Part shown: in pieces, positions 1 to 64,000 of the stretch | Layout of the letters: every line of letters begins with the position of its first letter | Position numbering within the stretch: the stretch's first letter is position 1 | NCBI GenBank assembly: GCA_029339195.1 | Contig: JAPTJF010000332.1 | Coordinates: 1 to 64,000, forward strand | Direction: 5' to 3' | From: Micractinium sp. NFX-FRZ | Taxonomy: Eukaryota; Chlorophyta; Trebouxiophyceae; Chlorellales; Chlorellaceae | DNA: 64,000 nt | The notes under the pieces: model-generated | The model's input: the letters and a program-made list of their open reading frames with translations, nothing else | Databases searched by the model: none | Told to the model about the DNA's origin: nothing | Translations under genes and position numbers: made by a program

Positions 1-452
1 CTGGGGTGAGGGCTGGAATCCCGTTTGCCCGGCTCTGCAACCAACATGTGTGCAGATACCACTTTGCACACCCTTTGGCGCTGGTCTACACAGCAAGCCA
101 GGCTGTGCAGTTGGTTGAGCTTACAGAAGGGTGTGCACTTTCCAGATGCACACCTGACTGGTGTGCAACGTGGTGTGCAAAGACAGCTGGATCTACTAGT
201 GCCGCGCTCGGAGGCCGCCTGCACAATGTCGCCGTAATGGAAGCATGGAGAGCTCAACAGGCGCTGCCGGAATGCATCTGCCGCCTTGATAGCCGTATCA
301 GCCGCAGCAGTTCGTCCGCCGGTGAAAGCAGTGAACAGACTTATGCCCAGCCAGATGCCGGAGAGGGTGGTGAGGGCGGCGGCTGCCAGGGTAGCGGGGC
401 GCAGACTGCCGCCGCCGGCATGCCGCCGCTTGAAGAGGGGCGACAAAATCAT
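1..452 (-). pseudogene. Partial second copy of the DUF579 gene's first exon (gene fragment or start of a paralogue)
   Basis: Reading leftward from an ATG at 452, the frame begins MILSPLFKRR and runs through a hydrophobic segment (TLAAAALTTLSGIWLGISLF) to the block HYGDIVQAASERG. This matches the first exon of the DUF579 gene at 4419 (MISSPLFRRP, then HYGDIVQAASERG). Similarity stops abruptly near position 202. The frame then stays open to the window edge with unrelated Cys-rich sequence. The copy is diverged at many third positions and several residues, so it is not a recent duplication. It could be a decayed tandem duplicate or the 5' exon of a real paralogue continuing beyond the window. 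The predicted product would be a type II membrane protein from its N-terminal anchor. The homology is clear, but whether it is expressed is not known. Confidence 0.6.
45..185. repeat. Cluster of GTGTGCA/TGCACAC motifs
   Basis: Within about 140 bp the octamer family GTGTGCA(A) and its complement TTGCACAC occurs at least six times in both orientations (near 47, 64, 129, 147, 162 and 172). The copies are separated by roughly 10-20 bp. They lie inside the unrelated part of the open frame that follows the DUF579 exon fragment. The function is unknown: they could be a degenerate minisatellite or a cluster of factor-binding sites. Confidence 0.4.
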
Positions 453-2194
453 TCTTGCAGGGCGCTTGGGCCTCTACCGCTGGCCTTTGCAGCCTACATG
501 CACACAGATTCACGGCGCAGAGCTTCAGAGTTCGATTTCACAGAGCCTCCGCGAGCCTTGCCATGCCTTGCCGCAGCCGGCGGCCAGCCGGAGCGCTGCA
601 CACCTACCTGTGGGAGCCTTTTGGCGGCACAGAAGGCCACGGGCATCCAGGATTGTGAAATGGGCGGGTGCCTTGCAGGCTCTTGCGCGGTTTTGCCACC
701 CCGGCTGAGGTGTTCAGACAGGAAGGGGTTGTCCTGGATGGATGGAGTTGGACTGTGGGTGGTAGGTTCGGCTTGGAGGAGGCGCACCGCACGGAGAGGC
801 AGGCCTGTGCAGGGGAAGGCTGGGCTGCACCACCAGGGGAAGCAGGCTGTCTAGCGCGGGTCGGGGCAAGCTCCCCGCCAGCGGCAGGCGCCGGCCTCTC
901 AGCAGTCACATGAGGCACAAGCCAACACAACATAATAAGCTAAACGTAGGTCCCGCCCGATCAGCGTATAGGCAGTAGATGTTTGTTGCTGTTTGGCGCG
1001 CGTCCTCCCTCTTGGCAACGGTTGGAGTCCCAGCCAGCTGTGCGGCGCGCCTGCACAACACGCAAGGTGCTGCTGGCGCGGCTCCCGACCCATCGGCAGC
1101 TGCACAATATTGTACATTTACCGCGTGTACAATGATGGTGCCACCATTTTCTTCCACTTTCAAGTCTGGCCGGCTACCAGACCTCTCCACCCGGGCAGCT
1201 GCCACTCTGCCACCCCGCCCCCGGCGCCGCCCCCGCGGGACCACTCTGCCGCCAGACCTGCCTCACGTTCTGGGCCTGCCTCTCATGCCTGCACCCTGCT
1301 ACATGCGCTGTGCCTGCTGCACCCGCGCCCCCCGCCCGGGCATGCAAGCCTGCCACCCTTGCCCCTCTCCACAGCAACGCCTGCCACCCCCTCTCACCTG
1401 TGTACCTCCCCAGCTCCGCCTGTGCTCACCCCCGTGCCTGGCGCGACTGCGGTGCCCGCCCCTCTCCCCAGCACGCCTGCCAGCACCCTCAGGCTGGTCC
1501 CTGGCCTGCTCGTGCCGACCCGCCACTTGCAGGTTTCCTTGCTCCAGTAACAAATGTGGGTGAGCTGAGGGGTGCGCACCCCATGGACCCTTGCTAGGTG
1601 ATGTGCTGGGCGAGCCCAGCTCGCCTTCACAGTCTACAAGAGAGGTGCGTGGTCTGGAGTTGACGTGCGTAGTGGGGAGGGAAAGTGGAGGAGAGGGGCA
1701 AGCTACAGAAGAGCAGCACTGCGGGCAGCAGCTTGTTGCGATGGCTGCAAGAAAGGTGGTTGTGCTCGCCCGGGGTGCATGCGAGTGACCAGGAGAAGCA
1801 GTACAGTGAGTGTGTACAAGATCAGACCAGACAGGAGTGCTACACGCGGTACTGGCGGTACGAATGGCAGCTGGAAATGGTGCACGGACGGCTGTGAGGG
1901 AGCAGAGCTGTGCCAGACAGGGGGTTGTGGCGGGACGTGGGCAAGCCTCGGGCGAAGCTCCCGCGCAGTGCCTGCCTCTGCAGGCGCAGCGTGCGGCGCC
2001 ATCTGGCGCCTCATGTGGGGTCAGGGGTCATGAGCACTGCTCTGGCAGCGCAGGCACGGGGGCGGGCACTAGCTCAGGCCGATTGTGCCGAGGCCGCAGA
2101 GCGAGAGCGCTGGGGCAGCGGCAGGCGTTCTGCGGGGCAGACGAGCTGCCTCCCCCTCGGAGCCTCCTCGAAGGCCAGCACCCCCTTCTGTCAG
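453..2194. other. Gene-free stretch downstream of the DUF579 gene
   Basis: No exon chain with conserved protein features was found. The plus strand from 1190 to 1550 is C/T-rich low-complexity sequence and gives Pro/Cys-rich spurious frames. The stretch probably contains the 3' untranslated region of the DUF579 gene (minus strand, stop at 2195) and the promoter of the fragment starting at 452. No clear TGTAA poly(A) signal was found on the minus strand here. Confidence 0.4.
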
Positions 2195-4419
2195 TCACAC
2201 AAAGCGGTACTTGAAAAAGATGGCAGACGCGCCCCGCCCCTTGCCCGCTTTGTTCAGGCCGCCAGCGCCGGCTGGGCGTGCGGAGGCCACCCTGAAGGCG
2301 GCCATGTCCCCCATGTTGCCGTCCTTGACAGTGCCCAGCGCCTGCACCGTGGTGCCGCCCCCCAGGTGGGGCGCCAGTATCAGCTGCTGGGCGATGCGCT
2401 GCTCCATGGGGCGCTGAGCGTCGTGCAGCAGCAGCACCACGTCGTCCTGCACAAGGATTGGGGAAGGCAGGAAGTCAGGTTAGGAAACAAGGGAAAGGAG
2501 GCAGCAGGTGGGAGAGGTGCCTCAGGGTGGTGGCTGGTGGGGGCATTTAGTGGGAGAGCTGATGGGCACAGCAGGCAGGCGCAGCAGGCGACCACGGCAG
2601 GCACAGCAGGTGGGCACAGCAGGCACATGGGTCCACATGCCGGCAGCAGCCTCAAGCAATCAATCATTAACATTTCAAGCCCACGGGGAGCCAGCACTGT
2701 TCTCAACCACACACACACACACACGCTCTATCCCCCCCAGCTCACCACTGTGCCCTCCTCAATGCACCGCCTGGCCCTCTGCAGCGCGTAGTAGCTGCTC
2801 TCCAGCCGGGCTGCAGGCGGGCAGGGCAGGCAGGCAGGTAGGGGCCAGGCAAAGGAGGGAGCTGAGGAGGCGGACGGGGGTGGCCAAGGTGCATGAGGCA
2901 GGGTGAATGTGTGTGGGGCAGCCTGCTGAGCCTGCTGAGCCTGCTGAGCCTGCTGAGCAGCTCAGCTTGCTGAGCATCGTGACCACCAATGTGCGGCAGC
3001 GACAGCGACGGCACGGCGCCTCGTAGTGGCAGGCACACCCACTTCCACCCCCACCCCTGCCCCTGCCTCTTTAAGCTGCCCTCGCACCTGGCTGCCCGCT
3101 GGCCCCTGTGCCGGGCGGGCCGTCGACGAGGATGACGTCAAAGCACTCGCTGTCCACCTCGGCAGGCGTGTCCATGAGCCAGGGGCTGGCCAGGAAAGCG
3201 TCGGCCTCCTCCGCCTTGCCGCGGTAGCTCACCAAGTGGACCTGGCAGGGCAGGGGGGCGGGGAGGGGGGAGGGGAGGTGAAGGTGTTTTTGCGGGGTGA
3301 GAAACCAGCGAAGTGGAGGCACCGTTCTGTTGGGGCGGGGAGGCACTTGAGCCAGCGTTTGAGCGGCAGCTGTCCACCCTGCGGGAGGCGCAGGGGCAGC
3401 TGTCCGTTTGTGCAGGGGAGGCAGGGAAGCCACGTGATGAGCGCCGAAATGTGGGACGCTTGCAAGGGGAAGCAGTGCGCCTGGGCGCATCCCCGCACTG
3501 CCAGCTCCTGCAAGCGCGCAGGCATGCCGAGCCATCTGCACACCTCCTGCTGGCTGCGCCTGCACACTGCGAGGGCAGCAGGGTGGCTGCCCTGCTGGCT
3601 ACACAGCTTGAAATGTACTGGATGAATGGTGATGATGAAGAGCTGCTGGCTGTGCTGCCATGCATGCTGCGCGTCTGGCCGCGCTGAACCCTAGGACCGC
3701 TGCCGCCGCTGCTGCCAGGAGCATGTTCTTGCTTGCTGGCACCGCTTGTAGCACGTCCGCCCTGGCCTCACCTCCAGAAATGGGTGCTCGCCCCTCAGCG
3801 AGTCGATTTGCGGCAGCGAGCTCTCCAAGAAAACGGTACGCCCTGCAGGGGGGTGGGAAGGAAGACAGACGGGCAGGAGTGCACCCTTGGGGGCTGGCTG
3901 ACGGAGCTGAGCGGGCACATGGCTCAAGGGACATGGCCTGGGCCGGCGTTCGTGAAGGTGGGCCGTGCGGGTCACTCCCAGTAACGTGTTGAGTCGCGCA
4001 GTCCGTGCCTTGAGCTCACCCAGGCAGTTCACTTCGGTCAGTGCGTCAGACAGCTCGGCATAGCCGAACACTAGCAGGCGGGCGGGGCGATCGCGTGCGA
4101 TTGCTTGCTCCTGTACGAAGGCGGCCACCCAGAGCAGCTGGGCCTGGCTGAGCTGCCGCCCGCGCTCGGAGGCTGCCTGCACAATGTCGCCGTAATGCGC
4201 GCAGGCGGTGGCAGACAGGCGGCGCCGGAATGCGGCTGCCTCGGTAACTGAGTCGATAGCAGTGGAGCGTCCGCCGGGGAGTGATGTGAACAGGGTGATG
4301 CCTATCCAAAGGACTGACAGCATGGTGAGCGCAATGGCTGCCAGGCTGGCCAGGCGCAGGCTGCCGGCGGCTGGACCCCGCTTGCCGGCGGGGCGGCGGA
4401 AGAGCGGCGAGGATATCAT
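2195..4419 (-). CDS. DUF579 / IRX15- and GXM-like polysaccharide biosynthesis protein
   Basis: Five exons join in frame (4020-4419, 3772-3842, 3088-3241, 2746-2810, 2195-2446) to about 313 residues, close to plant IRX15 and GXM proteins. An N-terminal hydrophobic anchor (residues about 22-45) predicts a Golgi type II protein. The family core follows: LLVFGYAELSDALTEVNCLG, then GRTVFLESSLPQID, VHLVSYRGK, DVILVDGPPG, and a final LLLHDAQRPMEQ block. The VDGPxG motif matches the family's methyltransferase-like fold. In land plants the family methylates glucuronoxylan side chains or affects xylan length. The substrate in an alga without typical xylan is open. A diverged first-exon copy lies at 1-452. 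Family assignment is strong; catalytic activity is inferred. Confidence 0.82.
2707..2725. repeat. (AC)n microsatellite in DUF579 intron 4
   Basis: A run of AC dinucleotides lies a few bases downstream (on the gene's strand) of the donor at 2745. A similar AC run at 6114-6132 in kanadaptin also follows closely after a donor. Confidence 0.7.
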
Positions 4420-4960
4420 GGTTCCTGCTTAAGCCCGCGCGCGCCTGCTCCCAGAGGACCTTTGGCCTGCAGACAAGCGGAATTGGCGGGCAGAGTGCGG
4501 AATGGTGAGGGGTCTTCGCCGGCGGGCACAGCGACTGCATGCCCTACCCGAGTACAAGCGCAGCCGTGCGTACGTTCGCCCGTTAACTGGAGCCGCGGCC
4601 TGAATCAATGTTGATGCATGGACTGCAGTGGCAAATCAGTGGCTATGCTCTCAGCACGAGCGGTCAGCCACCACCTGCTGGCACCAGGCTGGCAGGCGAC
4701 GTAGCAGGTGCCGTGCGGCCACCCGTGTTTTTTTTGCTGAATACTGGCGTTAAATCACCCTGCGAGAGCCCTTGTTGGGCGTACTGGGGGCGGCACTGCT
4801 CTGGGCAGCTTGCAGTGGAGGGGGTGCCGGCAGGCACCCTTGGGCACCAGGCGCCTGCAGGCCGGCACCAGGCGCATGCCACCTAGCCCATTCCGGCTGC
4901 GTGCCTTGCCAGCTAGCCAGCAGCTAGCCATACATGGACACTATACTAGAATTACATCAG
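4420..4960. promoter_or_regulatory. Intergenic region: DUF579 promoter and kanadaptin 3' end
   Basis: These 541 bp separate the kanadaptin stop from the DUF579 start, both on the minus strand. The only TGTAA signal found for kanadaptin is at 4956-4952, four bases after its stop. Apart from that, nothing gene-like is visible and the rest is presumably the DUF579 promoter. Confidence 0.45.
4952..4956 (-). terminator. TGTAA poly(A) signal almost touching the kanadaptin stop codon
   Basis: Green algae commonly use TGTAA as the poly(A) signal. Here it sits four bases beyond the TGA at 4963-4961. If used, the 3' untranslated region would be only about 20-30 nt, against more than 1 kb for some neighbours. 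Confidence 0.35.
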
Positions 4961-7900
4961 TCAGTAGCCAAGCTTGTCATTCAGCGTGGTCCTGCCGTCC
5001 CCCTTTTGCCCCCCGGGCGGCTGCCACTCCTCGGCGCCCGCCCCCGCCACGCCCTGCTGCCGCTGCGCCTGCCGCTGGGCCTCCCACTCTAGCCGCTGCC
5101 GCTCCTGCTCTGCCTCGTCATCTTCTTCAGCCACAGCAGCGCCCTGCCGAGCCCGAGAGAGGAGCGCCAGGTCAGCCATAACTTGTGCTGCCGCATCTGG
5201 CTTGCCGCCGCCACCGCCGCCGGCACCGCCGCCGCCGCTGGCAGCAGCCCCCGTGCCGCCGCCCTCGCGCCCCTTGTGCTCTGCCAGTGCTGCAGCAATC
5301 ATCTTGCGCCGCCGCTCAAAGTTGCTTTCCTCAGCAGGCGCCGCTTGCGCCGCCGGTGCCGCCGGCGCTGCCTGCCCGGCGCCGCCAGCGGGGCCCGCCG
5401 CTACTCCAGCCGTTGCCTGCGGGCGCTGCCGCAGCTGCAGCCCGCCCGCCTGCTCCCCGTCTGCCTCCAGCTTGTGCACACTAGCTGCCGCCTGGGCTGC
5501 TATCGCCGCATTGGCGGCCTGGGTGGCTGCCGAGCCACGCTGCTGCTGCTGCTGCTGCTGCTGCTGCCCCCCGGCCCGCCCTCCCTCCTCCTCATCCTCT
5601 TCAGGCACGAATGCCCGCTCCTCCCGCTGCCGCTGCTCCTCCCGCTGCCGCCGCTGCTTCTCCTCCGCCTCCCGCCGCGCCTTCTCCAGCTGCATCTGCT
5701 TCTTGGCGCGCTCAGCAGCAGCAGCTACCGCTTTGGAGCCGGATTTGTAGTAGCTGCAGGGCACCCCAGGGAGGAGGGGCGGGGGTACAGAGGGAGGGCA
5801 AGGGTGGGCCGCCAGGTGGGCACAGGGGCAGGCAGGCAAGGCGCCGAGGCAGGCGTCACCCGCACACCCAGGGCATCCCTGCCAGAGACCACACTCCCCT
5901 GTGGTGGCGCCTGCCAGCACGAGAGCGCAGGCATGGCCGGCGTGTGTCGCTCCCTACCCAGCATGCACAGCAGCACACCAGCATGCACGGCAGGCACTGC
6001 CAGCTGGTCCACCGTGCAGGGCAGGCACGCTCCTCCTGCTCTAACCCGTCGGGGTCAGCCAGACTTTTGAGCACCCGCTCTGAACGTGCCAGCTGTGCTG
6101 TTCACCTCCTCTTCACACACACACACACACAGTGTGCTCACCCGTCGGGGTCTGCGATTTTGAGCAGCCGCTCGGTGCGTGCCAGCTGGGCATCCACCTC
6201 AGCCAGTTCTTTCTTCACAGCCGCCACCTTGTCACTCTCCAGCTGCACCGCCACATCTGCGGGCAAGCAGGGAGGCATGTGAGTGGCCCAATCACTTAAG
6301 CTGGCTGCTTTGTCAGCCATGCCACCTTGCCGCTGGCTGACCGCCACACCTGCAGGAACAGGGCAAGACTGGTCAGGAAAAATCGCCTTCGCCAGTCCCT
6401 GCTTTCAAACCCGCCAGCTGGCTTGCTCTCCCTCTGAACAACCAGGCCAGCGGGGCGACAGTGGGGAGGTGGGGGGAAAGGGGTAATGGGAGGAGAGGGG
6501 ACAGTGGAGGGAGGGGTTGCAAGAGGTTTGGATGCAAGCCAGGCGGCAGCAGCAGGCGCCATCCGCCATACACCCGACATGCCCTGCCATGCATGCATAA
6601 TCACGCATCCCTGGCCCCACTCCTCCGCCTACCTGACATGAACGCGTCCAGCGAATCTTCCTGCTCCGCCTGCCCCTTTGCTTGCTGCTGCGCCTGCCCC
6701 CCTGCGCCGCCGCCGCCCGCCGCCGCCACCGCCGCCTCCTCCTTCAGCAGCGCCTCTTGCAGGCGCTGCCGCTCTTCTTGGAGCGCCTCCCGCTTGCCGC
6801 ACAGCGAGGCTGCGTCCTCCACCTGCAAGCCAGATGAGAGGGCAAAAGAGGCGGCAGCAGGTGGGATGTTGGAGGTTTGCGGGCACTGGGGGGCAGCGCA
6901 GCAGGCTGCCGAGCAGAGATGCAGCATTGTCCACCTGCGGACAGGGGGGAGAGAACAGGCGGGAAGGCTGACGAGCTGAGCTGGGCAGGCCTGTGCGTGG
7001 ATAACATGTGTGGGAGGACTTGGTGAGCTGGGCTGGAAGACAGCACATGCACAGCATGGGCCTGCAGTCACAGACCACACAAAGCCACCTGATCAAGCTG
7101 CCACGCTGCGCCCCATCCCCGCCCCCACCCCCGCCCCCACCTCCTGCTTCGCCGCCGCCTTCCCCTTCTTGGCCTCTCCCGCTCCGCCCTTGGCGGGGCC
7201 CCCCTTGGCGGTGCGGTCGTAAAACGTGTCGTCATCGCTGCTGCCTGCACGCCGGGTTGCGGGGGCGGGGTTGCGTTATGTGGGGGGTGGGGGAGGCGCC
7301 AAGGACGGCGGTGCCTGTTTCCCGTCATAGAAACCAACGCAGAAACCGATGCTGCATACCCGCCGTTGTACGCGCGTAGAGCCCCGCGAACCTCCCATGC
7401 CCCCACGCCCGCCGCGCCCTCTCCACGCACTCCACCCACCCCACCCACCGGCATACTCGTCGTCAGAGTCCCGCCGCCGCTTCTTCTTCTTCTTCTTATC
7501 CCCAGCCTTCTCGGCCGCGGCGCGGCGCTGCCCCACAGCATCCCTGCGCACACAGCGGTGCACAGGCAGGGCAGGGAGTTCAGGGGACGTAGCATGGGCT
7601 GACGAGGGAAAGGGCTGGCGCGCATGGCCGCATCAGCACGACCCCCCAACTGCACAAAGCATAAAGCACAGCGCATAAACACCGCATAAAGCACAGCGGC
7701 ATGCGGCCGTCACAGCGATCGTGCACACAGCAGCAGCAACATCAACCAGAACGGCAGAAAGCCCTTGGAGGCGTCCGGACGCGTCCACAGCCGCTAGCCA
7801 CGGTCACCGTGCACACGGCAGCAGCGCAGCAATCACGACGGGCGGGATCCCTTGGAGGCCTCCCCAGGCCAGCCGCTGCCCACCTGATTGAGTCTGCCAG

Positions 7901-9343
7901 CTGCTCCTCCATCTCCTCCATCTCAGCCATGGCCTTGTCAATCTCCTGCTCATTCCTGGAAACATGAAACACAGGGGAACAAGGGGAGGCAGGCAGGTGG
8001 GCAGGCAGGGCAGGCAGGTGGGCAGGCAGGGCACGATCTGCGAATCTGTCTGGCATGTCTCTGCTTGCCCCATGAGCGTGCACTAGGCAGGTGCCGTTCG
8101 ATCGAGCAGGCAGGCAGCTCCTCTGTGCTCCTGCCAAGGCAGGGGCCAGGCGGACGGGCAGGCAGGCCCTGCTCATGCCCTGTCAACACGAGCACCTGAC
8201 CAGCACGGATGCCTGCCCTGCCGACAGCTCCTCCATCTCCTTCTCCTTGGCCTGCAGGCAGGGGCAGGGGAACATGAGGGGCAGCCCATGGATCATTGTG
8301 TCTTGCCTGAAGAGGCGGGGTGTGCGTGGCCTGGCGTGCACAGGCTTGGTGTGTGTACGAACAAAGGGCTGCAGCAGCGCGCTGTGAGAGGGCAACACCC
8401 AACGCCGCGCCCAACCTCCCATGCTCACACAAATCACAACAGGCATTGTCATCATCGCTCCACTGCCAAACACCTCACCCTCCCCACCCAACCTTGATTT
8501 TCTCAATCTCCCGCTGCAGGTGCTGCACCCGCGCCTCCCGCTTGCGGATCTTGTCCGCAATCTTCTGCTGCCGCTCGCTGAGCCCCTTGGTGGCGGCGTA
8601 CGCACGCCAGTCAACATCCTCCACTGCAGGGGGTGGGGGTGGGGGCAGGGTGAAGACCACGAATGTGTGGTGCCTAGGAAACTCATGCACCTGCTGTTGC
8701 CCTTGCCTGTCTCGACCGCCCACCTTGCCCCAGCCCGGCCACCTGCACGCCCCACACCAGCACTGCCCAGCCAAGGAAAGAGGGGAACCGACTCACAGTC
8801 GTCCTCCTCCTCAAACGCGTCCTCCCCAAATCCCCAGGACGCGCCCCCGGTCAGAGCCGCCTCCATCTGCGCCTTTGACACCGCCTCCTCCTTCTCACGC
8901 CGGGCCGCCAAGGCCTGCAAGCGGGGTAGTGGTGCAGTGCGGCTTTCTAGGTGTGCATGGGAGCCCATGCAACCGCGTGCCTGAATCAGCTCTGGCAGCT
9001 GGCCAGCCAGCCCAGCCGCCACGACTAACAACGACACTGCGTGGTTGTGTGTTGCATTCAGTGTTGCATTCAGTGTTGCATTCAGGTCACAAGGTGAGCC
9101 CACCTTGAGCGCGGCCGCCTTCATTTTGTCCTGCCGGCTGGGCCCCTCATCGGGCATCAGCTCTGCTGGGCCGCACAGCACATAGGTGCGGGAGCTCTCA
9201 CCGAAACGAATCATGTCACCCACCCTGCCGGGCGTGGGAGCGGGGAGGCAGGGCAGGGGGAGCAGGGGGAGCAGGTCGGGAATGCTCAAACGCATGCCGG
9301 TGAGTCTGTGTGCTGCCCCCAGTGCTGCACCATCCAGTGCAGC

Positions 9344-9375
<32 letters not shown>

Positions 9376-10993
9376 TAGCGGCAGGAACTCGGCTGCCATG
9401 GGCTGCATCACACCAGCACACCTCAGGGGCACGTGCTTGCCGGCGGGGATGCGCTTCTTGTTCAGGTGAGTGCCGTGGGTGGAGCCTGGGTCGAGGACGA
9501 AGGCAGCGCCATCCGACCCCCTGAACTGCACCACAGCATGCAGCCTGCAGTACGGAAGCGGGGTGCAGGGGGGGTAGCGGGTCGGGGTATATTTGGGGGG
9601 GAAGCACAGTGCGCACAATGCAGTGCAGTGCAGGCCAGGGAGGGAGGGAGGGAGTGCGGCACGCCACGCCCACCTCGACCCACCCGCTTGCAAAAAGGGA
9701 GGCCCAGAACCCCGTCGTGTGTGCAGAAGGCACGCTTGGATGCCCTTGCCTGCCTCCCAGCCGCAGTCCCCACCCAGCTGCTCCCCCCCTCCCCAGCCCC
9801 TCCCTGCCACCACCCACTCGCACCTGCTGCTTGACGGGTGGTCCAGCACAACGTCGTTTGTGGGCACCCGCCCAAAAGTGTAGTACGGCTGCCCCCCCAG
9901 GTCGATTGTGCCCAGCAGGGCGCCTCCCTTCATGACCTCCAGAGAGTATGGGATGCTGCAGGGAGGGAGGGAGGGAGCAGGCGAGGGAAGATGGGTCTGT
10001 GGGTAGAGGCAGGGGCGGTCGAGTGCCGGACGGCGTAAAAACGGGGGACGAGGAAAGAAGAGGGTGCTGTGGGTACCAGGCAGGGGCGGTCGAGGCAGGA
10101 CGGCAAGGCACGGGGGCAGGAGAGGGTGAGGCGGCGGATGGGATGCCGGGAGCGCGGCTGGGGCGTGTGACGTTGGCAGCTGCCCCTGCTGCCCATGCGC
10201 CTGCCAGCTGCCCCCTGCCGCCTGCACACACCCGGCTCACCCCTCTGGCACGCCGCTCCACTCCGGCGGCTCGTAGGCCCCTGCAGGGCGCGGCGGCGGG
10301 GGCTCTGCTCCCTCTGCCGCCGCCGCTTCGCGCGCTGCTGCGTCCCGAGCCACCGCCGCCTCCTCCCGCTCCTGCTGCGCCTGCTTGGCTGCAATGGCCT
10401 GCAGGCAGAGCGGCAGCAGCAGCGACAGCAGCAGGATGGGTGGGCGAGAGGGGTGCACAAAGCCTGGCTGCAGAGACGCCCGGAGATACAAGGGAGGACG
10501 GAGAGCTAGGTAGGCAGTGGAGCACGCAGGCTGTGGGAACCAGGCGGGCTGGGCAGAGGGTGCCGCACAGCTGGGTGCTGCCCGCACATTCTGACACTCC
10601 ACTCACGTTTGCTGCCGCCTCCATTACCATCCGCTCCCTCTGAGCAGGAGTGGCATGCTGGGCAGCCCTGGCCGCCGCCACTGCTGCTGCCTTGGCGGCA
10701 TCTGCCGTCCCTGCCTGCCGTGGCGGTGGCGCAGCAAACTTGGGCGGCGGCGGCGGCCCGCCGCCATCTGCTGGCTTGCCGCTGCCGCTGCTGTCGGTGT
10801 TGATTGCAATTGCTCCTCCCTCGCCGTCCGGCCCCTCAGGCGCCACAGCTGCTGCTGGCTGCGAGAAACGAGGCGGCGGGACTGCGGGCCGCCGAGGAGG
10901 CGGGGCCCTGAACTGCGGCTTCTCTTGTTGCTCATCATCCTTTTCGGAAGCAGCTGGGGCGGGTGCACTGGCACCCTCCTCTGGGCCCGACAT
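4961..10993 (-). CDS. Kanadaptin (SLC4A1AP) homologue, FHA-domain nuclear protein
   Basis: Fourteen exons (10607-10993, 10241-10398, 9824-9955, 9422-9544, 9104-9224, 8797-8914, 8493-8623, 8196-8251, 7884-7955, 7449-7543, 7141-7244, 6633-6822, 6142-6256, 4961-5753) join in frame to 864 residues. A Pro/Ala-rich head precedes PPEWSG and an FHA domain (PYSLEVMKGG, FGR, HAVVQF, DPGSTHGTHLNKKRI, VGDMIRFG). Coiled-coil exons follow (VEDVDWRAYAATKGLSERQQ), then the SDDDTFYDRT signature and the family C-terminus EWQPPGGQKGDGRTTLNDKL. ATG 10993 is chosen because the in-frame codon at 11017 is GTG. FHA domains bind phosphothreonine; kanadaptin homologues are nuclear and linked to RNA-processing complexes. 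A nine-Gln tract is encoded near 5540-5570. Human kanadaptin is about 796 residues. Confidence 0.93.
5542..5567. repeat. (CTG)n trinucleotide run coding poly-Gln in kanadaptin
   Basis: On the minus strand the run reads CAG and encodes about nine glutamines in the last exon. It lies between an acidic stretch (PEEDEEEGGRAGG) and an Ala-rich stretch, in a low-complexity part that differs widely between kanadaptin homologues. Confidence 0.8.
6040..6100 (-). repeat. Degenerate copy of kanadaptin exon 13 tail in intron 13
   Basis: The minus strand reads ARSERVLKSLADPDG, against the true exon end ARTERLLKIADPDG at 6142. The copy ends about 96 bp beyond the true junction, and its donor has changed from GTGAGC to GTTAGA. 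It is one of the exon-edge shadows described in the findings. Confidence 0.7.
7975..8035. repeat. GGCAGGCAGG/GGTGGGCAGG minisatellite in kanadaptin intron 9-side
   Basis: A short G-rich tandem array (units of AGGCAGGTGGGC and AGGCAGGGC) lies in the intron between exons 8 and 9. It has no coding content. Similar arrays occur at 19850-19885 and 23700-23740. Confidence 0.6.
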
Positions 10994-12606
10994 AGGGAAT
11001 GATCGCTCGTTGTGCACAAAAGTCGCCGCCTGCTACTTTTGAGACAGCGTATGGATTCCAGGAAAGCGATGCGAATGCGGTTGAGGGGCTGCGCTGATCC
11101 AGCATGCCAGCGCCGCCATGCGGCACGCCGTGGCGGAGCGCTGCGCCCCGCTGCTCTGCTAGCCAATCCGCTCTGCCTTGGTTGCCATACTGTTATGTTG
11201 GTCGTGACACCTTGTTTACCACTGTTCATTACAACTGTGAACCACACCCATCTCAATGTACAGGGGTGAAGATGCCAAGCAAGGGCAAAGGGCACAGGGG
11301 GTGGTCCGATGCCCGGCCAAAGTGGGAGGGTTGGGAAATGGAAACACGGCAAGAGGACAGGGAATGGTCCGAGGGGTACTGAGATCAAGGAAGGATGCTT
11401 TCAGAAGAAACGGCGCTATTGTGTGAAAAAGGCACATGATGCGTGTTACGGCAGCACACGGCCGAGCTAAGGGAGGAATGCATGCGGATGAAGGGGCGGA
11501 CAGTGAGCAGCAAAGTGTATGGTCGGCGGCGGCGGCGCTGGGGAGAGTTTGCGTGACAGCGGGTGTGCCTGAAGGATGAGGAGTGGCGCAGGTGTACACA
11601 AAAAGAACTCTTCAAGAATGCGCGGGTGAAGGAGGGAAATGTGACGTTGACATGGCGTGCAGGTGGTGAGACGGTGAGGCGTGGGAGTGTGGATTGCAGG
11701 CCTGGGAGCCTTGGAGCGGGCGGTGGGGAGGGGCCAATTGGATGAGCCAGCGCGGGCCCGTGTGCACGACAGCGGGCACCGTGCCGGATGCAAGGCGTGG
11801 GGTGTTGGGATGAAGGGTGGAACTTGGGGTTATGTACCAGTGTTTGCTGCCGTGCAGGCACTCCATGGGAGAGTTGAGCTGAGCTGAGCTCTGTTTGGGC
11901 GCCCTGCCGCGCCGCACTGGTGGCGTGGCGGGTGGGAATAGCAGACGCAGAGAGCGCTGTAGGATGCAAGGGGTACGAAGAGGATGAGATCGGGTGTGGG
12001 GCAGGCTTGCGGTGCTGGCAAAGAGGGGAGGAGGGGAGCAGAGGAGGAAGCGCACAAGGTGGGGGCGCAGCTGACAACAGGCATGCCGTGGGCGGACAGC
12101 CATGAAAAGGAAAGCAGGGTTCGACTGTGCAGGGAAAGATGACGGCAAGGGGTGGCAAGGACGGGAGTGGCAAGGGCCAGTGCGGGCAGCATGGCAACTA
12201 AAGCAAAGGGGGGTGTCATTATTACTAATAATGTAGGCATGATGTGTGACTGGGTGAGGGAGGGGATGAGTGATGGCTGGATGCCAAAAAGAAAAGCTGG
12301 CAGAGGGAAGCCGGCAGAGGTTCCGGCCCCAGGGAAGGGTGGGGTGGGGCGTGTGAGGTGTGACAGGCAAGAGTGGAAATAAAATAGAACACACAAAGCG
12401 GTCCTGTCCAGGCCCCCGGTTCAGGATGGGATCGGCTCAGCGGGGGCACGGCGGCCGCGCAATTGGTTTTTCGAGTTTCTTCCAAGAGCAGGAGTTTGTT
12501 TATCAAAGCCAAGAGAGAGGATGCAGGGGGCACGAGAGCCTCGCGGCTGGGCACTTAAGTTGGGCATCACTTGTGAAGCACAAGCGCCCGGGTGGGGCTG
12601 CGCTGC
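10994..12606. other. Intergenic region: kanadaptin promoter and long pyrimidine-rich 3' region of the pseudokinase gene
   Basis: The minus strand is strongly C/T-rich from about 12400 to 11280, which opens long spurious Pro/Ser/His-rich frames. I see no exon structure or protein domain. A TGTAA signal on the minus strand at 11233-11229 could end the pseudokinase transcript, giving an approximately 1.4 kb 3' untranslated region. The remaining part up to the kanadaptin ATG is probably its promoter. A very similar C/T-rich zone follows the CCCH gene at 54000-55200. Confidence 0.5.
11229..11233 (-). terminator. Candidate TGTAA poly(A) signal of the pseudokinase gene
   Basis: This is TGTAA on the minus strand, about 1.37 kb after the stop at 12607, at the end of the pyrimidine-rich zone. 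No earlier TGTAA was noticed between it and the stop. Confidence 0.35.
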
Positions 12607-15600
12607 TCACTGCTGGGGCGCGTCAGCGGCCAGCTGCTGCAGAGAAGAAAGGACGGCTTGGACGGTGGGCCGGGCAGCCGGGTCGGGTGAGGTACATTCG
12701 TTGATCAGTGCCTGCAAGGTGGCAGGAAGGCGAGAAGGGGTACAGCGGCGGTTGGGCAGGGCCAGGGCGAGGCATGGATGAATGGACACAGCTGAGCACG
12801 GCGCACGCCGGCAGCACCCACACACTGGTCAGGCCAGCTGGAAGGGGGCCAAAGCAAGGTCAAGGGCACGCCCTGCCAGCGAGGCGCTTCAGAAATTTGA
12901 CACCACTCATGTGTGCCTCCGTGCTTCCGAGAATCAAGTGCACTCATCTGCCCTCCCCCCTCTGTTTGTGTTTCCTCAATGACAAGAGTTGCAACCAAGG
13001 CGCAAGGCAGGGCAACCGTGGGCAGGCCAGCCTGGCGGGTTACCTGGTACTTGGGCGGGCAGCCGGACAGCGGAGGCAGCACGGGGCGGCGTGCCACCAT
13101 GTCCCGCATCATCTGGCTGCCGCTGAGGGAGTCCCAGGCCAGAGTGCCGCTCCACATCTGAGGGGTGGCAGGGTGGGTGGGGTGGGGGGGGTGGTAGGGG
13201 TTGAAGGTAGACGGAATTCGGAGGCGGGCAGGGCAGGGCAGGGTTGGCAGGGTGCGAGAGTGGGCGGGTGGAGGAGAAGGCGGGATGTGGGCGTGGAGAG
13301 AGGACAGCAGAGGCAGCAGTTGCAGCAGACCGCGGAGCACAGCACAGGCGCGTGCGCATGGCAGGGAGGGGTGCTGCGCCTGGGAGCGCAAATGCGCAGG
13401 CGGCCAGAGCAGTTTGAAGGTGAGGAGGCCCCTCACTTCGTAGAGCAGCACTCCGAGTGAGTATGTGTTGGAGGCCGGGGACTCGCGCTGGCCGCAGCCC
13501 AGCAGCACCTCGGGCGCCGTGTGTGCCGCCCTGTCCAGGCGCAGCGTGAGGCAGCGCGGCTCGGTCTTCTGGCAGAGCAGGTGGCAGGCGCTGGAGAGCT
13601 GTGGCACAGTGGAGGGGATGGGGGGTTGGGGAGGCAGTGCGATGGTGGGGTGCTGAGCGGGGGCGCAGCGTGAGGCAGGTGCGGCTGCCTGCCCGCCGGC
13701 TGGCTCGCTGTTTTGTAGGACGGGGTAAGAGGGCGCTGCGGGTGCCGGCCGTACTGCGCCATTGCTCCGCTGCGCTGGCATGGCGCTGGCCCAAGTCATG
13801 CTGATCAGCACCCCGCATGGCATCCCGAAAGCGACACAGTGAGCAGCATCGGACCATATTCAACTTAGAAAACAATGTTAAAGCGCACCTTGGCAATGAA
13901 AGGGCGGTTGCCAGCGGCCGGGCAGAGTAGGACTGAGGCGCCGTTGAGAGCGCCGTGCACCAGGCCATGGGAGTGCAGGTGGTGCAGGGCGGATGCAATC
14001 TCCTGCGCTGGGTGGGCAGGGCGGGCGGTGGTGGGGGCACGGATACAATGCAGCAGCGCAGCGGGTGGGCAGGCTGCGGTGGGGGTGGGTTACGATCCTT
14101 TTGGAGATGGCATGGAAGGGCAGCAGAGGCAGGGCATGCAAGAAGGAGCCTCGAGGCGGGCACAGGGAGTGGAGCCTCAGGCTGTGGGGCGGGCATGCAG
14201 CAAACTGCCATCCGGCACAACGTGAGGCAGCCAGCAAGATGCCGGCAGGCGCGAGGCATGCGCAGCCAGCAAGCCGCTGGTGCTCATACGCATATGCGTC
14301 ACATCAACCTAAGTGAGCTGTCTCTGCAGCCAGCAGCTTGCACTCGGATGGCGGCGGGCACAGGGAGTGGAGGAGGCACGCCGGTGACCCACCTGAGCTG
14401 TCGCCAGGATGGCGGGCAGGTCCGGCTGGCGCTGCGTCTGGCCCAGCGCACTGCTGCCCTGGCGCAGCCAGCCGCGGGCAATGGCGGTCTCGAGGGTGCC
14501 CTGGCCGCAGAGCTCAGAGATGGTCCACACCTGGAGGGGATGGAAAGCAACAGGCGGAGTGCGGGGTTTGTGGAGGAGGCAATGCTGTTGGCGGCAGCAA
14601 AGCGCCGGCATGCACGTGCCGCTGCGCAGGCACACATACCAGAGCTCCCGCTGCCGCCCTCTCGCAGGGGTGGTGGACAGCTGAAAGGCCTGCAGTCTAG
14701 GCCATACTAGACTAGACCCCTGCCGCCGCTCTAGACCTCCTTCCCCGCACGTGCCGGCCCCCCACCGCCATGCCTAGAGTAACCACCATACCTGCAGGTG
14801 CCTCCGCGGCGAGCAGCCCTCCCACTGCAGCGTGCCGGCATCGTTGCCCCAGCAGGAGGAGCCGTCCTCCTCGCAGTCGCCTCCATACCCGCTGCTGCCT
14901 GCCTCCCAGCAGCAGCCCCCGAGGAGCTCATCCTCTGGCAGCTGCGGGTGCTCGATGCTGCACCGGTGTACCTTCACCAAGTTGGGGTGCTCGAGCTCGG
15001 CGCTGCACACGAGGGGGACAGGCACGAGGAAGAGGGGGTAGGAGGCCGGCGCAGCTGGGTGGACGGGCAGGTGGCGGGGAGGAGCGTGCTGGGCGATGCG
15101 AAGGGAGAGGGCTGCAGGTCACACATACACCCTCGGAGGGTGCCAGGGAAGATGGGCGGGTCCCATGCGCACACACTCAAGCACTGCACACGCATGCCCC
15201 ACCCCTGCCCAAGCACGGGGCCCTGCCCATCTGCCAGAAGCGCAGCCTTAGAGCGGCCGCCACGGCACGCACCACACCTCCGCGCGCCTCGGGAGCCCCG
15301 CCTGCCTCCCTCCCAGGCAACCCGCCCCCAGCTGGCCCCGCCCACCTGCTTGAGGCGTAGCTAAGGGTGGCCTCCAGCTGGGATGCCTCCTCATCATCAT
15401 TTGCCAGGTGATCGGTGATCTGCGCGGGTCAAGGGCGGCGGACCGAGGGAGCAGGGGAGGTGGCAGCGGCAGGTCAGGTCAGCCTGAGGCATAAACCTGA
15501 CTCAAAAGTCTCAAAGTGCACGCTGGCGGGGTGAGGTGGAGGCGACACGAGACCGCCAGCAGCAGGCGGGGCGGGCTGCGGCCAGGCGGCAGGCCACAGC

Positions 15601-16163
15601 GACGCGCCAGCTGGCGTAAGGCAGGCAGCAAGGCAGGCGGCTGGGCCGGCAGGGGCGGCGCTCACCATCACAGAGACGGGCTGGCGCTGCTGCCAGGTGC
15701 CTCTGTAGCACAGCGAGGCGCCCCAGGTGCCGACGACGGGACCCAGCTCCAGCTCGCTCAAAGGGCCCGCCTCCTGCGCATGCGCATGGCCGGGGGAGCA
15801 GCAGGGTTGCTTACATAACACGGTGTGATTGGCCAGAGCGGCGTGCACCCCTTCTGAGGGGCAGGCTGTGTGTGGTATGGCGGTGGGATACTGCGGCACC
15901 CCCCGTCCACACACACGCCTCACCCGCGTGCCAGAGGAGCGGCCTTTGCTGCCTGCACGGCTGGCTGCTGGAGGCTCCAGGCTGCTCTCTGCGCTCCAGA
16001 TGCTGCTGACGCTGGTCGAGTCGGCTGGGCAGGGCGATCCAGGTGCCAACTGCTGCTCCTGCCAGGCCGCCGCCGGCAGCTTCCTGGAAGCCACGCAGCC
16101 CTGGCTTGTATTCCGGCTCTCGGCCCCACCGGAGCGGGGGAGATCCTCGACAACAGCCTGCAT
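12607..16163 (-). CDS. Protein-kinase-like protein, probable pseudokinase
   Basis: Exons with matching phases are 15924-16163, 15666-15773, 15346-15419, 14792-15002, 14393-14530, 13889-14002, 13437-13598, 13044-13157 and 12607-12711. A short exon between about 13800 and 13745 is not resolved. The product is about 430-450 residues. A Ser-rich head leads into a glycine loop GPVVGTWGASLCYRGTW. The usual VAVK becomes VSVM (Lys to Met). LEHPNLVKVH fits helix C. HRDLKPxN is replaced by HGALNGAS. The DFG position may be DLG. TAPEVLLG, SPASNTYSLGVLLYEV and DPAARPTVQAVL give the C-lobe, resembling tyrosine-kinase-like (TKL) kinases. Loss of the ATP lysine and of the catalytic Arg-Asp pair points to a scaffold or regulatory role. 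The start is the in-frame ATG at 16163. Confidence 0.78.
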
Positions 16164-16965
16164 TGTCGTCACAAGGGCGCACGGTGAGTGGCCGGCGCGG
16201 CAGGACGCAGGCTGCCACCCGACGGGGAGTTCCGAGCTGCACCAACGCTTGCACCGGCTCCCTAGCACCGCGCGCGCCTGTTTGCTGGTGCAGGTTCCCA
16301 TGGTGTGTTGCTGGGAGGTAACCCGGTCTTTGACGAGCGGACCGGGCCTCTTCTCAGCCCGGGGGCTTGCGGCCGCTCTTCGTGTGTGTGCTTTACGCTG
16401 TATTTGATTCAATGGTTGGATCACTGGCTGAAAGCCATGGAATACAAGCAGGGACGACGCGCGCTTCACCACACAAGCGGCGCGGACGGAAATGTCGCCG
16501 CGGCGACGTGGCGGTCTGTTTCTCGTGCAGAAAGATACACTTCAATCCCATGAAACGCGCTCTATTGTGGTCGTGAGCCAGCTGGACCGCTGTGAGGCAG
16601 CGTAGGCCGACGGCGCACGTGCGCCACCCAGGCACGAGATACCGGCACTGGAGGACCTGGCGGGGGACCTGGGCTCCACTAGGGTACTAGAGACGGCCCT
16701 CGGTTGCCCAGCATGTGTGTCTGCCTGCCCAACAGCATGCTCCTTCAGAGTGCACACATAGCCACCAGCAGCTGGGCGCCAGGCCCCCACAGCCTGCTCA
16801 TGCATACAGGCAGGAGCCCGCCGCCACTTGCCGCTACCACCCGCTGCTGCTCGTCCTGCCAGTGTGCCTTCTGCGCTGGCACATGTGCGCCACCAAGAGT
16901 CTGTACATTGCAGGGAAGCAGTGCAAGCCTCTGGAGCACAGCACCTCGCTGCACCCCCCTTGCTG
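16164..16965. promoter_or_regulatory. Intergenic region: pseudokinase promoter and RbcX 3' end
   Basis: These 800 bp separate two minus-strand genes. The frame upstream of 16163 stays open but shows no conserved residues. No TGTAA on the minus strand was noticed before the pseudokinase gene, so the RbcX transcript end is unclear. Confidence 0.4.
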
Positions 16966-18035
16966 TCAACCGGTATCTGCCTCTCCGCCACCACCGTCGG
17001 CGCTGCCTCCTGTGTCCCTCCCATTGTTCTCGCTACCGCCGCCGCCGCTGCCGCCTTCCAGGCCCAGGCTCGCCCCAAACGTGTCCAAGGCGTGCTGCCT
17101 GAGCAGCCGCACGTTTGACCCCGCTATGCGCTGCCCCGTCAGCTGCCGCACATGCCCCCAGTCCAGCTCATCCCCGCAGTACGCCTCACGCACTTCCATC
17201 ACCCGCACGCCTGCACCGGCAAAGGGCAGGGACCGATCACGTGAAGGTGGCACTGAAAAAGTGCCTTCTAGTGGGCGGCAAAGCGGTGGGCATGCGGGGC
17301 GGGGCACAGCCACGCGCAGGCGGCACGTGTGACTGTAGCTCTGCCACTGCAGCAGGGGTGCCCCCCGAAGGGAGCTAGCATTTGTTAGCTCACAAGTGGC
17401 AGGCGGCATACGGAAGTCCTGAAAATTCGTCTTCAGGCTTCAGGCTCCGTGGGGCACCAACCACAGCCCACTGACAGCCCCCCGGCTGGCCCCTGGGCAG
17501 AACGTGCCGCCGCATCCTACCCAGCAGCTGGTGCGCTCCCGTCAGCCTGGCCAGCCACTCATCGCCGCCGCCGCCCCTCAGAGGGTTGTCCTCCAAGAAC
17601 TGAGAAAGGAACATGAAGTCGGGGGTGGGCGGCAGGTCGCCACCCTCGCCCCCAGGCCCCAGCTGGGACAGCACCACCCTGCGGCAGGGGGGTGAAGCGA
17701 GGGCGGGCGCCAGCGAGGCAGAAGGAGCATGGGCACTTAGGTTGCACAGGGTGGCCTTTCAAGCACGGGAGCGTTGGTGTGTAAGTGGTGATCTGCAATG
17801 CGGCGACACGCATGCTGCCAGCAGCGCCCGCAAGGCAGCCGCCCCCTCACCTAACGGCGACGGCGGTGCACAGGAGGCTCATGATCTCAGCGGCTTTCTC
17901 TTCGGCGCTCATCCCAAACGCGTCAAACGGTACGTGCATCCTGGCTTGCGCTGGCCCCGCTCTTCTGCGCCGGGAGCGCGGCACAGCACCCGCGACTTGG
18001 GCTTGCAAGCAGCCGGCAAGCACAAGCGGCCGCAT
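16966..18035 (-). CDS. RBCX: RbcX, Rubisco assembly chaperone (chloroplast)
   Basis: Three exons (17851-18035, 17458-17678, 16966-17210) join in frame to 216 residues. An Arg/Ala-rich head of about 35 residues looks like a transit peptide. The RbcX core follows: MHVPFDAFGMSAEEKAAEIM, VVLSQLG, PDFMFLSQFLEDN, then RVMEVREAYCGDELDWGHVR and SNVRLLRQHALDTFG. These match eukaryotic RbcX (EAKAAKAL, FLNKHSLND, ALRILEVRSAYC, NTRLMRDYVLE). RbcX homodimers clamp the RbcL C-terminal tail and help form the RbcL8 core in the stroma. A Gly-rich tail (SGGGGSENN) follows the core and is longer than usual. The intron-2 donor is inferred from phase and is the least certain boundary. The gene is divergent from CSN1, 805 bp away. 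Confidence 0.88.
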
Positions 18036-18839
18036 GGAGTCTCGGGGTCAGGGAGAACTTGATGCACTCGGCATTGTCAGCTCGAACCGAGGCCTGGCAC
18101 GCAGATGAGAACCCTCACACAGCACAGCACAGCAGGCGCCGGCGCCAGCTTCCTGAGGGTTCATCCGGTCGGAGACTAGTTCAGGTCTGCAAAATCGTTG
18201 CAATGAATGGCACCTAAACTAGTACCAGCAGCTGTATGAGTGTTCGATTCTACGATGCATTAGAGTGGCAGGGCGGCAGGGGTGTCATTGGGTGTCTCAG
18301 GACTCGAGCGCAGCGGCAACAAAGGGCGGGTGCAGGGCTGGCAACGGCAGGCATGGTGCATGGATCGTCAGAATCATCATGTGTGAATCAAGTTTAGATG
18401 CTCAGCCGATTACCCGCAAGTGTAATACGTGCGTTTGAGGCGGGCTATGAACTTGTCGGAGTGCCAACAGGCAATGAGATTTGCCCACAGGGATGCCTGC
18501 CATGCTTGCCATGCTGGTAGTCTTAAGTCTTGTCATGATGTTGATCAACAAGGTAAGGTGTCGCGGCGGCGGGTCCGCGGCGGCAGCTGGGGTGCTTTGC
18601 ATGCTGTGTTTCCAGCCTCGCTCCCCTGGGCCTCCCATCGCGTCCTGGTGATTGATCGCGACACTGCAAAAGCCGCCGATGCTCCAGACCGGGCCTGACC
18701 TCCCATTTCCGACAATTGCCTTTCGCTGATCCGTGAGCTGATCCGTGAGCCTGTTCTCGACCGCCTCACTGGGTCTCCGATCGGCCTAGCACACCATTCT
18801 CAGCATCAGGCGCCCCAGGGGGACGCAAGCTCTACAGCA
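18036..18839. promoter_or_regulatory. Divergent promoter region between RbcX and CSN1
   Basis: This 804-bp head-to-head spacer should hold the promoters and 5' untranslated regions of both genes. Its GC content is visibly lower from 18160 to 18560. A CTGATCCGTGAG direct repeat is present at 18727-18750. No clear TATA box can be assigned. Confidence 0.5.
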
Positions 18840-21800
18840 ATGGACGTCGACGGGCCGCAGCAGGAGGCGTTCGATCTGGAGGTGGGTGCAGTGCCAGGGG
18901 CTGGCCGGGAGCCTTTTGAATCACGCAGACCCTCCGCCGCCCGCAACTCCAGGCTGCCGCCTTCCTCCCGCCGGCCCGCCCGCCGCCCCTCACGCTTGGC
19001 CGGTCCCCCTGCCCCCTGCAGGGCTACGCGGCCAGCTACAGCGGCCATGCCAAGATTGACCGCCTGCTCTTTGCTGCTGACAAGAGCGTGGGCACGCCTC
19101 TAGAGCTGGAGGCTTTGAAGCTGGCAGCAGATGCGCTGAAGCGCGTGAGTGGGTGGGACCCTGGTTTGTCTGCTCCTGCTCAGGCCTGCGCGCATTCTTG
19201 CCGGATGTCGGGTCTGGTGGGGAGTGTGGGTGTTGGCGGTGAGGCATGCGGGAAGCGTGCACACAATTGGGAGGTGGGGCGCCCCTGGTACGAGGCGCTC
19301 ATTCGGGGCTCAACTGCTCCCGCCCGCCCTGCCATCCCCCGCCGGCCACATCCCCCCACACACACAACGCAGATGGAGAATACACACAAGTGCCTTAAAG
19401 CGATTAGGCGCCCGCTTCCCCTGAATTCACAATCTCACCTGAAGAGAGAGAAAGGAACATGCTCCAGTATGCTGAGATAACCGAGCGCGTCTGCCCGTTT
19501 CCCTGCACCCGCAGACTGAGAACACGCAAAAGTACATAGAGACGATCGATCGCATCGGGGGGCGGGCGGGCGACCAGTATGCGCTGGACAGGTGGGCGTG
19601 CATGGCAAGGCTCATTACCGTGACACAGAATGGACTCCCATACCTGCATCGTGTCGTGTCAGTTGACATGGCATGCTTTGGCCGGGTGGGGCGCCGGCGG
19701 GGTGCTGCCGCTGCTGACGCTGACGCTGAGGCTGCCGCCGAATTTACGGTGCCGCCTGCTCAGCCCCCACTGACCACCGAGCGTTGACTCAAGTGCGGAG
19801 CCGTTGAGCCTGCCCGCTGCCGGCGGTGCAGTCCTATCAGCTGCTTGCCCGCCCACCTGCCCACCTGCCCACCTGCTTCCCTGCCTGCCCTCCAACCTGT
19901 ACTTGCCCCTGCCCCATTCTGCCGACTCACTGGCTCGCTCTGCCCGCTCCCGCCCCTCCTGCCTGCCCACTCTTCTCGCAGGGACTGGGTGGACCGTGTG
20001 GAGCGCATGGCGGCACAGAAGCTGGAGAAGCTGGAGTCGGGTGTGTTCTTTGCCCTGCTGCCCTAACCGCTGTCGCCGCTGCTGGCAGCGTTGTCTGTCG
20101 CCCGCTGCTGCCACACGCCTGCTGTCGCTGCCGCTGCCACCAGTCACCTCTGGCGGGCCTGCCTCGTGCTCCTCTGGCGGGCCTGCATGTTGTCAGTGCC
20201 TCATGCTCTCCTGGGCTGCCCCAAACTTGTGCAAGAGCAACCCATATTCAATCTCTCGCCTCATATTGCTGCCCCCTGTCCCCCACCCCACACCACCACA
20301 CCACCACCATGCACACTCTCTGCCGTCTTCTGTGTGTGGTGCAGAGCTCAACATGTACAAGAGGCATTATCGTGTACAAGAGGCCCTCTATATAACTGAA
20401 ACCCCGGGCCGCCTCCCTCTGCGCATGTGGGTGCAGAGCTGAATGTGTACAAGAGCAACCTGATCAAGGAGAGCATCCGCATGGGGCACAACGAGCTGGG
20501 GGACTTTTTCTACGCGCGCGGGGACCTGCAGGTGGGGATTGAATCCCTGGGACTGGGGGCCCAGTCCCAAGGGGAACTAAAAGAGGGCACAGAAAGAGGG
20601 CACACTTGACAGCTGGGTGACGTCTGTTGTGCCCACGGCTGCCTGCAGGTCTGGAATCAGCAAGTGCATGCTTATGCCCTTGTGTGTGTGCGTATTGCAG
20701 GGGGCGGGGCATCACGCCTGGGCGGGGCAGGGTGGGGCGGGGCGGGTTCCAGGCACGTGCTGATCTGCCCGGCAATGCATGCTTACCCAAGTGACCCCTG
20801 CCCTCCTCACCCCTGGTTTCAGAATGCGTTTAAGCACTACATGCGCACCCGCGACTACTGCTCCACCGGGCGCCACATCATCCACATGTGCCTGCAGGGT
20901 GGGTGGGTGGGTGGGTGGGGGGACGCTGGGAGTGAGCAGCGTCACGCAGGTTTGCCTGCAGGGCAGGGGTGGGTGCTGCACTCGTGCACACATACATGTA
21001 CTGCTGTGGTTCGGTGGTTGCACGACAGCACATGCACGCACCCAATGGAAACTCCCTGCTTCCTGCCCACATCGGCATGCAGTGGTCAAGTGCAGCATCG
21101 AGCTGGGCAACTACATACACCTGTCCAACTACGTACAAAAGGCGGAAGCGGCGCCAGAAGCGCAGGTGGGAGCGGGGGGCGGGTGGCTGCATGGGCGAGC
21201 GTGTTGGCTGGGTGCGCACGTGGGTGTGATAGGGTGGGCAGAGGGCCAGCCTGCTAGTTTTGAACGGCCACAGCTGAAGCGAGGCTCGCCAGCTGGTTGC
21301 TTTTGGCGCCTTGCCTGTCCTTCTGCCGCCCTGCCCATTGTATGTCTCACGCACCCTGCCTGCCCTCCCACCCCCCCAGCCCCTTCCCACTCTTCTCCTC
21401 ACTCCCACCCGCCCTCCGTCCCCCATTCCTGCCTCCCCCTCCCCTGTGCCCACAGCACGACCCCCTGGTGATCAGCAAGCTGGCCTGCGCATCAGGGCTG
21501 TACTGCCTGGAGCAGGGGCGGTACAAGCAGGCAGCGCTGAAGTTCACAGAGGTCCGTACGAGGGGCCAGGCATGTATATGTTTGTCACACAACTGCCCTG
21601 GAAGTGTGTAGGCATCAACAGGTTTAGGCCTCGATTTGGTGACTGTCTGACTTTCGCTGGCACTTCTCCTGCAGGTTTCTGGGGAGCTGGGGGCTTCATT
21701 CAACGACGTGATGGCCCCGCAGGTGCGCCGCCTTAGAAAACGAGGGAGAAGGACGCGAGTAGCTCACCTCTTCAGGCTTTCTGCCGCCTGTCAATATGCC

Positions 21801-24800
21801 GGTGCAGCCTCGCCCTCGTCCCTTGCTCTCCCCGGAACAAGCGCGACCCTGCCGATGCTGTGTGCGCATGCTGCCACCCCAGCTGCGCCAGTCTGCCCTG
21901 CCCCAGCTGTCCCAGGCTGCACTGCACCCTGCATGACGCGGCCATTCATGCCACATCACGCTACCTCACTCCGTGCCGTGCCGTGCTGTGCCATGCCGTG
22001 CTGTGCCCTGCAGGACGTGGCCATCTACGGCGCGCTGTGCGGCATGGCGGCGCTGGGGCGCTCTGAGCTCAGCACGCGCCTGCTGCACTCCCCCTCGTTC
22101 CGGGAGTTCCTGGAGATGGTGCCCGAGGTGCGTGCATGGCATGTGCGTGTGCATGTGCATGCTGTGTGTGTGTGTGCCCGTGCTTGCTGTGTGTGCGCGC
22201 GCATGTGTGTGTGTGTGTGTGTGTGTTCAGGATTGTTACAGTGCACGCCTGTGTGCTTCCGCTGCACATCATGACTGCACAGCAGCAGCTCGCATCGAGG
22301 ACGAGGTGTGCGCTGCTGTTCTCAAACAGTGCCTCCTGCACTCCCCCTTTCAGGCGCTGGTGCCCGGAGGCGCATTGTTGTGGTTGCTGTCACCCTTTCT
22401 CACGCAGCGCCCTTTCATCTCGCATCTGCCCGAATGATTGCTTCTGTCCCCCACCCATCCGGCCTCCTGTCACCATACTTCAAGCAGGTGCGGGAGGCGC
22501 TCCACGATTTCTACGCCTCCAACTACACCTCCTGCCTCAACCACTTGGACCGGCTCAGGTGGGTGCGTACGGGTGCCGGGCTGGGGTGGGGTTGGTCGTG
22601 TGTGGGAGGCAGGTAGAGTGCCCGCAAATGTGCAGGAGTGAGAGCAGGTGGACGCATTGCATTGGGGGGTCTCCAACTGCACCCACTGCCTGAACTGAAC
22701 CCACCACCTTGGCAGGCTCAGGTGGGTGGGGCACCCCCGGGGTTGGCCATGCGGTTTTGTGTGTGTGTGCAAGCGAGTGTGCATGTGAGGGCGGCCCTGC
22801 AGCCTGTGCCTGGCCTGCAAGTGCATGCGCATGTGGCACCACTGCACCTCCCCACCCACCTGCACCCCTGCCCCCTCGCTCTTTCCTTTCTACATGCAGT
22901 TGTATCTCGTCAGCATACACACCCATGCGGCAGTCGCATCCTATCACGGTTCCTCGACCCCGGTGCCTCCCTGCCTCCCCCACCTGCAGGCCCCAGCTGC
23001 TGCTGGACCCCCACCTGCACGACCACGTGGCGGCGCTGTACCAGGCGGTACGCAACAAGGCGCTCACGCAGTACGCCGCCCCCTTCTCCGCCCTGGGCCT
23101 CAACGGCATGGCCGCCTTCTTCAACACCACCGTCAGGTGCGGCGGGCGGGCGGGAGGGCGGGCAGGTCTTGGTTGAGGATGTAGCAGCAGTACTGGGAGC
23201 TTTCACAGCGGGAGGGCGGGCTACAAGGTCGAGGCAGCGCTGCTAACACCTCAAACATTCGTGACACCAGCGCATGGCAGGCGGGGGGAGCCTCCCACCC
23301 CGCCCTCCTCATGCGGACCTGCGCGCGGCCGACGCTCCAAAGTTGTACTGATCCACATTGTTGTGTTGCGCCTCTGCTGCAGCGGTCTGGAGAAGGAGCT
23401 GGCGGCGCTGATCAGCAGCAAGCAGATCCACGCACGCATCGACAGCCACGCAAAGGTGGGTGGGCGGGGAGGTGGGAAGCGCCTACACTGTGTGTGCAGG
23501 GGGAGCAGCGTGCAGCCTGGGAACGCGGGGGGGTGGAGCAGCGCAGGCAGGGTGGTGCGCGTGGAGGTGACGTGTGTGTGTGTCAGAGTGTGTGTCGGCG
23601 TCCTCCTGCTGCGCGCGCGGTCCAGCCTGCGTTTGGCAGTTGGCTGTGCGCATGCATGATGCATGCTTCCAGCAGCACCCCTGGCTTTCTCTCTCCTGCT
23701 TGCCAGCCTGCCAGCCAGCCTGCCTGCCTGCCTGCCCGGCTACCGCAGGGCTGATTGTCTGCTTGCTCGTCTCATTTATGATTTTGTTTTACGATCTGAT
23801 GCGCAGGTGCTGTATGCTCTCAAGCCGGACCAGCGCAGCGGCACCTACCAGCAGGCCATGCGTGCAGGTGGGCATGCTGGGGGTGTGTTGATAAATTGAT
23901 GCACCAAGTTGGTACACCAGTGACGGGGACTGTGGCTACAAGCACACTGCACGCTTGAACGTCCAGGGCCGCATTCACGGTATCCAGCGCATCCCGCCTG
24001 CCCGCCTGCCTGCTTGCCTGCCTGCCTGGCCGCCCGCCTTTCCAGCAAGTCCTGCCGAGCGCCGCCCGCCCGCCCCACCCCCGTCCCTCTCTAGCCTCAC
24101 GCCGCACATGATCCTTCATCCCACTTCTCTGTTTTCTACCTCTTTCTCAACAATCCCATTCCCCTCCCCTGCGTCCCTCCCCGCCCGCCCCCCCCCCCCC
24201 AGGGGAGGAGTACCTGCGCAACACGCGGGCCCTGCTCATCCGCGCCTCCCTCATGCAGCACGACCTCATCCAGGTGGGGTGCTGCCATGTATATGAAAGG
24301 TGCAGAAGTGGTGCACGTGTGCATGTGTGTGTGTGTGCAAGTGTAATGTGCTGCGCGTGTGTCTTGATTACGTCGCTTCCCTCATCCAGGGTGGGGACGC
24401 TGCCGTGGAAGGCTGAGGCCGGGGAATGCGGGCTGGGTGGATGGCGCGGGCAAATGGATGGCCACCGATGCCGCTTGTGCCGTCCTCTCTGCCCCGCTCG
24501 CCCCCCCATTCCGCGCCGTGCTGCCCTGTGTTCTTTCATTTCATCACTTCTCGGAATCAAAACGTGCAATGTTGGCACTGTGGTGGCGCCTCTGCAGAAG
24601 CCCAGCGGCGGCGGTGGCGGCGGCGGCGGCGGGCCAGACAGGCCTGACCGCGGGGAGGGCCCCCCCGGGCGGCACGGACGCCACAGGTGAGCGGTGCAGC
24701 CGCCTGGGCTGCTGCTGTTGTTGGTTTCGGTTCACCTGGTTCGGTTTTGCAGGGACAGCGGTTAGAGCGGTTTTTAGTTGGGCATAAGCCGTTGCCCTGA

Positions 24801-25045
24801 GCCGCCGCTGCCGATTCCCCTGGGCTGCCGCTGCCGCTCTTCCTGGGCTGTGACTACTGCTGCCCTGCTGGCCAGACCCCACACGCCTCTTGTTCCCCCA
24901 ACTGCCGTGCCGCTGTAGGGGCGACCGGCGCAGCGACCGCGAGCGGGAGCGTGGCGGCGGGGCTGGTCCCAGCGAGGAGCGGGGCGGCTTCATCGGCTCG
25001 ATGTGGGGCAAGTTTGGAGGGGGGCGGCTGGTGGACCGAGACTGA
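18840..25045 (+). CDS. CSN1: COP9 signalosome complex subunit 1 (CSN1), PCI-domain protein
   Basis: Seventeen exons (18840-18881, 19022-19144, 19515-19591, 19982-20040, 20437-20531, 20823-20898, 21083-21165, 21456-21551, 21675-21722, 22014-22127, 22488-22558, 22990-23136, 23383-23455, 23807-23867, 24203-24273, 24598-24686, 24919-25045) close in frame to 483 residues. Arabidopsis CSN1 has 441. Key blocks are YSGHAKIDRLLFAA, ELNVYKSNLIKESIRMG, GDFFYARGDL, RDYCSTGRHIIHMCL, SGLYCLEQGRYKQAALKF and DVAIYGALCGMAALGRSEL. The PCI part carries NKALTQYAAPFS, LEKELAALISSKQIHARID and VLYALKPDQR. The C-terminus is Gly/Arg/Asp-rich and ends FIGSMWGKFGGGRLVDRD. CSN removes NEDD8 from cullins and controls ubiquitin ligases. 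Several introns hold exon-edge copies. Confidence 0.95.
20345..20388 (+). repeat. Copy of CSN1 exon 5 head with its acceptor
   Basis: GTGCAG followed by AGCTCAACATGTACAAGAG repeats the true junction GTGCAG / AGCTGAATGTGTACAAGAG at 20437, exactly 92 bp upstream. The AG acceptor is intact, so this is a usable decoy 3' splice site. Confidence 0.75.
22142..22229. repeat. (TG)n-rich microsatellite in CSN1 intron 10
   Basis: A GT/TG-rich stretch follows directly after the exon 10 donor at 22128. It contains a pure TG run at 22206-22226. Confidence 0.7.
22329..22370 (+). repeat. Degenerate copy of CSN1 exon 10 tail
   Basis: CCTGCACTCCCCCTTT followed by CTGGTGCCCGGAGG repeats the true exon 10 end (CTGCACTCCCCCTCG, then ATGGTGCCCGAG/GTGCG), about 240 bp further into intron 10. 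Part of the middle is deleted and the donor is lost. Confidence 0.5.
22704..22735 (+). repeat. Copy of CSN1 exon 11 tail with its donor
   Basis: CACCTTGGCAGGCTCAG/GTGGGTG repeats the exon 11 end CACTTGGACCGGCTCAG/GTGGGTG at 22558. The donor is intact and lies 173 bp downstream of the real one. Confidence 0.65.
24370..24400 (+). repeat. Copy of CSN1 exon 15 tail
   Basis: CCCTCATCCAGGGTGGGGACGC repeats the true junction CCTCATCCAG/GTGGGGTGC at 24273, about 116 bp downstream. One inserted G precedes the GT. Confidence 0.55.
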
Positions 25046-26035
25046 GCTCTCTATGTGTGGATGCTGCGGCGGCGGTGCCGGTACAGTGATGTGCTGGCGA
25101 CGCAGCACCCATGATCAGGGTTGCAGCCGCGCCCCACACTGGGCGCCCAATTTGTCTTGCTTTGCTGCCTGCGCCTGTTCAGCTGGACGTGCTCACCCTC
25201 TCTTCTACACTGCACCTGAGGCACTCTGAGAGCTGCACATGCACACGCTTTCGCTCACAGAATCTGAAGAGAATGCGGATGTGTGGTGACGCCTTCGAGA
25301 GGGAATGCTCCTTCTGTGTGGCGGGGTGCGGTGGCGGTGCCTTGCCAGGGCCAAGGGTTACGCAAGGGTCAAGCAACGGTTTACTCTCCTGCCGTTTGCC
25401 CTCCACAAGCCCTGTTTAAAGGGTGTTTCAAGCTGAGCCGAGGTGCTGCGCCGAGATTTGGTTAGGAGGAGCCGCATTTGGTGGGCGCTGCACTGTGGGC
25501 CGGCGACGCTGCGCGCTGGGCGGCGCTGTGCCTTTGGCGCGCCAAGCCGGCGTGGAACGTCAGCCAGAGTGCGTATTCCACTGTTACGACATCTTGCCCA
25601 ACTGTTTCTTGCTGTCAAGAAGACCTAGTAACCTAGCCGCGCCGTTTTGTGAGACAGCTCGCCCCGCTCAGCTCCACGCCAGAGGCGCTCGACCAGCGCG
25701 AGGCGGAGGCCGTCGATCCAACGCCAGAGCGTCTGCGGCCGGGGTTCCTGGCAGCAGCCCTGCCGGTGTACTTGTCACGCCCGTCGCGCCGCCAGCTGCG
25801 CTGACGCCAGGCTGACGCCGACGCCGGTGGCAGCGCGCGCAGAGGGCAGCCCCGCTGGTGAGTCGTCTTTAGTGCAGCCAGGCCTCTCACTGTGCAAGTG
25901 GAGACACATGAGCATGTTTGTGTGCAAACTGTCGCTCCTATGATCCTACCGTGCCTTTGACGCCCCCGCCTGCCCTCTTCAGGCCGCCGCAGCAGGGGCG
26001 GCGCCCTGGCCGCCCTGCTGGCAGGCACTGCTCTC
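25046..26035. other. Gene-free stretch between CSN1 and the ubiquitin-like gene
   Basis: This should contain the CSN1 3' untranslated region and the promoter and 5' leader of the next gene. A possible leader intron is GTGAGT at 25858 to CTTCAG at 25982. It would join an open frame from 25653 to the next coding exon, but that frame has no ATG, so I kept it out of the CDS. No TGTAA signal was noticed. Confidence 0.4.
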
Positions 26036-27630
26036 ATGCCAGAGCCTGGCCCCCCCTCGGCGGGCGGTGCAGCCAGCTGGGCTGCCCGCTACCTCCCTGC
26101 CGCCCTGAGCCGCCGATCGGGGGGCCGTGGTGCCGAGGCCAGCATCGCCGCACAGCCTGGCAGCAAGCCGGAGCGGGTGCTGGTGCCTGTGCAGTTGCTC
26201 TCTGGTGAAGAGGCAGTGCTGGAGTGCACGGCAGATAGCAGCCTGGGACAGTTGCAACAGGACTGTGAGCAGGCGGCGGGCGTGCCAGCGGCACTGCAGA
26301 GCCTGGTCGTCCAAGGTTGGCGGGCGGGGCGGCTGGGGTTGGTTTGCCTCTGCGTCTGCCTGGCCCGTTGCCGCTGCCCGCTGCCACACGGTCGAGCGTC
26401 CGCCCGCTGGCGCATGGTCGAGCGTCCGCCCGCTGCTGCGTGGTTGATCGCTTGCCCACTGCCACATGGTCAGGCACCCACCCTCCGACCTGCATCCCGC
26501 GCCATCCTCGCCTGCCCTTCTTGACCCCTCCCATCACCCACCCTTTGCGTCGCCCTTTCGACCACCATGCCGTGCAGAGGAGCCGCTACAGCCGGGCCTG
26601 CGTTCGCTAGGAAGCTCGCTGGGCAGCCAGCACCACCTGCGCCGACAGCTAGAGGACTGGTCAACCTTTCTCTTGCTGCCAGAAGGCCTGCGCCGGGAGC
26701 TGAGGGGGCAGGGGCTGGCCAGCTGGCTGAGGCGGCACGTGTGGGAGCCGCTGCAGGGGCCGCGCCAGGCGCCGTCGGGCACAGCGTGGGTGAGCTTGGC
26801 TGGCTGGCCGGCTGCTGACGCCGCATTGCTGCCGCTGCTCAAGGGCAATGGCACCGCTAGGGCATCCCCTTCCTCCAGCCCCACAGCAGGCAGCAGGGGC
26901 TTTTCCTCCGCGTCTGGGCTGGGTTGTTGGGCAGGAGCAGGCTTGCTCCTGTCCATGACCCCCCATTGCCCTGCCCACTGCCTGGCATGCATTGTGTGAG
27001 CCTCTGTCCCCCTGCCTCCCTGCCTTCCTGCCACTGCTGCCACCCACTCAGGTGCTGGTGGCGTTCCTGGACGGCAGGAGGCGCCACATCCTGCTTCACA
27101 GCGCCACAACACTGCAGCAGCTGCGGCGGGAGGTGGCAGAGCACACGGGCCTGCCGCCCGGGCAGCAGCGCCTCGTGGTGGTGCAAGAGCGGGAGCCGGG
27201 CTGGGCGGCACGCACGCTGCGCACGCTGCTCAGCCTGCTGATCCTGCTGGCCACCTGGCTGGTGGCGGCTGCGCGCTGGGCGCTGGGGCTGCCGCCCGCG
27301 AGCGAGGTGCGCCTGAGGCTGCAGACGGAGAGCGGGCGGGAGGTGGAGCTAGCGCTGAGCCCCGACACCACCCTGCGAGAAATGCAACAGCTGGTGTGGG
27401 AGCAGCACGGAGAGCAGCTCAGCTTGGGGCAGCACCTGTCCCTCACACGCAGCCCCAGCCCGAGCCCCAGCAGAAGCCCCAGCAGGAGCAGCAGGTGGGC
27501 CGGCAGCTTGGGGCGCGCTTGGAGCAGGGGCGGCGGCGCAGGCGGCGAGGGGGGAACCCCTGGGGATGACGGCGGGGTTGAGACCGCAGGCACCAGCAGC
27601 AGCCCCGCCAAGCGGCAGCTGCACCTCTGA
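26036..27630 (+). CDS. Membrane protein with three ubiquitin-like segments, not recognised
   Basis: Three exons (26036-26315, 26578-26789, 27052-27630) join in frame to 356 residues. An Ala/Arg/Ser-rich head (WAARYLPAALSRRSGGRG) could be an organelle transit peptide. Three segments have the beta-grasp pattern with an extended strand, a thrEonine/leucine-rich helix start and a return strand: RVLVPVQLLSGEEAVLECTA, VLVAFLDGRRRHILLHSATT and EVRLRLQTESGREVELALSP. The last two are followed by LQQLRREVAEHTGLPPGQQR and LREMQQLVWEQHGEQL. A single hydrophobic helix (LLSLLILLATWLVAAARWAL) lies between segments two and three. The tail is Ser/Pro/Arg repeats. There is no C-terminal Gly-Gly, so conjugation is unlikely. 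The first segment is interrupted after LQSLVVQ by an intron. The true N-terminus may lie further upstream. Confidence 0.65.
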
Positions 27631-28179
27631 CCATTTTCACTGCACATATATGTACACAGCGTTGTAGAATTGATTGCATTTCACACAGCTACGCACCCTT
27701 TGCTTTGTGCACAGTTTGTAGCAACAACGAGCAAGCCTGTGGCGCCGCTCACTCGATCTGTATTCCCCTCTTTTGTGGCATGTCCTGCTCCTTGGCTTTG
27801 TCGATCTGTACAGTTATCCCTTGCTCGACCTCCAAGCAATGATTTGATATAGATGTAACCTGTCATATGGTGTGATGCCTGCTTGCTATCTGCTGTGCCA
27901 ATCCGGAGCCGGGCCTGGCTTGAAGGCAGCGGCGAAGCAATGCACCATCGGCGCCAGCAGGGCGCCGCCGAGCTACATATCTCCCTCGCTCTCCCTGTAT
28001 CGCACGCACCCCCGCTGCACCTGTAAAGCTTGCTTCTGAGCGCCCGTATCGGCCGAGGCCTCCTGTGCGGTGGCTTCAGAAGGGCGTCGGCCGCAGCCTC
28101 GGGACGAACTTGCGCGCATTTGATCGTGTCCTGCAGCATCATTGTTGCTGCTAGGGCGAGCGGATGTGAGCGGAGCGCA
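27631..28179. promoter_or_regulatory. Intergenic region before the SAMHD1-like gene
   Basis: This region is less GC-rich than its surroundings (27640-27880). It contains a TGTAA signal for the upstream gene and, presumably, the SAMHD1-like promoter. No other gene is visible. Confidence 0.5.
27854..27858 (+). terminator. TGTAA poly(A) signal of the ubiquitin-like gene
   Basis: TGTAA lies 224 bp after the stop at 27630, inside an AT-richer stretch. This is the usual layout of a green algal 3' end. Confidence 0.55.
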
Positions 28180-31100
28180 ATGGACAGTAAAATGAAGGTG
28201 TTAAGAGACAACGCCATACAGGGTGCGGTGGGCTGGTTCGTTGAGCTCAGCACTAGCGCTGCGGCATTTATAGATCGGGGCAGAGCTTAAACTGCTTGCG
28301 GTCACCGCCACCCTCTGCGCCGCCGGCGCCAGCGCCTGCCCCCGCGGCCCCCCATCTGCTGCGCCCGACTGACGCTGAGGGCTATGTCCGAGGCTGCGCC
28401 GCCTTATCACCGGCGGCTTACTGCACCTGCTTCACCACCTCCCACACAGGCGACTATGTGCGCCTCTCGGCTGTGGCGATTTCCATTGTTGACACCCCCA
28501 TCTTCCAGCGCCTGCGCTACCTGAAGCAGCTGGGCATGACAGGTGTGAGGCGAGCTGGGCATGACAGGTGGCTGCCAAGCGTGCCGCTGCCACTCAACAG
28601 ACTGCCGCCTGCGCGCTGCTGTCACAATGCGTTGCAATTCTTCCGCCGCTGAGCGTCGCCCCACAAGCTGCGCGGCTGCTGCGCCCTCTGCTGCGCACCT
28701 GACCGTCCTGTGCGCCCCTTCACCCCTCTTTGCCACCGCCTGCTGGATCTGTCTTGGCACCTGCAGAGTTTGTTTATCCTGGTGAGCTGTGATGCTAGGA
28801 CATGGTGCCAGGGCAGCTCAGTGACAGTGGAAGAGCTTCAGGAAAGCAGAGGACAGCAGCTGGACAGCGGTTGACACCTGGCACAGATTTTGACAGCTGT
28901 CGGCTACCCTGCCAGCGCTCACCCTGCCTGCCGCCCGCCGCCTGCCTGCAACCACCCATTCCCGCCCACACCCCTCTGCATCCGAGGTGCAGGCGCAACA
29001 CACACCCGCTTTGCCCATTCCCTCGGCGTGGCCCACCGTGCGCGCGAGTTTGCGCAGCGGCTCAAGGAGCGGCAGCCGGAGCTGACGCTGAGCGGCAGCG
29101 ACCTGACGGTGCTTGAGGTGGCAGGTGAGCAGGGCAGCGGGGCGCTGCATTAAGCTTAGCATGCCGCTCCTTAGAGAGGGTGCTTGGTTGCTGCTGTCGC
29201 AGGTGCCGTAGAGGGGCGCTGCCTTGTCTCTCTCTCACGGCTTGGCTGTGTAGACACGGCGCCTGGTCGCTGCACTGCTGCACTGTTCCCTGGCTGGCGG
29301 TGGCATGTGTGTGGCAGTCGGAGCGCTCGCGGACCCTCCATCTCCCTGCCGGTATGGCGACTCTTGGCCAGGAAGGCAGCTTGGCCTCCACAGTTGTATG
29401 ATCATTCACCGGCCCAGCTGTCTCGCTGCCTGCCGTCACGGCATGCAGGCCTGTGCCACGATCTGGGCCACGGGCCCTACTCCCACTCCTTTCAAACAGA
29501 GCTGGTGCCCAAGCTGCTGCCACCTGGCGAACAGTGGTGCGCACCTGCTGCCGCCAGGCGCTGCTGGCCGTGTGATAAAACAACAGCGGTTGTTGCCTGT
29601 GTTGTGGTGCCCACTGTGCACCCTGCCCTGCCCTTGCACGCCTTGCATGCTGTGCAGCCAGCGGTGAGGTCCCGCCTGCCAGCTGCCTTATGGCGAGGCC
29701 TCATCACTCTCCTCAATATATCTTCGGTAACATGCTCCCCTTGCCTTGCCATATGTGCACCAGTGCGCAGGCAGCACGCGCACATGTCCCGCCTGCTCTG
29801 CGCCCAAACCTGCTCCGCAACTGGTACTGAGCCCTCCCCCTCTGGTGTGTACCATGCAGGGAGCACGAGCACATGTCCTGCCTGCTCTTCGACCACATCT
29901 GCGCCCACTACCACATTGACCTCACGCCCGATGAGCAGCAGCGCGTCAAGGACTTGATACAGGGCGACCGCGAGGCGGCGCAGGTGAGGTGGCGGGCGGG
30001 ACGGCAGGGGGAAGGAATGGCGTTGGTGGGGTGCGGGTGCGGGGAGAGGCGGGGGCGCTCGAGGGAAAGGCAGCAAAACCTGGGAGGCAGAGGTCCCACC
30101 GGAGGAGACGAGAGGGAGAGATGAAAGCACCGTCCCACCACAGGGACTTGTGCAATGAATCCATGTATGCTGCAGGCCGACTGGTCTGGCCGGGAGTGGC
30201 ACTTTGATGTGGTTGCAAACAAGCGCAACGGTGCGTGGGCCCTGTGAGGGGGACGGGGAGGTGGGTGGAAGGGATGTACCAGGCCATGCGGCAGCTTGTG
30301 ATCGGCCCGCAGCAGCAGGAGGACCGCGGGGGTTCTTTTTGCACTGGTACTATGTGCTTGGCTTGCTTGCGCATTTGCTGTACTGAGCAGAGTGCGGTTT
30401 CATCAATGAAATCACACACACACGCGCACACAAAAACAAAGAACGCTTCCTGCAGGGCTGGACGTGGACAAGCTGGACTACTTGAAGCGGGACAACGCGG
30501 CCTGCGGGGAGCTCACCACCTCGGAGTTCTCCAGCCTGTATGAGAACATGCGGGTGCGTGGGCGGGTGGCGGGCACCCACCCTGGGCTGGGCGGAGGCAC
30601 GCTGTGAGGGAAGGGCCTGCAAAGGCACATAACTAACCATTGCATTGTAGCGGCTTGGTTGCCCAGGTTGATGGATGGGTGGGTGGGCGGGTGGGTGGGC
30701 GCCTATGGAGACAAAGTGGCCCCCCGTCTCCCCTTCCTCCTGACCTCGTCAACAGCAAGGCGTGCATCCATCGAACCCACCGAGTCATCCTGTGCAGGTG
30801 ATTCGACGGCGAGGTGTGCTTGCGCTCACTCACAACCAAACCACCCCAACCCACATACACCCCTGTCCCGTGCAGGTGATCAGCGGCGAGGTGTGCTTCC
30901 GCTCGCTCACAAGCAAAGCACATCACCCCAAACCAACTGTTGCCCTGTGCAGGTGATCAACGGCGAGGTGTGCTTCCGCTCCAGCGTCCGGAGCGCGGTG
31001 CAGGAGGTCTACTCGGCGCGGGCAAAGATGTGAGGGTGGTGCAGCGTGGTGAAGGCAGAGTGTCGAGGCTGGGTGCGGGAGGTGCTGCTTGTGCTGGGCG

Positions 31101-34100
31101 GGGGAGGGGAGAGGCAGGGGGCTGGGGTGCACACCCACTGCTGGCAGTTGGCTTTGGATTGGCTGCCACTGTGCGACGCCCGCCCTGGCGCTCTTGCCAT
31201 CCTCCTCCGGGGACCAATTGCAAGCCCCCTTGGGTGGGCGTACTGCCCAGCAGGCCCGGGTGCTGCAGAGTAGCTCGGGGCGCCAGCACCCTGAGCACAG
31301 TGCCCCAGCCCCGGCAAACCTGCAGCAACTGTGTTTGCTCCTCACCGCTGGCTGTCCACTCCACCCCCACGTGCAGGCACGAGTTTGTCTACACGCACCC
31401 TGTGTGCAAAGCGGGTGGGTGTGGAGGGCTGGGGCCACATGCGGGCGCCGAGGGGAGTCGCCAGCACAGCGCTGCACGGGCGGGGCACCACAAGCAGCTG
31501 CTCTATCTCTTCTCCCTCAAGCTCCCCCTCAAGCTCCCCTGGCTTGAGCGCCTCCCCTTGTCTCCCCTCCTTCCCACAGTCGAGTACATGGTGATTGAGG
31601 CGATGCTGCTGGTGGCACAGGAGCTAGGAATCCTGGGTGGGTGGGCGGGTGGGCGCCGGCCCTGTGCAGGGTTGTGCAGCGCGGGTGCCTGCTGCACTTC
31701 CAGAGTGGAGGCGGGCAGGTTGGGTGCAGGCAGGCGGACCCAGAAAGACATGCTGTTTGGTTTGACCGAGGTTGTCTTTTTCCAAACATTTGTATTGTCT
31801 CAGTGCCCTTGCCAATGAACCCGCCTGCAGAGGCTCTGCGGGACCCGGAGCGCTTTGCGCTTCTAGACGATACAATCGTGCGCGACATAGAGCGGTCGCC
31901 CAGCCAGGTAAGCGGGTGGGTTGGTGGGTTGGGGCTGCTTGTTTGGCAGCCCGATTCAAAGGGGGTCGGGCGTGCGACCGGCGGGGGCAGCGCTCTGCAC
32001 ATGCATAGTTGAGCTGGAAGGCATAGCGGCAGCTTAGCAACAAGGGGAGGGCTGTGGTGAGCCAATTGGGCAGAGGGCAGCGCGGCTGCCCCACCTGTGC
32101 TGCGCCGGGTGCCTGCTGGCCAGTGCCAAGGCGCCGGCGATACACACTCCCCTGCTCCTGGGTTGGCAATGCGTGCAGACGCCTGGCATGCGTGCGGCCC
32201 AGGAGCTGCTGCGGAGGCTGCGGCACCGAGACATTTACAAGCATGTGGGCTCAGTGGACGTGCCGCATGTGAGTTGAGGGCAGGATTCAGACGTCTGCAG
32301 AGTCAGGTGGTTGGTTAGCACACATGGGCTTGGTTACCACACTTGGGCGTGGTTAGCATGTGTGTGCTAACCACGCCCATGTGTGCTAACCACGCCCAAG
32401 TGTGGTAACCACGCCCATGTGCGCACACGTGGGACATGTACATGCAAGACTGCTGGGCGGTACGCCCTCGTGCTCGGTAGATAAATGCACATGTATCTAC
32501 ATCTGTGTTCCGCACTTGCGTGGATGAAGGGAGACGCAGCAAAGGGGCAAGGATGAGAAGGTCTCACGTCCAGCGCCTGGGCAGGCAGGGAGCGGCAGAT
32601 CGCACGCAGGTGGCAAGGATGGCCGGGGCGCCGCAGCCTCCCAGGCCTGTTGTGGAGTGCTGCCCCTCCGCCCTTCCTGCCCACCGTCTGCCTGCACCTG
32701 CGCCTACCAGCTTCACCCTGGCTGCCCTGTGCCGCCCTGTGGTACTGCAGAGCCAAGTGACCACCTTCCCCAAGGCGACAGCTGAGCAGGTGCTGGAGCA
32801 CCAGGTGCGTGGGTGGCGAGTCGCCAATGCCATGGCTGTGTGTGTTCTTGCTCTCACATGGCTTGATGCTGCGGCAGGCTGCGACCCCCAAGCAGCAGAG
32901 GCACCCTGCCACAGCATGCACCCTGCTTCTGGAGCCAGCCTCTGCGGTGGTGGCATGTCACTCAGGCACACGTGTCGCATGCATGCCCACTCGGTTGCGC
33001 ACCTTACTGCCGCCGCCCGCCCGTACCTGACATGGCCATTTGCTCACACATGCGCACACACACCCAACGTGCGCCCTGCCAGCCTGTGCTGCCTGCCCGC
33101 AGGACCCGCCTACCAGCGGGGTGCGGCTAGACCCGTTGGATGTGCGGGTGCACAACCTGAAGATCGACTTCACAGCGCACGATGGCAGCCCCCTGAAGCA
33201 TGTGGTGTGTGACTGGCTGCTCATGCTGTCCACTCAGCCTGTGCCGCCTGCTGTCATGCTTGCTGTGCACGCTGTGGCCTGCATGCCATGTGCAGCAGCG
33301 GCGTCGGCATGCTCCAGCGCTCCATTAGGTGTGGCTCACCCGCACACCGTCTCTGCAACTGACTAGGCGCACGTTTCTCTGTTGCCTCGGGACGGTCTGT
33401 GCAGGGCATGTATGTGAATGACGACGACGAGTCCTGCATACCCCCCACCGAGGTGCCCTTCAGCCCGGGCACCTTTATCACCCGGCAGGCAAGGCCCATT
33501 AGAGAGAGTTGGGGTGGGGTGGGTTAGGTGCAAGCTTGGCATGGGAGGGAAGACTGGGGTGCCACGTTGACATCGTGTCATCTTTGCGTCGCATCCTTCT
33601 CCCACGGCGTGCACCATCACACTCTGCCTCGCCCCCGGCGCAACCCAGCTCATCTTGTGTTCGTCCCAGTTTATCAAGAAGGTGTCCTGCTGTTCCCTTC
33701 CTGCCGCTGCTGCTGCTCCCACCAGGTGCGCATCCACCTGGCGAGGCTGTGCGACAGCCCGCAGGAGAAGCGGCAGTACCAGAAGGCGGTACAGGTGGGG
33801 CGGCAGCCTTGCTGCACAATGTGCGGTCTGTGGGGGTACGCAAGAGAAGCGGCGGTGCCAAAGGCTGTACAGGCATCTGCCGTGCTGGCTGCCTGCCTGT
33901 TTTGCCTCTCGCACGCCCTGCCCGCTGCGCTCGCCTGCATGCCGGCTGTGGCCTGCATTTGCTCTTGCCCACCCCCGACACACATGCAACACCTACACCA
34001 GCGCCCGTGCACAAGTGCCCACACCTGATTTACCAATGTGCAGGTGGCCTTTGCCAACTGGTGCCAGCACGCGCTCAAGGCGGCGCTGGTTGTGAGCCCA

Positions 34101-34831
34101 CAAAAGTCGACGCTGACCGCCTCAGGTGGGGGCTCGTTTCTCTCTTTAGGTGGGGGGCTCAAGTTCTCAGCTTTAATGTGCTATGCGTGCCCTTTGGTTG
34201 GTCGAGCATGCCCCGCATGAGGGAGGCTCGCTGGCGGGCTGGCCGGTGGATGGGCAAGCAGGAGCGTGTGGTCGGGCTCTAGTGATGGTGCCCGCAGATG
34301 TTGAGCTGCCGGCCTTGCGATGAGTTTTGGGGGTTGGGGCATGTATGCCCTGGCAGGCAGGCGGCAGGCCGGCAGGCTGACAGGTTGGCAGGTTTGGGGC
34401 GAACCAGCACCTGCTCAGCCTGCGACACCAAATGTGCCACCAGCTCTGCAAGTCGTCCTCAGCCGCAGCATGCACCCCCGCCCATCACCCCCGCTGCCCC
34501 GCCCTGGCCTGCAGCGCGCAAGCGGCAGCGGCCCACCAGCCAGCAGGGCACGACGGCGGGCAGCAGCGGGCTGGGCGGCGGCGGCACAGCGGCAGCAGCA
34601 GCGGCGGCGGCAGCGGCAGCAGCGGCGGCAGCAGCAGAGTCAATGGGAGCTGCCGATGACGTTCAGGAGCCGCTTGCTTGCAGCCAGAGCGAGCCAGAGG
34701 TGCAGGGAGGCGGGAATGGGGATAAAGCAGCAGCAGCAGCAGCAGCGGCAGCAGCAGCAGCAGCAGCGGCAGCAGGGCCCCCTGCCAAGAAGTCCCTGCG
34801 CACCGCCTTTGCAGTGCCTGCCGAAGGGTGA
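28180..34831 (+). CDS. SAMHD1: SAMHD1-like dNTP triphosphohydrolase (HD domain, no SAM domain)
   Basis: Nineteen exons close in frame to 564 residues: 28180-28222, 28450-28542, 28767-28781, 28993-29124, 29449-29536, 29860-29983, 30176-30230, 30456-30553, 30953-31029, 31377-31414, 31580-31636, 31831-31907, 32179-32268, 32751-32804, 33103-33204, 33405-33488, 33726-33794, 34044-34125, 34515-34831. It starts MDSKMKVLRDNAIQGDYVRL, so the HD core begins at once. Metal and catalytic motifs are THTRFAHSLGV, LCHDLGHGPYSH and KRNGLDVDKLDY. KV, DTPIFQRLR match the human GTP-allosteric residues K116, D137, Q142 and R145. The enzyme cuts dNTPs to nucleoside and triphosphate. The tail has KRQRP (NLS-like) and two poly-Ala runs. 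An alternative last exon at 34299-34322 (VELPALR, stop) would remove that tail. Confidence 0.9.
28547..28568 (+). repeat. Short tandem copy of SAMHD1-like exon 2 donor
   Basis: GAGCTGGGCATGACAG/GTGG repeats GCAGCTGGGCATGACAG/GTGT from the true exon end at 28542, with the copy 25 bp downstream and GT intact. Choosing it would add 25 nt and shift the frame. Confidence 0.7.
28767..28781 (+). other. 15-nt microexon of the SAMHD1-like gene
   Basis: CTGCAG/AG TTT GTT TAT CCT G/GTGAGC supplies the residues EFVYP between GMT and GATHTRF. This corresponds to YYVFPGASHNRF in human SAMHD1. Phases on both sides require exactly this exon. Confidence 0.85.
29771..29815 (+). repeat. Copy of SAMHD1-like exon 6 head with its acceptor
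   Basis: CGCAG/GCAGCACGCGCACATGTCCC repeats ATGCAG/GGAGCACGAGCACATGTCCT at 29860, exactly 89 bp upstream. The acceptor AG is kept, and one base near the junction differs. Confidence 0.7.
30791..31000 (+). repeat. Three tandem 77-78-bp copies of intron end plus exon 9 head
   Basis: The junction GTGCAG/GTGATC with the following GGCGAGGTGTGCTT occurs three times, at 30798, 30876 and 30953, spaced 78 and 77 bp. Only the last opens an exon that stays in frame to the next donor (VINGEVCFRSSVRSAVQEVY). All three acceptors are intact. The second copy is open up to the third acceptor but is 77 nt long, so including it would shift frame. Confidence 0.85.
32308..32420. repeat. Large palindrome of CACGCCCA/GTGTGCTAACCA units in a SAMHD1-like intron
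   Basis: Units of about 24 bp built on TAACCACGCCCA(A/T)GTGTG occur three times in direct order at 32358-32415, and in inverted order at 32310-32356. The central TGCTAACCACGCCCA and its complement flank a few bases, so the transcript can form a hairpin with arms of about 45 nt. It lies in intron 13. Confidence 0.8.
33489..33725 (+). other. Probable GC-AG intron in the SAMHD1-like gene
   Basis: The exon FSPGTFITRQ ends CGGCAG/GCAAGG. No GT donor keeps the frame to the next exon VRIHLARLCDSP. The GC site otherwise matches the donor consensus well (CAG/GCAAGG). Confidence 0.6.
33834..33872 (+). repeat. Copy of SAMHD1-like exon 17 tail
   Basis: AGAGAAGCGGCGGTGCCAAA then GGCTGTACAG repeats GGAGAAGCGGCAGTACCAGA then GGCGGTACAG, the true end at 33794. 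The copy is 78 bp downstream. The GT donor is now GC. Confidence 0.75.
34595..34780 (+). repeat. GCA/GCG trinucleotide runs coding two poly-Ala tracts
   Basis: Two runs of about 15-16 alanines each (34595-34635 and 34727-34775) flank the sequence ESMGAADDVQEP in the C-terminal exon of the SAMHD1-like gene. The codons are mixed GCA/GCG, so this is partly diverged. Confidence 0.75.
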
Positions 34832-35420
34832 GGCTGCCGCTTGCCTGTGACATGCCACGGTGGCTGTGGTGTTCAGCTGCAAAGCAAGTTGTTGATGCTC
34901 AATCCGACCATGACAGCTGGCTTCGGACCGGGCGGACACCCGCAGCGCCGGCGCCGATGCCAGGTGGACGGCGCCGGTCCGGCCAGCACCTTGCGTTCAG
35001 GAATCGTCTGCAGCCCCAAATGTAAGGCAATAGATGGTCTATGGCACAATCGTAGGGTTGAAAGAGTGTGCAAGTGCGTTGCACAGCCGTGGCGGTCTGG
35101 TGCCTGGGCGGTGCCGCTTCCCCTGCCAGCCATTTGTAGCATACAGACGTGCATTCAAGTGCACGATTGCCTGAATGTGCACATCGTTTCGTGACGGAGG
35201 TGAGGCAGGGAATCGGTAAAGACGGCAGCTGCCAGGTGGCCGAGGTCTGAAGGCACATGAGCGGAACCCAACCGCGTGGCTCTTCGACATTCGCCACCAC
35301 TCTTGCCAACCGTCTAGCACACCGCCGCTTGCGTCGCAACCGTCGCGAAAGCGCTTTTCCTCGCAACCGGGCGCGCCAGCAGGCTCCTTTCGCTGTCTTG
35401 ATAGTGCACACCACTTGATC
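34832..35420. promoter_or_regulatory. Intergenic region between SAMHD1-like gene and GDH
   Basis: This region holds the upstream gene's 3' end and the GDH promoter. GC content drops near 35120-35200. No gene is seen. Confidence 0.5.
35021..35025 (+). terminator. TGTAA poly(A) signal of the SAMHD1-like gene
   Basis: TGTAA lies 190 bp after the stop at 34831. Confidence 0.55.
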
Positions 35421-40214
<4,794 letters not shown>

Positions 40215-40935
40215 GCGGGCAGCAGTCCCTGTTCAGGCCCTTGATCTGCCCGCAGCGCGTGCCATTCAGCAGGCCCCGCGGGCCTGTACACGTTCTGCTT
40301 CGTGGCAGGGGCCCCATACCCTCCAATTCCAGAACCCTGCCCAAGCGCGATTGAACCTGCCCCTATCCACCGCTCTGGCCATCAGAGCGCCGCGCGCCTG
40401 ATGCCAACCCGATTTTGATCTGTGCCCACGGTTAAACAGAGGCCGGGCCTGAGGCTCGTGGCCCGGGCTGCCGACGCAGCCTGCACACACAGCACAACGT
40501 TCGAACGCGCTCCCTTCACGACGAATGCTCTGCCTATAGACCCCTGCTCCTACCATGCTGCAAGTTAGATGCTGCACTCTCGGCTCTCGCGTACACACAC
40601 AGACACGATCATCAGCCCTGCTTGGACATCCAACCCCTTCCGCTGACGCACAGGCGGGCTCCTTTCTCCTCCGCTTGCTCAATCATGCTTGTCAAGCTTC
40701 CACGTTACTTGCTGCCCCCGCATATTCTTTGTACCTCCACCGCTCTCCACCGCAATGCCATTTTGTAATGCACGCAATCGGGCAAGCTGGGTTGCATGGC
40801 TGGCACCAGCGAGCAAGGGCAGCGGGTGCTGCCGCTGAGCGGCCGGCCAAGTCAGCGGCAGTGGTAACATAAGGCGTGAGGGGCTTCGCCTCAATTGGAC
40901 TGTGGTTTCTGGTTTGAGAGCTGTTCTCGTCCGCC
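40215..40935. promoter_or_regulatory. Intergenic region between GDH and PDC
   Basis: This region includes the GDH 3' end, with TGTAA at 40764-40768, and the PDC promoter. Nothing gene-like was found in either strand. Confidence 0.5.
40764..40768 (+). terminator. Candidate TGTAA poly(A) signal of GDH
   Basis: TGTAA in the context ATTTTGTAATG lies 550 bp after the stop and about 170 bp before the PDC start codon. Confidence 0.45.
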
Positions 40936-43900
40936 ATGACCACCACCGCTGGGCCCGCGCCGGGCCGCACCCTTGGGCAGCACCTGGCCACCCGCCTCAC
41001 GCAGATAGGGGTGACCGAGTTTCACGGAGTTCCGGGAGACTACAATTTGCAGGTATCATGCGAACCGCAAGGGTTTCACCGCCAGGCCGGCTTCCAAGGC
41101 CAGCCGATGTCTGCTCACCGTCGGCAGCAGCGGCGCCCCACTGCTCTGCCCCTCCCCCCGTCAGTTCACTTCTCATCCTCACCTTGTTCTGTTGCCCTCC
41201 GTAGCTGCTGGACGAGCTAGAGAAGGAGAAGGGGCTGCGGGGGGTGTACTGCTGCAGCGAGCTGGGCGCTGGTGAGCTTCCATTCGCACTTTGGAGTCCT
41301 CCGAGGTCGCAGGAGCAGGCCTTGCCGGCAGCCTGAAGCTACAGGGGTCAGACTGTAGCTGAGCAGCCTAGAATCCTCTTTCAGCAGGGAGGAGGAGATG
41401 TATGAAGCTCCTGCCTGCTGGCGCCTCCCTGCGCCTGAGCAGCCCCGTGCCTTCCCTGGCCTGCTCTGCTCCCTGCGCTGCCACGCATGCCGCCCTGCCC
41501 GGGGGGTGCCCCTTCGCCTCCCCCGCTGCCTGCAGGCTATGCCGCCGACGGGTATGCGCGAGCCAAGGGGGTGGGCTGCGTGGTGGTCACGTTTACGGTG
41601 GGAGGCCTGAGCTGCATCAACGCCATAGCAGGTGGGTGTGCGGCCCCGTGCATTTGGAGATGGAAACCGGTGTCGTGGGTGACTGGAGCAGCAGCATCCA
41701 CAGCAGCTGTAGCACATGGCAGCGTGGCACATCGGCAGGCATGTTGGCTGCTCTCTCTCCCCTGATGTGACCTGCCGCCTCCCACCCTTTTTGCACCCCC
41801 CTGCAGGCGCCTATGCTGAGAGCCTGCCTGTCATCTGCATCTGCGGCGGGCCCAACACCAACGACTTTGCCTCAAACCGCCTCATTCACCACACCCTGGG
41901 TGAGCTGGCACTCACGGACGCTGCCGCTGCCGCCTGCTAAGCGCACGTTCCACGCAGGGTCGTGCAGGGCACAGCAAACCATGGCAGGCGCGAGCATAGT
42001 GATGATACACAGCCCGAGTTGGCAATAACTTTTGGCACCTGTCTGGGCTCATCTGGGCTCTGCTGCATGATGGCTTAGTGCATGCACTCTCCATTCTGTC
42101 CCTCGGCTCCGCTGGCTGCTCTGCCCTGCAAATGCAAGAGGTGTGATTCTATGCTGTGCCTGGGCCGTGCTGCGCTGTGCAGGCAAGAAGTTTGATTTTC
42201 TGCAGGAGGCAAACTGCTTCAAGGAGGTGACGTGTGAGCAGGTGGGGGCGGCAGCGAGCGTGGGGGAGCACACCGTACAGAACAGGGTAATCCTGGGAGG
42301 TAAAGTGTGAGCGGGTGGGGGCGGCTTGGTTAAACAGTGCAAGAGGGCAGGTGCAAGCAAGGATCGGCACGCCAGCCCACCTGCCGAGACGCAGCTTTTC
42401 AATTGCCACGTGCAAAGCACACACTGCCCAGCATGCCAACGTTGGCATGCCGCCCCACCCCTCCCAGCAACCAAGCATCCCTTCACCCCGACAGGGCACT
42501 ACCTGGCTCCTCATTCCCCACCCTAGCCCACCCCTCCCCACCCACCGGCTTGCCAGGTGGTGATCCAGAATCTGGCGGATGCCCACGAGGAGATTGACAG
42601 GGCCATCTCTGCTGCTCTGACCCACAGTAAACCCGTGTACATCAACGTCGCCTGCAACCTGGCAGGTGAGGGCTTCCCTAACACAAATGTGAGTCACAGG
42701 TCGAGTTGCTTTGCCCTGAGTGCGTCAACGTCGTCTGCAACCTGGCGGGTGAGACCTTGTGCAAATTCGGTGGGTCCCTCACAGTGGCAGTGCTGTGGGT
42801 GCCGGTTTGTGAGGCTTTGCCCGTGGTGCGTCAACATTGCTTGAAGCCTGGAGGGGGCGTTATGGTGGAGGCGGCAGGCACATGCATGCGGCTGTACATC
42901 CCTGGCTCTGCCTCCAGGCAGAAGCAGTGGGCAGATTGCAGGGCAGGGCCTGGCTGAAATTCGCACAAGATCGGCCCAGGACCTGGTGCAGCACCCGCCT
43001 CCACCCCTCCCTTGGCAATCACCCCTCCACATGGCCACCCCCCATGCCTGCGTGCAGGCCTGCACCACCCCACCTTTGACTCCAGCCCCATCCCCTACTC
43101 CCTCACCCCCAAGCAGTCCAACCCGGCCAGGCGAGGCAGGGGGCAGGTTGGGTGCAGCCAGGGGCGTTTCCTGGGATACTTGCCCCGTGCGGTACAGCCG
43201 CTGCCAGCACTACTGCCGGGCGCAGCTCTACCCTGGGTCTGAGCCAGCTGCACCTGCTGTCGTGTGACGTGTGCTCTAAGCAGCCCGCCGCGGCCCCGGC
43301 CCCGGCCCCTGCACCTGCCCCCCCCTCCTGTCTTCTGGAAGCTCTTTTTAGCTGCACCCCAGAAGTTTCAGTGGAGCGTCAACCATGTGTTCTGTGTGAC
43401 TGATTTGTGAGCGCCCCCAACCCTCCCTGGCCATCCCTGCTGCAGCCTGGAGGCGGCGGTTGAGGCTGCTGCCCGCTTCCTGGAGGGCAAGCAGAAGCCG
43501 GTGGCCGTGGCGGGCTCCCTGCTGCGCATGTGAGTCCCCCAAGCCAAGGGGGCTGTGCGATGCGACCGTGCCTTTTCACAGAGCACGTGCGTGCTCTGCC
43601 ACCCCAAGCACACACACACCGCCGCATTTTCCCGCTCCCATCATTGCTTCCTTTCAGAGCGCGCATGCCTGTGCATGTTGCAACCCAGTCTTGCGCAACG
43701 CATGTTTTCCCCGCTCTTATCATTGCTTTGGTTGCCACCGGAGGCTCTGCTCGTCGTGCTGCATGCCTGCCCCTGGGTCACTCTCCCTTTTGGTGTCCTC
43801 CCCCTGCAGTGCCAAGGCCCGCAGTCAGTTCATGGAGTTTGTGGAGGCCAGCGGGTACCCCTTTGCCTGCATGGCGGGTGAGTGGGCAAGGTTCCACGGG

Positions 43901-46900
43901 TTGCAGCTGCAGTTGCATACCGGAGAACTGCTGCCGCAAACCCGATGGCTGCCCTGCCACCTGAACTCTGCATGATCTGGAATGCTGCATGTAGCAACAG
44001 CAGGGGCTCACCCCCTGCTGTCCCCTACTTACCCCTCCTTCCCCTGCTGCTTACCCCCGCAGCCGCCAAGGGGCTAGTGCCCGAGAGCAGCGAGCAGTTC
44101 ATGGGCACATACTGGGGTGAGTGGCCGCCAGCAGGTGCCAGCATCCATGGCTCTGTGCACCGCTTGGCGCGCTGGCCTGCTCTTGTGGCATCTAGCTGGC
44201 CCGCCAGTTGCTGGCCTGCCTGCCTGCTCCCACTACCTGCCCGCTTGCCTACCTGCCTTCCTGGTGCCCTTGTATCGCCCCCACCGATGCCATCTCACAT
44301 TCCCGCTCACCCCTCTGCCCCGCCTGCCAATCCCGCCTGCCCCGCCTGCCTGCACTGCACGCAGGCCAGATCAGCGACGCCTGCGTGTCCGAGGTTGTCG
44401 AGTCAGCAGACGCCTACCTCTTTGCCGGTGAGTGGCACAGCCTGCCATGGTGCCAGCATTGCTACACTAAGTGTGTGAGGCGGGAGCCTGGGCAGGCAGT
44501 TGGGGAGGTGGCAGCTGCACACCTGTCCCAAAGGGCAGGCTAGAGTACTGAGGGGGTTTGCTGCTGCTGCTGTTGTGCCTCCAGCCTACTGGGGGGGCTC
44601 GCCTCCATTGCAGCCAGCGGCAGCTTGCGGGCCGCCAGGAGCACCCCTTTGCGAGCAGTTTCAGTGCAGCTGTAGACACAGCGCACAATTCCTGGCGCGC
44701 GAGCAGCTTGCGGCTGCCTGGGCCGTCGCGCCTGCCGTGCCCAAGCCCCTCCCTGCTGACCACTTGTACTGTAAACATTGCAGTCTGGTTGCCGAAACGT
44801 TGTAGTGCTGACAAGTAGAAAGTGTTAGTGCTTGAGTGCAGGCCCCCAGTTCAACGACTATGCCAGCGTGGGCTACACAACCGCCATCTCAGGTGCGGGA
44901 GAGGGCGCGGCTCACACTATGCCTGCCCAGCTCACAACAGCCTGGCAAGCTGCGGAGCAAAGCAGTGCATGGGCCAAATGTGCCCCATCTCGGGTAGGGA
45001 GCTCGTTGAGGTGTGCTCACAGTGGGCCAGTGTGATGTGGCTTCCACGTAAGGGTTGTGTGTGTGGCTGACCTGGCATGCTGACATGGCGGGGCTCTGTC
45101 CGGCTGTGCCTCCGACATGTGTTCATTCCCCTTCATCACCCGCCCCCCTTGGTTGTTCAGAGTCCAAGATGATTCGCCTGGATCCCTACCGGGTCACTAT
45201 CGCCGGCGGCAAGGGCGGACAGGCAAGCAGCAGCCGGTGCCAGCCAGCCAGCTAGTCAGCCTCCCTGGCTTGCCGCTGGTAGCTTGCGGGTTGTCTGCAC
45301 TGGCCTCAACCTGAACGCTCTTACCCAGCCGCCTTGGCTGCTGGCTACCATGCTACCTGTTGCGCTGTGCCCAGATGTGCTTGCCTCCCCTTGTGTCCAA
45401 CCGTCGCTGCTTTACCAAGCTGTCCTGTGCTCCCTTTGGATGGGAGGCATTGCTGGGGCCCGGTGTCAGCTCCACAACCTGCCCCACCACACCTGGCATA
45501 CAATACACACCCACACCACCCTTGCCCGGCCCCTCTCTGGTGTTTGGCTGCGTGCGTATGGACGGCTTTCCACCCATTAAATTCGCAGCAATGCTACACC
45601 TTCAACCCCGCAATGCCACACCTGCCCCGCCACGCCCTCAGGTGTTTGGTTGCGTGCGCATGGACGACTTCCTATCCGCCCTGGCGGCCCGCGTGCACCG
45701 CAACTCCACCAGCCTCGACATCTTCCGCCGCCTGTGGGCGCCCCCACCCGAGGTGCCCGTCTCCCTGGCGGGCTCGCCCCTGCAGACCAAGGTTGGTGCG
45801 GGGACGGGGACAGGGAGCAGCCCTGGGAGGAGGCAGGGGGAGATGGGTGCATTGCCTGACTGCTGTGCGCGTGCTCAGTGGGTTGAGGTCACCAAACAAC
45901 TCAATCAATCAATCAATCAATCAGCTGCTCTTGTCACTGCCTCTGCCCTCTGCATGCATGCGTGCCCCCATCCTGCATTGTGGTGTACTGTCTGCTTCTG
46001 CCCTGGACTTCTGCCATGCCAGGGATGACCGGCCTCTGCCTGAGCCTCCCTTACTGCCCTTCCCTGCCACCCGCCCTCCATCTGCCCTCCTGTGGTTCCC
46101 CCTCAGCTCCTGTTTAAGCACATCCAGTCCCTGCTATGCTGCCCGACTGCTTGCTGGTTGCTTGCGTATGGGGCTGACGCCACTGTTAAGCTACTCTCCC
46201 CCCTCACAGCTCCTGTTCAAGCACATCCAGTCCCTGCTGGAGCCCTCCACCCTGCTGCTGGCGGAGACGGGGGACTCGTGAGCTGGGAGGGAGCTGAGTG
46301 CACTTGCTGTGGACCGGCGCATGGGTGTGGCAATGCCCTGCTCTGTGCACAAGACAGTGCCGTGCCACCCTGCGATGAACAAGCGCCGACCCGGGGCTCA
46401 CCGCCAAGGAGGCACTTCACCTGGGTGGACTGGCACCCACCAATCCACCCACCTTGGGCCCCCCTCCATTCTCCCCTGCGTGCCTGCACCACAGCATCTT
46501 CAACGCACAGAAGCTGCGGCTGCCCGACGGCTGCCAGTACGAGTGGAGCCAGCAGTATGGGAGGTGAGGCGGCAGGGACGGGGGGGGGCAGCCGGCATCC
46601 CACGCGGGTTGCTGCAAACGTGGGGGGCAGACAGCACCCCAAGCCGCACTGGGGGCTTTTGGAAGCCGAGCAGGCACCTCCCATGTACACTGCTGCCACT
46701 GCCTGCTGCCATCGTCACGTGAGTGCTGCTGCTGCCCCATGCCTGTGACATGCATGTGCAACAATAGTGCTCAAAGACTGCTTCTCACATTCTTACATCA
46801 TGTGGCATATGCTGTTCAACCACTACCCGACTGCATCTCTCCCACCCCTCTATTGTGTGCTGCCTTCCCGCAGCATCGGCTGGAGCGTGGGTGCCACACT

Positions 46901-48816
46901 GGGGCTGTCGGTTGCTGGGGAGCAGGAGGGGCGGCGGGTGCTGGCCTGCATCGGCGACGGCAGCTTCCAGATGACTTCCCAGGTGGGACAGCGGGTGCCG
47001 GGTGACTAGTGAAGGACGGGATCTAAAGCATGCCTGACGTGGGGTGGCTGCCTCGACATACACCCCAAACCCTCCTCCCCATTGCACCCCACATCCACCT
47101 TGGATGGTGACCAGGTGACCTGGAACCGCATCTCACCTCACTTTTACCGACTTTAAAAGAGGTGTCCAAAATGCCGCTCATGCTGTGCTGTCCGCCATGC
47201 TGCGTGCTGCACATGCTGTGCTGTCCATGCTGCAGGAGGTGTCCACCATGCTGCGCTACCAGGCCTGCCCCGTCATCTTCCTCATCAACAATGGAGGGTG
47301 AGGTCAGCGTGGGGCGGGTGGGGTGGGGTGGCCAGCGCGGTAGAGCGGCTGAGCGAAGACGTCGAGAGCTAGATGCGGCTGCGACCCCCGGCTAAGCATC
47401 CAGCGCATGCTGCCAATGCCACTCTCCTTGAAGATTGACAGCCCTGCTTTCTGCTTTCAACCCCGCTTTGTTTGCCCCGCTCCTCCGTGCCCCCTGCAGC
47501 TACACAATCGAGGTTGGGGGGCAGGGGTTGTGGCGGCTTTGCAGCCATGCTGCGGGGGCCGCCAGGGTTGACCGCCGCCACTGTGCATGCACGCTGTGTC
47601 CGCACAGCGCATGGCGCCGGTACCCTTGCTGCCTTGCAGCCCCGCCCTTTGTGCCACCTCCCGTCCCCTTGGGTGGCGCTTGCCAAGGGGTGCCTTGTGA
47701 GCTAAGAATGTCCACCTGGCCTGCCATTGAATGCCCTGGGCAGGTGGAAATCCATGACGGCCCCTACAACAAGATTGCCAACTGGGACTATGTGGGCCTG
47801 GTGCGATCCATGGTGCACAACGCCGCCACCGAAGCGGGCAGCAGCGGCAGCGGGCTGTTTGCCACACGGGTGCGCCTGGCGGGGGGCCCTGGGTGGGAGG
47901 GATGGCTGAAGCTGCTGCTGCTGCCAGGTTATGTTTCCTCAAAGGCTGGCCAGGGCTGCCCCCTGCTGCGTGCAGCATTTTCACACCACTACCACCACCC
48001 GCGCCCTCCCTTCTCCCCCCGCACTTCCCACCCTCCCTTTTCACATTGCTATCCCCCTCCATCCCTGGAAGGTGCCGACCGAGAATGAGCTGCTGGATGT
48101 GCGTCCTCGTCCTTGCCCCCATCCCCCCCTTCTCAGCCTCTCCTCATCGTCCCCTGCCCCCTTTTTCTGGCAGGTGCTCACCGAGGAGGAGCTGCTGGAT
48201 ATCCGATGCTCGTCCTGGCCCCCACCCCTACCCCCCCTCCCTTCTCAGCCTCCCCTGTCACCTCCCTATTCCCTCCCAATCCCCGGCAGGTGCGCACCGA
48301 GGAGGAGCTGGTGGATGCGCTGCAGAGCGTGAGGGGGGAGCCGGTGGACAAGCTGTGCTTCATCGAGTGCATCGTGCACAGGTGGGGGCGCCACCACAGG
48401 GATGTGCTGGCAGCTGAAGTGGAGGTGCCTGCGCATGCCTCGCTCTCCCTCCCCTCTCTGCCCTCTCTCTCTCCAGAAAACTCCAAATTTTGGTTCTCCG
48501 AAATGCCGGGACGACACATCTGCGACATGGTTTTGTGTTGCTGCCACGCTGTAAAATGAATGAATGATGTGGTGGTCAGGGGTGGGGGCGAGGGGGGAGC
48601 CGGCGGGGCCGTCAGCGCTGATGCTTGCCCCGATGTGCTTTCGCTTGCGCGGGTGCGGTTGTGACCGCCTCGTACCTCCGTTGGCCATGCCCTGTTGCGC
48701 ACCAAAAGCTGAGCCACCGGCTTCCCTGCTGCAGGGACGACTGCTCCAAGGAGCTGCTGGAGTGGGGCGCCCGGGTGTCGGCAGCCAACAGCCGCCCCCC
48801 AGCGGCGGCGCCCTGA
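40936..48816 (+). CDS. PDC: Pyruvate decarboxylase (thiamine diphosphate enzyme)
   Basis: Twenty-two exons close in frame to 588 residues: 40936-41052, 41205-41271, 41536-41631, 41807-41899, 42183-42241, 42557-42665, 43058-43130, 43446-43529, 43810-43877, 44063-44116, 44365-44427, 44842-44892, 45161-45222, 45642-45791, 46210-46277, 46495-46563, 46874-46982, 47236-47297, 47500-47512, 47744-47869, 48290-48381, 48735-48816. Blocks include [38 protein letters not shown] with the catalytic Glu, [19 protein letters not shown], and [10 protein letters not shown] plus INNGGYTIE as the cofactor motif. [14 protein letters not shown] follows. It converts pyruvate to acetaldehyde for ethanol fermentation. 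No targeting peptide is obvious, which suggests a cytosolic enzyme. Two introns start with GC. Confidence 0.97.
42297..42322 (+). repeat. Copy of PDC exon 5 tail with its donor
   Basis: GAGGTAAAGTGTGAGCGG/GTGGGGGCGGC repeats GAGGTGACGTGTGAGCAG/GTGGGGGCGGC at 42241, 73 bp downstream. The intron side is copied too. Confidence 0.8.
42718..42852 (+). repeat. Two copies of PDC exon 6 tail
   Basis: GCGTCAACGTCGTCTGCAAC then CTGGCGG/GTGAGAC ends at 42748, and a weaker GCGTCAACATTGCTTGAAGC ends near 42850. Both resemble ACATCAACGTCGCCTGCAAC then CTGGCAG/GTGAGG at 42665. Spacings are about 83 and 102 bp. Confidence 0.75.
43131..43445 (+). other. Probable GC-AG intron 7 of PDC
   Basis: The exon [15 protein letters not shown] ends CCGGCCAG/GCGAGG. 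The next exon begins CTGGAGGCG after TGCAG. Only this GC donor gives the correct phase (S-LEAAVEAA). Confidence 0.65.
45223..45641 (+). other. Probable GC-AG intron 13 of PDC
   Basis: The exon [11 protein letters not shown] ends GGACAG/GCAAGC, a good donor consensus except for the C. It joins [11 protein letters not shown] in phase 0. No usable GT lies nearby. Confidence 0.65.
45540..45582 (+). repeat. Copy of PDC exon 14 head
   Basis: GTGTTTGGCTGCGTGCGTAT then GGACGGCTTTCC repeats GTGTTTGGTTGCGTGCGCAT then GGACGACTTCC at 45642. The copy is 102 bp upstream and its acceptor AG is lost (CTG precedes it). Confidence 0.85.
45899..45922. repeat. (TCAA)n microsatellite in PDC intron 14
   Basis: Five to six copies of the tetranucleotide TCAA lie after the exon 14 donor. 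Confidence 0.8.
46101..46142 (+). repeat. Copy of PDC exon 15 head with its acceptor
   Basis: CCTCAG/CTCCTGTTTAAGCACATC and CAGTCCCTGCT repeats CACAG/CTCCTGTTCAAGCACATC and CAGTCCCTGCT at 46210. The copy is exactly 103 bp upstream and its acceptor is intact. Confidence 0.88.
47157..47205 (+). repeat. Degenerate copy of PDC exon 18 head
   Basis: AAAAG/AGGTGTCCAAAATGCCGCTC resembles GCAG/GAGGTGTCCACCATGCTGCGC at 47236, about 77 bp upstream. Confidence 0.55.
47500..47512 (+). other. 13-nt microexon of PDC
   Basis: CTGCAG/C TAC ACA ATC GAG/GTTGGG supplies YTIE inside the conserved [17 protein letters not shown] block that completes the thiamine diphosphate motif. Phases of both neighbours demand it. 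Confidence 0.88.
48066..48215 (+). repeat. Two copies of PDC exon 21 head
   Basis: GGAAG/GTGCCGACCGAGAATGAGC at 48072 and GGCAG/GTGCTCACCGAGGAGGAGC at 48174 precede the true GGCAG/GTGCGCACCGAGGAGGAGC at 48290. Spacings are 102 and 116 bp. Both keep an AG. Confidence 0.88.
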
Positions 48817-49205
48817 GCACTCCTGCCCGGCGGCCGAGGCGGGGGCCGAGAGTAGCACTGCCGCCGCCCCGTCGCCAGTCCTGCATGCGCAGAGGCTGGG
48901 CTGTGGCTGGAAGCTGTCGCCTGACAAAGATCTGATTGTGCAGGAGCTTCAAAACCTCCCAATCCCCCCCCAACACTGAGTCTGCTGGGTTCTCTTTTCA
49001 AGGGGTTTGTCAATCGTCACATGAATGTCGGCAAGTGTTTGTCATGTCAATCCGCGGTTCAGTATCAGGGTGCTCTCATTGGGTTGATTCACGAATGGGC
49101 AGTATCGGCCAGACGCCATGGCGCCTGGGCATGCCTGGGAAGAGCGCAGACTGGCAGCAGCGCCGGCCGCAACGCCGCCCCGGCAGGGGGCCCCCAACAC
49201 TACTG
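48817..49205. other. Convergent intergenic region between PDC and the cation exchanger
   Basis: This tail-to-tail spacer of 389 bp must hold both 3' ends. I noticed no TGTAA in either orientation, so the poly(A) signals are unassigned. Confidence 0.45.
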
Positions 49206-52200
49206 CTACAACTGCTCAGCTAGCAGGAAGAGGACCTGGGAGACGGCATAGATGGAGAGCACCGCCACTGCTGCCTTGCGGGACAGCCGCCAGCGGAAGA
49301 GCAGCGGCATGGAGACGAGGAGGAAGGCGAGGACGAGGAGGGTGAAGAGCACGAGCAGGCCGACGCCGGGGGAGAGCTGGTACGGCAGCGGGCCGTGGCG
49401 GCGCAGGGCGGCGTACAGCGTAGGGCCCGCCCACGCTATGAGCACGTTGAAGATGGGGCCGCCAAACACGGCGGCAATCGCCATGGTGGCCTGCACAGGG
49501 GGGCGGGCGGTTGCCGGGGGTAAGGGGCCGGGGGCAGGCAGGTGAAGAGTGAGCACGGCCGGGGGCCAGTGCAAGCTCCGCCCCATCTCAGCCAGCCCAG
49601 CCAGCCCACCGCAACCTCGTCAAGTTCAAAAGGTTCAACAGCACAGCTCACCTGCCCCGACCGCGCCAGGCTCATGGTTGCCACCAGCTCCGGCACCGCC
49701 TCCCCCCAGGCCAGCACAGTGGCCCCCAGCACATCCTGGCTCACGTCCACTATGCGGCCAATGGCCTGCAGGGACCAGCGAGCAGCATGTCGCTGAGAGC
49801 TGAATGCGTGGCATATCGCCCAGCACACCCTGGGGCGCACCCACAATGCGGCACCTGGCCTGCACCTCAGCAGCCATGGGAACGAAGCCAACAGAGAGTG
49901 CATCCGCAGTGGCAAACGTAAGCGGCAGTGTGGGAGTCCTCATGTGCACGATGCGGCCGGGGGCCTGTGGGTGCGGCGTGAAAATGAAAGTGCACAGCTT
50001 GGCTCCTGGCTCGCGCCGCATTCGTAGCAAAGACATCTTAGCCTGCCCGCCCGCCAGCCCAGCCCCGCACCTGGAACAGCGACACCAGCTCATCCGCTGC
50101 CACGCTCATCCACAGCATGCACTGCGCCGAGGCCAGCACCGCCAGCAGCACGTTGCGCCGTGGCCGCCGCATGGTGCAGGCCTGCCAGCAGCGGTCTGAC
50201 AGCCTCCCTCCTAGAGAGCTGCCCGGAGGCAGACGTGCACCGCTGCCAAAGGGGCTGCCGGGGACGCCCCGTGCCAGGGGGCTGGCACTCATAGTGGCTA
50301 GCGAGCTGCTGGCGCCGCCATGACTGCTGTTGCCACCATTGCTGGCGTTTGCCGGCGGCACTGCCAGCAGCAGCGCCAGCAGCACGAGCGCCGCCAGCAG
50401 CCAGGTCAGCAGAAAGTAGGGTGTGCTGAGGTGGTGCGGGTAGAGCTCTGTGCTGAGCAGCGTGAAGAGCGGGGCGCACAGCGCGAACAGCAGCGCGTAC
50501 CAAGGGGTGTAGTAGCCTGCAGGCGAGGGAGGCAGGGAAAGGCACAGGGGGCAATCAGGGGACGCAGGCGGAGGTATGGATACCATTGGGGGAGGGCAGG
50601 GGTGGGGAAGCATGCACGGCCCCCACACAGGCATCACAACGCACGACTTCCCCCCAGGCCGCACCGACAGGCAGCACACTGCACCAGCCCCGCCCCACCA
50701 CCTCACCTGCATGCAGCGCCGGCATGGTGGCGTGCAACACCAGCATGAGCGGCGCCATTGCCATGCTCAGCCACAGCCGCGGCCCCGTCTTGCCCTTTGT
50801 GTGCAGCAGCTCCTCCAGCCCCAGGGAGGCAGAGTGCAGCAGCTCCCCCACGCGCCCAGCCGGCCCACTGCCAGTGCGGCGCAGATTCGGGTGCCGGGAC
50901 GCCGCGCCGCGCGGCGAGGCGGCGGGCGCGCCACCCCCTGCTGCCGCTGCTGCTGCCGGCGCGTCGGAGGTTGGCATGCTGCCCACGAGCGCCGCGAGCT
51001 CATTCTCCTGCGCCCCGCCTTCCAGCTGCTGCTGTAGCTGTTGCTGATGTGCCGCTGCATCAAAGAGCTTGCCAGCCGCTGGCGCCGCCGGCCTGCTGCC
51101 GCCGGCGATCAGGAGCTCTGCAGACGAGGCCTGCGAGGCCTTGCGCTGGCCTTGCAGCCCGCCATTCCGGCTGACCAGCTCCACTTGCGCACGGGGTGTG
51201 TGCAGGGTGCCGCCCTCCTGCACCGCCCCCGCCACCACCACGCCGTGCAGCGGCACAGCGCCACCAACGGTAACCAGCTGCTGCTGCTGCTCCCCTTGCA
51301 GCCCTGCCAGCTGGTGCTGCGAGGGGGCCATTGCCAGGTAGGAGTGATGCCGCACCCCTCCCCCCCTGCTGGTCCAGATGCACACTGCCAGGTAGGCGAC
51401 ATAGCCTAGCAGGAGCAGGGCGGCCTCCCAGGCAGTGAAGGTGCCACGCAGCATGAGGCCCAGCAGGGCCAGCGTGCTCAGCATGTAAGCCACGGCGTCG
51501 CGCACAAACGCCCGGCGGTCCTGCAGCTTCGGGGAGGGCGGGCAGGCTGGGCGGGGCGCGATTGAAAGAGTGGAACACATAGGTCTTGGCGGCACGGAAC
51601 AGGGACAGAAACATCGCCATTGACACATGGTGTCTACCGTCCCTGCCTGCTCACCGTGATCTCCTCGCCCGCGCCCCCTGCACTGCCAGCAGCGCCGCCC
51701 TCCCCCTCTGCCGCTGTTGCCACGCTGGCCGCCGGCTTGGCCACCAGCATGACCACAGACAGGATGACGGCCACGATGAAGAGACCCGCCCCCAGGGTGG
51801 CGCCCACAGCCAGCTCCTGATCCACGTTGCCGCCCACCGCCACTGCCGCTATCTGGGTGAAGAGGTCGGGGGCGCCTGCAGCAGGTGCAGCGGGAGTGCC
51901 CACCGGGAGCTGGCCGCATGAGGACAGGCCCACGGGAAGAGGAGGCAAAGCATGCGGCAGCACGGTGGGCAGCATTCAGGCTGACAGAGTTGGTGCAGCG
52001 TGCTGTGTTGGTGGCGCAGACGTGGCGACGGTGCAATGTTGACCGCGCCAGGTGGCGGTGCTGACACACTGGCTCCTCACCCGAGGCAAAGGCAAACAGC
52101 GTGACGCCAGCCACGTCGGGCGCCAGCCGCATCCAGAACGCCAGGTACTGCAGGGTGGCAGCGGGAGCGCAGACGTGCCCGGTGTGCAAGATGGCGGCGG

Positions 52201-53032
52201 CGGCAGCACCAGCACACACACAATGGCAGGGCTACGCCTGTGACGAGGCTGCAGTGCATGGAAGTCGCGAGCAACGGTGGCGCCCCAGAGCCGCCCACCT
52301 CAGCCCCTCCCTCGCATGCGCAAGCTGTCGGCTGCACCCACATGCTCCAGCAATTGACCCCTCCAGCACCCACCTCGAGTGCGGGCACCAGGAATTCCTC
52401 TGCCACCTTGGACATCACCCAGAACAGGACGCCCATCCAGAGCACAAAGCCCAGCGCGACCAGCACCCGCGTGTCGCCCGGCGCGCGGCAGTAGAAGAGT
52501 GGCAGGTAGGCGATGTGGTGCACGTCCTGCGCGCAGTGCCTGTTGTACTGCACAAACGTGCACCTGCAGGGGTGATGCGGGCAGGTTAGTCGAGGCAAAC
52601 ACCAGTGGGAAGAGGTTCGGTGTGGTAGGCCACCCTGACAAGCATAGCATCAATTATATCATGGATTTGACCAGCCTTCGACCACGGCCAAGGGGCGCCA
52701 GGCGGCGCGAGGCTGGGGCGGCACAAGGCAACGCTGTGGTGAGTGCAGCGAGGACCATGGCCCTGCCATGGGCTTCATGCTACTGCCACTTACTTGTCCG
52801 TCACATTCGCAAAGTAGGGGTCACACACAGCGTCCCGCAGCGCAATGCATTTGACGTCTTCAGGTTTGCACGGACGGTGCCGCTGCCGCCAACGAGCTGC
52901 CGCCTTCTTCTTCTGCGCCAGGGCCGCTGCCGCATCCTGGGCGCTCTCGGCAGGTGGCACCGCATCAGCGGTGCAGGTCCGCAGGGCGGTGAGGGCAAGC
53001 ACAGCCACGAGCGCAGCCAAGTTGCGCGCCAT
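49206..53032 (-). CDS. CCX/NCLX-type cation (Ca2+) exchanger
   Basis: Eight exons (52794-53032, 52374-52563, 52081-52147, 51655-51875, 50707-51520, 50071-50516, 49652-49765, 49206-49490) close in frame to 791 residues. A signal peptide (LAALVAVLALTALRTCTA) is followed by a lumenal Cys-rich part (RPCKPEDVKC, HCAQDVHH, FYCRAPGD). Helices include VLVALGFVLWMGVLFWVMSK. The alpha-1 repeat is GVTLFAFASGAPDLFTQIAA; alpha-2 is GATVLAWGEAVPELVATMSL with VFGGPIFNVLIAW. Between them lies a long loop rich in Gln, Ala and Ser (about residues 290-500). Family members exchange Ca2+ for Na+, K+ or H+ across plasma, vacuolar or mitochondrial membranes. The position and substrate here are not determined. Usual Asn residues of both repeats are replaced by Ser and Glu. 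Confidence 0.9.
49813..49972 (-). repeat. Two copies of exchanger exon 7 head
   Basis: On the minus strand the true exon starts AIGRIVDVSQDVLGA at 49765. Copies reading ARCRIVGAPQGVLGD start at 49859, and APGRIVHMRTPTLP at 49964. Each is preceded by CAG. Spacings are 94 and 105 bp. Confidence 0.78.
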
Positions 53033-53296
53033 ATTCCGTTGGACAGAAGGGGCCGCTTGCCGGCACCTTACGACGACCTACAGTCCAGCATGATTTATTC
53101 CTTGACACGGGAGCCCTGGGGGTGGGCTGTCGTCGAGCCCAACGAGGGCTGCACACACGAGGTGCCCTTCCCTTGGCCTCAATGGAAGAAGAGAGATCAG
53201 GGTGACCCAGACGCCCCGAAACTGCTAGCGCGGAATGCACGCAACGACCACTTGTTGGCTCTGTTCCGCCGGCGCCGCAGCCCACCGCCAGGCGGG
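53033..53296. promoter_or_regulatory. Promoter and 5' leader of the cation exchanger
   Basis: These 264 bp lie between the exchanger ATG and the hAT element. The plus strand has a short open frame (MIYSLTREPWGWAVVEPNEG) with no recognised family. I treat it as chance. Confidence 0.4.
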
Positions 53297-53304
53297 CTTG
53301 AGAG
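53297..53304. repeat. Left target-site duplication CTTGAGAG
   Basis: The 8-bp sequence is identical to 53913-53920 and immediately flanks the terminal CAGGGCTTA of the element. Confidence 0.9.
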
Positions 53305-53912
53305 CAGGGCTTACCTTTCCCAAAAACTATAGCCCGTCTGTCCAAACGGGCTACCCAAAACTCGCCCGTTTGGGACACTTGGGAGGGACAAATGCACCTA
53401 AGAGGGCTGCAGTCAACCGCGGCCTTGCCAGTCCAGGCTGTTTCCCAGCTTCCCTCAGGGGAGTTTCCCCAGGCTGGCTCTCCGTGGTACTTTCTCCTTC
53501 CGAAATCACCCCTCTTTACTGACTGAAAGCATTAGACTGTCAACCAGCATTCCATGTGGCCCTACCAGGCATCAAGTCTGCTGCTGCTGCCCTGTCTGCT
53601 GCCCTGCCGCCGCCGCCATCGACAGTGGGTGCAGAGCCATCTGCTGCAGAGCCATCTCCCGCCGGCCCAGCGTGGTCTTGCGCATGCTCATCGCACAGCA
53701 ACTCCTTAGGAGTCGCTTGCAAGAAAATTGAGCGCAGAAACGAGCCGCCAAGGGCATGTCCCGCCACTGTACTGCGGACGGGCGGCCTGCGGCCGCCGGG
53801 AAACTCTAGCCCGTTTCAGCAGCCGGGCTGTGCTTGAACTAGCCCGTTCCCCAGCGCCGAAAACTCAAAACGCCCGTCTCAGACGGGAAACCGGGTGCAA
53901 AAATAAGCCCTG
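53305..53912. mobile_element. Non-autonomous hAT element (MITE-like), 608 bp
   Basis: The termini are CAGGGCTTA and TAAGCCCTG, a perfect inverted repeat that continues imperfectly for about 50 bp (shared CCCGTCTG and ACGGGC blocks). A perfect 8-bp target duplication flanks it. The CAGGG end and 8-bp duplication are hAT hallmarks. Subterminal AAACGG (53344) and its complement CCGTTT (53366, 53811) match the motif bound by the Ac transposase of maize. Further hairpins such as CCCGTCTCAGACGGG (53873) lie near the right end. No transposase domain is visible, and the internal plus-strand frame (MALPGIKSAAAALSAALPPP) is low-complexity. It sits just upstream of the exchanger gene, about 270 bp from its start. 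The intact target duplication suggests it is relatively young. Confidence 0.88.
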
Positions 53913-53920
53913 CTTGAGAG
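53913..53920. repeat. Right target-site duplication CTTGAGAG
   Basis: This is the partner of 53297-53304, identical over 8 bp. Confidence 0.9.
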
Positions 53921-55221
53921 ATGCGGCTGTGAAGTCGCATCAGCCGACTGGCCTCTGCCTCTCGCCTATTCACAACTGGGTGGGGTGGGTGGGTGGGTGG
54001 GGGGGTTACATCGACGTACATCTATGCAAAACTGGGAGTGCGATTTGATTCAAAGCAAGGTGAGGTTCCATGAGGCAGGGCTGGGCACAGCAGGCAATCG
54101 AGCCCGGTGAGGGAAAATGACCATGCGGGTGCGTGAGTGGCCGGCGCCGAAAGGAGTGATTGTGCGCTGGGGCAGGTCTCATTAAATGGATGCAAGGAGA
54201 GGAAACGGGTTGGGTGCAAGGCACGGCTGGCGGGGGCGCGCACAGCCTCTTGGCGACGGGGACAGGTGTGCCAGAGGTGCGGCGGGTTGGGAGGGGATTC
54301 GTCCGCTGGGGGAGAACAACGAATGTTTTTGCAGCGCCGACAGTGGGCCGGAGGGGTTGGGGTTGTTTCTGGGGGCGATAAGAGAATGAAGGAAGAGGGA
54401 AGGAAGCTGAAGAGGAAAGGGGACATAGGGGGCAGAACGTGCGCGAGGGGGAGATTGAGGGCGGGATGTGTGCGCACATCAGAAGCGCCCGGCGGATCGA
54501 ATGAAGGCAAGGGACACAGGGAGGGAAAAGGCAATGGGGGACCATTCGTTTGGAGGGATGGCGTTAGTCATTTGTTGAAAGGGAGGCAAGTCAGGGTGGG
54601 GATGCAGAGAAGGCGGTGCAAGGGCCTGGGGTCGGAAGGAGGGTGGGGGTGGGGGCGAGGCTGATATTCAACGAGGGGGGTGGGAGGCGGGGAGGTCTTG
54701 CAAGGTGATGGCGACGGGGGGACGACACGGCACTCAAAACGGGTGATTGGTGGGATGGCTTGGCTAAGGGATGGGCCACAGCAGGCTGAGCAGCTAGAGT
54801 CGAGCCATGCAGCGACCCTGCTCTCATCTTTCAGCATTCAAAGTGCATATCAAACAAAAGCAAAAGGGAGGGCAGGCGGGGCGCCTGTTGTTTTGGCTGG
54901 GCTGTTCAAATGGGTCGCAAAGCAGCGCAGCGTGGTGCGGCGTGGGCCTTTGGGCGGGACACGGCCGGGGCGTGGGGGACTTGCTCTTTCAGGCAGGCAG
55001 GGGGAATAAAAGATGGGAGGTGCGCAAGTGAAGAAGGGGGGGAAAGAGATATGGGGGCGGCGCCGCAGGCAGCGGGGGCCCGCCACGCGGGCGCGCACGC
55101 GCTGCGCGCCGCAAGGTGGCGAGGTACGGCTGCCCAGGCGGCAGGCGCGGCGAGCGTCCAACCAGCGGGCTCGCTGCGTGCCTCTGTGTGAGCGCTCACT
55201 GCAGGCTCATACATAAGAGCT
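53921..55221. other. Pyrimidine-rich 3' region of the CCCH gene
   Basis: The minus strand is C/T-rich for about 1 kb and opens spurious frames without conserved features. A TGTAA on the minus strand at 54010-54006 may be the poly(A) signal, giving a 1.2-kb 3' untranslated region. A GGGT run is present at 53980-54005. Confidence 0.45.
54006..54010 (-). terminator. Candidate TGTAA poly(A) signal of the CCCH gene
   Basis: This is TGTAA on the minus strand, 1.2 kb beyond the stop and about 90 bp from the hAT element. Confidence 0.35.
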
Positions 55222-58200
55222 TTACTGCAGGCGCTGCACAGCAGTGCCACCCAGCAGCTGGGACTGCCGCTGGCAGGCGGCGGCATGGGCGGTGGCCTGT
55301 GCTGCCTGCTCATCTTCCAGTCCTGCAGGCAGGCATGCGTGGAGGGCGAGAGAGGTTCAAGGACCGGGGGGGGGGGCAGCCAGAGGCTAGGAGAAGGTGA
55401 GAGCCAGAGCAGGGTAGTTCATGGCACCAAAGTCGCAAGGCGGCAAGCAGACAGTGGCACAGGCCGGCGCACACAAGCCAGCGGCAGACCAAGGGCAGCG
55501 GGCAGACGACAGGGGCAGGCCAAGGGCCCGCGCGCGGGTCAGAGCAATGAGCGTGCTCACCGGGCGATGTGGCTGGAGCCGAGGTGCGCAGGGGCGCCAG
55601 CGGCGGCAGGCTCATGGAGCGGCGGTCGCCCAAGCCGGCGCCGTTGAGGGGCGCAGAGGCGGCCGCCACACCGGCAGCAAAGAAGCTGGAGGCGTACGGG
55701 TTGGCTGTGGGCTGGGGCGCCATCCTGCGGGTAGGCAGCGGCGTGGGGAGGTGGCAGGATGCGACAGGTTGGCGCGACGGGTGGCAGTGCGGTACAGGAG
55801 GGCGACATGCACCTGCTCCCAGGCTGGTCCTTTCCTCTTGACCCCTGCCTACCAATCCCCTGAGTTGCCCCCAGCTCCCCTCTGCTCTCTGCTCCACCCG
55901 TCGCGCCTGGCGCCTCACAGTCATGTCCTCTCCGCCCACCCGCTGGCCCCTCCCCCTGCCCGACCTCCCAAAGCAACCCACCCCTGGCAACCTCCTCTGC
56001 CCATGCAAGAGGAGGTGAACTCGTTGAAGGCGGCCATGGAGCAGAGCAAGAACGACACGGTCAAATATGTGCTGGGTCTGATGCTGGCGCTGATGACGGC
56101 GGGGCTGGGTGCCGCGCGCCTGCTCATGCACTGAGCGCGCACACGCACAGCACAGCATGCTGCAACCAAATGCGGCGCGGCACGCCCTGTTGGGGCCCCT
56201 CAGCGCGCAGGCAAGCAAGGCGGTGCCGAAACACTGTTGGGAGGGCAGGCGCCCTTGGTCGCTTGCCCAAGCCCCTAGTGCAGGCTCTTAGTGCAAGTGC
56301 AAGCTCACCGGGCGGCGTGCTCAAAGCTGAGGCGGTTGAGGTCGGCGCTCAGCCGGTCAGCGGCAGAGTCCAGTGAGTAGCGGCCCGCGCTCCAGCTGCT
56401 GCTGGGGGGCGGGGCGTTTATCATGGGGAACTGCTCGGGCACGGAGCTGAGCTGGCCAGAGTAGAACTGCGGGGGAGGGAATGAGGAGGAGAGGAGGGGA
56501 GGGAGGGGGACGGCGGTCAGGTGGGGTGGGCATCGAGGGCGTGGCGTGGGGGTGCACAGAGGCGTGAAGTGGGCTGTGCGGGTGTGGGCACATGGGCCTT
56601 GCAGCTCTGGGATAGCAGGGGTTGTGACTGCGGGGAAGCACGTGCGGCGTGATGTGAGTGCAGAAATGGTGCAGCAGTGGGCCCGTGGGCGATCTGCACT
56701 GAGGTCCAATGCTTGCGGGTTCTCAACGTTCTGCTACAAAGCCCTAGGCCACTCACTCGCGACGGGCGGCTGACCAGCCCCGCCGCCACCCCCTGCGGCA
56801 CGCTGTAGCTGCGCAGCATGCCCGCCGCGGTTTCAGGCGTGCCAGGCCCATGCACCTGCTCAACCAATGGCAGGGGCGCGGCGCGCGGGCGGCCCTGTGA
56901 CGTGAGGCCCCGAAACCACAGCATGCACACTGGCCAGGAAAAAGGCCCTTTCTGGTCCACCGGCGCAGCCTTGCAGGGCCGCTGCCCAGCTGGCGCAGCT
57001 AACAACCCTAGCGGCAGCAAGCATTGGTCTGCTTGCTGCCACCCACATCCTAAAATCCGCCTTATGCCTGCCAGCTACCAAACGGTGGGATGAACCAGCA
57101 ACACTACTAGCAGTGCAAATGGTATTGTATTTGCTGTGCGCACCTGGCCTGGGAAGCTGCCCGACAGGGTGGGGCCCAGGTTGGGCGGGTAGGAGGCGTC
57201 CAGGCTGGCACGCGGCGTGCCCAGCATGTCCATGCTCCCACGCCCGGAGGTCTCGAAACTCATACGGGCTGCAAAGAAAGAAAGAAAGGCGGGCGTGGGG
57301 CGTGGAGGTCAGCACAGAACTCTCAGGGCAGCACAGGACCATCAGCGTGGGAAGCTGTGTGGCTGGCTGGGTGGGTGGCTGACTAGCTGGCTGCCTAGCA
57401 GCAGCGGCATTGCTGGCAGCCGCCGGTGTGCTGACGGCCGCGGCAGGCGTCTGCCACGCGCGCGCTGACGGTGCCGTCAAAAGGCAGGCGCACATGCATG
57501 CACGCACACAGCAGGCAGGCGGCGGGCGCCTGGGCGGGCGAATGGGCGGTGCACGGGCGGGCGGGCCGGCATGCGTGGGCGGCGGGCCGGCATGGGCAGG
57601 CGCACAAGCAAGCAAAGCAGGCAAGCGGGCGTAGCTAGGGGCGCGTACTGTACACACATGATTCCTCGCTGGGCCGCGTGCCGCCCAGCGCCTGCTGCGC
57701 TGCCTGCTGCTGCATGTGCTGCAGCTGCAGAAGCTGGCGCCGCTGCTGCAGCGCCGCCTCTACCGCCGCCCGGTCGCGCTGCTGATGCTGCTGCCGCTGC
57801 GGCGGCTGCAAGGCAATACCATGATACTTGCGCTGCTGGGTGGCGGCCAGCAGGGCAGCCTGGTGCTGAGTGGCTGAACCCACTGCCTCCTCGGCAGACA
57901 TGCGCCGCAGGGCTGCCTCAACAGACGGCCGCAGCGGCTGCGGCTGCTGCAGCTGCGCCTGCTGCCGTTGGGCCGCCGCCATGCCGTCCCCCATGGCTGC
58001 ACCCGTGTCTGTCAGCTGGGTGGGAGTGGTGCTAGCGCTGGCCCCCGCACTGGCACCGGCACAAGCACTGAGCTGCAGGCTGTCCTCGCTGCCACTGCTG
58101 CTGCTGCGTGTTGCGGCCAGCACAGCACCTGTGTCGAAGCTGGAGCGGAGCGAGTCGGTGCTCATGCGGGGGTCGTACTGCTGGGGCGACTGGCCGTACT

Positions 58201-61200
58201 GCTGGGCGCCGCCTGCAGCAGCAGGAGCAGGAGCATGAGGGAGGGGGCGACAAGGAGGGGGTGGTCGGGAGGATTCAAGAGGAAGCAAGGGAAGGCAGGC
58301 AGGGCGGGAGGCAGGGGGCGGGCGCGGTGGGCAGCAGGAGGCAACGAGGCGGACAACGGCAGCAGCAGTGTGGCCAGGCTGCGGCGGGAAGAGGCTAGAA
58401 GCCTCTTTGCGGGCAACCATAGGGAGGGGCCAACGGGTGGTCGGCTCCTGCTGGGTTGCACTTGCCTGGTCAGCCCGCTCGCTCTCGTACTGTGCACCAC
58501 ACCCCGGCACGCGTGCTCCCCCCGGACCGCCCCCAAACCCACGCTGCAGCCACAAATGCCCTGGGTTGTCCACCGTTCTGCATGCCCACCTCCTCCCGCA
58601 CAGCCCGCCGCCCGCCCTGCGCCCCCAGTATCCCATCCCCAACAGTATCCCATGCGCGCACCCGTGTAGTATCCCATGCTCTGCGCCGCCTGCATGGCCG
58701 CCACGTGCTCCAGCGACAGCTGCCCCATGCTGGGGCCCTGCTGCTGAGCTGGCATCTGCTGCTGAGGTGGCAGCATGCCAGACGAGGAGCCACCCAGCTC
58801 ATAAGAGCGGGCGGGGGGCAGGGAGCCAGATGAGTCGTAGCTCTGCAGCATCGGGTCACTGCAGACACAGCAGAGGGGGAGGAGGCAGGAAGAGGAGGCA
58901 GGGACACCAGAGGTCAGCGATGACTTAAGCAGGGGAGAGGGCGGGCAGAGAGGACACAGGGGGAGAGCGGCGGTCAGCAGGGGCCGTGGGCCATGCAGGC
59001 GGGGCCGCAGCACCCCCCGAGCAACAAATCCACTCCGGTTGCTGTGCCGCGCAGGGTGGTGCGTAATCGGGTAACGCACAGGTCCCATAACGAGCCCCTC
59101 CCTCCCAGCCTTCCCTCCCCCACCTGAAGCGCCGGTGCTCGCTGTCCGAGGCGCGCGGCGTGGTGAGGTGGGCCTGCAGCTGGTTCAGGGTGCCCGCCGG
59201 CAGCATCTGCTGCAGGATGGACGCCGCCTGCTCCGCGCTGACCTTGTCCTGGGCCAGCAGGCTGGTCACCAGCTCAATCACCTGCTGCTCCTGCGGCACG
59301 GGGAGGCAAAAGGAGGGCACATCGTACACTGTGCTGCATGTGTAAGGCTGTCCTGGGCCAGCAGGTCACTTACATGCTCAGTCACCTGCTGCTCCTGCAC
59401 ACCAAAAGCAATACTCTGTGCCGTGCTGGTTGGTTGGTCAAATGAATTGCTGGCCATGTACAACTCGTGCAGCCAACACGACTGGTGGGCCGTGCGCCGC
59501 GCTCAATCCAGCCATCCACTGACCCCACCGTGCGCCCACCCACCCCCGCCATGCCCTGCACCCCGCGCCCCCTACCTGCGAGCTGAAGCCGGCGCCTGCC
59601 AGCTGCTGCAGCGCGGCACGCACTGAAGAGTCGGCGGCGGGGCTGGATCCCAGGCCTGAGGCGCTCTCATCCGTGGTTGAGGGGCTGGCGGGGCCGCCCA
59701 TGCTGCCACCGCTCAGTTGGGCCTCGCCCAGGCCGCCGCCCTGCTGCGCCATGCGCAGCGCGTCCAGGGAGGAGCGCTGGGGGGAGGGGCCGGGGGAGAG
59801 GGCTGTGAATGCGCTCAGCGGGCTGCCCACAGTGGCGGCCTTGCGCTTGGCCTCGGCGTCGGCGGCGGCCGCGGCGGCGGCGCCCGCCAGGGCCTCGGGG
59901 CTCACAAAGGGCTTGCAGGCTGGCACGCGCAGTTCGTCCAGGCTGCAGGGAGGGAGGATGGGGGGAGCAGGGGTGAGCGGTGAGGCTAAGGGGGTTATGG
60001 GCTGAAGAAGCGCAGGCGGGGGCGCGTGGCTTGTCGAGGCCCAGGGTGGGGGCGCGCGGACGCGAGCGACGGCGCTCGGGCCGGCGCGAATAGCTGCGGC
60101 GGTGGCCCCCCAGCACAGCTCCTCAACTCCTCTTGGCATACGTTGAACTCAGCAGCTGCCGGTTTGCTGCCCTGAAAACGCCCCCGCCCACCCCACCTGT
60201 GCGCGAAGAAGCAGATCTTGCGCTTGCAGTTGCTGCCGTCGTTGCACAGCTGGGTGCGGTAGCGCGTGGGGTGCAGCCAGTACTCAAACACGTTGTGGGC
60301 GTAGGGGCAGTGGTCGCCAAAGGCGCAGCAGCCCTCCTGCGGGGTGGCGGGGCGCGGGGAGGGGGAGCGGCGGCGTGTGCGGCGGTCAGTGCGGCAAGTA
60401 TGCGTACCGCTTGGAGGCCGGCGGGACCGCCGCTACAAGGAGACACACCCCCAGGGATTGGCTTGGTGCTCTGCCCACTGTGCACTCCAAACCAAGGAGC
60501 GCCGCCACATACGGCGGGTGATGAGGGCTTTGCCACAAAACGCGCGCCCCGCTGCCGGCGGTCCCGCCCGGCGCGAGGCGGTATCGCAGATCCTGTGGAA
60601 TGAACCCGCAGAGTCCCGGGCCGGCCTCTCCCCTCACTCACTCGCTTCATGCTGGGGCAGGCGATGCCTGCAGGGATCAGAATGGACAAGGAGGAGTAGG
60701 TGTGGATTGGAAGTCGAGGAAGGACGCCGTACCAAGGTGCGTCGGTTCACCGGGCCGGCGAGCAGCCGCGCGCGCAGCAGGAGCTGGTCAATCAAGCCTC
60801 CCGACAGGCACCTCCCGGCACAAGCAAGGGTGTGTGGAATTAGCGCACCCCCCAGCCGCAGGGTGGTGCGCACAGCGGGTGCTCCTGTCGTTCCTGCAGC
60901 TCACCGGTGTAGTGGTGCGCCCGCGGGTCGCGGCGGCGCGCCTTCTCCTGCGGGTGCGCAAACGGGCACTCTGTCCAGTCGTGCACGAACCGCTTGGAGC
61001 AGGGCAGAACCTGCGCAATGGTGCCAGAAAGAGTTGTGATAAGTGGCGAGGGGGCACGGCTTCCGGGCTGCCAGCCCTGAAGGTGCCAACCCAATCATCG
61101 GAAGCTGCAAGTCAGCACCGCCGCCGCCGGCGGCCACGCCGCCACGAGGGCGATATCGCTGCCAGCAGGCCTCAGCCAGGCTCGGGGGCCGGGGGGGGGC

Positions 61201-61372
61201 CGCCAGGAGTGCCGAGCCGGGCGGAAGCGTCATGGAGTGTCACCGCTCGCCCACAAGCCCTCACCTTCATTGAGGACATGCGGAACTCGTCGGTGCGCGC
61301 TATTGCGTCGAAATCTTCCTGCGAGAGCTGGTCCAAGCCGGCGAGGGCCGGGCCGAGCGGCTCGGAGCTCAT
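55222..61372 (-). CDS. Plant-type tandem CCCH zinc-finger RNA-binding protein
   Basis: Thirteen exons (61265-61372, 60905-61010, 60642-60667, 60197-60336, 59576-59942, 59124-59290, 58662-58858, 57658-58212, 57144-57268, 56757-56855, 56309-56466, 55561-55724, 55222-55322) close in frame to 770 residues. The zinc-binding part reads [43 protein letters not shown] and [40 protein letters not shown] with CFFAHS then follows. This is the plant RR-TZF arrangement, where such proteins bind mRNA and act in stress responses and mRNA decay in cytoplasmic granules. DELRVP follows, as in plant members. The remaining 550 residues are Ser-, Gln- and Ala-rich with repeated SLD/SMD and RMS motifs (for example [28 protein letters not shown]). 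These resemble phosphorylation sites. Confidence 0.93.
57276..57291. repeat. (AAAG)n microsatellite in CCCH intron 8
   Basis: Four AAAG units lie close to the exon 9 acceptor. Confidence 0.7.
59349..59408 (-). repeat. Copy of CCCH gene exon 6 head with its acceptor
   Basis: On the minus strand GTGCAG/GAGCAGCAGGTGACTGAG reads [17 protein letters not shown], against the true [17 protein letters not shown] at 59290. The copy starts at 59394, 104 bp upstream. The acceptor is intact. Confidence 0.85.
60642..60667 (-). other. 26-nt microexon of the CCCH gene
   Basis: CTGCAG/GC ATC GCC TGC CCC AGC ATG AAG CGA/GTGAGT encodes IACPSMKR, carrying the first cysteine of a zinc finger (plant consensus VACPDMKKG). 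Both phases fit. Confidence 0.85.
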
Positions 61373-62093
61373 GGTTGCTGCTTGGCTGCGCAGCGGGGCT
61401 GCTGGTATGTTAGCAACTTGTGAATGTGAGATTAGTGCGCTCAGGGGAGCGGCGAGGGCACCAGTCTCTCGTCACAGCTGAGCACGCGGGGGGCTTACAA
61501 GGGGCCAGAAATACAGCTGAGGGTGGGGAAGAAATATCAGGACGTGCTTGAAAGAATGACGAGCGATGGAGGCGAGTGAGGTGAAGAACGGAGGAGAGGC
61601 TTCAAGGTGGCTGCGCGCCAAGGGTGAGCGATCTGCTGCGCTCCCATGCGCTTTGTTGGTGCTGCGGCAAAGCGCGTGTTTGTGCCTAATAAGTGCAGGA
61701 GAGGCCAAACTAGCTTGCGGCGACGCGCGGGCCTGTCTGAGTGAGCCGCCGCGGCGGCCCCCAGCGGCAAGCAGAGCACCCCCGCCACCCTCCTGCCAAG
61801 CAGCCTTCCACAAACGGCAACAGCTTCCCAACCACACGGGCCCTGTGGGACTGCCCAGAGATGCAGAGGTTGGTAAGGAATAGCAAAGAAGGCGCCCCGC
61901 CCTGCGGGGCGGCCTGCTCTTGAGCGTGTGACCATTACACTGCCCGCCGAACGGGCGTCAGGTATTGGTGGCTCTCGGCGCAGCTGCTGGATACTGCGGC
62001 AACTGGGGCGGCGAATTTGCACAACGCAGGCATCCGATGGCGAGCCACACCATGCAGGGATCCCCAACAGCAGGCACGCACGTCGTCGCCGCG
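61373..62093. promoter_or_regulatory. Intergenic region: CCCH promoter and oxygenase 3' end
   Basis: No gene is visible. TGTAA on the minus strand at 61939-61935 lies 155 bp after the oxygenase stop and probably ends that transcript. The rest should be the CCCH promoter and leader. Confidence 0.5.
61935..61939 (-). terminator. TGTAA poly(A) signal of the oxygenase gene
   Basis: This is TGTAA on the minus strand, 155 bp after the stop at 62094. Confidence 0.5.
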
Positions 62094-64000
62094 TCAGAAC
62101 CAGGCCGGCGGCGGCACCCCGCCCGGCGGCGGCCCTGCCACCAGCGCCGGCAGCAGCGGCGCTAGCGCACGCTCCACCACCCCAATCTCCCGCCAGAACG
62201 TGGCCAGCGCCTGGTCAAGTGCCGGCCCCGCCGGGTGGCTCTCCCTCAAGCTCCGCTCCCACTCCTGCCTATTGGCCCACTTGGCTGCGTGCTTGCGCAG
62301 CTCGGGGTGCAGCGCCAGCCGCCAGGCTTCTTCGGCGCCTGCAGGCGGCGGCGTGGCGGGCGGGTGGCGGGGAGGGCCAGTGATTGAGAGTCACAGGTGG
62401 ATGCATTGCTGGGCCAGGAGGTGCCGCCCTGCGAGGAGGCGGGAACTGTTGTGCTGGCCCTGCACCGCATACTGTTGTGCTGGCCAGGCACTGACGTGTG
62501 ACCTGTTGTGCTGGCAACGGGTGGCAGCCTCGGCGTAAGTCCGCCTGCCCGCTGCCAGGCAGGCAGGCAGGCAGGCGAGCCGGGCAGGCAGCGCCTCACC
62601 CAGCGGTTGGCCCGTGCTCAGCGCGCGCCGCAGCGCCGCTCGCTCTGCATCAACTGCGCTGCCGCCAGCTGAGCTGCCTGGCCGCTTCAGGCTGCCCCCT
62701 TCCGATAGCCAGATTGTGAAGCAGAAGCGCTCGGCAGCGCTGCGGAGGGCGGGCAGGCGGGCAGGGACGGGCACGTGGGGCGGAGGGGGCACAGCTAGTT
62801 GGGCGAGTGGGTAGGGCCCAGGGGCAGGGGGAGAGGGGCTGGGACGTGCGTGCAAGCAGGTGCAGGCGGGTGCGGTTTCCAGCATGACACTGCCGATTGG
62901 AAGGCAGACGGGGGAGGCACAGGCAGGTGCAGGCACGGGCACACAGAGAGGTGGCGCCAAACCCTCACTCTGGTGCTATGAAGGGATAAGCTTTCGCCCA
63001 CCACTGCGTGCCCCCTGGTCAGCGACGGTAACTTTAAGTAACACAATAAAAAGGGAGACACCCCTGGCCCACCTGGGCAGCACGCGGTGGAGCATGTGCT
63101 GGCTGCTAAAGAGGACCATGCGGTCGTTCCGAGGCTCAATGTCTACGGGTGCCTGCACACAATACCACAACGCAACAAAAACAAATCAGGCATGCAAGCG
63201 AGGCATCGGGCGACCAGTGGTTCCGCGTCCAGCGGCGGCTGCTTGCAGCCAAGATGTGCTGGGAAGGCAGGCGGCACTGGAGGCGTGAGCCCACAACAGG
63301 CCGGGCTAGCAGGCGTGAACATGGAGGCGTGCCCACCGGCCGACACACACAAGCAGGGGCGGCGTGCGGTGCAGGAGATGGGGGGAGGGCGTCAGAAGCG
63401 GGAGGGGCACAGTTGAGAGAGGGACGATTTGGTAAGGCCGGCGAGCTCATCGGTGACACTGGCCTTGCAAACAACGTGCCCACCTGAGGGAAGGGGTACA
63501 CACGCAGCTCGCCGCCGTCTCCCGGGCGCCAGCCGGGATTGAGGTACCTGTGCAAATGTGTGGAGGAGGAGGAGCCAGGGTCACGCAGGGCAGGCCACAC
63601 ACGAGGTGGGCGGCCGCATGAGTTGCTGCCCAGCATTGGATGGGGCCGCTCAAAGGGCTGGAGGCAGAAGGTGTGAGCCAGCAATCGCAGGCTGGGAAGC
63701 CGCTTTTAGGGGCAAGCACGCTGCCGCTGCCTGCTCCTCTCTTCTCTTGCCACAGAGGCAGTGCAGACCCCTGCCAGTGCCAGCTCGTCTTTGCTGCCTT
63801 TCCTTTGCAGCCACGTCCTTCTTTGTGCATCCAGAGGGGTTGTGATTGCAAGTTTGAATGGAGAGCACACCAGGCGGCAAGTGCAAGGCCAAACATGAAG
63901 CAAGCAAGGGCAGCACCTTACCAGATGGTGGTCACCTTGCGCGCGTCCACCGACGCATCAGTGTCAAAGTGCATGGGGAAGCAGCCGCCATGCCCTGCTT
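62094..64000 (-). CDS. PHD/EGL-9-like 2-oxoglutarate-Fe(II) oxygenase, 3' part
   Basis: Five visible exons (63922-64000, 63484-63547, 63073-63152, 62600-62739, 62094-62338) keep frame; the 5' part is outside the window. GGCFPMHFDTDASVDARKV carries the iron-binding His and Asp, then IWYLNPGWRPGDGGELRVYP. VDIEPRNDRMVLFSSQHMLH with HRVLP gives the distal His, and ERFCFTIWL has the Arg that binds 2-oxoglutarate. The order HxD, YLN, GGELR, DIEP, H, R follows human PHD2 (VDNPNGDGR, YYLN, GGILRIFP, DIEPKFDRLLFF, HEVQP, RYAITVWY). Members hydroxylate prolines on target proteins, often as oxygen sensors. A C-terminal helical extension (GAEEAWRLALHPELRKHAAK) follows the catalytic core. Confidence 0.87.

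Follow-up and report, generated by a model that had tools for sequence, protein, structure and literature searches.

Introners are dispersed families that account for large numbers of events in the introns of some lineages. More local duplications near splice sites are also on record. In a potato RdRp gene, a tandem duplication crosses an intron–exon boundary and carries the branch site, pyrimidine tract, acceptor, and exon head (PMC4974935). The copies differ at ten sites; splicing there pairs the inner acceptor with a cryptic exonic donor, and RNA reads confirm the resulting new intron (PMC4974935). In the AGGT tandem genomic duplication model, as its report outlines it, duplication of an exonic segment creates an intron (PMC3443670). 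The account of stwintronisation in Lipomyces describes duplication of a six-nucleotide donor element that yields nested introns, for which repair of staggered breaks is proposed (PMC7138796).

Here we examine a 64-kb stretch of DNA (the window) from the alga Micractinium sp. NFX-FRZ, in which an earlier note had described copies of exon edges inside the adjacent introns and had known of no account of this regular pattern for the lineage. The pattern as such is not entirely new, because junction-crossing tandem duplication has been published for the potato gene, although the closest known case is, on the evidence of that report, a single gene (PMC4974935).

Exon edges are copied into their own introns

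We define a shadow as a direct copy of an exon head (upstream of the acceptor) or exon tail (downstream of the donor) inside that exon's own intron. The main sample comprised 250 kb, namely the window's contig (C332) and 180 kb of a second contig (C1), and the score threshold for detection was 34. Genes were predicted with our own HMM gene finder, which was started from a codon table and splice-site examples written from general knowledge and which makes errors, including mini-exons at shadows and a missing piece near the PDC N terminus. The names GDH, PDC, and SAMHD1-like derive from homolog or structure matches; CSN1-like, exchanger, CCCH, and flavodiiron are presumed identities that we assigned on reading the predicted proteins. 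Low-complexity blocks (C1 66.4–66.6, 93.5–93.8, 145.6–146.2, and 147.6–148.1 kb; C332 67.6–67.8 kb) were dropped before counting, as were introns longer than 1200 bp in the intron tests and exon edges shorter than 25 to 30 nt.

The shadows within the window, which carry a splice motif or adjoin one, are as follows.

6046..6108, minus strand, exon-tail shadow of the donor of intron 5754–6141, lag 96
20338..20363, plus strand, exon-head shadow of acceptor 20437, lag 92
29767..29816, plus strand, exon-head shadow of acceptor 29860, SAMHD1-like gene, lag 89
30803..30981, plus strand, triple ladder 30803/30880/30957, SAMHD1-like gene, unit of 77 bp including an intron part
33839..33872, plus strand, exon-tail shadow of the donor of intron 33795–34043, lag 78
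36245..36294, plus strand, exon-tail shadow of donor 36194, GDH, lag 91; a probably false 30-nt exon was called here
37073..37224, plus strand, two exon-tail shadows of donor 37001, GDH, steps of 109 and 101
39075..39097, plus strand, exon-tail shadow of donor 38992, GDH, lag 104
39856..40026, plus strand, two shadows of the last exon head, acceptor 40087, GDH, lags 226 and 103, the nearer copy showing identity across 48 nt
42296..42325, plus strand, exon-tail shadow of donor 42242, PDC, lag 73
42725..42753, plus strand, exon-tail shadow of donor 42666, PDC, lag 83
45535..45568, plus strand, exon-head shadow of acceptor 45642, PDC, lag 102, AG lost
46098..46135, plus strand, exon-head shadow of acceptor 46210, PDC, lag 103
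48065..48205, plus strand, two exon-head shadows (48065/48167/48283) of acceptor 48290, PDC, steps of 102 and 116; segment absent from the protein of five relatives
49819..49864, minus strand, exon-head shadow of acceptor 49765, exchanger-like gene, lag 94; weak third copy at 49939–49958, lag 199
59349..59398, minus strand, exon-head shadow of acceptor 59290, CCCH-like gene, lag 104

In the SAMHD1-like ladder the true head was placed at 30953, since the reading frame runs on from that position; the homolog alignment is not clear here. The copies reported earlier in seven genes on both strands are present in seven predicted genes, and remeasurement returned the same spacings (73, 77, 78, 83, 89, 91, 92, 94, 96, 101, 102, 103, 103, 104, 104, 105, 109, and 116 bp), the 105 bp being the difference between the lags of 94 and 199 in the exchanger-like gene. 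Three triple ladders had been proposed; those in the SAMHD1-like and PDC genes are clear, but the third exchanger copy is weak (score 25 over 20 nt, below the threshold). GDH contains two further clear ladders (36964/37073/37174 and 39856/39979/40082).

The main sample contains 907 predicted exon edges, 53 of which recur as a direct copy within their own intron (heads 27/457, tails 26/450). By comparison, the same edges matched other introns at rates of 0.00% (heads) and 0.02% (tails), reverse orientation gave one match per side at the same threshold, and exon interiors were matched in 0 of 186 and 1 of 177 cases. An ungapped self-match scan at lags of 20 to 399 recovered 44 pairs in C332 and 179 in C1, the latter total taking in low-complexity and coding repeats, versus a shuffled mean of 0 to 0.3 per 20-bp lag bin. 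A scan of undetected edges below the threshold, on which we build no further conclusions, returned 29 matching positions in all lag bins combined; 23 fell at 70 to 144 bp, versus about 2 expected. The exon-edge copies are confirmed as real and extend beyond the window. Their density differs between contigs, with only 1 of 172 edges copied in a third contig (C10; 54/1079 for all three contigs pooled), and they are clustered by gene (permutation p = 0.0015).

The duplicated unit lengthens introns

Junction-anchored copies make up 44 of 54, and their lag has a median of 103.5 bp, with 37 of the 44 at 78 to 132 bp, which bears out the proposed peak near 100 bp. The exon part spans 21 to 49 nt in 41 of the 44, as measured within the first 60 nt of the exon and with the caveat that extents shrink with decay; among 37 single steps it averages 35 nt (sd 9) and is weakly related to exon length (r = 0.25). 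Detection and filtering account in part for the narrow spacing: about 20 nt of exon is required for a copy to be seen, and in 35 of the 37 single steps the unit also includes 43 nt of intron or more. It looks more like a minimum intron part added to a capped exon part. Donor duplications, too, have intron parts of at least 37 nt. Acceptor shadows retain AG in 14 of 22 cases and donor shadows retain GT or GC in 17 of 21 (GT in 14).

Shadowed introns are longer than the rest, with medians of 381 bp (n = 41) versus 246 bp (n = 450). Subtraction of the lag restores a median of 250 bp (95% CI 230–287; p = 0.87 versus background), whereas subtraction of the exon piece alone leaves them too long, at 335 bp (p = 0.0002). 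The suggestion that the spacing reflects ancestral intron length is not supported, because introns minus the spacing have an ordinary length (246–250 bp). As in a direct tandem repeat, the copies share one orientation and the gain in length equals the lag. In a gapped comparison of 35 pairs, the intron sequences flanking the copies resembled each other more than expected by chance in 16 (p < 0.05), of which 11 reached p < 0.01; in these pairs at least, whole units were therefore duplicated.

Five shadowed junctions of GDH were compared with those of a paralog, whose intron is the shorter at four. At donor 37001 the intron measures 460 versus 255 bp, which is 205 bp shorter in the paralog, and the two steps sum to 210; at donor 38992 it measures 246 versus 150 bp (96 shorter; step 104). 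The corresponding lengths are 340 versus 215 bp at donor 36194 (step 91) and 433 versus 263 bp for the last intron, at acceptor 40087 (steps summing to 226). At junction 38859, however, both paralogs are shadowed and the intron in the window is the shorter by 20 bp, which counts against lengthening by duplication. Searches for further paralog length tests with the PDC and CSN1-like genes matched only the genes' own exons. Nevertheless, the length test, the gapped flank homology, and the GDH paralog together uphold the earlier proposal that tandem duplications across exon–intron borders lengthen introns, and the shadows read best as tandem duplications straddling splice junctions.

Copies drift as noncoding DNA

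Copies diverge by about 11% (207/1845 sites) and drift without marked codon bias; differences at codon positions 1, 2, and 3 are 10.2, 10.9, and 12.6%, near-even values on which we rejected translation of the shadows. They range from identical to barely visible, in keeping with a spread of ages; a whole-junction alignment with loose scoring, whose control rate is 0.9% at score 52, was used only for this age range. Eleven pairs have exon identities of 93% or more; in five of these the intron flanks show no recognizable homology, for example at 40087 (43/43 exon bases). Identity in this last GDH intron is 100% for the nearer shadow and 73% for the farther one.

In keeping with use of the outer site, a 9-residue copy in PDC is absent from the protein of all five aligned relatives, and the best structure matches for GDH and PDC show gaps that coincide with the shadow segments or adjoin them. 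The encoded protein is apparently unchanged by the duplications. The idea that shadows seed decoy or new splice sites is partly sustained: motifs are often kept, and our gene finder was misled into calling mini-exons at several shadows, but the PDC relatives lack the segment and decoy use is only putative.

Origin of the copies

We favor a splicing filter acting on duplications, and we infer that these start at random; our probability for random short tandem duplication with such a filter is roughly 0.6. Short tandem duplications, mostly of 78 to 132 bp, would arise in gene regions of this alga, and those straddling a junction would copy about 40 to 110 nt of intron with 20 to 50 nt of exon. 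If the outermost splice site remains in use, the inner copy would come to lie within a longer intron, leaving the protein unchanged, and would thereafter drift as noncoding DNA. With more than about 50 nt of exon, the inner site would have excess exonic context, compete with the true site, and be purged; at acceptors, too short an intron part would remove the branch point and pyrimidine tract. Because coding constraint acts on one copy of the exon part, that part would remain recognizable for longer. What the sequences show directly is the copies with their spacing and drift, the longer introns, and the lack of the segment in the proteins of PDC relatives.

By itself, random duplication does not match the data. 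When selection acts only against coding damage, 53 to 61% of detected copies in simulation have more than 50 nt of exon, versus 3 of 44 seen. Even with the filter, more intron-interior duplications are predicted than are observed. When intron decay is also set three times faster than that of the copies, the model yields an edge-to-interior ratio of 1.36, equivalent to about 27 interior cases per 37 single-step edge copies; by intron homology, 6 interior and 5 junction-abutting cases were seen among 401 introns, besides 10 already listed as shadowed. Relative to a generous model, junction copies are in excess of interior ones by about 2.5- to 4.5-fold. A stronger contrast under strict scoring (six windows matched at lags of 75–135 in introns with no catalogued copy, three of them not low-complexity) was set aside because looser scoring and the faster-decay model cut the excess to that range. 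Also counting against the preferred reading are the donor intron parts, which the branch-point argument leaves unexplained, the five high-identity pairs lacking flank homology, and the low count in C10.

The remaining excess at junctions is what would be expected if duplication were directed there. A process linked to transcription or splicing, for example through DNA breaks or nicks close to paused polymerase or to R-loops at splice sites, might keep writing exon-edge copies of about 100 bp into neighboring introns, which would then grow stepwise by about one unit from their own borders, each step leaving a datable shadow. The narrow exon part, its weak tie to exon length, and the clustering by gene agree with this reading, which we nevertheless consider unlikely. 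By intron homology alone, interior and junction-abutting matches are similarly frequent in unshadowed introns, duplications internal to introns are present at various lags (a score of at least 55 in 18 of 306 unshadowed introns versus 0.2% in the control), and no mechanism by which splice sites would be read at the DNA level is known to us.

More doubtful still is a scheme in which, once the duplication exists, gene conversion or template switching repeatedly copies the exon edge onto the shadow, such that the exon part stays fresh while the intron part decays. The high-identity pairs with unrecognizable flanks and the unequal shadows of the last GDH intron would be accounted for, but conversion should equally keep purely intronic duplications alike, about 40 nt is a short tract, and the copies have still diverged by 11% on average.

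Ungapped intron-side similarity often stops at the splice motif, above all at donors, and this identity profile had suggested templated insertion of the exon edge alone (about 40 nt) into an intron break. We dropped exon-only copying, now very improbable, after the length and gapped flank tests, given that introns are longer by the whole spacing rather than by the exon piece; boundaries at the splice site would, moreover, be a coincidence. Chance similarity or an assembly artifact, for which we found no support, can scarcely be entertained, because the rates in other introns refute chance and the divergence between copies makes an artifact unlikely.

Comparison with known systems

If general, the shadows would provide a dated, countable record of intron lengthening, with a visible step at 53 of 907 edges, and the cut-off near 50 nt of exon would measure the exon context that a splice site needs to compete. 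They would also be raw material for new splice sites and introns, such as the reports cited here document in single genes.

Like introners, the shadows represent many intron events in one lineage. In a search for dispersed introner-like copies, which skips common words, the inter-copy segments 40027–40086 and 46136–46209 matched only themselves, and an introner origin was rejected for these two segments. As in the stwintronisation described for Lipomyces, a splice element has been duplicated inside an intron that already existed; in the alga, though, the units are about 100 bp and include exon sequence (PMC7138796). Tandem duplication near splice-like sequences is likewise common to the AGGT model as outlined in its report, but in the alga the introns pre-exist and each copy is set about 100 bp into its intron rather than at the far edge (PMC3443670). 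No new intron consisting of one duplicated exonic unit was found at the five shadowed GDH junctions compared, at all of which the paralog has an intron. The potato RdRp duplication is closest, because the algal unit also holds an intron end, a splice site, and an exon edge, as the junction-anchored copies and flank homologies indicate. Unlike the potato case as that report presents it, the inner copy in the alga is seemingly skipped, and duplication has affected many junctions of both kinds, in places as ladders (PMC4974935).

Sequence sampled and gene models

The window comprises bases 1 to 64000 of the 70,122-base contig C332, which belongs to a 66-Mb genome of 838 contigs. We also analysed the rest of C332 together with 180 kb of C1, 50 kb of C10, and 3.7 kb of C315, three other contigs of the same genome. 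The nearest named matches of the window PDC come from Micractinium tetrahymenae (74%) and then Chlorella vulgaris (68%), so the source alga most likely belongs to the Chlorellaceae (Trebouxiophyceae). Gene models are the predictions of a purpose-written HMM gene finder, trained on C332 and C1, that converged on 503 introns, with median intron and exon lengths of 254 and 99 bases and with the consensus CAG/GTGAG at donors and TGCAG/G at acceptors. Predicted window proteins matched solved structures of GDH, PDC, and SAMHD1. Intron tests employed the 501 predicted introns of at most 1200 bases.

Exon edges are copied within their own introns

We use "shadow" for a decaying copy of an exon head or tail inside its own intron and "lag" for the distance from this copy to the true junction. 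An ungapped self-match scan yielded 179 pairs in C1 and 44 in C332 against an average of at most 0.3 per lag bin in shuffled sequence, and thus the claim of the earlier note that introns hold copies of adjacent splice junctions withstands comparison with shuffled controls. At lags of 60 to 135, with low-complexity blocks removed first, 56 pairs touched a predicted junction, 20 were intron/intron (several being members of ladders of successive copies), seven were exon/intron, and three were exon/exon; none was present in the 35 kb called intergenic.

Gapped comparison of each 60-base exon edge with its own intron produced matches for 27/457 heads and 26/450 tails. The same edges matched length-matched other introns at rates of 0.00% and 0.02%, the reverse-complement control gave one match for each, and exon interiors gave 0/186 (bases +61 to +120) and 1/177 (−120 to −61). 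Setting the length limit slightly lower resulted in a catalogue of 54 copies. Copy density is uneven, because the edge test was positive in 1/172 on C10. Shadowed introns are grouped by gene (permutation p = 0.0015, or 0.0035 when weighted by intron length). On C1, a gene at 48828–54948, which resembles one for a flavodiiron protein, carries shadows in six of 12 introns, and the adjacent gene, probably its partner, carries them in three of 16.

Spacing and intron length

Forty-four of the 54 copies (22 acceptor, 22 donor) start or end within 3 bases of the junction. Their median lag is 103.5, with 37 at 78–132, one at 38, and six at 148–210, which bears out the proposed spacing peak near 100 bp. 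The exon part has a median of 34.5 nt (21–49 nt in 41 copies and 53–59 in three). For the 37 single steps, the lag averages 103.7 (SD 13.5) and the exon part 35.2 (SD 9.2), and the intron part spans 26–108 nt, being at least 43 in 35. Three-copy ladders are present in the window.

Border-spanning duplications had also been proposed to lengthen introns, and this is what we observe: the median intron is 381 bases with a shadow (n = 41) versus 246 without (n = 450). Subtracting the lag returns the shadowed introns to 250 (95% CI 230–287; p = 0.87 versus background), whereas subtracting the exon piece alone leaves 335 (p = 0.0002). By intron length, therefore, the copies are duplications of entire units.

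A separate check matched the window GDH exon by exon with its paralogue on C315. Two introns fit closely (460 versus 255 bases, with two steps adding 210; 246 versus 150, with a step of 104) and two more loosely (340, counting a predicted mini-exon as intron, versus 215, with a step of 91; 433 versus 263, with steps adding 226). At the fifth junction, 38859, both paralogues carry a shadow, and the introns measure 277 (window) and 297 (C315). Three shadowless introns differ by +34, +26, and −49. Among 35 copy pairs, intron flanks are alike above chance in 16 at p < 0.05 (11 at p < 0.01) and are not above chance in 19.

Two further GDH features were observed:

Window 38859 and C315 30998: the matching exon head is copied in both paralogues, with lags of 190 and 94, each copy being like its own exon, and the two are perhaps independent events; the C315 copy scores 33, slightly under threshold.

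Window 39320–39545 and C315 31403–31570: one intron offset by about 43 nt amid largely common exon sizes, and therefore gained, lost, or shifted since the paralogues duplicated.

Random duplication is not sufficient

We simulated duplications spread evenly across introns and junctions, decayed them, and put them through identical detection. More than 50 nt of exon is then expected in 53–61% of visible junction copies, but was observed in 3/44 (binomial probability 8e-11 at 53%), and random placement alone is rejected. The simulation also expects an equal or greater number of visible interior duplications. Internal intron duplications at various lags do exist: intron windows matched elsewhere in their own intron in 50/1740 cases versus 0.09% of controls (many being low-complexity or ladder members), and looser scoring found them in 18/306 unshadowed introns versus 0.2%. 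At lags of 75–140 outside shadowed introns, there were 11 duplications among 401 introns tested, five of which touch a junction. A filtered model (exon part at most 50, intron part at least 46, introns decaying three times faster) gives an edge-to-interior ratio of 1.36, and therefore about 27 interior cases are expected per 37 edge copies. The residual junction excess over this model is about 2.5- to 4.5-fold.

Decay of copies and choice of splice site

Copy–exon differences at codon positions 1, 2, and 3 are 10.2, 10.9, and 12.6% (207/1845 sites, 28 gaps); the shadows decay like noncoding DNA. AG is retained in 14/22 acceptor shadows, and GT or GC in 17/21 donor shadows (GT in 14), which is no better than expected from neutral decay. 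The PDC model took in a nine-residue shadow segment that is absent from all five aligned relatives (Micractinium, C. vulgaris, and three others), and for GDH and PDC, the top-ranking solved structures have gaps at or beside shadow segments when aligned; the SAMHD1-like alignment is ambiguous at its segment. Because relatives lack the segment and the structure matches have gaps, the outer splice site would be the true one, at least in PDC. In-frame mini-exons are predicted at shadows in the window:

36255–36284
48072–48098
30876–30890
59386–59394

A different repeat lies inside the SAMHD1-like gene:

32311–32421, an inverted repeat of two facing 19-bp repeat arrays (TGTGTGCTAACCACGCCCA and its reverse complement)

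A proposed splicing filter on tandem duplications

The observations are explained most economically by tandem duplications that then pass through a splicing filter. If the duplicated exon piece is short, it would lose to the full exon in competition for the splice machinery, and a long one would be able to compete, so the filter would cap the exon part. This cap, along with the need of acceptors for a branch point and pyrimidine tract, would account for much of the narrow spacing. The filter does not by itself explain the residual junction excess, why donor duplications include no less than 37 nt of intron, or the unrecognizable intron flanks in five of the 11 pairs with exon identity of at least 93% (e.g., 40087 in GDH). 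Exon-to-shadow copying could cover these features, as could a junction-directed origin of the duplications.

Comparison with known duplications

A literature search among open-licence papers found no report of a genome-wide junction-duplication pattern in green algae. In the standard duplication model, introns arise from exonic AGGT segments (PMC3443670). A single junction duplication, whose inner acceptor is used and which forms a new intron, is described in the potato RdRp gene (PMC4974935). The mini-exons predicted at shadows could seed new introns of this type if inner sites are ever used. The geometry of the potato duplication is just like that of the junction copies in the alga.
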